The position numbers and the translations under genes were made by a program. Positions 1 through 64,000 of a DNA stretch of 64,000 nt are shown here, piece after piece. Location of the stretch: positions 248,001 to 312,000 of the forward strand of contig OX344750.2 in assembly GCA_947034885.2 (NCBI GenBank). The letters are read 5' to 3'. Under the pieces are notes generated by a model. That model was not told the DNA's origin and did no database searches. It worked only from the letters and a program-made list of their open reading frames with translations. This stretch comes from Thuidium tamariscinum. Lineage: Eukaryota; Streptophyta; Bryopsida; Hypnales; Thuidiaceae. Every line of letters starts with the position of its first letter. Positions within the stretch are counted from its first letter, which is position 1.

Positions 1-274
1 GTCTAGGCACGGTACATTGAATTCCTGATTAGGGCTGGCCCATTCTATTTATGCGGGACCATGTCTGTGGGCGACACCACGTTACACTTGTGCAAAAGAA
101 TGTATCACACATGAGGGCACGCACAGAATAATCCAAAGTAGGGTTTAGGACGCAGCTCAGTTACGCATTAAGACAAAATCAGCATTCCAGAGTAGAATTA
201 AAAAGCATCTCACCTAAACCCTAGACCCTATGTAAACAGTAAACAGAAGACAAAACAGTGGAGGAAGGTGAAAC

Positions 275-357
275 CTGGTAGTTTTTCCCCATCAGAACCT
301 TCCAAGACTTCCAGGTAATGAACAAAGGAAGGAACAACGATCTCCAATTTGCCATCA
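275..357 (-). CDS. Possible internal exon of an unidentified gene (partial)
   Basis: Read on the minus strand, this 83-base block is preceded by a plausible acceptor (pyrimidine-rich, ending TTGCAG) and followed by GTTTCA as a possible donor. Its open frame reads [11 protein letters not shown], then [15 protein letters not shown], which has the composition of real protein. It lies about 0.9 kb downstream of a possible signal-peptide exon on the same strand, so both could belong to one host gene running out of the window to the left. I do not recognise the family. A chance open frame is the main alternative. Confidence 0.28.
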
Positions 358-940
358 CTGCAAGAGGTAGACATGGAGCAGGTGTCAAAGTCAAGAAAAC
401 TCCTTGGTTACCCCCAACGGACGAGAGAAAATGTAAGCTTCAATCAAGAGTCGTGCACAAGATATTCGCACTCAATTCCGCGCTACACTTTCCATGTGTT
501 CCGCAGTGGACTCCAGAGACATGATGGACTAGATTAGACCTAATTCCAAATGGAAAACTACAGAGACGTGCCTCTGCGGGTTGGCAGCACAGATTTCTTA
601 AAAGAGAAAGCTGAATTGACAGCTATAAAGATGCAGGACTGCGAAGACAGCTGATAGAAGATGCCAAATGAATGTGCAAGAGGCCCCGAAAGTCTGAAAG
701 TCTAGTAGGAAAGGTTAAACGATACTCAAAAAAAACTCACCGTATCGTGATGTTAATAAGAAAATGAAAGCAATAAGGGATAGAAAATGGAAGGGGGAAT
801 ACGTGTTCAGATCAGTGATGAGAGGAGTGGCGTAAATGCTGGAGCTGACCTCCGTCTGCCATCGCAACTCAACCTGCTTGGGACAGCGCGAGCCCGCGAG
901 AGCCTCCTCATTCCTGAACGATCAAATCGGCAAAGGCGGA

Positions 941-1258
941 TCAAAGAAATAGCAAATGTGACAATAATTTAGGCGATCGTGGAAGACCTAAAATGAATGG
1001 AAGAAGAAATAGTGGCGCATGGAGAGGGAAGGGAGAATGCAATAGTCTAGGGGGAAGAGGAAAGGCGGGTGAAAGAGGGTACAGAGTAGGGTAGGCGAGG
1101 TGGTCATCGGAAGCATTATTAAGAAGGAATTTGTTGCCCTGTATTTGATCTTTCATGTTGTCATCATGGGCAACAGGGCGGCGAGGCGGAGCGGCAGCCG
1201 CGGAGCAGGCGAAGAGGAGGAGGAGGTCCAAAAGGAGGGTAGGCGTGGAGAGCGCCAT
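941..1258 (-). CDS. Possible first exon with signal peptide, unknown gene
   Basis: On the minus strand an open frame beginning MALSTPTLLLDLLLLFACSA has a hydrophobic core followed by an Ala-rich, signal-peptidase-like site and a polar stretch (PPRRPVAHDDNMKDQIQG). That would suit a secreted or vacuolar protein. An in-frame Met lies upstream at 1336, but the 1258 start places the hydrophobic core correctly. After about residue 45 the translation becomes Pro/Leu-rich and low in complexity, so the exon probably ends early. The DNA around 1150-1560 is GC-richer than its surroundings, as expected near a promoter. No domain was recognised, and chance coding in purine-rich DNA is possible. Confidence 0.25.
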   Translation of the reverse strand: MALSTPTLLLDLLLLFACSAAAAPPRRPVAHDDNMKDQIQGNKFLLNNASDDHLAYPTLYPLSPAFPLPPRLLHSPFPLHAPLFLLPFILGLPRSPKLLSHLLFL

Positions 1259-1394
1259 GGCCAAAAAGTGATTACAAGGGCGCAAGAGACATGGCAAAGC
1301 CAGGAAGACGGGCCAGCGAAGTCGAGCACTCGACAAGCTCCCGACGAAGAACAGGTCCGTGAGTGCTTTACAGGGCTGCAGGGAGGGGCTTAGA

Positions 1395-2333
1395 TTATCG
1401 TTAGAGCATTTCCATCATTCCTAGCCCAGAGAGGTGCGCCATGTCCATTTTGAAGGCGCGGAGAACAGATCTTCGAGTAGCGGAGCCCTAGCGAAGGTGC
1501 TCAGTCACTTTCGATGTCACATTCAGGTCATCCCTTGTAAAGGATCCTCGACTCCTCGTCTCCGCGCCTTGTGTGTGGAACTGACAAATTACAGTATGTA
1601 ATACCATACATGAAGGTCTGATTCGGCATGAAGTGCCGGAAAACTTTACTTTCGATGTGCGAAGGGTTCTTGCACGTAAAATTCTAAATTTCTAAGTTTT
1701 AGGGTTTGGGCATTACGGCATATGACATTTTCTTTTTTCGACAGCATGTGGATTTAAAAATAGTATTTTTACTTACTTATTTAAACATTTGAAAAAATTG
1801 AAAAAATTTGTCAAGGTCTACCTCGAGCAGCGGTTTGCTAGGGTCCGCGGGGGGTCCCTAGCTAGCTATGGGTCCACCTAGTTAGAGGGTCCCTCGGCCA
1901 ACCAAAGGTCTGTCCAGGCGAGGGACCCTAGCTAGCTAGGATCCACCTAAGTGGGGAAGGGGGGGCTGGCCAGCCAAAGGTTTGCTTAGGCGGGGGGTCT
2001 TTTAACCAACCAAGGATCCGCAACTTCAAGGCTACTAGGGATTGTTAGCAACGACCCAATATAATTTTGAATGAGAATGAACTACAATTGTTGGAGGTCC
2101 ATGAATGATTTAGGTATTTCAAAATGTCATTGTGAAGTAGTCATATTAAGGGGGTGGATTAAAAGTCAAAGTTAGCAATTTTCGGACATTTCACTTGTAA
2201 TATTCCAAACATTCAAACTAAACCAAAAATGCTTAATTTAAGTCCGAATCTGACCTTTACATAGGGTAGTAGATAACCAACGAGCTAGTGACTCATCAAT
2301 CATCTAAGTTAAAACATAATTGATTGTACATTA
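1395..2333. other. Intergenic stretch with short GGGTCC/CTAGCTAG repeats
   Basis: No gene was seen. Between about 1840 and 2030 there is an imperfect, partly palindromic cluster in which GGGTCC, CTAGCTAG and GGATCC recur; I cannot assign it to an element. The rest is AT-rich. Confidence 0.4.
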
Positions 2334-3067
2334 GGGTCATTGCAAGAAACACTGTCCATTTTCCGTAGCGTTTTGGAAATGGACGCTATTTTCTTTGGGA
2401 GTACTATTTAATTAGGAAATCAATTTTAAAAAAATATGAAAAATATGTCTAATGTATAAAACTTAAAGAAGAAGGTATCCTATGAAGGAAAACCTTAGGA
2501 AAATTCTCCAAGTAGAAGAACTAGAAAAGTGGAAAATCTCATGAAAATGGGCGTATTTACATTTTAATTTGTAAAAAAAAAGAAAAGTTATTTTTCTTGA
2601 ATCTAAAAATTGGCCATTTGGGAAGAGTTGATGGTGATGATATTCCACCAAAAAAATAATCTCAACTCTATTATCAATGGTCAGAAACTGCGTGCAATGG
2701 GAGTGCTGTTTGCACGCATGTGGAAGACATAAAATAATGTATTTTTAGATCCCCTTCCATAGGAATATGCTTTCCTACTATGCAAATGCACCATGAAAAT
2801 TTCAACTTTAGATCATTAAATTTGGGTACTCCCAACTTAGTAAACCCCCCTAAACCTCAATTTGTGACAAATTAACAATAAATAATTTTAAATATAAAAT
2901 GATTTTTTTTAATTTCTGAAAAATAAGGGATGTAAAAATTATCAAGTTAGAGAGTTCCAATAATTATTTCATATCCTCGAATATTTTAATTCAAAAGTTA
3001 TAGCAGAAAAGAACAACGTCACTCCAATTGTGACGGAGAATAGGACCGGTGTTTCTTGCAACCACCC
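2334..3067. mobile_element. 734-bp MITE, copy 1 (TIR element with 4-bp target duplication)
   Basis: The element begins GGGTCATTGCAAGAAACAC and ends with the inverted equivalent (GTGTTTCTTGCAACCACCC). It is flanked on both sides by ATTA (2330-2333 and 3068-3071). A second full copy of exactly the same length lies at 30586-31319 and differs at only scattered positions, with its own 4-bp flank TATT. The short open frames inside are not genes; they are shared simply because the copies are nearly identical. No transposase is encoded, so it depends on an autonomous partner elsewhere. The superfamily is uncertain; 4-bp AT-rich targets do not fit Harbinger (3 bp) or hAT (8 bp). Confidence 0.85.
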
Positions 3068-3729
3068 ATTATTCCATCGCTACCTTTGACCTTCATTATC
3101 TAAGGGTGTTATACGTAAGTTTAAAAAAAAAAAGGTTATGAGTTGCAACTTTTAATGGCAATGATGATAGGTTGCCAATAAAAATAGGCATGACATTAAA
3201 TTGTGCATTTCAAAGTGGATCCCACCTGCAATCCATGACAACATCCTACCCCAAATCATGGGACCCAACCAATCTTGCAACTCATAGGAAAATGACCCTG
3301 CAAAATATTGAATGTGTATACAGCGACATTGTAGGACATCAATCCCGATGAAATTGTGTTAAGAACATTTCCACTCCGCCCGCTAGGCTGGTAGGCCGGG
3401 AGGGAGTTGCCGGGTGAACCGCTCCACTCCGACGCGAGGACGACAAGCCTGGCGCACAGTGTGGAGGCTGGGTGGCGTCCTAGCCACCAAAATTTTTGAT
3501 TTTGCCATTGGGCAAGTGAAAATGACGTCCACTTCTAGCCTCTTGAATGTGGACACGCGGCAAGGAGTGAGTGGGTGCGGCATAGGGCGTCCTTCTTTGT
3601 TAGACAATACCGCTTGTGAAGCTCGTGCACAGAGCGTACAACCTTACCGTAGGGTTTTCCGAGGCTCTATGTGAGTGCTTTTTTTTCTTTATTGTTTAAA
3701 ATTTTTTGTGGGTTTGACAATTGAGAGTG

Positions 3730-3941
3730 ATGGCAACCTCCCAAGAGTCTCCAAGTGCTTCCTTACGACTTGCAAGAAGATCAAATTTTGAGGACAAGGA
3801 ATGTGTGAGATTGTGCAAAGTGTGGTTGAATGTTTCTCAGAGTGCATTGAAGGGAAGTGGACAGAAACATGATCAGTTTTGGGCAAGAGTTGCCAAGATT
3901 TTCGAGGAATCGTGTCCACGAGGAGGTGTGCTTCGACCACT
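3730..3941 (+). pseudogene. Harbinger ORF1, N-terminal Myb/SANT-like part
   Basis: The frame starts MATSQESPSASLRLARR and continues with NFEDKECVRLCKVWLNVS and a QKHDQFWARVAKIFEE segment. This is the Myb-like block of the NAM-associated ORF1 proteins of plant PIF/Harbinger elements, which help the transposase bind DNA. The homology stops near CPRGGV and resumes about 3.7 kb downstream at 7665 (RSLESKWGVINHNVSN). The intervening DNA is either an inserted element or an enlarged intron. The protein cannot be made from this copy as it stands. Confidence 0.7.
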
Positions 3942-6184
3942 ATGAGTCCCCGATTCGTCACCGGGGACTCACGGGTTCTTTTTTTCGAATTCCTACATAA
4001 ACTAAGGCGTAATTAGGCTTATAAAACCCACAAAAGGGCATGAAGCCGGTATTGGCATTACACATACCAATATGCCATTTGGTCATTAGGTGGGATTTAG
4101 GATAGTTTACATTCAAAACGAGCCTTGTCTTCGCTAAATAGACGTCAAACTGAAAGTGATGTGCACGATTAGGGTAAGAAGCCTAAAAAGGCCCTGTCTA
4201 GGCTAGGAAGTCCTCATGGGAGAATCTAGAAGGAATCCCCCACTCCCCATAGCATCAAAGAGAATACGGGCAGAATAGTAACCTTGAAATGCAGGTACCG
4301 AGCGATTTCCTAATTCTAGGAGCACGCAATGGGGATGCAGATTTGCATCCAAGTGAGGGGATCCCATGGGTGGTCCCCTCTAAAGTTTGGGAATTTTCCA
4401 ACAGTGTTTGGATATTTTCCCAAACGGTCAACCGCGGTGGACTTTGGGTGGGAATTCGAAAGAATATCTAAAAGTGCGGTAAAATCCCACTAAAAATCCA
4501 GTGAGGCGGTCTCACACCAACGGAGCGTTTCCCCAAGTTTCAAGACAAATCGATAGTTGGAAGATCCCGAATCGGCAAGATCCCCCCCAACTGACAATTT
4601 AAATGACGGAAGCTACAGTTGACCGGCGTACCGGGGTCATACGACATCGGAACAAAACTTATCTTGGGTCTATTCCTACCCCCCTCTATCTACTTAAGAG
4701 ATTAGTGAAGGTTTGGGGTCCAAAATTGCCAAACTCCAAAAGTTGGGAATTTATCCCAACTTTGACCCTAGTTTACACCAAGATTCTTTGAGAATTTGGA
4801 CATAGTTTAAGGGGTAAGGGATTCCTCTTAGGCTAATTATGGCCTTTCGGACCCAATGGTGCAATCCGTTTGCCATTCGGAGCTAAACTTCAAAAGTTAA
4901 CCTTTTGGGGACAACACATGGAGGAGAGATTGGGGTTTAAGGCCCCCCAATGCTTTTTGGGGGAGTTTGGGCCCCAATAGCCGTGGGGAACGTGTAGGGA
5001 ATGCGTGGGGAACTCCGGGGCACATGTGGGAGCAAGTACCACCTCAAAAAGTTATTGGTGTAAGTAATTTCAAATTAAGTAGGTGGGAACACATGGGAAC
5101 TTCTCCCATGTGAGAACTTGTAGATTTTGGGGAAGGTAAATTAGGTGGTTTTGTAAGTTCTTGTAAGGTTAGGTAAGATTTGAATTACTCAATTCAAATT
5201 GTGTAGATTTTAGGTGGATAGTTAGATTTGGAATTGGTAAACATGTATGGACCTCCTAAATTCCCTCATCTAGTTATTCTTAGTAGATTAAGGGGGGGGG
5301 GTTGATCCCTTTTGAGTATAAAGGGGCGGCATTCTCTTCTCATTCTCTCTCTCTATCACTCCTACCCATTTAAGGGAGGAGCACTATTGGGCCCGGGTTA
5401 TGCCGGAATTCCTTTGGCTTTTTGATGCCAAAGGAGCCTTTGATAGTTTTGAGGTTGTTGCACCCTTGGCTCTTGTGGTTTGTACTTGGGGACTTGAGAC
5501 CCCCCCAAATCTTGTTGGAACTTTTGTTAATTGATGGTGGTCCACCTTTGGTATTGTGAAACAAGTGAAAGTTGTTGTGGGAGAGATTAGTGAGGAACCG
5601 AGGGGTGACTTGGGAGGTGACTTTGAGAGTATGTTTGCAAATTGTATCTATCTCCTCCCCCCTTTCTCTTGTGCACAAGGCTAAGCTAGTCCCATGAGGG
5701 ACGGCGGAGCCTTGACTCTCCTCTAACACTTAGCCTTAGTAAATAGGAAGCCCCCTCTCTTCTCCCTCTTCTCTTGTCCATGGGGATAGACTAGTCCCAT
5801 GAGGGACGGTGGAGCTATGGCCCCCCAAAGTCTCTAGGTAAATAGAAGTCTTAGTCAAGTGTCAAAAATACCACTCTCACGGCAAAGCTTTAAACCCCGT
5901 AAGTCTTAGCGGGGTGTCAAATGCAAGTCCCCTTGAAATAGCAACAATGTTTAGTTTCCAACACCTTGGAAATTAATCCAACATTTAGCTTCCAACAACT
6001 TAGTAAGCAAGCTCTCACTTAGATTAGGAAAACTAATGATTAAACCCAAGCACTTAGCCTAGCACCCTTGCATTGCATTGAAAGTCAAATATCAACATTC
6101 AGCCCAAGTCCAGAGCTAGCCCCAGTTGGAGCCAGCCCCAGCCTGAACCAACTGCGCAGAGCCAACCCGTCGAGCCAACCCCGC

Positions 6185-6290
6185 AGAGCAGCCCCGCGGC
6201 GTGGGTATCGGGGGGGGTCCGTGGATATTAGGGGGGGATCCGCGGGTATCGGGGGGTCCGCGGGTATACGGGGGGGTCCGTGAGTACTCC
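6185..6290. repeat. G-rich minisatellite, ~24-bp unit
   Basis: Four imperfect units of the form GGGTATCGGGGGGGTCCGTG follow one another. They are part of the variable block within the Harbinger ORF1. Confidence 0.75.
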
Positions 6291-6313
6291 GGAGGAGGGC
6301 CGCAGCAGTGGGG

Positions 6314-6520
6314 TTAGCCCACAAATTCAATACAAATATTGGGTAGCTAGAATTAGAATAGAGATAGGCTAGAGGAGGGTTAGCCCACAAATTAAATATA
6401 AATATTGGGTAGTTAGAATTAGAATAGAGATAGGCTAGAGGGGGGTTAGCCCACAAACTAAACACAAATATTGGATAGTTAGAATTAGAATAGAGGTAGG
6501 CTAGGAAAGGATTAGCCCAC
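6314..6520. repeat. Tandem repeat, three ~67-bp units
   Basis: Each unit begins TTAGCCCACAAATT and runs through ATTGGGTAGTTAGAATTAGA to AGGCTAG. Three units are clear and the start of a fourth is present. Confidence 0.8.
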
Positions 6521-6849
6521 GAATTAAACGCAATTGTTAGAATGGTTTAAAGTAGGATAGCAATAGTGAGGGAAAGGTTGGGTCCAAATCAAAACCAAGC
6601 ATACAACGTAGCCGGGAGCGCGAAATGGAGATGGTGCGGGACGAAGAAGGCCCGGCGTGGGACGTGCACGGGACGGAGGTGGGTCTCTAGAACTCTCCCT
6701 TTGAATTAATTAGTTGATGCCATTAGGAAGTCGTTAGTAGGAAGAGGCTAACATCCCAAGTGGGATTAAGGCCCGGTGATTAGCAAAGATAAATAGGAAG
6801 ATAACCCCGATTAGGATAGGAAGTAGAAGAACGAATGTGCACCAAAGAA

Positions 6850-7510
6850 TACAAGATGAAGAAATAAGATACAAGAATACGAATACGTAGAGTAGACTAA
6901 AACCTAGACAACTGCGTAGAGTAGATTTAAGCCAAATACATAGAGTAGAAGAATACAAATACATAGGGTAGACTAAAAGAATACATAGGGTAGAGTAAAA
7001 GAATACAAATACGTAGAGTAGGTTAATAGAATACCAATACGTAGCGTAGGCCAAACCAAATACAAAGACATAGAGTAGGATAACAGAATACAAATACGTA
7101 GAATAGGATAAAAATACAAAGGCCTACAGTAGACCCAAATAAATACAAAGACGTAGAAGTAGGGTAAGATAGATACGAATACGTAGGAAAGGATAAAAAT
7201 ACAAGGACGTAGAGATGGGATAGGAAATACCATATGTAAAGTGAGCTAAAATAAATCCAACTATGTAGAAGCAGGACAAGAGAACGAAACAAACAAACAC
7301 TTAGATTAAAGGAACGTAGAAGTATGACAAGAGAACAAAACAAACAAACATTTAGATTAAAATAGAAGGAACATAGAAGTAGGACAAGAGAACAAAACAA
7401 ACAAACACTTAGAGTAAAGGAACATAGAAGTAGGACAAGAAAACAAAACAAACAAACACTTAGATTAAAATAGAAGGAACATAGAAGTAGGACAAGAGAA
7501 CGAAACAAAC
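6850..7510. repeat. Two abutting tandem arrays (~22-bp and ~60-bp units)
   Basis: From 6850 to about 7240, short units containing AATACAAATACGTAGAGTAG repeat irregularly. From about 7260 to 7510, four longer units carry GACAAGAGAACAAAACAAAC followed by AAACACTTAGATTAAA. Open frames on the minus strand here are by-products of the repeats. Confidence 0.78.
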
Positions 7511-7664
7511 ACACGTTAGGATATGTAGGTTAGTAAAGAAGATCCATTGCTTGGAAGGCACAATGGATTGACACTTAGACACCTGTAGGTAATAGAATCG
7601 TTAGGACCAGAGCCTGGTTGTGATCGCTTAATTCCAAGGGTGGGAATGAAGTGCCCACAACCAC

Positions 7665-8371
7665 AGAGGAGTTTGGAGTCAAAGTGGGGAGTCATTAACC
7701 ACAATGTCTCTAATTTGCTGGTGCCTACGCAACCGTGTGTGATTTGGATGAGTCAAGGACAACAGAGGAGGATTGCATTGACAAAGCGTAGGTAATTTAC
7801 CAAGACTCCTCCAAAAATAATAAACCTTTCATTTACATGGAATGTTGGCGTATTTTACGAAATGCTCCAAAGTGGAGGTCTTATCGTAATCATGGAATTT
7901 GCCCTCCTCCTCAAAAGCGTCAAATTTCTAAGGACTCTAGTCCTGCTCAGTCACAACGTGTAGATTCAGATATTGGAGATGAAGAGGGAGAATGAGGGCA
8001 TGGAGGTGAAGGTAGTGCTACTTCACCTATGAGGCCAATTGGGATCATGAATGCAGAGAGGCAAGTTGTGGTTGATGGCAAAGTGAAGAAGTTGGAGTCG
8101 GATTTTGCTAAAGCCACAGCTACTATAGTTGATGCCAACTTGAAGAAAGTTGAGGTACTGAGAGATGCTACAAATCTGCAGCTCTTTTCAATACGCCTCA
8201 CTAGTTTAGGAGAAGATGCGTTGCGCTACATCACATTGAAAAGAGCACAGGTTCTCAGGTCTCTGGAAGCAAGTGAGGCTGCTACTACCATGCCTACAAG
8301 TTCGAGGAGTGCAGTGGACACATCAGTTGGAACTACATCTGAGGACTTACCTTCTTCTACAGTGTTTGAAT
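7665..8371 (+). pseudogene. Harbinger ORF1, C-terminal NAM-associated part
   Basis: The segment resumes the Myb block (RSLESKWGVINHN), then needs a shift to the neighbouring frame to read FAGAYA. It continues with KPFTFMECWRILRNAPKW, the conserved hallmark of plant Harbinger ORF1, and a helical tail (MRPIGIMNAERQ, then KVKKLESDFAKATATI). An in-frame TGA at 7993-7995 interrupts it. The protein would be the transposase's DNA-binding partner. Shift and stop show that it is a relic. It ends at the TAA at 8369-8371, about 0.3 kb from the 3' end of the convergently oriented transposase pseudogene. Confidence 0.75.
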
Positions 8372-8660
8372 AAGAAATGGATGAGCTTGCTAACCATCTG
8401 GGAATTTAGAATTTGTGGTTTTGTATTGTCAAGTTTGATCTTCTTTGAGTTGTGAATTACATGCTAGTTTACACAAAGTAGCATCTTCTCAATTCGCAAC
8501 TTTGTTTGTGTAGAATTTCCTTGGAAGCGTTTTTCATTTGTAGAAGAAGTGACAAGAAGATTAGAAATGCAATTGGCAAATACTTCTTGGATTCATTTCT
8601 TGACTTGCAAGTAGAGAAAATAATGTATTCCTTGTATTTCATGAAATAAAAACATATTCA

Positions 8661-9960
8661 TTACATCATGTTTCCCTTCAATTCCCACAAATGTTCAATC
8701 AAGTCCTCTTGAAGTTTGTAATGACTTGCCTCTTGCTGGATGTCTATGATAGACTTAGCAAATCTCTGGAAACCTAAAGATGTAGGATGAGAATGACTTT
8801 CTATTGTCACAGTGCTCAGGCTATGCAGAAAATTTTGATCCAAGTTCTCTTCGGGTTCTTCATCTTCAATAATCATGTTGTGTATGATCACACAAGCGGT
8901 CCACACACACTTCAAGGTAGACTCACTCCAAAATCTTGCAAGGTTGCGGATGATGCCCCAACGAGCTTGAAGAACACCAAATGCCCTCTCAACATCCTTT
9001 CTTGCACCTTCTTGCATCTTGGCATACCATATTCTCTTTTCTCCTTGCGGTGAGCTTATAGTCTTCTGAAATATGGTCCAATCCGGGTAGATACCATCTG
9101 CTAAAAAGTAACAGGACTTGTATTCATTTCCATTGATTGTGAATTTGGCATCGGGTGCAACGCCACGTAAGTAATTCACCATCAACAGGCTCCTATCAAT
9201 GACATTAATGTCATTATTAGAACCAGGCAAACCAATGAAAGCATGTCATATCCAAAGGTTTTGAGTGGCAATGGCCTCCATGATCAAAGACCTATCTCCA
9301 TCTTTATCTTGGTATTGTCCTTGCCAACCAACCGGACAATTCTTCCACACCCAATGTGAACAATCAATGGATCCAAACATCCCTGGGAATCCACGAGCCT
9401 CATTCACTTACAAGTGATGCAAAACATCTTCATTTGTGGGCTCTCTCAAGTACTCTTGTCCATATATCTCTACCACAGCCTTTGCAAATCTTTTGAAACA
9501 TTTTAAGGCGGTAGACTCTCTAATACGCACATACTCGTCAACATTATCAACAACAATTCCTCCAATGAAGATTCGAAAGGCTGCTGTGATTTTTTGAATG
9601 GAAGACAAGCAAGGACGCCCTAAAGCATCTACTTTCTCTTCAAAAAATGAATCATGGCGTACGACGGCATCATGAATTTTTTGCAAAGAGGGACTTACGC
9701 ATACGGAATTGCCGACGGAACAAGTCCTCACCGAAGACTAGAGGATTTGCAAAATAGTCCCTTCAAATTCTCTCGTGACCTTCTTGAAAATTGCGTTGAA
9801 TGTTGCCAACTCTCCCCGGAAGTGAACCACCATGTTGCACACTCCCCCCATCCCTTAAAATGTTGCAAAGATGCTCATGTATAGTGCATACAACGTGCCA
9901 TTGCTCCTCTTCATCATTGAATGCTATACAATCTTGCACCCAACTCAAAAATGAAGCCAT
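8661..9960 (-). pseudogene. Harbinger DDE transposase (HARBI1-like), inactivated
   Basis: The minus strand encodes the plant Harbinger nuclease in broken pieces. An N-terminal part (MASFLSWVQDCIAFNDEEEQ) is followed by a region needing at least two frame changes near 9760-9660 (ANPLVFGEDLFRRQFRMR in another frame). The core comes next: VDALGRPCLSSIQKITAAFR, ESTALKCFKRFAKAVVEIYG, SIDCSHWVWKNCPVGW (first catalytic Asp), LPGSNNDINV (second Asp) and KDVERAFGVLQARWGI (catalytic Glu). In-frame stops lie at 9408-9410 (TAA) and about 9240 (TGA where the family has Trp). The catalytic acids survive but no full protein can be made, so any movement would need transposase from elsewhere. Confidence 0.88.
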
Positions 9961-11215
9961 GTGAAATCAAAAAACAAAACCCTAATGCCAAAAACCAAAA
10001 ACTGAGGGAGGAAGAGAAAGAGGAAGCTCGAAAATGAGCTCCCAGTTTTCTCAGCGCAGCTCTACGCTTAGTCGCCATAGGGCGGCAGCACCCAGCGGCG
10101 GCTGGCGGCCACGCGGCTGCCGGGCGGATTGGGGAGCAGGTCCGCCAGACGCTACCCCGCAGCTCCCCAGCCTTGGACCACCGCAGACCTGCTTGGCGGG
10201 CGGAGTAAAGATGCTCTAAACAACTACAATCACCATCCTATGCAAGGTGGCCAATTTAGGATTCAAGGTGCCTATTTTAGAATTTAGGGTGGTGGATTAG
10301 GTTTTAGTTCTTTTTTAAGCTCAAGACATACCCACCATATCCTACATTGTTTGTCTCACCTTCTACTTCCCCCCACCATGTATATTTAAAGAGGTGTTTT
10401 TACAATCTAAAGGCAAATCACTTGTCACAAATTACAAAACACATAATACAAATTACAAAAAATTGAAGTAATTTTTAAAATTCTTCTAAATAACATTTTG
10501 TAGTGCAATTTAGACAACATATTTCAAAGTTTAAATAGGGTATGGAAAGTTCTACCCACGTCAATTTCCTAATCCTATACATCATAGCAATTTCATTGTT
10601 CTATGGATCCTCAATAGAATAAATACTTCAAGTATTTTAGTATTTTCAAAAATTTCAAACCTATGTGTATGTAATATTCATATCCTACATAAACTTTGAA
10701 ATATGTTGTCTAAATTGCAGCACAATATGTTATTTAGAAGAATTTTAAACATTACTTCAATTTTTTGTAATTTGTTTTTTTGTTTTGTAGTTTGTGACAA
10801 GTGATTTTGTGTTTAGATTGTAAAAATACCTTTTTATATATACATGATAGGATAGAAGGTGAAACAAATAATGTGGGATATATTGAATACATCCTATGCT
10901 CAAAAAAGAACTAAAAACCTAATCCACCGCTCTAAATCCTAAAACAAACGCCTTAAACCCTAAATCGGCCACCCTGCACAAGATGGGAGTTGTGATTGTC
11001 TTACACAATTTCATTTGGGCCAATGTCCTACAATGTTGCGGTCATGCGCATTCGATGTTTTGTAAGGGCATCATCCTGTGAGTTGCAAGATTGGTTGGAT
11101 CCTATGATTTGGAACAAGATGTTGTTATGGATTGCAGGTGGGATCTATTTTGGAATGCACAATTTAACGTCACGCATAAAATAGTGCCACATTAGAATTG
11201 CAAAGTCAACAATTG

Positions 11216-12489
11216 GTTAGGACTAACAAAAATTTTCAATAAGAATCCATCCTCATCCATCCACCTCCCCCCCCCCCCAATATACATATCTTTCACCCAT
11301 TAAGGATTGGTCAACCATTTCTTGGTCAATTTTGAAACTTTTCCAGTAGTAGGCAATGTTTGGTAGAGAATTAGAAGACGGACAAAAAAGAACGGATGTA
11401 GAAAATTAAGAGTGGAAGCATTTGGAACAATTATCATGCCAATTTGCCCCCCACATGCTTAGTTTTAAAACAAAATATGGTTTTGTTCAAAAACTAGCAT
11501 TGCAACATGTAAAAAGTAATAGAGATGGTTTCTAAATGCAACCCTTTCTAAAGCTAGAATGAATGCTGGAATCAATCATTATTTCAGATTTTTTAACATT
11601 TATAAGAAGGTAGTTGAACTATCAATTCTTTTTTTGAATAAAATTAGTAGACTCCTATCCACTTAAAATGTCTATTGAAGAAGTATAAATTAAATCTTAT
11701 CATGCTTTAATGTAATCAAGAGGACATTTTTCCACAATCAGCTAATCTATTCCATAGCCTTCTACAAGACAATTGAAAATGCCTGCATTGTTTTAAATCC
11801 CTCTCCTATAACAACAATACAAATATTTGTTAGGAATATAGGTTGACTCCACTCATCAAAAAATGAAATTTAGTGTTATTTACACTAATTCATTTAAACA
11901 CACTATTGTAAAAGATAAACTAGCCTATCAAAAGCAAAAGGCTCATGACAAACACCTAGGACAATCTTGTGTCAATCCATGACGAATTTTTTTCTACAAA
12001 TGAGAGTTAGTATCCACAATTCATCAATGTCTTGTATGGTGATTATGGAATGACTAGTGACTACAATAGGAACTTCCACTTGTTGAGTGTAAATTCATCA
12101 CAAGAAGTACTTTTGTCAAAGCTTTATGTTGTGGCCATGTTAGAAAATATTGTGCATGCTATAAGTAAGTAAGATGACTTCTATAAACACAAATTTTGTT
12201 GGTTTTGCAGTAGTTTGGAAATTCTTTTGGGCCAAATGGACAATATAGGTTAAAAAATTGTAACAAATTCATACTCAATTGAACAAATAAAATTCAATTG
12301 CTCTCCCTATTTCTTACATTTGTCTTTACACTAATTTTTTTTTTAAATTTAACAGTGCCAGTAGGGAAAAGTAGCCATCTATGTGTCATTGCTTTAAGTC
12401 TTTAATCTTGATTAATGAATGCTTCATTATTTCATCCAATTTCCCTAAATTCATTATTACACTCTATTTCATTATTAGTGTAGTTACTC
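11216..12489. other. AT-rich intergenic DNA
   Basis: No gene, RNA or clear element was seen. A C-run (CCCCCCCCCC) near 11270 is the only obvious feature. Confidence 0.5.
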
Positions 12490-14100
12490 TCTCAAACGAA
12501 TGCTTGTAGCCAGACCTTCAATTGCTGTGGCCAGGGTAGTACTCCGTATAACTTGTTCAAGGTATTCCCTGGGTTACTCGTCTTGCAACTTATCTGTCGT
12601 CTGTGCTTTGAGCGACCACGGATTTTCGTCAGCATTTGCCTCACTTCGGAGCTTCGGTGGCCATGGCGGGTGCGGGGCATGGTGCGCACAACATCACTCA
12701 CGGTGGTCTCTCTCTTCATGCCACTCGAGGCTGGCATTCGCGTGTCGGCCAGGGCATGTGCGCCGTCATGTGGTACGTTTCTGTTGCCCTGTGGCCCTGC
12801 CGCTTTTGCTTTGGTTGGTCTTCTTGGGGTTTGCGGATCTTGGCGTTTGTTGCAATCCGAATCGGCTCTTCTGCCAGACCCCGGCCTTCGACGCGCTGTT
12901 CCGTGTCTCTCCCTCTCTGTGAGCTAGTGTCGAAAGCAAATCGGACTCGGCTTGTTTTGGGTGCACTTAGGGCTTACCGTGGAATGCGATGAATTACAAG
13001 AGGGTTCACCACGTCGGAGGGATCGACACAAATTGCACCAGTCATGCAAGTTATGCGATAGATTTGGTTTTAGGGTTATATTTGGTGTTAGATGGTTTCA
13101 GGGTGTGCTGGGCTCCCTCTTGTTCAATTATTGTGTATGACGGGGTGTCACGAATTTCTCTTACTTCTTTATTATGATTCTATATTCGAGGTATTCTATG
13201 TCCGAGGTATGGTTGAGGTATTAATTGGACGTGTTGGTGGGACAGGTTCTGGGTTTTGTACAGAGCGAAGCAAGACGGTGCTGTTTTAATGGTATGTGAT
13301 CTAGATCTTCTTTCGACATGGTCGACCTCTGTCTTCTCATCACAATGAGCTTCACCTAATGTATTGCCTTGCCGTGTTCTTTATGCTATGTGCATGCTCT
13401 AGTCATTGCGTGTCGGTTCAGTTTATTGAAGACTTCGACTTTGTACTCATCAGGGATGGCGCCATCCTTGGGAGGGTCACGGACACAGTGGACATGACGA
13501 TCATGGAAATGGGCATGAAGAGGTGAGCTTTCAGTAGGGTGGTTAGTAATTCTGTTGCAAGCGGGCTTTGGCGCCGAAGTCATTTTAGTTGAGAGGATAT
13601 TGGTGAATCTGATTTTCTTGGTAAGGACTCCCAATTACTGTGCATCGTTCTTAACGTCAGATGGCGTGGTTGGTTCTCGAGCTGCAGGGAAAGGATCGCT
13701 GATACAAGTTGGAGTCGACTTCAGCTCTGGAATATTAAATTTAGTTGCACTATTTTGTTTTTATGAAATGAAATGGGGCACCAGTGAGGGTAGCGATGGT
13801 TTGCCTGGCTTGGCACCGTTTGTTAGAAAAACTTCCTCAGCTTAGCGCCTTTAAATGATGTGTGGGATCAAGGGCTGGTGTAATCGAGTCTTGGAGACCA
13901 CCTTTCTCATCTCAATTTGTTCTGCTTTATCATTTCTTCTATCTGAAAATATCGATTCCTTTGACATGTGCGTGAGTGATGCGTCTTTTCTGGTGGGATT
14001 TGTGAAGGCATATTCAGCTTGTGTGAATAGTGCTAGTGTTTGTGGAACTCTTGTGGAGGTCAAGTAAATGGTTTCCCAAGGTTTCATTTTTTCCTCGGGG
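12490..14100. other. GC-richer island, possible gene fragment
   Basis: Base composition changes abruptly from AT-rich to CpG-containing, GC-richer DNA at about 12490-13010, then relaxes. Several overlapping open frames up to 140 codons exist in all frames, none with recognisable domains or consistent splice signals. It resembles the promoter and 5' region of a host gene or a captured gene fragment. I could not decide on a strand. Confidence 0.3.
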
Positions 14101-14267
14101 GTCGGTACTGCATTTGACTTAGATTGACCTCCGCTCGGCTGCCCTGGTCGACTCCATTATCTGCAACTGTCTTTTTTGAATTTTCAAAGAACCCTTGGAC
14201 TCATGTTGCAGGTTACCGGTAGAATGCTGAAAATCCTCATATTTTCTAATACCATTACATATTATGG

Positions 14268-15483
14268 GGCCGTTTATACTTGGGGCCAGATTGGAGGCCG
14301 GCCAGAGTTCTCCAAGTTTGAACCAATAGGATCACTTAATTTTTCCAAATCTGGCCCAAGGGGTTTATACTTGGGCCGGTTGGAACTATAACTCGGGTCG
14401 TCTTAGGTGGCATGGTTTTGGTGCCAAACCATCAGGCCTCAAGGGAGTAATTGGGACGAGGTTTGGGGTGGCAGGAACTCCCATCCAGGGCCGGATTAGG
14501 CTCCTCCATTGGATAAAAAAATCTCTACCTTCAATTTTTTAAACTTCACTTTTTTTTTTTTTAAATCTCTATTGTTTTTTTTGTTTTCAAACGGCTTTTT
14601 GTTTCTGTAGTCAGTATTAGGTACAATAAGGTTACATGTATATTTTGATTGGTGCTATTGGTTGTAATGATTAACTAATCACCGGTTCTATTTGGTGGCG
14701 TAGTAATCAACAAGGAATATGAATTTTAATTCAAATAAATATTTAAATAATTGTATTTCAAATAATTATTTAAATAATTTTAATTTTAATAATAATAATA
14801 TAATAAAACAATTAATTAAAAAATTTAATTAACCTCAAATGGTTAAATTTTTTTTAAATTATTTTGTTTAACTATTTGAATTAATTTAATTTTTTTCTTG
14901 CCAAAAGCTACCATTAAAAATAGTTCATATTTCTCTATTTCATTGTTTGGATGTGAAGGGAAGTTCCTATAGACCAAAGTTCCTATAGACCATCTCCCTT
15001 TTAAACATTGAAAGTTCTTTCTATAGCCATTTTAGTGCTAGATTGTATGAAATTTCAATGAATTTTTTCCTTAGTAGTCCATCTTATGCATCTTTGAATG
15101 GATTCATTAGATTTGTAGTACTTCCCACTAATTTGCAATGTAAAAAATTTGTAAAAAAATAGTATTTTTATTTTTGAAGTAAAATAAATAGGAAGAAAAT
15201 AGAAAAACAAAAACAAATATTTTTTGTTTATTTTTCAATAAAGATTAGAAGATGTGAAAAAATAAACATGCATATTTTAATTTTTTCTAATTTGTTAATT
15301 GATTTTATTGAGCATTGAGAAAATCCAAGAGCATTTGAAATAGAAATTGGGCCCTAGAGTTTGGCCTAAGGGGTTTATATTAATTGGGGCCGGATGGAAA
15401 AATTGGGGCCGGATTGAAGGCTAGATTGAAGGCCAATTCGGCCGATCTTCCATCCAGCCCCAGGCCCAATATAAACCGGCCCA
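14268..15483. mobile_element. TIR element with GGGGCC...TTTATA ends (~1.2 kb)
   Basis: The left end (GGGGCCGTTTATACTTGGGG) and the inverted right end (GGGCCGGTTTATATTGGGCC) are similar. The terminal sequence is partly repeated just inside both ends (GGGGTTTATACTTGGGCCGG near 14363 and a related block near 15370), giving a compound terminus. The interior is AT-rich and non-coding. No clean target duplication was found, so the family is unassigned. Confidence 0.6.
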
Positions 15484-16219
15484 CAGTGTTCATTGACTAA
15501 TTTGGACTCCTAGACACATCACCCTAAGATCCTTTCTTAGGACATGGCATGGATCCTTCTAAGTCGAGGCGTTAAAAATACAACTTATAGTCATGACCAG
15601 GGGTTTTCTTCGCGGAAAGAAGAGTGCAAACCTTTGAAGCAACTTCCTGAGGATGAAGAATTACAGACTTGCCAACCATTGAAGCATTGTCCTAATATGC
15701 AGGGAGTGGCAAAATGACAATTCATCTTTGACAATTCTTCTAGTTAGCATTGTTAGTGCACAGTACAAATTTTGCTGTCTATTACAAATTCTCACCTAAA
15801 ATTTCGAGAGCTCGATAGGGAATGGAGAGGTTTGAATTCAAAATCTTGTAAGCAACGACTCATCTTTACTGTGGATGTTAGCCCAAATGTCATTGCAATA
15901 TGGAGTACTGGTACTTATTAAATTCTTGCAGCAAGTAATTGTGCCACCATCCCACAACTTCATTCCAAGCTCAGATGGAAGCATTGCCCAATGCAGTTAT
16001 CTTAAAAGTCCCGGAAAGTCATTATTTTGTAGTCCCTTGGTTGCTTTTAATTCTAAATTGATATCAAACTTTTATTAAACTTTTGTTTTGTTTGGTATGA
16101 CAACAAGGCATAATTGCATGCCATATAATCACATAGAGTTGTATTCTTCCTAAATTGAGGGGTTAAAAGTATTGGTCACTATACTATGACATCTAACTTC
16201 ATGTATGTCATCAATAGTA
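15484..16219. other. Intergenic DNA
   Basis: No gene or element was seen. Confidence 0.45.
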
Positions 16220-16223
16220 TTAA

Positions 16224-17148
16224 CCCCTAAAGGACCGCAACTATGTTTCCACCAAAACTACTCCAAAACTGTCATTTCTAGGACAGCTACCAAATTTCAG
16301 AAAAAAAAACATTTTTTGACATATGTAACCAAAGGATCTTTTAGTGCACTAGTTTGAAAAGATGTATAAAAATTTCAGAAAGTTCCACCATGTAGATTGC
16401 AAGATATTAGTGTTTGAAGTTACAAAAATCATTCTTTTTCCACTGCGAAAATCCGGGCAGCTGCACTTCAAAAGGCCTCATTTGTATGAAAAAATGTCCA
16501 AAATGGTTGCAATTCTTTGGATTCATCCTTCAATTCAAGTTGGCTACATGCTTGAAAATTTTCATACCATTCGGAATTGTACAACATGTACAAAAAAAAT
16601 AGTAAGTAGAAAGAAGTAGAGAATGATACAAAATACAAAAATGGTAACAATTTATTTATTGAATTGAAAAATGCCAATCCCAATGGTTCAAATGTGGTAA
16701 TAAACAACCTACATCCAATGTTATTATTTTTTTTCAAAAATATTGAAAATTGAGTAAAATAAAGGACTTCAAAGTTTATTTTAAAGAAGAGAATCCATAA
16801 CTACCCGCAAACTAAAATTCTTCATAACTTTTGACTCATTAATCCAAATGGAATGATTGAAAGCTTTCCATGTATATATAAATCTATAAAATCAATTTCA
16901 AATTTTTATTTTGAGAAAAAGTGACTTTTCTTTATCTGCCCGAACTGCCCGAGTTGAGAAACAAACAACATTTTATGCGATAACTTTTCAATCATGTAGT
17001 CAAAAGTCATGAAAATTGTTGGGCTTTGAAGATACTCCTTGTCCACACCTTCTATTAAAGTTTGGTTCCAAAATATGGAAATCTCTAGCCACACGTACCT
17101 GCCCAAAATCGCTATGTTGCCAAAAAAGACATGTTGGTCCTTTAGGGG
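16224..17148. mobile_element. piggyBac-like MITE A (TTAA target)
   Basis: The element starts CCCCTAAAGGACC and ends GGTCCTTTAGGGG. It is bounded on both sides by TTAA (16220-16223 and 17149-17152), the invariant piggyBac target, and a CCC start is usual for that superfamily. The 925-bp interior is AT-rich and non-coding, so this is a non-autonomous copy. Confidence 0.8.
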
Positions 17149-17511
17149 TTAATCAATAAAGTTTTTAAAATGTCATGATTAAATTGATCTATTAATGAAT
17201 TATTTATACATCATTAATCAAATTCTATAAATCAATAAGTCTTTCAATACTCTTAAACCCTAACAAGATAATAGTCTATTCTACAAACTACCAAAAAATC
17301 ACCAATAATAACATGTTGATAATTTATATGGCATTTCAAAATTTTCTCACAATATTTTTGAGACTTCAAAAGTGAATAATTAAAATAAAATATATCAAAT
17401 CAAAAAAATATAGATTTAATTTAATTTTAAAAATTATTTTAGTTCATATACTACAATCTTTTTAATATTAGATAATTAATTTGTCATTGCCATTCAAAAG
17501 AGACGTATTAA

Positions 17512-18389
17512 CCCTTTAAGGACCGTGGTTGATTTGGGGGGTGGGCATAGTTCTTCAAGAAAATGAATTTTGTGGTCATTCTAAGAATGTAATTTAGATC
17601 AAACCATGTAAAGTGTTTCCATAAGACAGATTCTTCAATCTAACAAAAAATGAAGCTCATCCAATGGTACAAATTGCTATAAATAAAATAGAAGGTCCAT
17701 AAATCAACCTTTTAAGGGCTAGAATTGAATTTTGGGGAGGTGGAACATCTTTAAAAAAAATTGAGTAAATTTTTCTTAAGAGGCAAGTAGAATATGCATC
17801 TAATCCAAGTTTTTCATATTTTTTGAAGCTTTTTTAAATTAGTAACAAATTTTTGAAGTTCGCAAAAACTGGTCATCCGTGGTCATCAAAAGCAATACCC
17901 TTCTAAAATGTGCAGATTTGGTACATTGAAAAAAGCAAAATGTACCTCTAAATCAGGTTTGCTTTTAGAGCCTTGCTGGAATCTGAGTTGTTTACCTTAA
18001 TCCTCAAAAATCAATGACTTGAATGATCCTTTAGAATTTGTGCTACATAGTTTTCAATGCATAAGTTTACTTTGGGCATTCATGAGATTACAAAGCAACA
18101 CTTATGCCTTGTCAAGACATCAAGATACGAAAAAATCTCACAAATTGGTTGATATTTTCTTGTATTTTTGTTGAACATTTCCCATTTTAGGGTCCAGGCC
18201 ATTTGAGTTTGCAACCTCATAGCTAATGCATTAATGCTCCAGTTTTCTTGAAATTGGTTTTGTTTGAAGCACATGAAGATACTCTAATTGTCTTGCTCTT
18301 TGAGATTTTTGTGATCAAATGTATTTTGAACAATATTAGACCAAGAGTGCAAAAATCAACCAAAAAGTGGTCGACCAGTCCTTAAAGGG
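17512..18389. mobile_element. piggyBac-like MITE B (TTAA target)
   Basis: It starts CCCTTTAAGGACC and ends GTCCTTAAAGGG between TTAA copies at 17508-17511 and 18390-18393. The termini resemble those of MITE A only 0.4 kb away, but the interiors look different. At 878 bp it has no transposase. Confidence 0.78.
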
Positions 18390-18393
18390 TTAA

Positions 18394-21058
18394 AACAAAA
18401 TACATTCACCATAAAGTGTATGATAATGAAAATATTTTATTAAAATAGTTATTAACTATAACAAAATGTATAACATATTAATAATGTACACCCTCCATTT
18501 CTGAAAAAGATCAATTTTTCCTTTGAATTTTATAAAGAAAACATGGATTTTTCTCAAAAACAAAGGTAGTGATATTATTGACTAAAGGCAAAGTTAGAAA
18601 ATTTGATGTTGCACATTAAATGAACTCCTAAATGTCCTAGGTCCAATTGTTTAGCTTCTTTAGAATTTGTCCAATTTGTTCACTAATTGAAATATTTGTT
18701 GATTACATGCATCCAAGTCCCTATTACATGTGGACTATGTAGATAAAAATTTTGGATTTCTATAAGGCTATATTTATTTAAAATTTAAAATTCTTATTAT
18801 TTCATATACCCTATACTTCATTTTCAATTTTTTCTTGTGTTATTCTTGTATAGCCTATGTTCATTATATATATAGAACAACAACAATTTTTTTCAAACAA
18901 TTGATGGTGTCATATTAAAATTCATCACTCAAAATTGTACATTCAGAAAATGGTATAGAAAATAAGAAGGAAATTAGAAAACTACCTACGTACATTTGGT
19001 ATTTTGAAACCAAAAGAAGATTCAATTACAAAGTATTCTCTATTCTCATCAACCAATTCATCATCATCATAACTTTAAACAACTATATTTTCTTTCTAAT
19101 TTCCAAGATACTATAGCAAATATAAAATATTTTGCATGGGATTCTTTTTACAAAGTTATATTCCATAGTATTGTAGTTCTAAAAAAATTTAAATTTTCTT
19201 TTTTTCTTTTTTGGCAAGGCTATTGTTTAACTAAAAGAAATATAGAAATCATTATTATCCCCTACCTTTCATTGTATATAAAGGCCCTATAAATCCATTA
19301 TGAATATACTAAGATATATATAAAATCCATGTATAAAATTTAAAACCAAGGTAATTATGATAACCCTTCATTGATTACATATTTCTAGCTAAATAATGGG
19401 AGCACATCCCATGGGAAAAATTGTAACTAAACAAATTCAAACTAGATGAACTATGGATGACATGGGAAATGAAAACACAACAATATTACTTAGAGTTTAA
19501 AAGATTACAATGTTTGATCAAGAACGAGCTTATATTATGAAAATAATTTGAAGTCTTTCAATCCTACTTTTACATGACAAATATAAAATTAAGGTCTTGA
19601 AAATAGATGTGAGGTTAACACCTAAAGGATGAAGGGAAGACAATGTGTCCTCTTCAAATTTTCAATGGCAAATTTTTAATAGGATGAAACAAATCTCAAT
19701 ATTTTGTAAATTAGGATCTTGAAGAGTAACAAATTTACATGCTTGTTGCAATTTCCAATTTCCAAAATTTGAATATGAGAAGTATTTAAAAATTTATTTA
19801 GAAAGTGTAGTCTACTAGCATAAGGGAGCTCATGTAATGTTTTTCCAATGAAACAACTAGTAAATATGGAAAAAACATTTTATTAGGCATTTCTATTCTG
19901 TAATCTATACAAACAAATAAGATTTGGAGAATTTTTTTCAAATTTTTATTTTTAGCAATTTAAAAAATGAAAGGTTCAATATAGTGTGATTAGGAACACA
20001 AAATTATCAAAATGATTCCAAATTTTTTGAAGATATTACAAACAATATGATAATAATATTCATCATTAAATTTAAAAATTGAGGCAAATGAAACTTTTTG
20101 AAATTTTTGTAGGATCCAATTTGGTTAGTTTTGGCTTTTTTCTCCTTCTGTTGAAAATGTGTATAAATTTGAGAATTTTTTTCATCAATTTTTTTAATTA
20201 AAAAAATACTGTATTTGCTCTAAATTGTAAAAAAACAAATAAGGAGCATAAAAAAGAATTATTCATATTTTTAAAATTTTTCTTCTCCAAAAGCTAAGTT
20301 TTATGCCTATAAAGTTGATCACCCAAAAAAATTTTAGTTTAAAAATCAAATAGTCAAAATTATCTAAGTTAATACCACGCATTCTAGACAAAGTATTCTT
20401 TACTTTTGTATGGTTAAAAACTAAAAATTTCAAACCCATCTATGAGCAAAAAAATTTCAAAGTAGTACAATTCATTGAAATCTTCCATTATTAAAAAGTT
20501 GTTGAAATTTGAGGGATTAATGGACAAAACATGCCTAATTATAATTCATTTATAGCATCTCAAAATCTACTTTACAATTTCTATAAATGAATTGCTAATG
20601 GGATTTCTTCTCCAAGATCCAATATTTATGAGGCTCATCTTTTTGAAGCAAGGGCTTCTAATACTAAAAAAATCAAGATTGTTTATAGTGGACACTTTGA
20701 CAAAGAAAACTTTCAATAGAAGATTCTAACACAATTTTTTTCAAATTCATATTTTTGATGCTTAAATAGACCTTTTAAGAAATTCATATCAAATATCAAA
20801 TATAACACTTTGATATTATTTTATTTAATATCAAAGTTTAGTTGATAATAAAATATGATGCCTTGAGGCATATTTAGGGGTTGAACATTTTGTACTTGGA
20901 ATATGACAAAGTGGTTGGTATTTGTATATAAAACTAATAGAGTTAATCCAAATCGTTTGAAATTATTTTTATTATTGGTCATTGAAAATATATTGAATAA
21001 TTCAAAATTTGAGATATTTAATCTCAATTATTTTGTAGTTTTAAGATAACTTGTTTTT
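18394..21058. other. Very AT-rich intergenic DNA
   Basis: No gene, RNA gene or clear repeat structure was found in this 2.7-kb stretch. The few open frames over 60 codons are what chance predicts at this composition. Confidence 0.5.
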
Positions 21059-21083
21059 GGGTGATTGCAAGAAACACTTGTCC
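21059..21083 (+). mobile_element. Isolated terminus of the 734-bp MITE family
   Basis: GGGTGATTGCAAGAAACAC followed by TTGTCC matches the left ends of the 734-bp MITEs at 2334 and 30586. No partner end was found nearby, so this is probably a truncated or diverged copy. Confidence 0.6.
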
Positions 21084-21256
21084 TATTTCTTGTCCCCTTG
21101 GCCTTGGACAGGTGGTTTTTTACTCATAACTTTTTAATTATTAGTTCATTTTACATGAAACTTGAAATAAAGGTACACATAATAGTTCTAAGCTATGTAA
21201 TTTTTTTAAATTAAGTTTTTTTACTATTTTTAAACAACCCTTGATTGGATGTCTAC

Positions 21257-21552
21257 CTAGGGGAGGACACTTCCCATTTTTTAATAACCTACGTGCGGCG
21301 GAATATAGGGTACATTTAAATAATCTTAGGTAAAATTTATAAAAAATTTACATATAAAATAGGGGACATTAAAAAGGCAAAGTGTTTTAAAAATAAAATA
21401 GGGATGATAATATGGCTGATTTTTCCGCTTTATGGTAAAATAGGGGCTCTTTTAATGTTGCCAAGTAATGATTACAAGTAATTGATAGCCCCCCTAAAAA
21501 TACCCCACCGCCGCATGTGGGTCCCCCAAATATACAAGAAGTGTCCTCCCCG
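21257..21552. mobile_element. 296-bp Mutator-type MITE with 10-bp target duplication
   Basis: GGATGTCTAC flanks both sides (21247-21256 and 21553-21562). Inside, the left end CTAGGGGAGGACACTTC mirrors the right end GAAGTGTCCTCCCCG with a two-base gap. A second inverted pair (GTGCGGCGG and CCGCCGCATG) lies further in. The TSD length points to the Mutator superfamily. No coding capacity was seen. Confidence 0.72.
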
Positions 21553-21734
21553 GGATGTCTACATTGGCCATTTTGGAGTTCCAGTCCCATTTTTGACTCA
21601 AAAATGTAAATTTTAAGCTGAAAATTGACATACAAGGAATTCTACTAAAGTTATATAAATTTGCAAAGAGATTTTCTAAAAATATTAAAATTTTCAACTT
21701 CCACATGTGCTCAAAGTGGAAATCTTTTGCACAG

Positions 21735-21910
21735 GTGCAAGGCAGGGTTGTTAGTAGGCAAGTATGGGAGTAGGAGCTTGTGAGCATGTGAGCTTGTGAG
21801 TGGAAAATTTATTTTGAAAAAAATTAGAATTGACCACCTATGATCGTGGATTTTAGGATAAAAAAATTAGAGTTGAGTACCTATGATCGCGGACTTTAAA
21901 CATTTAGGCA
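21735..21910 (+). mobile_element. Mutator-like terminus (GTGAGC heptad type), fragment
   Basis: GTTGTTAGTAGGCAAG is followed by GAGCTTGTGAGCATGTGAGC and then GTGGATTTTAGGATAAAAAA. This arrangement parallels the left end of the 14.8-kb Mutator-like element at 39927 (GCTAGCGTGTGAGCCTGTGA, then GTGGATTT blocks). Another short GTGAGC cluster lies at 23450-23485. These look like ends of related or non-autonomous copies; I could not pair them. Confidence 0.5.
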
Positions 21911-23316
21911 GTGGAGAAGATATGATGTCCATTTCAAAGATGTAACTATGTAAGTCACTTTTTGTCTTTTTCTTCATTTTCTATTTGCATACACCTATGA
22001 CCATAGACATTGTATATAAAAGAATAGGGATATAAATTCTACTTTAGAGAATTGAAGTACTTAGGTTGATATTTTGGATTACCTTTTTATTTAGAATATA
22101 AAATCTTTTTTATGTAGAGATAAATTAAGTAATTAAGGAATGTGAAGATAAATGAATACAACAAAGAAGATGTCATGAATACACAAACCCAATCAATAGA
22201 AAGCACTGGAAATACAATAATTTGACGCAACTCATTCATTAAATAAGTCAATCTAAGTGTTGTTGAGAGAAGCTTGATTTTCAAAAGTATAATGAGAAGA
22301 GAGAACTAGTCATTTTTGAGTCATGGTCGTAACTCACAGAGAGGATGCTCGTGATTGCAAGTCACTACGCAGTCACATTTTACCCCATTTTCTTGTAGTA
22401 AGAGGTAAATACAATGAAGTAGGCAAAGGGACAAGGAAGTAACCTCCCAATGTACTGGAAGGCCAAGAAATTGTTTACAAGATCGTTACTTTAACGTTCA
22501 ATTGAAGAATGCATTTCCAAAAATGTAAAGGAATAGATACTACTATACATGTTTTGCTTACAACGTTTGAAAAGATATTACTATGGGATTATTTTAGAAA
22601 TAGGAGGTAATATCGCAAACCTTTGTCCATTTTTTTCCCTTGCCATCACATTTTGAATTAATCTTTTATGAATGTCATTCATGAAATGCATGGTATTGTA
22701 GCAATTCATTCCCAAATTACATACCCACTCCCTTCATAGATGAATGTCATTTTAAATAAGGAATGCAGTTCTATGAGCCCCTCCATATTTTTCCTCCTTT
22801 GCCTTAGCATTTTAAATGAAACACTCATCACTGTCATTAATGAAATGTTAGGTAGTTCTCTTGAACCCTAACCTTTACCTAAACCAACCTTGAATTCTAA
22901 ATGGCAATTTCAAGATGGGTGGACCCTAAATTACTCCCTTCCCATCTTTTTCTCCTTCACATAGCACTTGCAATGAATTGTGATGAATGTCATTTTGAAG
23001 ATGGGAGGGAGTGCATTGACTAACTCTCCTTCTTATTGCACTTGCCTAAACACTTGGAATGCATTAGTGATGAATGTGATTAAAAGATTGGAGTCACTAC
23101 ATTCAATTCTTTCCCTTTTCTTTCCTTTGGCTTAACAAATTTTTTTCCAAATTTTTGGGATATTTAACTTCCCCTATTTTTTTGAGTGACGTTGAAGTTC
23201 TATAATGTGATGTCTACCTTTGATCCTAGAAAGTTTTCCATTTCTGAAGCGACCTTGAATGTGAAAATTAGATGTTAAATGTATTACAGAATTTAAAATT
23301 ACATCTCCCGGAGGAC
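21911..23316. other. AT-rich DNA with loose ~150-bp repeats
   Basis: Between about 22570 and 23130, phrases such as CTTTGCCTTAGCATTTTAAA and ATGAATGTCATT recur several times, suggesting a degenerate tandem or segmental repeat. No gene was seen. Confidence 0.4.
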
Positions 23317-23372
23317 TACACTAAAAATGATATTTAGTGTTGGATGGCATTTACTGTTTTTACCCCCCTACA
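23317..23372 (+). mobile_element. Isolated terminus of the pogo-like family
   Basis: TACACTAAAAATGATATTTA, followed by GTG and TTTTTACCCCCCTAC, matches the inverted right end of the pogo-like element at 56593 with few changes. Further ACACTAAAT motifs follow. No opposite end was identified, so it is a truncated relative just outside the giant element. Confidence 0.6.
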
Positions 23373-24029
23373 TGATGGAACACTAAATCTCAACCTTACT
23401 AGAATTAGTGTGATATTAGACTTGATTGTGCCGCCTTCAACGATGCTAGTGTGTGAGCATGAACATGCGAGCATGTGAGCTTCTAATATGTATATTAGTA
23501 GATATACTACCACCTTTGAAGGTGTTTATAGTAAAAATACCTATAATATAGGTATCTATATTATAAATATACTCTTATTGGGTCAAATCACACTCTAATG
23601 TACCACAAAAGGGGTCAGACACACCAAAATCTGCAATGTAACTTCTTTCAATCTATTGTTTTCTAATGCAAATCTATTAATTATAGATAATTTAGTCCTT
23701 TTTGATTAGAGCTTCAAGTCATGTTAAGACTAATAGTATTTTATTCATAAAAAATAGAAAAATTCTTTACTAAAAATTCAATTGTAGTTGAATTGTCAAT
23801 GCTTCAGCTTTTTCAATGGACAAAAAGGAGTCTAATTTCTAATGAATAATAATGTGATTGAATCCAAAAAAATCACATATGTATATATTCATATGATAGA
23901 GTAGAAAAGGACACTTTTGACACAAACTGATTATATTTTTATTTTCTATAATATTCAGAAGTAAAAATTTTTGAAAGTTTTTTTCAATACATAAAATATG
24001 CCATATTTAACTACTTTCGGACTATGGAA

Positions 24030-24860
24030 AGTCCAGAAGTAATTTATGGAAAAATCTCCGGATGCATATAATTACGGTTGGCAATTTATCCAAAGATTTC
24101 AAACTAGAGAGTTCTAATGTCACTAATGTTCATCTGGAAATCTCCCGATGTACTAATGTAATGTACATGCGAACCCATCCACCTAATTACTAATGTAATG
24201 TTCATCTGGAAATCCCCCGATGTACTAATATAATGTCCATGTGAACCCCCCCTAATTACTAATGTAATGTTCATTTGGAAATCTCCCGATGTACTAGTGT
24301 TATGTAGTGTTCATCTGAAAATCTCCCGATGTACTAATGTTATGATGTAGTGTTCATTTGGAAATCTCCCAATGAACTAATGTAATGTTCATCCCGAAAA
24401 CCCCCTATGTACTAATGTAATGTTCATCTGGAAATCCCCCGATGTATTGATCTTTTGTTTCTGGAAAGCCTCCGATGTACTAATGCAATATTCATCTGGA
24501 CCGCCCCACTCTTAAGATGTACTCATGTAATGTTCATCTGCAAAAACCCCAATGTAGTATGTATTAATTTTATGCTTATCTGGAAATCCCCCGATGTAGT
24601 AAAGTAATGTTCATCTGGAAAATTCCCCTCTGTACTAATGTAATGTTCATTTGGAAATCTCCTGATGTACTACTGTAATGATCATTCAGCTAGAAATCCC
24701 TGATGTTAAGATGTCATTATGAATACGATATTTTCATATCCAGTGATTTCCTATGCAGTTTTACATATTACTCAAACATGAAAATTTAAATGTCAGTAAG
24801 GCTCATCTGGAACTCCCCTGATGAAGTGCTCACATCCAAAAGCAAGCAGTGACATTCAAA
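24030..24860. repeat. Left subterminal array of palindrome-related tandem units
   Basis: About 15 degenerate units of 35-60 bp follow one another, each containing TGTTCATCTGGAAATCTCCC and then GATGTACTAATGTAA. The core is a one-sided decay of the 18-bp palindrome. Subterminal arrays of this kind commonly bind transposase. The right end has a different, longer unit with the same core. Confidence 0.85.
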
Positions 24861-25287
24861 TGGACAACGGGTTCTCATATGATGCCATAGACAGTGCAAC
24901 TTCTATTTATTTTGCGCTCTGTAAGCACTTATTGCTTACATAGGATCATACACAGTTATTAACAATGCCTTATTCCATCTTTGAAGTCTACAAGGGTGTA
25001 CATTACTAGACAGTTTATAGGAAGTAGAAGCTTACAGTAGATTATATTATAATAATACAATCACATAAGTTTCGGCGGTTGCCAGTAAGGGATGGAACAA
25101 ACATCATATACTACTGTTAATTTCATCTACAGTTGTCACAATCAGCAACAACTACCTCTAATTAAAAAGAACAGATAGTCATACGGGACCATGTGCAATG
25201 AAAATGCACAATGGCAATTCAATGTCATATAGACAATGCCATCCGGAGATCTCCCGATGACCAGTATAAGCCTACCATGGTAAGCAT

Positions 25288-28200
25288 TTAGGGGTCCACC
25301 TCATTTGCCCTATTCAGATTTGCCAAGGCAGCCTCCCTACTCTTCTTAGAAATAGTTCGAGATTTGGGGTCTACTACCTTAGACCAATTTGCATATACTA
25401 CGCAATTTACATCAACCCAAGTGGGGGCTGTATTTTCAACAATCCATTTACCACTCCAGCAATTCCGGTACCTCAATTCCAATGTCCTTTCGGAATTATC
25501 CGGTCTCCAGTACTGCAGCAAGAACTTGCCGTTATTCTCATTATTCTCATCTTCGGGCACTCTACATACGTCAGACAACGCTCTTCCTTGCCAAACAGCA
25601 CAGACGGAGGGGTCTTCGGGTCTAAGAAGAACCCATGAGCTTGAACGTATGTCCACCCAAGGGTTGAAACTTTCCTGTGGAGCTTCATTTGTAGGGCCAC
25701 AATAAGGTTCTGGTTGATCTACCTCTGGAATCACATCCATGGGATTCACGGTCGACCTTGCTCGAGATACATCATCTCGCAACACCCTCCAATCATGTTC
25801 TGGCCAAAAGCCTTCAACTAGAGCTGGAAGGCAATCCAGCAGTGGATCGTTCAGCTCACGTACCACACGATTCCAGTAATCCACATATGGACCAAACGTG
25901 GTTGCAAATCCCTCACATTTTGACATTCCATTTTGCCAGTACTGAATGTACTTTTGGAGTCCGACCAGCATAAAACCCTTGTTCAGTGTAGCCTTCCGTA
26001 CAACTTCAAGAGCCTTCTCTCGATTTCCTGTCTCCTTAGGAACTTCGCTGCCCCACATAGGCTTGAATGGCACCGGCTTTGGACAACCCCGAGGGAGCAT
26101 TGGACGACCATGCCGGTCTTTCTTCTACAAGCACTGAGAAGGTTTATCAGACGGTAGCCACTGTGAATCCACTGCTGATTTTTTATACTTCATAACGGGG
26201 ATTCCATCACCATCCACATAGAATTTAAAAAGATGCATCTCTCCCAATCCGATAATTCTAGCTGCACCACTGCACAAGTAACCTCTAATAAAGCATTTAA
26301 AATCTGCCACCTCCTGTATGACCTCGGGCATGAATGATAATTCCTGAGATTCCATGAAGGCTTTCATAAGGTCAGCAACAACAAACGTATTCTTACTCTT
26401 CAAAGCCTTAGACAAATGGCTAAAATATGCATCTATGTCCTCGTGAGTGTGTCCAACTAGAAGGAAACCGGCTTGGATTTCCTTGAATACTCCTCTTGCT
26501 ATAAGCATAGACAAGAACGCCATGAGATATTGGTTCTTGTTATCCTTCGCAGAGTTATCAAGCTGAAGATACAATTTTTCAGGGAGGGGAATAGATCCAC
26601 GCCAAGCTGTTGGATCTATCAATTTTAGGGTGTCCATACACCTAGATTTTCCTCTGAGTAGTGCCTCAAACATTGAATTGGTCAGCGGATAAGGGAAGAG
26701 GTTGCCTGTCTCCCGAATTGGAGGACCCTCCAATCGGCGAAACAATCTGGCCAAGGACGAGATCGTAAAGTTCGAGTCCCCCGGCCAACATGACGGAGCA
26801 TAATGAGCATAAGCGCCATGACCATGAGCTACCATACCGGTCACGCTCAACGGAAGCTGACCTAAACCTTGAGTGGCCTTTGTTGTCACCCGCATCCTCG
26901 GAAGAGCCGTTTTAGATGTATCCATCTTATCATGAATAACGCATAACATCTCCTGAAGGTTCCGTTTCGATTCTTCACGCCAAGACCCATACAAGCGACG
27001 ACAAGACGCTTGATGATTAAGATGCTTAGTACGCTGCTTCGTGAACTCCACAAACTCGGGACTTCCTTTCGATGATTTCAAAAGGAACGCTAGTAATTGA
27101 TCACAAGTAGTACACTTCGCAAATGAACTGCCAACAGGTTTAACCGCGACATTGTTGAAGTGCTTCTTTTTGATTCTACTAATGGTTGACTGGCTCACTT
27201 GAGGAAGACCATAATCCGAATTTAACTGCAATGGAATTTCAGCACACTTCAAAATCAAAAGCAACAACAGAAGATAATGGCTAAAAATGATTGTCCTCCA
27301 AAACAATTTTATCGGGAGTTCTCCCGATGTAATAACATATCCGGAGATCTCCCGATGGCATAATGCAATTCACAGACTCAGCAGACAGATTTCGAGTGAT
27401 TCAACTACCTCATTGGCATCAGCTTGAACTCGTTTCCAATTATTTCCAACAGGCAGAAATTTCAAAGTGTCCATTCTTCCATTTCCAATGCCCCGCATTT
27501 GGTGTGGCATTTGATCAACGGTTTCATCTATGATTGCTTTTATCGTTCTTGTCACTTGGACGGTTTGAATCCTGGGACGCTTAATCCCTTTGTTCCCGTG
27601 CAATCCTGAGACCACACCATCATTGTACTTCTCTATATAACTGTGGTAGGTCGATTTCGGAATTCCGTGAATAATGTACCACGCCGTAGTACATACTTCA
27701 GCTCCCTCCAATGTAACATATTTACGCTTCCGATTCCCGTCCCCACTATGCAGTTGCCCGCCCACGGCGATCCCATATTCCCGACGATCTTCAAATGACT
27801 TTAGGTAAAATGTCTTCCTCACCTTCAACGTACTCTCATGATGAAACATTTGGCAACATCGGTTTGCGCAACATTTTTGTGAACTAACCTTCCGTATTTC
27901 ATCTTCCCCAGTTTTTCGAACATATTGTGAATCCTGCTGGTCAAGCTTGGGTCGACGAACAATATAGCGATAGGGGGACTTCTTGCGACCACCTAGATAA
28001 GCTAAGGGGTCCTAAACTTCGGGATGGGCCCGAAAGTGGTCAACAGTCTCCATCAACGATCGTCCACATGGGAACCAAGAATGCAGTAAGGGCCACCGAG
28101 CATGACTCATTATGGTATCCTTGTCACCAACGAAAACGTCCAGTACAGTAACACCTACAAAGCCCTCATCGACTATTCCATCTTGGAAATGATCATCCGT

Positions 28201-28719
28201 CCTAAAGCAGATTATTCGACCTGACGCCAGTAACATGCCATCCGAATCTCTGTGATGCACCTCAAGACCCATCCAGTCGTCTAGACGAATGTAGTGATCA
28301 TGATCCATCGGGGGATCTCCCGATGACCTCATTACAGCATCAACTCTCCATAACACTGTCCGATCAAGAACATCAGCTAAAGTTCTAAAACCCCTTTGGC
28401 AAGGGGCAACTCGAAGTTCCTGAGCTTCTAGATTGATCGTCCGAGGCCGTAGCAGAACAAATACCCAAGGCTCCATGGGGATTTGAACTCCAAGCCACTC
28501 GCCTTGAGGACGAGCATCCACAATACATCCTTCTCCAACTTCACCATATCCCGGCAAAAGCAACTTCACGACATCACCGTTCTTGACTGGTGAGGATGTA
28601 GCACTGGACTCCTGAGACTCATTCTCCTCAGCGGTTCCACTTGAGTAAGAGAGTAGAGAATCATCCACGGATTCATAGGATAAGTCCATTTCCTGTGAAT
28701 CACTGTCGTCGAAAGCCAT
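25288..28719 (-). CDS. Transposase-like protein of the giant element (DUF7869/KDZ-like), two in-frame TAGs
   Basis: Two coding blocks, 28719-27409 and 27225-25288, join across a 183-bp intron (GAG|GTAGTT to CATTGCAG|TT) that holds two palindromes; together they span 1,082 codons. The N-terminal ~300 residues are unrecognised. A Cys-rich cluster (KCCANRCC) precedes a GIPKSTYHSY segment, then FAKCTTCDQL. The catalytic-looking core has DKMD, LYLQLDN and VGHTHEDID, as in DUF7869 transposase-like proteins related to the KDZ group. In-frame TAGs at 28012-28014 and 26125-26127 split the frame, although coding-like sequence continues after each. Its position suggests it mobilises the giant element. 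One palindrome (28307-28324) is translated within the first block. Confidence 0.75.
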
Positions 28720-28739
28720 ACTGGAAGGTTTCTTGAATG

Positions 28740-30161
28740 ACTATTGGATCTAAAAACATCGTCAAGGCACAAAGAAGTCAGACGGTCTGGGATGTATATT
28801 ATTGCCATTGCCCTTCCATACACAATCTTCACATTGTGAAATGTCAAACAATTGCATATAACAGAATTCACTGCACATACAATTGGCCAAATTGAATCCT
28901 ACTTCCTTTCACTTTTGGAGTTCACGAGCTCATTCCTTTCATAGCACAGAATGTTGCATACATTCTTGAGATATCTATAAAATTAGCCTAGAGCTAGTAG
29001 TCTTCGGATATATCGAGTGCCCTTAATCTACGAATGCACGGACGTTCATAGAGTACTCTTCAGAAATCAATTATCCGGAGATCTCCCGATGGAACCACTC
29101 AGTGGTATAACCGTCAAGGAATCGGACAAGCTCTTCATGAAAACATACTAAGAGCATTCAATATGTCGTTAGAACTTCGAATGCATTTAGTGCATTTGGA
29201 TCAGACATAATCATCCGGAGATCTCCCGATGGAGCCATTCGGAGGTGTTACCACCCAACCATTGGAAGATATCCCCATGCGTTCAGTGCGAGAGCATGTG
29301 ATCCAACTATCCGGAGATCTCCCGATAGAACCACTACTGGAGATTGAAACTCACCACTTGGAAAATCTCTAGAAAGAAACATTACGAGAGTTTAAGGCTC
29401 ATCTATCAGGAGATCTCCGGATGGAAATACAGCTAGAATTTAGGGCTGCAGATCTCCGGATTAAAATAGAGCTTGAATTTAGGGCTCATCTGTCGGGAGA
29501 TCTCCGGATGAAAATATAGCTAGAGTTCAGGGCTCATCTATCGGGAGATATCTGGATGAAAATATAGCTAGAGTTCAGGGCTCATCTATCGGGAGATCTC
29601 CGGATAGGAAAAATACGTTCGCACGTGCTACCGTACTATACTGCATCTCCATATAATGTACGCACTCGTATATTATTTTGATCTTCGTATGGGAGTGAGG
29701 TCCTCAATACTTCGTATTATGGATTCTTATACGGTATGTACTAGTAAGCCAAAGGTAGACGACCAACCATCATAAGGACAACCATACTAGATCATCTTCT
29801 ACAGTAACCAAAAAGAGCTTTCAATTCCTAGGTATTGATCTCCAAATACATGTCGGCAATTGACAATGCATTTGAAAGTTATTTGAAGTTGTGTTCTATG
29901 TGCAATATGCCGTGATGAAATCCAGCTAGATGCTCATGGTCTGTAACACTGCTCAATAAGCAGCTACTGGTTATACATTCATCAAGGGATATAAATCCAC
30001 TGTTCAACATAAGCTTGGATACAAGAAACTACTGAAGCATTGCATTGCCATCCTCATATCCTACTAGTTCCTATTGTTTGTTGACATGCAGAAACTCCAA
30101 CTACACTACCGAAGCCTCAAGATTATGAAACCCGAAGCAATGGAAGTTGAAGAAATCATAC
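28740..30161 (-). promoter_or_regulatory. Probable 5' leader intron carrying eight palindromes
   Basis: Upstream of the transposase start, a good donor (ACAAG|GTATGA, minus strand, at 30161) and an acceptor near 28750 would define a ~1.4-kb leader intron. Palindrome copies lie at about 29073, 29213, 29309, 29405, 29447, 29491, 29540 and 29588, the last few in a ~50-bp tandem context. The divergent gene has the mirror arrangement, so these may be transposase-binding or transcriptional control sites. Confidence 0.5.
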
Positions 30162-30585
30162 CTTGTAATAGTGAATTGACAAGACAGCTTGTGACCGCAC
30201 GTCCAAGTGCTTGACACGCTGCAATGCACGAGCTCCAAACTCCTCAGCCTTAGCAAGCATGTTCACGACTTCACATGTGCAAAAGAGAAATTCCTAGCTA
30301 GCTTGGGGGCTTCACACCAGTTCGTTAGGATTCAATATCCGTGCTTCCCGCCTCGAATTTCTATATGAGATGCGAATCTTGCACGTTTGAAATTGTTGAC
30401 TGCCCTCCTCAAGTGAAGACTGCATTGACCAAGGGGAGGATCTCACCGGATGTGGTCTCCTAAAGCAAATGTTGACTACTTTCTCGGAGTTTGTGCAACA
30501 CTGCCTTCGAGGAGCATCTCCAAATGTGAACCCCTCACTATAATTGCTTACTGGATTCTTCATGTTCACATTAATCCAATCTATT

Positions 30586-31319
30586 GGGTCGTTGCAAGAA
30601 ACACCGTCCATTTTCCGTAGCGTTTTGGAAATGGACGCTGTTTTCTTTGGGAGTACTATTTAATTAGAAAATCAATTTTTAAAAAATATGAAAAATATGT
30701 CTAATGTATAAAACTTAAAGAAGAAGGTATCCTATGAAGGAAAACCTTAGGAAAATTCTCCAAGTAGGAGAACTAGAAAAGTGGAAAATCTCATGAAAAT
30801 GGGCGTATTTACATTTTAATTTGTAAAAAATAGGAAAAGTTATTTTTCTTGAATCTAAAAATTGTCCATTTGGGAAGAGTTGATGGTGATGATATTCCAC
30901 CAAAAAAATAATCTCAACTCTATTATCAATGGTCAGAAACTGTGTGCAATGGGAGTGTTGTTTGCACACATGTGGAAGACATAAAATAATGTATTTTTAG
31001 ATTCACTTCCATAGGAATATGCTTTCCTACTATGCAAATGCATCATGAAAATTTCAACTTTAGATCATTAAATTTGGGTACTCCCAACGTAGTAAAAACC
31101 CCTAAACCTCAATTTGTGACAAATTAACAATAAATAATTTTAAATATAAAATGATTTTTTTTAATTTCTGAAAAATAAGGGATGTAAAAATCATCAAGTT
31201 AGAGAGTTCCAATAATTATTTAGTATCCTCGAATTTTTTAATTCAAAAGTTATAGCAAAAAAGAACAACGGCACTCCAATTGTGACGGAGAATAGGACCG
31301 GTGTTTCTTGCAACCACCC
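30586..31319. mobile_element. 734-bp MITE, copy 2
   Basis: It has the same length and ends as copy 1 at 2334. It begins GGGTCGTTGCAAGAAACACC and ends GTGTTTCTTGCAACCACCC, and it is flanked by TATT (30582-30585 and 31320-31323). The two copies differ at scattered single bases only, implying fairly recent movement. It contains no giant-element palindromes, consistent with later insertion into that element. Confidence 0.88.
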
Positions 31320-31323
31320 TATT

Positions 31324-33100
31324 GCAAAGTCACAGAGTTAAATTTGCGTGTTTACAATTATTGTAACTGTTGACTTCACTCTCGAGATTAGTGCAACTTG
31401 AAGACCCTGCAGAAGATGCACGTGGCCTTCTCTTTTGAATCTTTGGTAGATTCTTTGAATCTGTAGCATTGAAGTAGGGGACTTGCGGCATTCTGTCTAT
31501 CAAATATACTCGTCACAATGACAATGAATACTTCCGTGTCTTTTATCTTCATTAATATTAACCACTATTTATGTTGTGTTTCATTATCTTATAGGCTCAT
31601 CTATACCAATTATGTGAAAGTCAAATACATTTTGGTTTGAAGCAATTTCCCATTGTACAGAATGACTACATGTTATTCAGTGAATTTCTTTATCAACACT
31701 ACTGAATTCACCATCTACATTTTATTATAGAGAAAACAAATGCAATGGATACATGACATTACAATAAATGATTAAATGGAAATTAATTTAGAATCTTGGA
31801 TCCACCATATAAAGGTGTAGATTCTCTACGAAACGAAGATCTCCCTTGCTCAAACTTCGTTTCAATGAGAGGATGCCTGAGGATGTATGCCCTAGTGTTT
31901 ACAAAAAGAGTTTGAAAATTAGGGTTCCAATCATTGGAAAATTCAACCTAAACAATTACAAGTTACACGGTTACATCTTACAATTTGACCATTGACCACG
32001 CTTTCGTTTGAGGTCCATCATTTGTAGGATCATTCTAGGAGGTTCCACAGTTTTAGGGTTCAGGGTATAGCATCCACGGTCTTAGGGTATGGCATCCACG
32101 GTCTTAGGGGATAGCATCCACGGTCTTAGGGAAGACGCTCTATGGCCTTAGGGTTTAGGGTTCAAGGTTTAGGGTCTACTCTTTCAAATTATTGGTTCTA
32201 CGGGTTGTGATTGACAATGAAATGGTCATTGGTATAACGGTTTAGAGGATTAGGGTCTACATTCTCATGTTCTTGAATGGCGTAAAGGTTGTAGATTGTA
32301 CTATCTAGGGTTTTATATCAAGGATTTATAAATTAGGATTCCTAGTTTTCGATATGAGATTCAGTGAATTCTAAGTGTTTTATTTCGAGGGTCATGAGAC
32401 TATGATATTTCAAATTAGGGTGCCTAAATATTGAATGATTATGTTGAGGGTTTGGGTTACAATATTGATTTTATTCTTGTTGGAGTTCAGGTATATTATT
32501 CAAGATAGTACTAGGGCCTTCTTGGGATTCAAGTTTTTCTTAAATTCATGATTGGATGAGGGTTTTTTGATGAGAACAATAAAATTAGTATCTGAATTCA
32601 TATTTATTAATAAGATTATGAGCTTGCTTTTGTGGGATTATTTTTTAATTAAAGGCCTAACTTCAGATTCTAAACCTGGCTACCATTAGTTTTACTTGCC
32701 AATTATAATGAAAATGTGTATTGTTAATATTCAATAGACTTACTATCCATCCAATTCCTATTTACCGAATAAATAATTTTGATTTCGAAAAAAAATAACT
32801 GATTCTAAAATAGTTAACTTTCTAACTTCGTTGAATTATAGTTACAATCATGTTATTTCCTATAAAATATAAGATTAATATTCATAATTCTTCTCATTCA
32901 TCCTTTATCCGTAGGCCAATATAAATTAATTAAAAGCTTCCTTCAAACAAGTAAATAATTTTGTCCATTATCTTATGTCATTGAAAATAACAAATCTTTA
33001 CTTGTTCATATAATTCTTTACAAATAATGTAATTATAAGATTCTTATTCTATATGCAAACCTCACATGATGAATTTATAAATTGCTATGTTGGAAATGTA
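31324..33100. other. Non-coding spacer with telomere-like and 24-bp repeats
   Basis: At about 32060-32135, three units of GCATCCACGGTCTTAGGG follow one another. They run into short TTTAGGGTTCAAGG-type sequence resembling plant telomeric repeat. No coding signal was found. Confidence 0.55.
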
Positions 33101-34550
33101 TAAGTTGCAATGTTATAGAACAATCATGTTCTATGACAAATTTCAACTTTCAAGTTGGAATTGTCTATTTTTTATTTGTTTTCTCAAAAAACAGCACCCT
33201 GCCATTCTTTGCACCCATTCCCAAATGCCACATATGATTCGAAATCAACATGACTAGGAGACAAAAAGAATATGTGTAAGTTGAAATGTTATAGAACAAT
33301 CATGTTCCATGACAAATTTCAACTTTCAAGTTGAAATTGTCTATTTTTTATTTATTTTCTCAAAAAAAGGCACCCTGCCATTCTTTGCACCCATTCCCAA
33401 ATGCCACATATGATTCGAAATCAACATGACTAGGAGACAAAAAAATATGTGTAAGTTGCAATATTATAGAACAATCATGTTTTATGACAAATTTCAACTT
33501 TCAAGTTGGAATTGTCTATTTTTTATTTGTTTTCTCAAAAAAGAGCACCCTGCCATTCTTTGCACCCATTCCCAAATGCCACATATGATTGGAAATCAAC
33601 ATGACTAAGAGACAAAAAAAATATGTGTAAGTTGCAATGTTATAGAACAATCATGTTTTATGACAAGTTTCAACTTTCAAGTTGAAATTGTCTATTTTTT
33701 ATTTGTTTTCTCAAAAAACAGCACCCTGCCATTCTTTGCACCCATTCCCAAATGCCACATATGATTGGAAATCAACGTGAATAAGAGACAAAAAAAATAT
33801 GTGTAAGTTGCAATGTTATAGAACAATCATGTTCCATGACAAATTTCAACTTTCAAGTTGAAATTGTCTATTTTTTATTTGTTTTCTCAAAAAAGGGCAC
33901 CCTGCCATTCTTTGCACCCATTGCCAAATGCAAGCTATGAATCGGAAATCAACGTGAATAAGGGACAAAAAAAATATGTGTAAGTTGCAATGTTATAGAA
34001 CAATCATGTTCTATGACAAATTTCAACTTTCAAGTTGAAATTGTCTATTTTTTATTTGTTTTCTCAAAAAAGGGCACCCTGCCATTCTTTGCACCCATTG
34101 CCAAATGCAAGCTATGAATCGGAAATCAACGTGAATAAGAGACAAAAAAAATATGTGTAAGTTGCAATATTATAGAACAATCATGTTTTATGACAAATTT
34201 CAACTTTCAAGTTGGAATTGTCTATTTTTTATTTGTTTTCTCAAAAAAGGGCACCCTGCCATTCTTTGCACCCATTCCCAAATGCCACATATGATTGGAA
34301 ATCAACATGACTAGGAGACAAAAAAAATATGTGTAAGTTGCAATGTAATAGAAAAACCATGTTTTATGACAAATTTCAACTTTCAAGTTGGAATTGTCTA
34401 TTTTTTATTTGGATTCTCAAGAAAGGGCACCCTGCCATTCTTTTCACATGCATTGCGAAACGCTACGTAAAATTGAAAATCAACGTGAATAGGGGCCAAG
34501 AAAAATATGTGGAGGTTGCAATGTCATAGAACAATCATGTTCTATGACAA
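33101..34550. repeat. Satellite array, eight ~176-bp monomers plus a partial
   Basis: Units begin TAAGTTGCAATGTTATAGAA at about 33101, 33277, 33452, 33628, 33804, 33981, 34158 and 34333, with a degenerate ninth at 34512. Spacing is 175-177 bp. Each carries a short inverted repeat (CAACTTTCAAGTTG) and the phrase CACCCTGCCATTCTTTGCAC. The period is near nucleosome length. Open frames inside are incidental. Confidence 0.92.
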
Positions 34551-37323
34551 TTTGGGTGTGAATTCCAAATTAGAGTTGAATCCATTGCAATGGCTTAATA
34601 ATATATAAGTTTTTGCGGAACTTAAATACACTTCCATGCCTAGTTTAGGGTCCTTGTACATACCATCAATTGAATTTAAGAAAATTAAAACAAATTTATG
34701 TTGAATGATTTTGTAATGATTATTTTAATGTATTGGTATAGAACATGCACATTTTAGTCCTGCACGATGGACTCTATGAATAGCACAATAATTTTCATGC
34801 AATTATTTGATTTGAGACATTTGGCCTTAACCTTGTTTTATATGACTTTGTAAAGATTTGGAGGTAATCATGTTGAATTGTCTATAATGATTGTGATGTA
34901 ATTGTTGAATGATGAAGAAGGTTAATGTCACCTTCAGTGTGTCAAAGACAATGGTGCCAAAATAATTGAATTGTGTCAATTGAAGTAATTAAATTTATGC
35001 ACTTTGGTATATAAAATTTTTGTTGCTTTACTACAATAGAAACTTTGTATTTCAATTTTAAATTGGACATGAAATCGTTTTACGATTAAATAAGAATAGG
35101 GTGCTCTAAAAAGTTTTGAGACATTTTTAACACTAATTTTACTATTTTAGGGGATTCATTAAAAAAATAAGGAGCAAAAACTAGAATATATAACACCTAT
35201 GAATAAAAGTCTTTTTTGGTAAAAGAAAATTGGGTGTGAATTCCAAATTAGAGAGAATTTCACACCAACAACAGAAAGTGTTTAAAAAGAAATAGGGTGC
35301 ACAAAATAAAAGGACTTGTAACACCTACAAACCAAACTGTTTAGCCTAAAATATAGGGTGTGGTAAAATAAGGACAACATTTCAATCATCACTTCGCTTT
35401 TTGATCCTTTAAATCGAATTACATTTCTAAAAGAGATTATTTTCATATTGATTTTCCTAGCACTTGCATCTTGCTTGAATTGTCGATTTGTGGATATGCA
35501 TAACTTTAATTGAATGTGGTAAATAATCCAAGTAATTTCTAATTCAAAATACTAGCAAGTGTACCTTCAATGTATAATTATGAAGACCATTATACAAGTG
35601 GTATGTTAAGTTATATAATTGGTAGTGAATACTGAATTATTTATTTTTCAAAATTTTTTAATTGTATAGTTTAAACTTATAGCTCTATAGTATGGACCCA
35701 AGCATTGTAGCAAATATTAGTGGTCACTCATATTTTTGTAATAAAAAACTTGGCACTTTTTCACAAACCCCAACAAAGGATTTGTAAACACTTCAAGCTA
35801 AAACATATGCATTTTTTAATCATGATGATTTCCTTAGTTTTATGATCAAAACATGCACTTTTTTTTTTTGTAAGCTTTTGGATGCCACATAATTAGGACA
35901 TGTCATTTTCCAAAACCCTAAACTTCCAATTCTTAAACCCATACAATTATGTAATGATGCCCTAATCACCATCATGACCCACCACAGGACTTGTCATCAT
36001 GGCGTAGCCTGTAATGAATGTTGCGCCCCCATGTGGAAGTGACATTCACTCCAGCGTCATTAGTGTACCGCTCCACATGTATGGGCGGCTCCTGTTGCGC
36101 CTTCCTCCCGATGCCTGCCTGCCTGCCATTTCCGTTTCTCCGGCTTCTCTTCCTTCCGAGTCGTCGCTGCTCACTTCTCTGATCTTGTTGCTCCTCCCTC
36201 CCGAGTCGTCGCTGCCTTGTATCTGATTGTTTGTCTTTAAATGCGCTTGGGGAATTGGTCCATGTGCATTGATGTGCACACAGACTTGACTTCAAACTTG
36301 ATACTCTTGCGTTGGAGCCGCTGCTACGTTGAGTCTGAATTACGGTGCGCACTTCAAGTACGCTCGTAGAGCCCTGCTGTGTTGTCGATGCTTGGACGTG
36401 GCGCTGGCGCTTGGCGCTTGATCACGTCGCTGGAGTATCCCGAAGTGAGGTCGGGAGAGGTGGAAAGCTGTCGTAGGAGGCTGCTGCACGAAGCGCTTCT
36501 TCCCCACGGACACCTCGCAGGTAAGGTATGCTTCATGTTCTGTAGTGAGCTAGTTCGACATTTCATATGCTTTTCTTCAATGTTTTCACGGTCGCTTATC
36601 TAGTATTGGAAAAGTAAGCATGCAGTCTCTTGACCACTTGTGAATTCAAAGCACATTCAACGTGAGTAGGAGAGTAATGTAGATCAGGGTGGTTCATACA
36701 GCCTTTGGCATTGCATAGTCATTCCAAGTTGTTACTGTAACTTTCAATTGCTCGTTAGAAAAAATTTCCGCTTCAATCTGCCTTGTATCCGATTTTTTGT
36801 AGGTTGTCCACCTGAAGTCAGTGTGCGGCTGTCAGTGTGCATCGCATCGGAACTTTTTGTTCACACTTGCAGCTAGCAAGCGCACCCTGACTTCATTTTC
36901 TAAGGTTAGTTTGTAGCTATTGTGGACTGCTCGCTCTGTGAGTACGCCACTTCAACAAATGCTACTTCATTTGTGTCTTTGGGGTGAATTTTGGTACATG
37001 TTTAAGATCAGATTGAAGATAGTACTACAGATGCTATAGCTGCCAGTGATGTGGGTTTAGAAACCCGTCGAGGTAGTCCTTGTGTTCAAACATTTGAATT
37101 GTGAGTCGGTGAACAATAGAATTATGATGGTTTCAATTGTTGTTGATGTTTTTCTGAAATTAAAGTTTTATTAGAGTTCATTTTGTATCTTGACGCCCTC
37201 AGACAGCCACTTTCACAACTTCTGTGTCCATACTCTGTGATTCACGCTGATATGCCCTGGCTTCTTCCTGTTGCCCATCGCACAGAAGTTCACTTGAAGA
37301 CTACTTGCTCGAATTTGCACACA
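34551..37323. promoter_or_regulatory. Upstream region of the long plus-strand gene
   Basis: An AT-rich part (34551-35940) has a duplicated phrase (TTGGGTGTGAATTCCAAATT at about 34550 and 35229). A GC-richer part follows (36000-36500) with no convincing frame, then the start codon at 37324. The GC-rich part probably contains the promoter and leader. I cannot place the transcription start. Confidence 0.35.
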
Positions 37324-37376
37324 ATGGAAGTGGAGTCTACACAGCCGGCGGAAGAGCTTCTGATGTGGGACAATCC
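37324..37376 (+). CDS. Long giant-element gene, exon 1
   Basis: The reading starts MEVESTQPAEELLMWDNP and ends at a strong donor (AATCC|GTAAGTACC). It joins in phase to the acceptor CTTAATTGCAG at 38780, giving continuous sequence into the next exon. This start was chosen because the exon supplies an ATG, an ideal donor and the right phase. Confidence 0.65.
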
Positions 37377-38780
37377 GTAAGTACCCACTCACTGAGAAGT
37401 TAGTGTTGCACAGATCCATTTGCATCTCACTGAATGTTGAAATTCATTGGCAATTCAGGTATATGTAATGACAGTGAGACTAACTTAGTTACATCATTCA
37501 CAGTTTCCCATCTTTTAAAGAAGTTTAGGTTAGACAGTGTATTAAGATGTATGATTGTAGAAGGGGCAGCAGGTCTAGATGTGCGCGTAGCAAGATCATT
37601 CAGTGTTTAGGCGTTACATAGTACTAAAAAGCCATAGTAGTACACATCCAGGAATTTCCGTATGGTTACTGTAGCCTAAACTGAGAACCGTAATTCCTGT
37701 AACTGAAGTATTGAAGACTTTTCAATGAATCCTGTATTACCACGTATCCGGAGAAATCAGTATGGTGTCCTATAACTGCGCATCTGGGGAAATCCAGAGG
37801 ATACCCTATAACCGCGCATCGGGAGTTTTTGACAAAAGAACCCTATAACCGCGGAAACGTAGAGCGCAATGTGTCACCAATTATAACTAATTCCTGATCG
37901 CTAGAAGAAATCCCTATTACCACGGAACGGGAGCACCCCCGATGATCCTTAGTCATGAAAATCAAGGCCGCAAAATCATCTGGAGATCTCCCAATAAGTA
38001 CGAGAAAAGAACTTCGATAACGAAACCAATGACGAATGTAAACGGAAAAAAAAAGCCATCCGGAGATCTCCCGATAGTAAAAAACTAAATGACTGTAGTA
38101 TTAGTTCCCTAATGCCATAAAGCCTAAAGGAAGCCTAAATTCATAGTATGGCTCTTGATCTATCCGGAGATCTCCCGATGCTGCCTAATCCAAAATTCTT
38201 ATATCAACGGGAGGTCTCCCGATAAATATGAGTTTTATCCCGAGTTGTAAAGACAAATGAAGATGTAGAAAATAGGAATCGTTTAGGGAGAGAGCCCGCG
38301 GTGGAAAGACTTGAAGATACAATGAGTGTTGATGGATAATAAGATATCCGTGGACAGAAGTACATGGATAGTTCAATGTCAAAGCTATCAGGAGATCTCT
38401 CGATAGTTGCTTTAAGGATTAGAAGGGTCCTGGAGTGCCCATAACTAGAATATCAGTTTCTTGGAGTAAGGTAGGGCATCCATCGGGAGATCTCCTGATA
38501 GTTGCTTTAGGCATTACAATGGTCTGCAACTGCTATAACTACAAAGTGGGTCTGGAAATATGGCCTTGAGGCCATCGGGAGATCTCCCGATGGCTGGTAG
38601 TAGTACAACTGCAAACCATTTTGAATCTCGTCACACTTGTCGATGTATGTGAGAAGACCACTCATATTGAATGCCGCTCAGTATTCCAATGGCTTAAAGT
38701 AGTGACATCGGGAGATCTCCTGATGACTGAGGTTCGTAGGTACTTCAACATCTAACAACTTTTGTTCTGCTTAATTGCAG
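37377..38780 (+). promoter_or_regulatory. First intron of the long gene, carrying eight palindromes
   Basis: Copies lie at about 37978, 38058, 38162, 38205, 38387, 38482, 38574 (perfect 18-mer) and 38707, often in the context GATAGTTGCTTTA. The mirrored arrangement upstream of the transposase gene suggests a common regulatory or structural role. Confidence 0.6.
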
Positions 38781-39336
38781 GGATGTTTTGTACTCTGAAA
38801 TACCACCGGACATGAGCTCTAAAAGGCTTGCAGCCTTTGTTGACGGGTGGGTTCCTACTTATAGATACAAGGGGGCTCATCACGTGGTGGGCGTTTTCCG
38901 GTGCCGCAACAAAGTTACTACGTGGGGCATTGAGTGGAAGGTAGATAGTGATAAGCGAGTGACTATCGTACCTACACTAATGTACATGGACCAGAAGTCA
39001 GCATCGTCCGGGCTGGACGTGTTGGAGATACAGGGTCTAAATGATTCCACAGCTCTTATGGTAATTCAGGAGAAAATTGCCAAGTCCAACGATGACTTAA
39101 CATTCGGTTTAAATTTGGACTATAGGTTGATGAGGAAAGAGTTGTGCGTAACCGTTTTCCAGCGTGGATACTTGTATTCGGCATCTGGATTTTGTCAGTG
39201 GACTCCTGAAAAAATGAAGACGTAGTGGAACATCATGGACCAGGACCGCCAAGAGGCAAACGTGACGAACACTGTCCTTGTAGTAGCAGCTCCAGCAGCA
39301 TCATCGGCAAAGAAGGGAACAAAACGGAAAGCACTA
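38781..39336 (+). CDS. Long giant-element gene, exon 2, part before the pogo-like insertion
   Basis: The frame encodes PDMSSKRLAAFVDGWVPTYR, then VVGVFRCRNKVTTWGIEWKV and a lysine-rich end (KKGTKRKA). I do not recognise this domain. An in-frame TAG at 39223-39225 is followed by 37 further coding codons (WNIMDQDRQEANVTN). The exon is cut by the pogo-like element at the TA of 39335-39336. Removing the element and one TA joins it in frame to 56596 (KRKA then LVGAPRDD), so the insertion is probably young. Confidence 0.62.
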
Positions 39337-39653
39337 CACTAAAGATGATATTTAGTGTCTTGTACACTAAATGCGAAGGCATACACTAAAAGCCAATTAG
39401 TAAAAACACTAAATGTCAATTCAAACACTAAATGTGAACTATGGTGATTTGAGAGACTTGCCAAAAAGTAACATGTTTGAGTTTAGTGTTTGTGAATTTA
39501 GAAAATTCAGGAATTACATGCAAAACAATGACATTCAAAGTGTAGGAAGTTAGAAGTTAGAAGTGATTAATTAAAAGTATACAACAAGCATTATCAATGA
39601 AAGAGTGGTTTATAACATAAAGGAGATGGAATGTACATTGTAATTCCTGAAAA

Positions 39654-39926
39654 TCATGGAAGTACAAATTTTAGATTCTTGGAGGCACATGCTGCCCTAG
39701 AAAAATCTGCCCATACTTTCGTACTATCTCCTGCAAATGTGGGAAAAGTTGCTCCACACTCCATCATGGCTTTTCTAGCATAGCTGATATTGTCACAATC
39801 AAGTTCCCGGTTGACATCTTCAACAGAATCAGCAGCTAACTGTAAGAAAAACCTCTTACCTGGATTAGAGAGTTTTCCTGACCAGCCACCATCTGCTCGA
39901 GGTGTATTCTGCCAAGCATCCGATGC
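39654..39926 (-). CDS. Pogo-like DDE transposase, C-terminal part
   Basis: Minus-strand continuation of the transposase at 54702-55924, separated from it by the nested Mutator-like element. It reads WQNTPRADGGWSGKLSNPGK, FFLQLAADSVEDVNREL and a tail ending NLKFVLP with TGA at 39654-39656. This region follows the catalytic core in the family. The sequence GCATCCGATGC (39916-39926) is the target duplication shared with the other part. Confidence 0.8.
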   Translation of the reverse strand, partial: ASDAWQNTPRADGGWSGKLSNPGKRFFLQLAADSVEDVNRELDCDNISYARKAMMECGATFPTFAGDSTKVWADFSRAACASKNLKFVLP

Positions 39927-40642
39927 CAAGGTTGCTAGCGTGTGAGCCTGTGAGCCTGTGAGCAGGAACTTTTTTTGGCCAAAAAAGTGGATTTTTTTTC
40001 CAAAAAAGTGGATGAGGATCTGTAACCGTGGATTTACCTATGGCCGTGGTTTTGAATAGTGTATACTGCTTTTGGAGGGTTATTTGGAATTTTGGATATT
40101 TCCTCCCGCAGAAATCTTAAGTCCGTCAAAAGAGCTTGTAATAATGAATTTGTGTTGGATTTAAAGTTCTTTGTTCAACACCAAATTTATTATGTCTTTG
40201 GTTCGAGTTGGTTTAGGGTTCTTCAATTTATATTTAGTGAAAATATACTGTATTTCAAGGAAGATAAAGTGTATATTTTACTTGCCATTTTTATTCATAC
40301 ATAACCATTTGGAAGGGACTATATGTTCAGCTTCCCATTTTTTTCATTGAGATCCATTTGGAGGGGAGTATATGTTAACTTCCCATTTTTTTCATTGAGA
40401 CCCATTTGTAGGTGACGATCTATTTCCTTGATATTCAATTGAATAGAAAATTCCAAATAACAAGATTCAAGAGAAAAATAAAAAACAATTTATAGCCATA
40501 AAAAAAACTGTATATAGCAATAGAAGCAAACACTATATAGCTATGAGAGCAAACAATATATAGCCATAAAGCACACAAATCCAATCATAATAAAAATCAA
40601 AACATACTGGTTTGACTCATGAAATATGTCAATTCCATGAGT

Positions 40643-43600
40643 CTAATTTGCAGTAGACTTTGTCGCATAATCCATGTCACTAGAAGACTCTGAAGTCTCT
40701 CTACCCTCAGACGCTGATCCATCTATGAATTGTAAGACATTTAGAGCGTAAGAAGGTTTGCGTTTTTTGGATTTAGAAGTACCAAACTCCGCAAACGCTG
40801 ATGCTAATTGCTCTGCATAGATTGGAAGATCGAACGGCTTCTCCGGACTTGAGATGAGTCTTTGTCTCTTCTTCACTTCGTCCTCCATGATTACTCCGTC
40901 ATTGCTACATATGCACCAAATGCATTGTTAGATAAATGAAACATTCCAACTACAATGAAAATAGAAAATGGATATATGAAAAAACTTACTTACAGGGTTT
41001 AGGGCGCCGAACGAACTTCCGAGGCACAATCACAACAGCATCTTGATCTTGTGATAAAACCACAGGTGCTGCCTCTGAACTTGGAGCCACGATCACTGGA
41101 GCATCTACCTTCTTCATTGGCAAGAGGATGTGCTGAAAAATCCTCTTGTCTTCTTCCAACGCAACAATATGACGCCCCGTTGCACGGCATGCAGTAATAG
41201 ATGCACCTGCCACAAACCAGAAGGTGAATCATTTTTGTAATCATTGACTACATAAAGTAGAGATGGTTTAAAGACATTCAAGAAATCAGAACTCACCTGT
41301 AGATGCAATACAATCAAGTACAATGTCTCCTTCATCAGTGGTGCCTTCGATGATGAACTGAATGAAGCGGGCGTCCTTCTCTCGAGCTCCGTGCCAAGCC
41401 ATTCGATCCATGTCATTCATCAACATGGTGTCCTCCATTGTGTAATTCATGAGCAGGTCATCGCGACGGAGGTCTACCTTGGCTTTCAGCATGGTTTGAG
41501 AACGCCTGAACTGGAAATTTGATTTCCCTCGATTTCCTAGATGCTTGACAAACAGTGTAATGCCAAACTTCAAAGTCTGCAAGCACAAGCAAAAGTGACA
41601 TGAGAATAAGTAACAAAAAAAGTAACTAATTCATCTTCTAATGAATATTTTCAAACATTAAGAAAGTAATACCATTTGATCTGGTTGAACTGCTGATGTA
41701 AGGTGCATGCGATTCATGCCCATCCACTCTTTCATCTTCCTGATGTTTGGGTACTCTTGAAGAAGTCCTGCAATGGTTTCCAAGGAGTCTTGGCCCCAAG
41801 AATGGAACACAACAATGCAGCCGTCGTCCTGCAAATGCTTGTCTGCAAATGCAAAAGCTTGAAAGATGGTAAAATACTCCTTATCTGCGTTCCAATAAGG
41901 AATGTGCTTGGAGCCCCCAATGTCTGGTACAGGCAAGTTCTTCTGGCAGTCAAATATCATAAGATCAACTCCTGGATGTCGATTGACAACCCCACCATAA
42001 ACTCTTGCTTTTCCTACCACCATCTGCAAGTACATTTCTTCAATACATGAGAATTTGATGAATAGAAGTACAAAATAATACTCTTTTATTGATCCAATTG
42101 AACTACACAATGTAGTGACAATGACAAAGATTACCTTCCGCAGAAACTCCATGACCTCGGTGTAACAATTTGATCCCCGTACACCTTCATTGTCTACCAC
42201 TTCTCCAATGGAGACACCCAATAGTAACTCCTCGGAGGTGACATCATCATCATCACCAAGGGCAATGACTTGGGTCCCTTGAGTGATGACTTCTTCCGTG
42301 AAGTCAGGAAGTATCGCCTTCCTCTTCAATCCTCCCTGAGATGCACCTTGCATCTGAGAACCTTCATCCAATGTTGATGAGGCTGGAGCGCCACTGCCAT
42401 CTACTACTTTCTTCCCTTTTGCCCGTTCCTTCTCCTCGTCCTTCTTCTCCCTCTCCTTTTCCTTCTCTTCTAACTTTGCAAGACGCTCGGCTTCTTTCTT
42501 CTCCTTGTTCTCCAGAGCCAATTGAATGCGAGCAGCTTTTCTTCTGTCATTAGTCTCCCTCCTTGCAATGGCCTTTTGCCTTTGCTTCTCAGTGAGGCCA
42601 ACAAACTCATCAACCTCCATGGTCACGGTGCCTATTCCCTCCAAAGAATTCCGCAGCTCTACCTCAGACGGATGTGTATAAGAAATAGGGCAATCAAGGT
42701 ACCACCCCCCACCACTTAGATGAGCCGTGGTGAATGTGCGAATTTGATTCGCCGTGAACATGCAATCCGATGAGTTGCGGTCAAGAAATCCAGATAGAAA
42801 TGGAGGAAGGTCTGCTTTCTCAATGGCACCTTTTGCTTCTAGCTCATACTTGAAGTACCTGCCATGACCAATAATGTGGTAAGTAATAGAAGCTTGGAAG
42901 ACAAACAATAATATAGATACAATCCACAAGCAAAACAAAAAGAAACCACATTTGAACCCAAAAAAAAATCTCATTTAAAAAGTCATTATTTCAATTCCAG
43001 TGATGGAAATTGGGGGGTCCCAGAGGTACCTCTTGGACATCCGGCGGATCCGACGGATGTCCAAGAGGTACCTCTGGACCCCCAAAATATTGAACATCAC
43101 GGGAAAAAAAAAAAAAGTAGCACAAAAAAGTTGAAGTTCAGTGAGTTGTGCAATAAGTAGGAATGTAGACTGTTAATTATAAGGAAGAACTCACCGAAAG
43201 AGAACCCTACGCACAGCATGATTGGCCCCCTCAAAAGTGTGGAAGTTGTCACTCTTCTTGAAGTAGTTAGCTCCTCTCAACTGTGCCAAGAAACCTTGAT
43301 CCCAAATCTTCTTCCTCCATCCTTCCAAATAGTCCACTAACGTTTCGGGCTTTGAGGGAAGCTTCATGTTGATAGGAATGTTGTCTTGGCTTACGACCGC
43401 CTCAAAGTATTCGAGTGCAGCATCCTCAATCTGTTGTAATTGATAAACAAATTATAAACCATTCTAAGCAAACAATACTGGTTCAATTTCAATACTCAAA
43501 CATTTATAAAAATGCCTTTCTCAAATAGAATTTCAAGAATGCACCATGTGATGATAAGAAGTGCTTACCCCAGCATACCAGACACATCGGTTTAGAAATG

Positions 43601-45167
43601 GACCAAGTAGTAATTCAGATACTGGTTTGGGTGGGAAACGCCTTGACTCCCGTGAAAGGATGGAAGAATTCCACCACTTCAAGAACTTGATTTTATGAGC
43701 CGGAGTCGTATTGCATGTTGCAACCATCTGCAACTTCTCCAAGGTCATCTCAGGAATCTCATTTGAGATCCAATGCTTCTCCACCTACACCAGAGAAAAA
43801 AAATTTAGATTTGTGTGGGATTTTGAAGTGACATTTCTCATTTTATTATGAAATGGAGAAATTACTTACTTCTTCCAAAAATCCAGGCGTATAAGTTGGA
43901 TTTGCCACCGCTAACAATTTGGACATCTTCGAGTTCAACTTTCCAGTCTTCTCTTTTGCCCCATCTCTCATTGCTTGTGCAAGACCTTCCGCAGTGTTCT
44001 TGCCCTCTGGAGTGACCTCATTGTATTTGCGAGCAACTGCGTCAGCGGCTTGAGATATTTCTTGCTGAGAAAACCAAGTTTCCAAATGACTTGAAATCAG
44101 TACCTCAAAAAATAATAGAAAATATTAGTCAAATGAAAATTAAGAAACATGGGAAAGGAATATCTCACCCGGAAAATAAAGGAAGTGAAGACCTCTTGTG
44201 GCATAGAATACCACGTCTTCTTGGTTTTCGGTAGTCCACACCGCTTCAACTCTGATGGCTTCAACATCTCATTGAACCGTTCAATAGGTAACAACCCATA
44301 CTTCTGAACCTGATATATGTTGTGAATCATATTCGTCTTCACATGAGAGCCTTCCGTTGATCTGTCATACAAAACACGTTTCTCAATGTTGTGTTCATCG
44401 TGAATCCATATTTTGAGATTTCTACTAAATTATGAATTGAAAGCATAGAAATTGAGGGTTTAGGATATTCCATACTTGTTAATGTCATGCATGACATGCA
44501 TGGTAAGCTCGATTCTGCCCTTTGTCTCTAAGACAATTGAATCCACACAATAATGCCATTTCCTGTCATTGGAGTGTCTCCTGGAAATGTAGTTCATCCA
44601 TGAGATGAGACGGTGGTTACCGTCACAAACATAGAACTTCAGGTTCCTTAAGAACCTCAACTCCGGCTTCGACTCCAAATGGGCAATGAATGAACTGTTT
44701 TTTTCTTTCCAAAATGGATCCCACTTGTCCATCTCTTCTTCTGTGAACTCGGAGCTCTCCCCAGCTTCGTTTGTTGTAGTCACATAAAAAACTACTGCAC
44801 CCTCATGGTAACCAACTGCAAACTCGTGCTCGAGCAATTCCAAATTAGAAGAAAGGGTAGGTCTCACCATCGGCATAGACACCATTCGACACAAAGGAAT
44901 TTGAAGCCGGAATAAGTGATCCGGCTTCATTCTGAGGCTTGCTATTGTGTTCACGGAATCCCCTTTTTGGAACTGTCGCAAATCATCCTCCAACAAGTCC
45001 TTGTCCTCTTCTGCTATGAAGTCATACAACACATCTTGCTCCAACACATCTTGTCCCTCCTTAGAATCCTTGGGTACACTTGAAATCTCTTGTTGAATTG
45101 TCTCTTCCGTATTTGGAGTCTCAAGAATAGTGTCTTCTTGAGAAAGGTTGACTGGTGACACATCCAT
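40643..45167 (-). CDS. ParB-like / DNA amino-methyltransferase-like protein, ten exons
   Basis: Ten exons with canonical junctions: 45167-44476, 44361-44169, 44103-43870, 43784-43569, 43430-43195, 42858-42135, 42023-41673, 41576-41297, 41206-40994 and 40893-40643. They form one frame of about 1,129 residues. Near residue 195, VCDGNHRLISW resembles the ParB/sulfiredoxin GxHR motif. A Lys/Glu-rich coiled coil lies around residue 560. The C-terminal third fits a permuted N6/N4 DNA methyltransferase: VDLMIFDCQKNLP at the motif IV position, DDGCIVVFHSWG, then WHGAREKDARFIQFII, GDIVLDCIASTGAS (motif I) and GRHIVALEED. Motif IV lacks the usual (D/N/S)PP(Y/F), so activity is doubtful. The last acceptor is the weakest junction. 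Confidence 0.72.
43000..43100. repeat. GGATCC-centred hairpin 1
   Basis: Arms of about 45 bases, running outward-in from GTGATG through GGGGGGTCC to GGACATCCG, face each other around GCGGATCCGA. It lies in the intron between methyltransferase exons 5 and 6. Confidence 0.88.
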
Positions 45168-45354
45168 CTGCAAAATCAAAAAAGAAATCAATGTCTACAA
45201 ATCTAAATATGAGGAGTCAAAATCTAAGTCAATTCAAGATCCAATGGAAACCTATATTCTTTGAAAGTATACATAAAGAAAACTTCAGTAATTTATAAAA
45301 TTTCAATAGGGTTTTACATAAAATATGTATAGTGTAAAATAAAGCTAAATCCAC

Positions 45355-47530
45355 TTAGTCTATCTCTATATCCCCTTCTGAGTCTGAGCTCAAGTGGATG
45401 AACACTGGTTCCTGTGGACCTGTAGGACCACTATGAGCACACATACAAAACTCTTGTTGTGGTGGACCATCTACTGTGATAGAGGTTTGTGACTCTGAGC
45501 TATACTCAGTGTCAGAGCTCTCTAGAGACGTGAATCTTCCTCTCTTATACAGAATCTCTAATTGCCTTGCAAAATGTCTTTTACTGCGAGCCCTGATGTC
45601 ACTCACTCGACTCGTCACTGAACTCTCAAAGGCATCTGCTGCTTGCGATGCTGCATCCATGATGTCATCAAAACTTACCAAGTCTTCACGTGGAGCTTGT
45701 GTGTCCTCTTTGGAGTCACTTGAAACATCAACATTTCGATTCACTCGTGCAGGGAACTGGGATGGACCCGCTCCATGAGTCACCAAGGCACTGTCAACTG
45801 GTGCTAAAGGTGAAGAGGCCCCTTCTTCACGTCCTTCCTATTTTCAAAATCACAGTCCCAAAAAAATTAATATACTTAGAAAATACATAAAGATAGAGCA
45901 AATTGGAAGTCATTCATGGACACACTTGAAAGTATAGAAGCCCATTACTAAGAGATAGATGATCTCAGGGTTTTATAGCACTAAAGACAAGACTCCCATC
46001 ATTCCAAAGACAAGACTCCCATCATCTTGGACTTTGATTCATTCTACATTCTTTATTGGCACCATGAAATTTAGTGTAGTTAGCCATATACTTTGGAACA
46101 ATAACAATAAAAATATATGAAAGACTTCAAGCGAAGGCATTTCTAATCAATAACATTCAAAATTCATTAACATACTACAATTCTAAAATCTATAAAATCA
46201 AAATTTTTTAGTAAATGAAGAATCTTTGAATTCCACTAATTCGTTGAAATCTTTGTAAAATTAACCAAAATTTCATTTTTTCCAAAAAAAAAAATATTTT
46301 TTTAAATTTTGGAGTCTGGTACTCGAGACCGTGAGGTCCCCAAGATCGGGGCCCGGTGACCGTCGGATCCGACGGTCACCAGGCCACGATCATGGGGACC
46401 TCACGGTTTCCAATATCAGATGCCTGTAAAGGCTTAACTAATTAAGAAAAATTATTTTCATTTTTTTTTTCTTAAAAAATATCTTAAAAATACAGCATAT
46501 ATATATATATCAAAATATTAATTTCGATTTAAAATTAATGAAAAATAAATTAATTTTAAAAAAATTTAAAAAATTAATGAAATTTTTTTTTAAAATTTAA
46601 AATTAATGAAAAAATTAATGAAATTTTTTTTTAAAAATTTAAAAAAAAATTATAACCGTCAGATGATGGAGATCCTGGGGTCCCCATGATCGTGGCCGGG
46701 TGATCGGCGGATCCGACGGTCACCAGGCTACGATCATGGGGACCCCAGGATCACCATCATTTGACGGTTGGAGATCCTTCTCCCGCATGCAATACATGAA
46801 AACCAGAGTTCAATACTCTTAATGTATCTTCATTTTCAGATCTATAGATCATAACCGAACTTCCAAAATCACAATTTCAAACTTTAAAATGATCGTGATA
46901 AGAAGGTCTGCAACTCGCATTTGACGTCCAAAACTTCTGTAAATAGGAGCTAGTTATCAAAATGAGATTGTGCATCGACAAAACTCCTGCCTGCTTGAGA
47001 TCATCATCGAAATCCTAGCATGACCTGGTTTCATGAATGAAATTTCGAAAAAAGAAACAAAAAATCCCTGCAGGGATGCATTCTTCGGGGGTCCAGACTT
47101 TGGCAGTCCGAGGTAGCTCGGATCCGAGCTACCTCGGACTGCCAAAGTCTGGACCCCCGAAGTATGCAACCCTGCGGAGATTTTTTTGAATTCTTGATGA
47201 CAAAACAACGACACTAACCGTCGGAACCTGGTTCGGAGTACATCGACGCAACTACTGGATTCTCTTGTCCAACCTGCTGTGGAAGTCTGGGACTTTGCAA
47301 CCAAGATCTGATGAACTCCAAACACAAAACTAAAGACGCCGACCTTGTATCCTATCGTAGGAAGACCAGGAAATCAGAGGATGCCTTCGGCATGACCGAG
47401 CACTTGCGCAGGTGACAAACAAGATGAGTTGAGATTTAACCTTGGAGCTCTTCCGCAGTTTCCTTCTTGCAGCTGGAGCTGGTGGCGTCGATGAGCCCTC
47501 CCGCGCCCGGCTTCGAGTAGTTCGTGTCAT
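45355..47530 (-). CDS. Acidic, disordered 190-residue protein of the Mutator-like element
   Basis: Exon 1 (47530-47441) encodes a basic start, MTRTTRSRAREGSS, with the donor AAG|GTTAAA. Exon 2 (45837-45355) follows the acceptor GAAAATAG in phase and ends HLSSDSEGDIEID. The protein is rich in Ser, Asp and Glu with a basic middle (RARSKRHFARQLEILYKRG). No domain was recognised. It lies immediately upstream of, and on the same strand as, the methyltransferase-like gene, so the two may form one transcription unit by alternative splicing. The 1.6-kb intron holds three GGATCC hairpins. Confidence 0.55.
46311..46423. repeat. GGATCC-centred hairpin 2
   Basis: Imperfect arms containing CCGTGAGGTCCCC and GGTGACCGTC meet at GGATCC. 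The inner stem closely resembles hairpin 3. Confidence 0.85.
46650..46770. repeat. GGATCC-centred hairpin 3
   Basis: Arms of about 55 bases (GATCCTGGGGTCCCCATGAT, then GTGGCC...GTGATCGGC) pair around GGATCC. Outside lies an A/T-only stretch with (AT)n near 46500. Confidence 0.85.
47048..47185. repeat. GGATCC-centred hairpin 4 (longest, near-perfect)
   Basis: Arms of about 64 bases with few mismatches, including CTTCGGGGGTCCAGACTTTG and GCAGTCCGAGGTAGCTC, meet with no loop at GGATCC. It lies in the intron of the small acidic-protein gene. Confidence 0.9.
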
Positions 47531-47599
47531 CCTTGTGTCTTGAACAAACACAGAAGAATCTCAAACATGCGCGTGGAAGTGAAAATGAGAGCACAGGTC

Positions 47600-48590
47600 C
47601 TCCGACGCTCAGAATCCAAGTCCGAAGTGGATCAGTTGCTCGAGGTCAGGAGCCTTGTAAGCGAAAGCCTTGCATGCCAGGCAGGCACCAGAATGGCAAC
47701 ATTCCTTGTCAAGATAAGAAATCCGAAACATTCTCTCCGAATGCGAGGTGGATACGCGCCGCGGGTGATCCGCGAAGGCGGGGATCCCATGTCGATCTGT
47801 ATTCTCTGCTCCTGGACTCTCCGCGCGCCGCAAGCCTCCCGAGATTTTAGTTTTCTAAATCTGCAGATTCTCAACGTACCTCCCGAGGTACTTTTTGACA
47901 GACAACATCCGCATGATAATGTGATATAAAGAGGTGATATTAAAGAGGTGCCGTGACGTGGCCTGTCACTGCTGACGTGGCACGCAGTAATAGGGCAGGA
48001 CCCATATGAGTCCAGTTTTCATCCTCCTTGTGCCACGTCAGAACGGACGCGTGGCAGTTTCTTATTCGTCATGAGGTAATCCAGTTTTTTAAATTTAATT
48101 TTTTTATGGCATTGTCAATGCAGATGATGGAATATCAAAATCAACTTTTAAGTAGAATTTAATTAATGCCTAATCATTCTTCATTTTTTGGTCAAGAAAA
48201 GATTTCCTATTGATGTTAATGATTTTTTTTGTGCCTCTAATAGCTATATATTTAGTGGTGAATGATTAAATTTAGGTTATTCTTTAATCTAGTTGTTCCA
48301 TTGTCGGTTGTTTATCCTCTTTGTTTTGGATTAAGGTTGGTATAGGTTTGGATACTTTTGAATACGTCAATACTATAGCCAAGCTCAAAATGAAAAGAAA
48401 ATCGTATATGGTAGTCTATTAAGAGCATCTTGAAATATTGAATCTTACAGATCCTCAACGAAAAGGCTAAGCTTTGTACACTGAATTCTTAGCTCTTGAC
48501 ATAAGATATCTCTCTCATAAGTAGTGAAAGTGTATACATTACACCCTTCAAATTCCTATTCCGCCTTCAATAATCTAATTGAGATGTGTA
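47600..48590. promoter_or_regulatory. Upstream region of the acidic-protein gene, no gene seen
   Basis: The 47530-47930 part is GC-richer and probably contains the promoter for the minus-strand genes. From 47930 onward it becomes AT-rich. Overlapping open frames on both strands at 47524-47929 show no domain. Confidence 0.35.
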
Positions 48591-48592
48591 CA

Positions 48593-48892
48593 TCAAAATT
48601 CTGGAAGATATAAACTACCGTGACACTCTCCCAAAAGTTGCGGAGATAACAAAATTGAAGAGGCAACACTAAAGCAAAGAAATTTTCTAGCGGATCTTAC
48701 AGTTCTGTAACTCTGTGCTGTTCCACCTGCCTCAATATTGGTATTGGCTTTGTACGTCTCCTGGACTGCTTCACCGTCATTGATCTGGTCCTCTTCCTCC
48801 CCACCAGTGCTCTCTCCTTCGAAGCAAAGGGATCTCCGAAGATCTTCTGCTGCGTGTGCTAACTTAGATGGCCCTCTTCTCCCTCTTGTCAT
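48593..48892 (-). CDS. Small basic open frame, uncertain
   Basis: It begins MTRGRRGPSKLAHAAEDLRR, similar in style to the start of the acidic protein (MTRTTRSRAREGSS), and continues with an acidic stretch GGEEEDQINDGEAVQE. A donor-like GTTAGC follows the tenth codon, so only the start may be coding. It could be the first exon of a duplicated gene. Support is weak. Confidence 0.3.
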   Translation of the reverse strand: MTRGRRGPSKLAHAAEDLRRSLCFEGESTGGEEEDQINDGEAVQETYKANTNIEAGGTAQSYRTVRSARKFLCFSVASSILLSPQLLGECHGSLYLPEF

Positions 48893-49025
48893 TCTAGATC
48901 GTCTTAAAGCCCGAGAGGATGAGAAATAGAATGCAGTTCGCTTCCTCTTTCTTCTTCTATGATTCGAACTACCCAAGAAATCTCTACTATTCTCTACAAG
49001 CATGAAGTCAGAAGCTAGAACATCA

Positions 49026-49080
49026 CAACTCCCGCACTCTCCCGCACTCTCCCGCACTCTCCCGCACTCTCTCGCACTTG
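49026..49080. repeat. 11-bp tandem repeat (CTCCCGCACT)
   Basis: Five nearly identical copies of CTCCCGCACT(C) follow one another, in the probable leader region of the Mutator-like transposase gene. Confidence 0.9.
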
Positions 49081-49788
49081 CACAAGCAATTGATAAGAAT
49101 GTGTTTGGAGCTAAGGTTCCTCCTTCTTATGGTGTAAGTAGAAGGTTAGGGTTAGCCGCTTTTTCCTCATATGGAGTAATGACGCGCGTGGGAATACAGT
49201 GTTACATGGGTTGAATGATGTACTATGAGCGGCGCCGGCAAAAACTTATTGGAGGATCTGGACTTGACAGTTTTGTCATTGTCAGTTTCTTCACCCTGAA
49301 GCCTTAATTTCCGCAATTCAAAAAAGTGAGTTTGCCGTCTACTGAAATGACCGCTAACATGTCAGATTCTGCAGTAATAATGGGCTATGACAGCCGCCTC
49401 CACACAGAGAATTAAATTTCAATAGAGAAGGACTTGTAGACCTTACATTGGTGGCTCTGTTTTAATTTCTTAAGATTATATAATATTGAAGGATTCTGTG
49501 GAATAGAGGTGTTTGCTTTTTCAAACGTGTATGTCAGAAGTACTTTTAAATTAATTATATTACAGAAGTAATTATTTCAATGTTTTAGGCCCTATAAGAA
49601 GGTTGCTAATAAATGAAGAATGTAAAGCACAGTGGCGGCTAAAATTGGATGAAATAGAAATAGATAAGATTTTATATCTCTAGACATGACAAAGTTCAAA
49701 TGTAGTCATGTTTGTGTTCATTTCAACCTCATGTGGTAAAAAGGATTCATAGTCTTCTCTTTCTCACAACCCTCTTTTGGATTTCAGG

Positions 49789-52700
49789 ATGGCTTACATT
49801 AGAGTAGATGGCCGTGAAGTTCCTTTGGTTTTTCCAGTAGTAGATGGTAAACCCGCTAGAGTGGCCTCCCACCTTCTCCATGTTCGATTCAAATTTATAG
49901 AGACCTCCATATATGTTGAAGAGGAAAAAATGCTAGATTCGGGTGAAGTCCAGGAGTCCATCCCTGTTGTTGTGTCCGTAGAGGACGGAATACGTTGTTG
50001 GTACCTCGGTCCAGGAAACTATAGAGCGTATGGGCTTCCACTGTCTATGTTCAGTGTGTCCTTGGAAATCCTTAGTCGTCAGTCAGATAATTCTACAGTG
50101 AATATGCCATGTACCAAATCGGGCATTGCACTTAGTCCACCTCCGGAAGCTTCGCCAATTCTTGAGAAGCATAAAGCACTTCGTGCGGTGAAAGTAGAGA
50201 GATTAGATCCAATCATTGAGTTGTCTTCAGATTCTGATGGGGAAACTCCTCATTCTGGTTTTGAGAATCCTACTAGTTCTGTTCTGCTTGCACCATGCAA
50301 GATGGAAACAATTGAGTCACTATCCGCAATCCCTTCAAGTAGTCCTTCAAAATCGGCATCGACAGTCCCCCATTTCAATCCTCATGTGGCGAGCATAGAG
50401 AGCATAGTGGATTGTTTGAAGAGACTAGGTACCATGCGCCACTCTCGGAATGAGTTGTCAACAATGGATCTAGGCAGTTTCAAGCACATGCAAGTTCCAT
50501 TTCTTCCCGCCGTCTTTGATGGAGATGTCATCTTCGAATTGCCACCATGCCGCTCATCTTCTTCTTCATCAGCGGCCCGCAATTTGGAGGGGATGGATAA
50601 GCGATACGACGGACATCCGTGGTGTAAAGTGATGACTACAAACATTCACAACTCCGACAACCTGAAATTCCGTAAGTCATTCTGTGCTGGACATCTTTCT
50701 TGTGAGAATGCAAATTGTGATTATCTGAAGAGAACTTCAAAGAAAAATGAGACAGAGTGGACTGGATATACTGTATTCCCTTTTACACCGAGAGAGTGTC
50801 CACCTGTAGACTCAACTCTAGTATGCAAGGTTTGCAAAACTTCACCTATGTGTCTTAGCGCATGCCCAGCTAGGATATATTACGTATGCAGTAACAAGCC
50901 AGAAGTGAGTAGAGCAGCAATTTACTTTGGAGAGCACAGGCACCCTGTTGCTAAGGGCATGTACAGAGATTCTACTGAAAAGATTTGCGGACTTATAGCG
51001 GAGCAAGTGGCAAAGACACCCTTGGCTACAAACTCTGCTATTGCTCTTTCAACTAGTAAAGACTTCTTAACAAACTACTTGTTTCACAATGGAGTGGGTA
51101 AGAAGGAGATGTTGAAGGAAGAGGAAATGGAAGAGGTTATGGATCGCTTCCAGTACCTGAGTAGTCCAAGTATTCGCAACGTTATCTCTTCTTTCCGTTC
51201 AAACAATCATGGAGGAGTAATTGACAACATTATGACCATGAAGAAAGAGTCGAAGTTCGAATTCATACACGACAGCGTCTTTCCAAGACAAGGTAAAGAA
51301 AAGGTCTACATTTTTAAAATGCTTACAGAGGGACCTGGGAGTGGAGTAGACCTTGTGAAGCGTATGCAAGGAGGAAGTGATCTGCAGAATGCTTGGTTGA
51401 TGTTTGACCACGTGAAGCGCGTGAAGGAGTGGACCACAATGGCTTGCCACGTGTATGATACGGAGTACAAAAAGGTGATGACTGTAGCTATTTGTGATAT
51501 GCAATCTGAAGACACCGAGGTTCAAGTACAATTTTGGCGAAGTTTAAACGCGGTAATGCTTCAACATGGGGTGCCTAATCCGAATTTCAAGGGATTTATG
51601 GCAGATAGTGCCATGGCCAATTGGAATGCAATTCGCATTGTGTATGGTAGCGGTTCTGCCAATGTTGCAATGGAGAATCGTGAAAGAACATGTTTGCTGC
51701 ATTGGAGTACCTCTCTCCATAGACATACACAGAAGTACATCAAAGAGGCATTCCAACAACAACATATTTCGTTATGCAAGCAATACAAAGATTCGAAGAA
51801 TATGGACCAAGCAGAGACACGTTACTTGGCAATACGTTCATGGTGGCTATCATCGGGTGCTGCAACTGAAGATGCACTTCGTGACTTAGATCATTGGCTG
51901 GCTTTTTGGCATTTCGATATCGGCAGTGGAGAGGCTTCATGGACATGGTGCGTTGAATTTTTGATGTCAAGTTATGTAATTTTTATAGATGAAATAAAAA
52001 ATTCTCTAATAGAAAGTTCAGTTTAATGTATGATAAGAATGAAGTGGTAGTGAATACATCCAATTTTTTTTTTGGTTTTTTTCAGATTTTTTCAAGTTTT
52101 CCTTCCCATGTCTGAAAACAAGGGGGTCCAAGTAATATAGTAATTACATCACTCGGATCCGACGGACATATTAATGGTTTTAGGTGGACCCCCCAAATTT
52201 GAGATTTACATTAAGAATTTCTGGATGAAATGAAAAAATTGAAAGGCATTTAATCTCTTGGACTAACAATCTGGATTAATGATATATTCTTCATTATGTA
52301 GTTTTCCATATATTAACACTATTGATGAAGTCATTGCTAGTCGTATACAATGTTAGAATGTATATTGAATACGTACAAGTAGATACATGCAAAGAAGCTT
52401 GATTTATTTGAAGTATACAAGACTAACTTCTTTTGAGTTCTCTGGCTTTCCTAGAAATTGAGTTTGGAGGAGATGCTGGACTTACCATCATGTAACCTAT
52501 CTGAAACGGTACATAACAAGTGGCTGCAAATGTCTGGAAATCTAGGGAACAACTTATTTGATGCAACATGTGATGACAGTATCCGTGCTTGGATGCAAAT
52601 GACAAATTACAGAGCATACTTGAAAGGCCATGCATCGGGCTCAGGTCCCTCAAAAGGAGAGTTGAAGCTCAGAGCTGCTAGGAGGAGTGGAGATCCCAAA

Positions 52701-53843
52701 AAAATTGCAGATGCGTTGAATGCTTTGCCGGGATCAGAAGGTGTGGGAACAAGAATACCGCACTTAGAAGGAGAAGAAATATTTGGGAGCATGAAGAGGA
52801 AGTTAGATGTCCCCATTGGTGATGCAGGTGATTCACATAGACCGGACAAAATGAATTTCTCTCAACCTCGTGTTAGAACAAGGTCTACGACAACTTCTTC
52901 ACCTTCTTTACAGGATAGGACTAAAGAATCTGAGGCGAATACTTCAACATATGTTCCAATTGCATTTGAGAATGATTGCGACACATCCAAATGGCATATT
53001 GCAAGAATCAGCCACAAATCAAATGCAAGATGTCAAGCTCAACAAAAGACCTCAAACATCAAGTGCACAGCTAAAATTTCAAGGGGAAAGAAGGGAACTC
53101 CAGCGCCAACCTACCGCGGAAGAAAAGAAGAATATGGTAGTAAACGAGAAGTGGTAGTTGACTTTTGGTTTTGCTGGGATGACATTGAACGTTGTGTGAA
53201 GGGTTCTAAACGGAAGTGGGTTATTGATTGGCCCAAGATACCAGAGGTTTGGCCTATTCTCACTGGAACAAACCTCAATCGTGAAGAGACATTGTTGTTG
53301 CAGCATGCTGGATTTCACCTACAAGCACGGCCAGTATTGTCACCACGTCGATTGTTCACCATGTCAAAGATTTTCACCACTGCTTTGTATGACCAACCTT
53401 CACCGAAGAACCTTGACGCATATCCAACAGTGAGGAATAACCGTACCATTCGAAGGGTTGCAAATGCACCAACCACCGAACAACGGAATAAGTGGGAAAG
53501 TGCGGGCAATGTCAGAGGCCAAATTCTAGAGGTGACTTTGCTCCCTTTTCCAGGACTTGGTGCAATTGTAGTACTCGAGACAGGGTCAGATTCTAACAGG
53601 AATGCATATCGAGTTACAATAGGAATGTTTCCAACGTGTACATGTCCAGACTTTGTGAATATGGCTGTTTCAGCTATTGGTGGTCGACAACAGTACGTGA
53701 ACTGCAAGCACTTGTACTATTTATACAGGTACTTTTGCAAGATGGATGTCCACGAAGACAAATTCATTCATGCACCAAGTTGTAGCTTCAATGAATTGAA
53801 GGTACTTCTAGTTCGAGCAGGAATTATTGCAATTCCAGAATAG
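49789..53843 (+). CDS. Mutator-like transposase with SWIM zinc finger
   Basis: Two exons, 49789-51975 and 52455-53843 (donor TTAT|GTAATT, acceptor TTCCTAG), give about 1,191 residues. The ATG follows a strong acceptor (TTGGATTTCAG), so a leader exon lies upstream. A Cys/His-rich segment (HPWCKVM, then CAGHLSCENANCDYL) around residue 290 may bind zinc. The core has WLMFDHVKRVKEWTTMACHV, AICDMQSED and FMADSAMANWNAI (candidate catalytic Asps). The C-terminus has the SWIM pattern CTCPDF, then NCKHLYYLYRYF. No internal stops are present, so it may be functional and drive movement of its host element. The donor at 51975 is the best of several, chosen for phase. Confidence 0.75.
52118..52192. repeat. 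GGATCC-centred hairpin 5 (decayed)
   Basis: Outer GGGGGTCC and GGACCCCCC and the central CGGATCCGACGG are kept, but the stem between them no longer pairs well. It lies in the intron of the Mutator-like transposase gene. Confidence 0.6.
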
Positions 53844-53849
53844 GTATGG

Positions 53850-54701
53850 CTAGATATATTTATGTTTTCAATTTCATTTATAAATATATATTATAATTGT
53901 TGTTTGAAGTTAATTTCCTCATATTACAAAAGTATTAGAAAGTGTTGATGCAACTATGCTTGTACGTGAGTGTAGAGTGTTCATGAACCCTGAAAATGAG
54001 GAAGAGTGACAAGACTCAAATTCTAGGGTTCATATTCATATGTCCCATAACAATTGCCATTCTACAACGCGCTACTATAAGAGGTGTCTTGTTCGATGGT
54101 CATATATGCCAGAGGACCGTTTGGGGGAATAGCCTTTCTCCGTCATCATGTGGAGAATTATATTCCCCTCGGTTCTTTGACATTTTGTTGAAAATACTAA
54201 CTAAAGCATGTGTAGATAAAGCACGTATACAATAGTACAGGTATGGTATCTAAATTTGAAAAATGATGACGTAGGGGCAATCATGAGACTAAGAAGGACA
54301 CAAAATTAGCTTTATATTTTGGCATAAAATATCACTAGGATATAGCTTCAATACAAGTGTTTGACAATTTTTAGAGTGTCGAGAAACTAAATCCTAAAAT
54401 ACGTATGATAAACTTTGAAGGCCTCTGTCTTCATCAAATTAAACTTTAAACAAAAAAAACTAAAATTTCACAGAAATGATTGTCATAGGTGACACGGTCA
54501 TAGGTCACGGTCATTGGTGACGCAGTCATAGGTCTTAAATTGAAACAAATGGAAAAAAATTTTGAATTTTGAAAAAAAAAATGAAAAAAAGTAATTTTAT
54601 CCAAAAAATTTGAAAATATCTGGTTTGGAGGCTTCCCGCTCACAGGCTCCACGCTCACGGCTCACAGGCTCGCCGCTCCACGCTCGCACGCTAGCGTCGT
54701 T
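53850..54701. repeat. Right subterminal region of the Mutator-like element
   Basis: GTCATAGGTGACACG recurs three times near 54480-54535. The end is made of CTCACAGGCTC and CCACGCTC repeats, mirroring the GTGAGCCT runs at the left end. No gene was found. Confidence 0.65.
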
Positions 54702-55924
54702 GCATCCGATGCTATCAAGTCTGTTTTCTTTGCCTCCCATCTTTTGGTCCATGCATCTTTCACCTTAGAAATAATGAATGTGTCCGCTGGTTGGCAAAGT
54801 TGGGTCGAACAAAGTGGCAAGTATTTCAAGATGACATTTTTGGCTTGTAAAACAGTGGTAAGTCTTGGGGTCATGTTATGACCGGTACAATTATCTACCC
54901 AAATAAATTTTGAGTAGCCATGAACATCAGATTGGAAGGCTCGTGGTTCTACAAAATAATCTGAAAATAGAGTTTGACTCATCCACCCTTTAGGACCTGT
55001 ACGATAACATACCCCTGGGATGTTGTCATCCAATCCTCGAATTGGATAACTGCTGCTGGGATTTGTAAAGATCAACATAGGAGATTCGATCATAGATCGA
55101 CGCCCCCCTGAGATTCTAATGACCATTGTCATTGAATCTCCACCCGATACTACCTCGGCATATTTGACAGTTGTGTCACCACGGAAGCCTAATGTTCTAC
55201 CGTTGTCCATGTTTAGAACAAAATGGGTTTCGTCTATATTCTCCATTAGATTTTCATCAAAGGTGCCATCCTGAAATCCTTGATTTAAGACTCCTAGATG
55301 GTATGCAACTTGCATCTCAATTTCTTGTTCTTTTTCAGGACTGCAAGTGAGACGACCTCTTTGAGATAAGAGGACAATGTTTTGGACATGCATGAATTGC
55401 TGAATCCAACAGTGGGTCAGTTTTTCAAGCAATAAAACATTGTCCTTAGGATCTACGGATTGGGCTGTATAAGGGGATGCAGGGTCCATTAGGATCGTTT
55501 TTGCTAACTCAATTAGCAAACGGGGAGAGAATTTCACACCAGTTTTTTTGTAATGCTCAAATGCATCAAGTAAGAGCGGATAGAGCCACTGTACCCATTC
55601 GGAGCGTTTTTGACCACGACCGGGGGCTGCCTTGGTACGAAGTTGTTTTTGTCCTCCAGATCGGCTGCGGGTGCACGAAAGTGGTGGAAGCTCTTGGGGC
55701 TCTTCTCCTTCGTTGCAATATCGATCACGAAGCGCCCACCAACGCGATGCACGCATCAAATTGGAGCTCCGTTGACCTCGAAAATGCTCGAGGAAAGCAT
55801 GGATGGTGCGGTTGTAGAGACCGGGGAGACCATCCATTGATTCACTTTGCACCATCCATGTGATGATCCGCTTGCGCGTGGCAATGGTGGAAACTTGCTG
55901 GAGACGGCGGGGGATTTCTGCCAT
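54702..55924 (-). CDS. Pogo-like DDE transposase, N-terminal and catalytic part
   Basis: It starts MAEIPRRLQQVSTIATRKR, with an N-terminal helix-turn-helix-like region. The DDE_1-type core has NIDETHFVLNMDNGRT (first Asp), FIWVDNCTGHN (second Asp) and CSTQLCQPADTFIISKVKD (third acidic position). The frame has no stops up to the Mutator-like insertion and would continue at 39915 in phase, giving 494 residues in the unsplit state. Because only the insertion disrupts it, the gene was probably functional until recently. Confidence 0.85.
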
Positions 55925-56189
55925 GAGCCTGAACCACAACATGCAAAAAATAAAAAAATGTTGACCAAAAAAAAAAACAATTTTTGATATAATGTAGAGG
56001 ACAACGAGATGATTGCAATGGTGTTGCTAATACCTGAAATGGACTTGTTGGTGAAAAGATATGAGGGCTTGAACTTCGAATTGTGAAGGAGAAGATGCGC
56101 GGAGGCGGCAAATTCAAAATGCGCCGGTGGGCGGGAACGGCGGACTATAAACACACACACCCCGAAAAAAGCCCGATAGTGCAAGAAAC

Positions 56190-56370
56190 TTAGGCTGCAA
56201 TCTGAACTCCAGCTCCAAACCAAACTTGGGCTGCAAACTGTACTCCGGATGCAAACTAACTTCCGGCTGCAAGCTGAATTGCGGCTGCAAACTGATTTCC
56301 GGCTGTAAGCTGAACTGCGGTTGCAAGCTGATTTCCGACTGAAAACTGAACTCCGCCTGCAAACAAGCTG
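56190..56370. repeat. ~24-bp minisatellite upstream of the pogo-like transposase
   Basis: Units of the type GGCTGCAAACTGATTTCC and GGTTGCAAGCTGAACTCC alternate about seven times. The minus-strand open frame with Gln/Pro/Ser repeats over it is a repeat translation. Confidence 0.8.
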
Positions 56371-56595
56371 AACTAAATTGAATTCGGAGAGTCGCAGCAA
56401 AGGCAAGAATCGAAGCAATTCTAGAGAAGGAAAAGGCTGCACATTCAAGTCCAAAACCCAAGCAATTCCAGGGAAGGACAAGGCAGCGCATTGAAGTCTA
56501 ACACTAATTGTGGACAACTTCAGATTTAGTATGGTAACTAGTAGGGGGGTAAAAACACTAAATGTCACCAAACACTAAATATCATCTTTAGTGTA

Positions 56596-57366
56596 GTCGG
56601 AGCACCAAGGGATGATGCCACAGATGATAGTAATGCAAAGGCCAAGATCCTGAAGACTATCACAATTGAAAGATGCGTGGCCTTCACAGATGTAGAAGTA
56701 AAGAAGCTGAGCAAAGGGCAGATGTCGGCAATGCAACAGCTTTACAAGAGGGTCTTTGGGGTGATGTATAAGTGGGGGAAGAGACCTCTAGTGGACGCAG
56801 GCGGTAAAGCAATTCATGTGCACTACAAGCACTTGCATAAGGCTCCACCAGGGAAGATTGTGTATAGAGGTATTGAGAGGGCTAGGTTGGAGGGGATCCT
56901 AAACCAAGTCCGAATCGAGGCAGACTACGACTCTGAATTGAGACACATCACAGTCCTTCCCCTAAAACTTGGTCCGTATGGTGGTGATGGTTCCAATGCA
57001 AGGGCTGCTTTCTAGGATTCCGCTCCGAATAAGAGAGATCTAACTAGTACAACGAATTACTACATCATTGGTGGACAACACACAGTCAAAGCGCATAAGA
57101 GACTCTTGGAGGTAGGCGAGATCCCGGAGTGTGATAGAGCGCAGGCATCAACCTTTGAAATCATTCCTATTTGGGCACCAGTGAGTACTACGACGCATAG
57201 TAGTGACGACCTTGTCTACCTCTCTCGATCACTGAACCAGAACATTGCTGGTCAACAACGCGAGCAATGTTTCACCCAGCAACTCCTGAATGCGCGAGTG
57301 AAATGGAGGGATATGAATAGCCCACAACCAGCGTATGGTGGGAGAATTCACTCGCCTGAGTATGCG
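56596..57366 (+). CDS. Long giant-element gene, exon 2, part after the pogo-like insertion (ParB-like)
   Basis: It continues in frame from 39336. A block containing RGIERARLEGILNQVRIEAD, ITVLPLKLGP and YYIIGGQHTVKAHKRLLE followed by FEIIPIWAP matches the order of a ParB/Srx-like nucleotide-binding domain. An in-frame TAG at 57013-57015 (after ARAAF) splits it, although coding-like sequence continues immediately (DSAPNKRDLTSTTNYY). It ends at an excellent donor (TATGCG|GTAAGG). Whether it binds DNA is inference; the GGQH motif is the main support. Confidence 0.6.
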
Positions 57367-57581
57367 GTAAGGAGTACACCACTCTTCTCTTGGAATTGAT
57401 TCTCACTTTTTCATTAGTTTTGGAGGGGGGCTTGGCATCGGGATATCTCTCGATAGTTGCTTCTCGTAGGATAGAGTTTTGGAAGGGGGCTTGGTATCAG
57501 GAGATCTCCCGATAGTTGCTTCTCGTAGGATAGAGTTTTGTCCTTGGAATTTCAACTAATTGTGATGTCGCCTTGGCGTAG
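57367..57581 (+). other. Intron of the long gene with two palindromes
   Basis: GTAAGG to CTTGGCGTAG. A ~60-bp unit (GATAGTTGCTTCTCGTAGGA, then TAGAGTTTTGG) is duplicated, each copy with one palindrome (57437 and 57496). Phase is kept across the intron. Confidence 0.7.
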
Positions 57582-58921
57582 AGGTTCTATCCTGTAATGA
57601 GTGCAATCTTCACAAGAGTTAAGCACAATGACACGGCAGATTTGAGAATTCCGCTTCTCTTCCTTGAAGACGATGATGATGTCAGACGATGGATAAAGAT
57701 CGAGGAGAACTACATGAATCAGTGCCTTCCGGACAGTGCCGGAGATTATGGAGGTCCAAAAAACCACTGTTTCAAAATGACTTCAGGCCTCTCTACGGCC
57801 TTCACCCAGAGGATGTGAACTACCTGGCGACCTTGGTGGAGAACAAGGAGGTGTCGATGAAGAGCTCTAAGGCAAAGGCGTTGGAGAACCACCAGAAGCT
57901 CCCTACCCTCGTTCAAGCAGCAGCTCTAGAGAAGCAAGTTCGACTTATGAAGAACGAGCTCATGTGCCAGTATAAATCGCACCCGCTTCCGAGCAAGAGG
58001 CCTGAGTACATCCCATACACTACCGATCAGTGGGATGCATTTGCGGCGGAGAAGAAAATCAGCCGTCGTGATCTGGAGCTTTGGGTTCACAAGTCGAATG
58101 ACTTTGAGGAAGGACAGGAGTGGTTTAAGGGGCGAGGACAAGCTCTGAACAAGACATGGGACCCCGAGGACTGTCCCCGTTTTTTGAGAAACCTGTGGGA
58201 AGCACACATGAGTACCGATGAAGGGGTGCAAGTCAACTAGGTCTTGGCATCAAGTTTTGATGATTCATACATGTGCATGTCCATGGACGAGACGAACTGG
58301 AACATTAGTGGCGTCCTCACTAACCCAGTTGTGAAGAATTGGCGTGGAGAGAAGAAAAAACACCTATACATCTGGTTTCTTTTCGAAGCTACGGCGACTG
58401 GATCAAGGGCGAAGAAGTTGGAGGATCATAAACTCAGAAGACTTTTTGAAGCATTGGAGTTCTGTGATTCAAATCAGCAAACATTGTTGGCACGGTCTCT
58501 AGCTGTTTTTTTCATAGATGCCGATGGCTTCCACGAGGTACTCGTTCATTTGGACGCCCGTAGGCGAGAGAAGAAGAAGGTTTGGGATTATCATGTAATC
58601 CACTACTTCAACAAACGAGTTGATGGCTTCCCGAGGCCCGCTACTAGGACAAGATTCAATGTCTTCGTAGTGTACTTATTTGGGTACAATGAGGGCCAAA
58701 GTCGAAGGGATTGCTTTTCTTGCTTCTTCCTTGGAATCAAGCCTCCCATGAAGCCATTTTACGTCTCGGACGACATGGAGGACGTGTACACGTATTGGAA
58801 GCGCCCTTGTCTACCATGGTTGAAGATCACGACTCCTCTTGCACTTCTCCGACATCATATACACGACAATATGGTGATTGTAAATGTCAATGGTGGGCCG
58901 GAGATTACATTCCTCGGATTG
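57582..58921 (+). CDS. Long giant-element gene, exon 3, with frameshift and TAG
   Basis: It reads RFYPVMSAIFTRVKHNDTAD and on to DYGGPKN. The coding then continues in the -1 frame (PLFQNDFRPLYGLHPEDVNY). The switch coincides with A6C at 57758-57764, in the phase of a -1 slippery site. A TAG at 58238-58240 is followed in frame by VLASSFDDSYMCMSMDETNW and 220 further codons to the donor at GGATTG|GTAAGA. No domain was recognised; the sequence is rich in aromatic and charged residues and looks globular. Either the gene is decaying or it uses recoding. Confidence 0.55.
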
Positions 58922-59046
58922 GTAAGATTTTAATTTTGAACCCCCTACTCATCTATCGGGAGATCTCCGAATGCTTGTATCCTCAAAGGGTAGGTACTCA
59001 GAAGCACTCTAACTTGTAATTCTTGATGTCAATTCAAATCGCCCGA
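58922..59046 (+). other. Probable intron with one palindrome
   Basis: It starts at GTAAGA. The best in-phase acceptor I see is CGAGCGAAG at about 59046. The palindrome is at 58955-58972. Confidence 0.45.
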
Positions 59047-60434
59047 GCGAAGGTCTTGGAGGTAGTTCAATCAGAGGATACTGATGGAACACGAGTTGTG
59101 GGGAAGCAAATTTGGGATGAAGTCCAGAAGTCGCTTGCCGAAGATGCAGGGCCTGATTCTCATGAGCGTGAACCTTCTATCAATCGGCTTTCAGTGGACG
59201 ATGCAGATTCGCATGAGACTACAGAACCTTCCAATGTGGAGTACTCTAAACACAGCGAGGGGACTCAAAGACCAATAGAGATATTGAAGGTCTGTCTTCC
59301 TTTCCCTTACGCATCTATCGGGAGATCTCCGGATGTTAACTTTTTGTTACTCATGTTTTCTTATGTGGTTGACTGTCTCTATCCTTGTTCAAACCGCAAG
59401 AGAAGTCTCCAGAACCACCGCGTCGTCCAAAGAAGTTGAAGAATCCAAAGCGACCTAATCCTGTGAGCGCCCCTCCAAAAGCGAAGCGAATCACGAAGAA
59501 GAAAAGTGTGAATTCGTTGATGGCGAATGCCTCAACGTCTGGAGGGGATGGTTCTCCATCAAATAGTTTGGATGAACAGACTACGCCCGTCGTAGCGGAG
59601 AACACTGGAGTTGCGGACGCTGCGACGATTTTGGTTTCTTGTTCCAAAGGAGGAGCTCTTGTAGGGGTCCGTGCAGACGAAGCTTCAGAAGATAACCAGT
59701 CAGAGAAGGGAGTTCCATGTACTTAAGCCACCGAACGGATTGAACCGCAATCTCTGGATGTAGGGGCGGGCGATGTACCTATGGACTGCAGTGGCGCTGC
59801 ATCGGAAGATCTCTTGATGAACGATGTAGAAGTCATCGTCACTGTCGCTGCATCGGGAGATCTCCCGATGAATGATGTATAGATCGGCCTTACAAGCTCT
59901 GCAGCGGGAGATCTCCTGATGGCCCAGGACACGGAACTCATCTCCGTTCCTACTATGGCTGATGAGGTTCGGAATGATGCAATGCTTGATCTCGACCCCC
60001 TGAGTCCGGAAGTATTGGAGGCCGTGACTATTGTGGAGGAAGAGGATGTCTCAATCGCTACCCTAGGAGTCCCAGTGGTGCTTTCAGAGAATTTGCCCCC
60101 GACGGTTGGGAGGGGGGTAACCGCGGTAGTCATGGGAAGTGAGGAGGTGTGTAAATTAAGGGAGACGTTTCGCAAGCTATGTCTTCTTAAAAGTATGAGT
60201 TTAGGTCCTGGCACCAGCGATAAAAAATCTCGATACATTGAGGCTTGTCGACTAGCAGTTCGTTTTACTTACCAAAGCCTTTTTGACATTGTCCTTGCAC
60301 AGGATGATGTACCTGCCCATGAGGCTGAAGGTTCGAATGTTGCACGTTTGCCTCAGGTAGGCGGCGTTGTCCAAGGAGCGGTGGCCCAAGAGGTTACCGA
60401 TACAGGTGCTTCAGTTGACATCAATGTTTTTTAG
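59047..60434 (+). CDS. Low-complexity linker region of the long gene, with palindrome-encoded peptide repeats
   Basis: A first block (VLEVVQSEDTDGTR through PIEILK) joins KSPEPPRRPKKLKNPKRP across an intron at 59290-59405 that holds a palindrome. After a TAA (59724-59726), the frame runs through three palindromes read as protein: AASEDLLMNDV, AASGDLPMNDV and AAGDLLM. A TAG (59879-59881) separates the second and third. The last part (ELISVPTMADEVRNDAML, then VCKLRETFRKLCLL) is acidic, with a helical end. It is probably a disordered linker between the ParB-like and phosphatase-like parts, though a separate gene is possible. Confidence 0.45.
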
Positions 60435-60506
60435 GGATGGGTTGTCTCCCTCTATAGCAATTCTTTTGGGTGTCACTAACTATGTCATGATTCTGTTTTC
60501 TTGCAG

Positions 60507-61162
60507 ATGTGAGAGGGGATGGGTCGACAGAGGGTACAACATCTAAAGAGGTACCCCCACAACGGTATATAGTGATCCTAGACATGAACGGAGTTCTTGT
60601 ACATAGGGCTTTTTACAAGAAAAAACACGTCGTAAAAAGAAGACCCGGTGTCACAGTCTTCCTTGAATGGTTGTATTCCAAGGCAGATGTAGCCTTCTGG
60701 AGCAGTGTTTCGAATCGTACTATGAAGGGTTTGTTAAGAACCGTGCTAGCGGATACTTCTTTTGGGGAGGATAAAGTCCATGCCCTCACACAGGTTGATT
60801 GCTCGGAATCCTCGTATAGGAGCAAAGAGAAACCTGATAAACCGACCTTTTTGAAGGAACTGAACACCTATACGCTTGCTGTAGGTTTGTTGTCTGCGGA
60901 GAACGTACTTCTTATCGATGACTCTCCCTCAAAAAACCTTCTTAATGATTCTAACAACGCCATCTTCCCACAGACTTGGAAAGGTGACTCAGACGACAAT
61001 TTCTTGACTGGGCATCTACTTCCTTGGCTTGATCGTTTATTCAAATCAAACGAAGCTGTGGTACATTTTGTGAAGAACAATCCCTTGGATGGCTGTCAGA
61101 GTCCTTTAGATGCGTTGTCCAAGGAGGGACATGAGATTCTGAAGGCAGTGGTTGGACTCTAG
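60507..61162 (+). CDS. FCP1/NIF-like HAD phosphatase domain
   Basis: It follows an ideal acceptor (TTTTCTTGCAG). The order of motifs fits the NLI-interacting-factor/FCP1 branch of the HAD superfamily: YIVILDMNGVLVHR (nucleophile Asp; the second Asp of DxD is Asn), DVAFWSSVSNRTMKGLL, and LLIDDSPSKNLLNDSNNAIF followed by HLLPWLDRLF. Family members dephosphorylate proteins such as the RNA polymerase II tail. The Asn in motif I may reduce activity. The frame is uninterrupted for 217 codons, in contrast to the upstream exons. It may be the C-terminus of the long gene or a captured host gene. Confidence 0.7.
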
Positions 61163-61842
61163 TTTCTTCCGAGGGTGGCTTCATCCGGAGATCTCCGGAT
61201 ACCTGGTTTTGCTTATTGATGGGATGTACTAGTACACAATTGTAGATGAACAATAATTTCTGCAACTTCAACTTAGTGGAATTTTGTAACCTTACTTTCA
61301 CTACATGTCCCCTGTTGGAACTTGTATATAGATAGGTGGATGAGGACATTGCAGTTGTATTTTGAAGGTTGTCATAAAAAAGAAAATTTACACATGCGTA
61401 TTACTGTGTTCTTCATTTCAAGTGGGACATCCAAGTTTTCTTATTCCTCTGTTATGATTCATCTGGAAATCTCCCGCTATTATTTGCTTGCTTGTGCATT
61501 ATTCTTACCACGAGAGGAATATGGTCAGAATATGGTCAGAATATTACTGACTACGTTGGACTGTTGATAGTGATTAATGATGCCTTTGTAGACATACACT
61601 AATTTATGACTTCAATTGTTCATAGACAGTTGCACTTAGTAAGTAATTTGTGTATTTTACCACCAGTGATATCCGCTCTCCTTGGTACAATTTAATGTCC
61701 TACAAATGAATTCCAAGTCTACTGTCTTGAACAGGAACCTCAGTGTGAAATGTGTCTACATATGACTTCCTCCGTGTACATCTTATGTACTCCATTGTCT
61801 TCTACACTTATACGCCACCCATATTCATCGGGAGTTCTCCCG

Positions 61843-62391
61843 ATGACTGGAGGTCCTCCTTTGCATGTAGAATTGACTACTATAGTGAATGGGTCTTGGC
61901 AGAAGGCGTTGCTCGTTGTTTTGACTGGTGCGTTGTGCGTTGAAGGCGGTGTCGCGGATCTCCCTCACGATATCAACATACTGGATGGTTTTAACGAGTT
62001 TTTTCAATACTTTGTTGACAATTCTCACTGTGGCCTGTGGTCATGCATGCGTGCTTCGACTTTGTCGGAGCTTGTTCGATGTCTTTTACGACAAAATATT
62101 ATAGACCGGTTCCTTTTCATATCCAGTGCCGAAACTCCTGACAAGAACGATCCCTATCCAAATCATGTAGCAATGTTGGAGCATGTTCTAGGTAGTCCTC
62201 GATTGCGTAGGGTTCTTTGGAATCAAACTATTGCATTGCTTGAGGTAGATCCTCTGAACTGGCAACGTCCACGCGTTATAGGACCGTGGATACGTGTGGG
62301 AGATGATGTAGATCATATCAAATTGCAACGTCCCTACTACATAGGACCAGAGTTGAATATAAGGGGAGAAAGATACCATGAAGTGCACTAG
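61843..62391 (+). CDS. Unknown 182-residue protein at the right end of the giant element
   Basis: The ATG is formed by the last bases of a palindrome (ATCGGGAGTTCTCCCGATG, 61827-61845). The protein starts MTGGPPLHVELTTIVNGSWQ and includes LDGFNEFFQYFVDNSHCGLW and LRQNIIDRFLFISSA. It ends ERYHEVH at TAG 62389-62391. It looks globular with no recognised domain or membrane segment. The open frame extends upstream through the palindrome to 61750, so it could instead be the last exon of a longer gene. Confidence 0.45.
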   Translation: MTGGPPLHVELTTIVNGSWQKALLVVLTGALCVEGGVADLPHDINILDGFNEFFQYFVDNSHCGLWSCMRASTLSELVRCLLRQNIIDRFLFISSAETPDKNDPYPNHVAMLEHVLGSPRLRRVLWNQTIALLEVDPLNWQRPRVIGPWIRVGDDVDHIKLQRPYYIGPELNIRGERYHEVH

Positions 62392-62539
62392 TGTGGTTAT
62401 AATGAAGGTACATGTTTGTAATTTTTGGTATGAAAATTAGTAAAATATGGTGACCCTTTCTTCTCCACCCGACTGTAACTAATTCCTATGTACCAAATGT
62501 TTGTCATTCACTTGTCATTCACTACATTCTCTTGTAATG

Positions 62540-63420
62540 TTATGAGAATTGCATCCGGAGATCTCTCGACCAATCCAGTGAAGCCTGAAGTAAAGCTTTC
62601 TTATTTATGTTAAAGTAATCCCTAGTTCATTGCCTCGGGGCAACTCAAAAAAGTCCAAATGTCTGTTCTTCCCTTTCATCAGAAAATCTCCTGATGATTC
62701 ATATTCCTTTCTGTATACAAGTAAATGTAGTCTTCTTGTAGGCTATCCAATTGGGACAAGAGAATTGTTTAGACTTATATCAATTGGATTTGGGTTCAGT
62801 CCTGGCTTTCTTGCAACATGGGGAACCTCCATTATGTGTTGTTCCCTTACATCGGGAAATCTCCCGATGATTTTCTCAAGTATTATATGACTGTACCTTG
62901 ATGAAGCTCAATGTACTTCAATTAAGTTGATTAAGCTCAATGTACTTCAATTAAGTTAAGTTAAGTTCAGTTAAGTTCAATGTACTTCTCCAATTCCCTA
63001 AATTCCAAGAACCTCTATTATGTGCTATTTCCATGTTCATCTGGAAATCTTCGGATGATTCATCTCAAGTACTATATATAAATTAATGAAGTTTGATGTA
63101 CTTCTCCAAGTCCTTAAACTCCAAGAACCTCCATTATGTGCTATTCCCTTGGATCGGAAAATCTCCAGATGATTCATCTCAAGTACTATGTATAAATTAA
63201 TGAAGTTCAATGTAGTTTTCCAATTCCCTAAACCCTAAGAACCTCCATACTGTGCTATACCCTTACATCGAGAAATCTCCCAATGATTCATCTCAAGTAC
63301 TCTATATAATTTGATGAAGTTGGGTGTACTCCAACTCCCCAAGTCCCCAAAACCCTACTTATATTGCAAAATATAGAATCTAAAACCCTATTTAATATGA
63401 AAAATCTCTCGATAGTACCA
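62540..63420. repeat. Right subterminal array (~115-bp units with palindrome core)
   Basis: Palindrome-derived cores at about 62553, 62678, 62851, 63039, 63153, 63267 and 63405 are embedded in repeats of TCAAGTACTATATATAAATT and CTCCAATTCCCTAAA then CAAGAACCTCCATTATGTGC. The unit differs from the left array, but the core is shared. Confidence 0.82.
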
Positions 63421-63472
63421 TGACAAAGTCCAGATTTAACACCAAAGTCCGAAAGTAGTTAAATATGGCATA

Positions 63473-64000
63473 GTTGGTGTTGCCTAGGTAGTGGGCAATT
63501 GAGCCTTCATTGTTTTATTCTTTTTAGCTTCTTAATGATATCTAATGAGCTATAGGTGCCTCTCTTCCTTTGACTAGGTGCAAAAGTAACCAATGTAAAG
63601 TACTTTAGTTTAGGATTTAGGGAAGGTGTGCTGAATTTTTCACATTGATAGATTGCATTTGTAAGAGCCTTTTTTGTACAACTTAAAAAAAATTATTTCT
63701 TGGTAATTACATTGTGGTCCACTTATTCATCTTTATTTCAAAATATTCCTTCTTGCCCCGTGTTGAGTTTTCTTTTGACAATTAGTTTTGATGTTGAGAT
63801 TTATCTATTTTCAATCTTATTAGATTTGATACCTGATTTTATTGGGCAATTATACTTCCTAGGATCTTCTCTACTTTGTTGAAAGTATGTTCCTATAAAA
63901 GTATTTTACAAATTAAATAATCATCCATCCATCTTTAGACTCATATTTTCATTTAACATCCTTAAATTGACTTATAATTTGCTTCAAATGAGGTAAGAGA
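63473..64000. other. AT-rich flank outside the giant element
   Basis: No palindrome copies and no gene were seen. Confidence 0.5.

Follow-up and report, generated by a model that had tools for sequence, protein, structure and literature searches.

The window analysed in the present study is a stretch of 64,000 nucleotides from the moss Thuidium tamariscinum (contig OX344750.2). It contains inverted termini of 27 identical bases (23997-24023 and 63446-63472) that lie 39 kb apart, with subterminal arrays at both ends, as had been stated in a preliminary description of this DNA. In the duplication frame taken from other copies, the element occupies 23998-63471 (39,474 bp), and the ends of the family read ATGCC...GGCAT. 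Two divergent units were also correctly described, namely a DUF7869 gene on the minus strand (gene 1) and a long ParB-plus-phosphatase gene on the plus strand (gene 2), both parts of which fall into one gene in our exon reading; the boundaries of these exons are a reading of splice signals. The two units do not fill the interval as claimed, because it also holds insertions and a third gene. The features are listed in Table 1.

Table 1. Features of the element in the window
Feature	Position	Strand	Evidence
Left terminal inverted repeat (ATGCCATATTTAACTACTTTCGGACT)	23998..24023	+	Same end in other copies
Left subterminal array, ~35-bp units, each with a palindrome variant	24124..24700	+	
Gene 1, DUF7869 transposase, one intron near 27100-27370 (by reading)	25288..28719	-	
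Palindromes clustered upstream of gene 1, some in a 48-bp tandem array	29073..29605	+	
Inserted MITE, foreign to the element	30587..31318	.	Uninterrupted site in copy C
176-bp tandem array, the element's own, mid-element	33096..34550	+	Match in 6/6 other whole copies, diverged copy G included
Gene 2, exon 1 (ATG near 37325, by reading) and start of exon 2	37325..39336	+	
Palindrome cluster, 8 sites, between gene 2 exons 1 and 2	37978..38724	+	
Nested insertion, foreign to the element	39337..56593	.	Pogo-like with MULE-like inside
Pogo-like TA-duplication element, DDE_1 protein	39337-39926 and 54713-56593		
MULE-like element, 14.8 kb, inside the pogo-like insert	39927-54701		
Gene 2, remaining exon 2, ParB/Noc-like motif YIIGGQHTV	56594..57378	+	
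Gene 2, exon 3, middle domain	57580..58931	+	
Gene 2, variable linker, three palindromes read as coding 51-bp repeats	59402..60405	+	
Gene 2, last exon, NIF-type phosphatase domain	60508..61162	+	PF03031, E 2.5e-15
Gene 3, ~180-aa protein, right end	61843..62391	+	
Right subterminal arrays, 29-bp and 114-bp units, palindrome variants in the 114-bp units	62898..63321	+	
Right terminal inverted repeat	63446..63471	-	Comparison with other copies

The size of ~39.5 kb given in the preliminary description needed to be revised. The window copy owes this length to two insertions, a MITE of 0.7 kb and a nest of 17.3 kb, and a single 39.5-kb element is ruled out because both are missing from other copies; in copy C, the sequence runs through both insertion points without a break. 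The core (23998-30586, 31319-39336, and 56594-63471) comes to ~21.3 kb. The 0.73-kb MITE occurs twice in the window, at 2334-3067 and about 30587-31318, with 97% identity. The larger insert has the ends CACTAAAG and CTTTAGTG, a TA duplication, and a DDE_1 protein, and measures 17.3 kb because a MULE-like element, with the 11-bp direct repeat GCATCCGATGC on either side, is present inside it. The ends of this pogo-like family gave 168 forward and 184 reverse matches in the genome, and several end pairs were ~0.5 or 2.4-2.6 kb apart. Evidence for the family of the MULE-like element consists of one weak SWIM match. Its minus-strand frame 44460-45194 carries a ParB-like motif, CDGNHR, and by eye resembles ParB plus methyltransferase, while the profile match of this frame was to DUF1015 alone (E 0.02); long palindromes centred on GGATCC were also noted in this element at 43049, 46368, 46712, and 47123. 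An inverted similarity of 124 bp (77%) links the left flank (23314-23437) with the right end of the pogo-like element (56480-56598). Outside the element, the minus-strand frame 8661-9245 matched Plant_tran (PF04827, E 5e-51), a Harbinger-type transposase.

Searches of the host genome (363 Mb, 19 contigs) with the terminal 25-mer at up to 3 mismatches returned 56 forward and 67 reverse matches, and none with the control. Among the matches listed, there were 13 opposite-facing end pairs 12-87 kb apart, the window included, a further pair of unlike end variants 42 kb apart on contig C1, and 10 short end pairs marking MITEs. We compared six long copies as a whole (24,112, 21,291, 24,799, 20,519, 19,165, and 21,993 bp), the ends of three more, and the 10 MITEs. 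Five of the six whole copies were mostly ~94-98% identical to the window core, and the sixth, copy G, represents a diverged subfamily with ~68-86% identity to the core in long matches. The other copies share the two ends, the genes, the subterminal arrays, and the palindrome described below. Both ends recur together in them, and the window element is therefore not without a second copy; for the same reason, an origin of the two termini from unrelated elements is ruled out for the family.

The alignment of boundaries that the preliminary description had proposed yielded a target duplication as well as the common gene set. An identical 4-bp duplication was present beside ATGCC/GGCAT in 19 of 22 end pairs, compared with a mean of 1.3 and a maximum of 7 in 20,000 draws under shuffled pairing. 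These 22 pairs comprise the window, the six whole copies, the 10 MITEs, three further pairs, an 86-kb pair, and a second copy on contig C9, which resembles a segmental duplicate of copy B and thus is not an independent case. A full duplication was missing from the window (AAAT/AGTT), copy D (3 of 4 bases), and one MITE (L054). Since the window copy lacks it, its ends may have been joined by rearrangement, or a flank may have mutated. The 86-kb pair (G000:C7:21595515-21681833) has the duplication TCAT on both sides and is apparently one copy enlarged by insertions. Taken together, these data identify a genuine mobile element, namely a giant DNA transposon with TIRs, ~21 kb in length.

Regarding gene 1, the preliminary description of a DUF7869/KDZ-like transposase held for DUF7869 (Pfam, E 7e-45) and failed for KDZ, no profile of which was among the Pfam matches at E up to 1. 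The 4-bp duplication also differs from the 8-bp duplications reported for Zisupton in the parts of that study considered here (PMC12730594), and membership in KDZ was rejected; the likeness to KDZ elements is confined to giant size and accessory genes (PMC12730594, PMC12477816). Residues D150, D273, and D313 were invariant in 14 homologues, which is consistent with a DDD-type enzyme in which they would be catalytic. The three invariant aspartates and the 4-bp duplication point to Sola and not to KDZ. According to the published description of this superfamily that we draw on, Sola elements make 4-bp duplications, encode DDD-type transposases, have TIRs of 11-1124 bp, and are known in the moss Physcomitrella patens (PMC10741241). 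The present element shares the first trait, probably the second, a TIR length within this range, and a size above 15 kb, as reported for some Sola elements, unlike the majority at 2-9 kb (PMC10741241). The evidence thus points to a Sola-like cut-and-paste transposon, in the transposase of which Pfam names only DUF7869. Among 120 listed of 162 homologues of gene 1, the only named organisms were Physcomitrium patens and Ceratodon purpureus, and a sequence search of solved structures found none for this gene. Maverick, Starship, and CACTA were discarded as identities on unfitting gene content or duplication.

Gene 2 probably encodes a ParB/Noc-like domain, as suggested by a fold match. A search of 5.8 billion proteins gave 12 relatives of its exon 2 (P0002) at E <= 0.001, and the middle exon (P0003) had two relatives in the protein search; a sequence search of solved structures returned no ParB. 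Neither a ParA nor a recognised DNA-binding domain was found. The ParB exon was open without stops in four of the genomic places that span the whole exon. Viral relatives of the ParB-like gene were sought, and none of 31 pattern matches in viral contigs was confirmed, with one phage record at E 4 only. The genome itself contains 35 remote matches (32-36% identity) confined to the ParB motif region (e.g., G000 L078:192-794), mostly in frames of ~130-250 aa, which represent another abundant ParB-like gene family. In the NIF-type domain, the first motif reads DMNGV, with Asn at a position occupied by Asp in active phosphatases of this type.

A comparison of copies C and G gave dN/dS values of 0.24 and 0.14 for the two parts of gene 1, 0.17 for the ParB exon of gene 2, 0.11 for its middle exon, 0.43 and 0.31 for the NIF region, 0.76 for the linker, and 0.32 for gene 3, which shows purifying selection on the genes between two diverged subfamilies. 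Comparisons of copy C with the close copies D and W ranged from 0.22 to 2.32, as would be expected were most recent copies in decay. By our reading, gene 1 is intact neither in the window nor in any whole copy, each of which has one or more stops, frame changes, or deletions in it; the window copy has in-frame stops in both main genes, and its gene 2 is split by the nested insertion.

The dispersed palindrome that had been described as confined between the termini is indeed so. With up to 3 mismatches, ATCSGGAGATCTCCSGAT occurs at 40 sites in the window, none of which falls outside 24132-63284 (shuffled sequences: mean 0.01, maximum 1), and at 40, 44, 36, 41, 34, and 46 sites in the six other copies, with 0 in 20 Markov sequences. 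Exact matches number 216 in 363 Mb, against a rough random expectation of 0.02 and 0 for the reversed control, and each of the 50 exact sites among the matches listed (of 216) is located in a copy or no more than 17 kb from a match to the terminal repeat. The consensus reads (C/T)ATCSGGAGATCTCCSGAT(G/A). Of the 40 window sites, 34 lie outside our exon intervals and two more in the gene 1 intron by our reading; the other four are in coding sequence, including three in the gene 2 linker.

It is very improbable that the palindrome is functionless and was spread by tandem duplication and gene conversion. Tandem repeats do make up several of the clusters, the sites of which were therefore copied along with their neighbours, and array copy number varies among copies; outside the arrays, however, the flanks vary while the 18 bp persist. 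When copies C and G were aligned in seven blocks, identity was 268/324 (83%) at the sites, 399/612 (65%) in their flanks, and 2061/3017 (68%) elsewhere (Fisher p 6e-9, for bases that are not independent of each other). No clear site excess was seen upstream of gene 1 (56% vs 49-59%), and the block that includes the gene 1 intron was less identical at the sites (89%) than in its remainder (92%). Among the MITEs of the family, 9 of 10 carry one site with up to 3 mismatches and the tenth carries one with 4. The palindrome thus outlasts its surroundings between subfamilies and is kept in the MITEs.

The last result also bears on another explanation, in which the palindrome is the binding site of the gene 1 transposase for synapsis or autoregulation and the ParB-like gene serves another purpose. 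CACTA elements have transposase-binding repeats that act in this way. The MITEs, which need the transposase alone, keep the site ~25 bp inside one terminal repeat, and palindrome variants fill both subterminal arrays. Most sites, however, are far from the ends, in introns and upstream of both genes, and would be superfluous for cutting and joining. We regard this explanation as unlikely.

The closest relative in print, within the portions of the literature covered, is Sola1-1_Ec32 of the brown alga Ectocarpus, an element of 21.5 kb with a ParB-plus-methyltransferase gene on the opposite strand (PMC12477816). Because this element is already published, the kind of element is known, and the "undescribed type" of the preliminary description was too strong, all the more as the traits of the present element fit Sola (PMC10741241). 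The two resemble each other in size (21.5 vs ~21.3 kb), in an accessory gene opposite the transposase, in a ParB-like domain, and in the presence of nested elements, which also occur in the giant families of Ectocarpus (PMC12477816). They differ in that the methyltransferase domain of the algal element was undetected here, where the gene ends in a NIF-type phosphatase; the passages on Sola1-1_Ec32 mention no palindrome. An adenine or cytosine methylation system of the algal kind, with an active methyltransferase in the middle domain and the palindrome, which includes GATC, as its target or recruiting site, would agree with this published combination of ParB and methyltransferase in one gene (PMC12477816), with the strongest constraint on the middle exon (see above), and with the AGATCT contained in every exact site. 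It is nevertheless improbable, since searches of Pfam and NCBIfam yielded no methyltransferase profile, we could not recognise the usual catalytic motif, and the structure model of the middle domain (pLDDT 35.7) was unusable. A methyltransferase identity of this domain was rejected on these grounds.

In the best reading, the palindromes would be bound by an accessory protein of an anti-silencing-like kind that the element itself encodes. The gene 1 product would cut and join the ATGCC/GGCAT ends, and the ParB/Noc-like domain of gene 2 would recognise the palindrome, directly or via a partner, a partnership for which we see the case as evenly balanced. The gene 2 protein would then load at the 34-46 sites of each copy and cover or mark the element, which would stay expressed and mobile against host silencing in the manner of VANC on VANDAL motif arrays. 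Decay of the methyltransferase seen in the algal relative may have produced the middle domain, and RNA polymerase II or chromatin may be the target of the NIF-type domain. The anti-silencing role is suggested tentatively, and the reading as a whole, a Sola-like ~21.3-kb transposon with a ParB-like accessory protein on private palindromes, falls slightly short of an even balance. More doubtful is a ParB-parS-like form of self-recognition, in which the ParB/Noc-phosphatase fusion would load on the palindromes, mark the element and its MITEs, and shield them from silencing, and in which other ParB-like genes of the genome (the remote matches and the MULE-like candidate) would be parallel systems with other sites.

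Noc proteins have palindromic sites dispersed over a DNA molecule. The present system is similar to bacterial ParB/parS and Noc/NBS in this respect and in its fold match, and differs from them in belonging to a eukaryotic transposon and in the absence of ParA and of a recognised DNA-binding domain. The closest functional parallel in the published material consulted is VANC of the Arabidopsis VANDAL elements, proteins with DUF1985 and DUF287 that are associated with the motif YAGTATTAC (PMC5735166). Both systems have element-specific motifs upstream of genes and in introns, with tandem repeats gained or lost, and an accessory protein with a variable region of peptide repeats (PMC5735166). The motif is palindromic here, unlike that of VANDAL, and Pfam searches of the main open frames returned neither DUF1985 nor DUF287.

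In a literature search over titles and the openings of abstracts, with most subscription journals outside its scope, private palindromes were not found together with a ParB-like transposon gene; the cis side of the system is the part that we did not find described there. The authors who reported the algal ParB-like transposon genes suggested that the products of such genes bind the element that encodes them and modify it, and the passages concerned name no binding site (PMC12477816). A candidate site that is private to the family in 363 Mb, conserved, and kept in MITEs turns this suggestion into a simple binding test. The present results extend ParB-carrying giant elements to a moss and, if the proposed role is correct, could add a further element-encoded escape from silencing to those represented by VANC proteins and TET/JBP enzymes.
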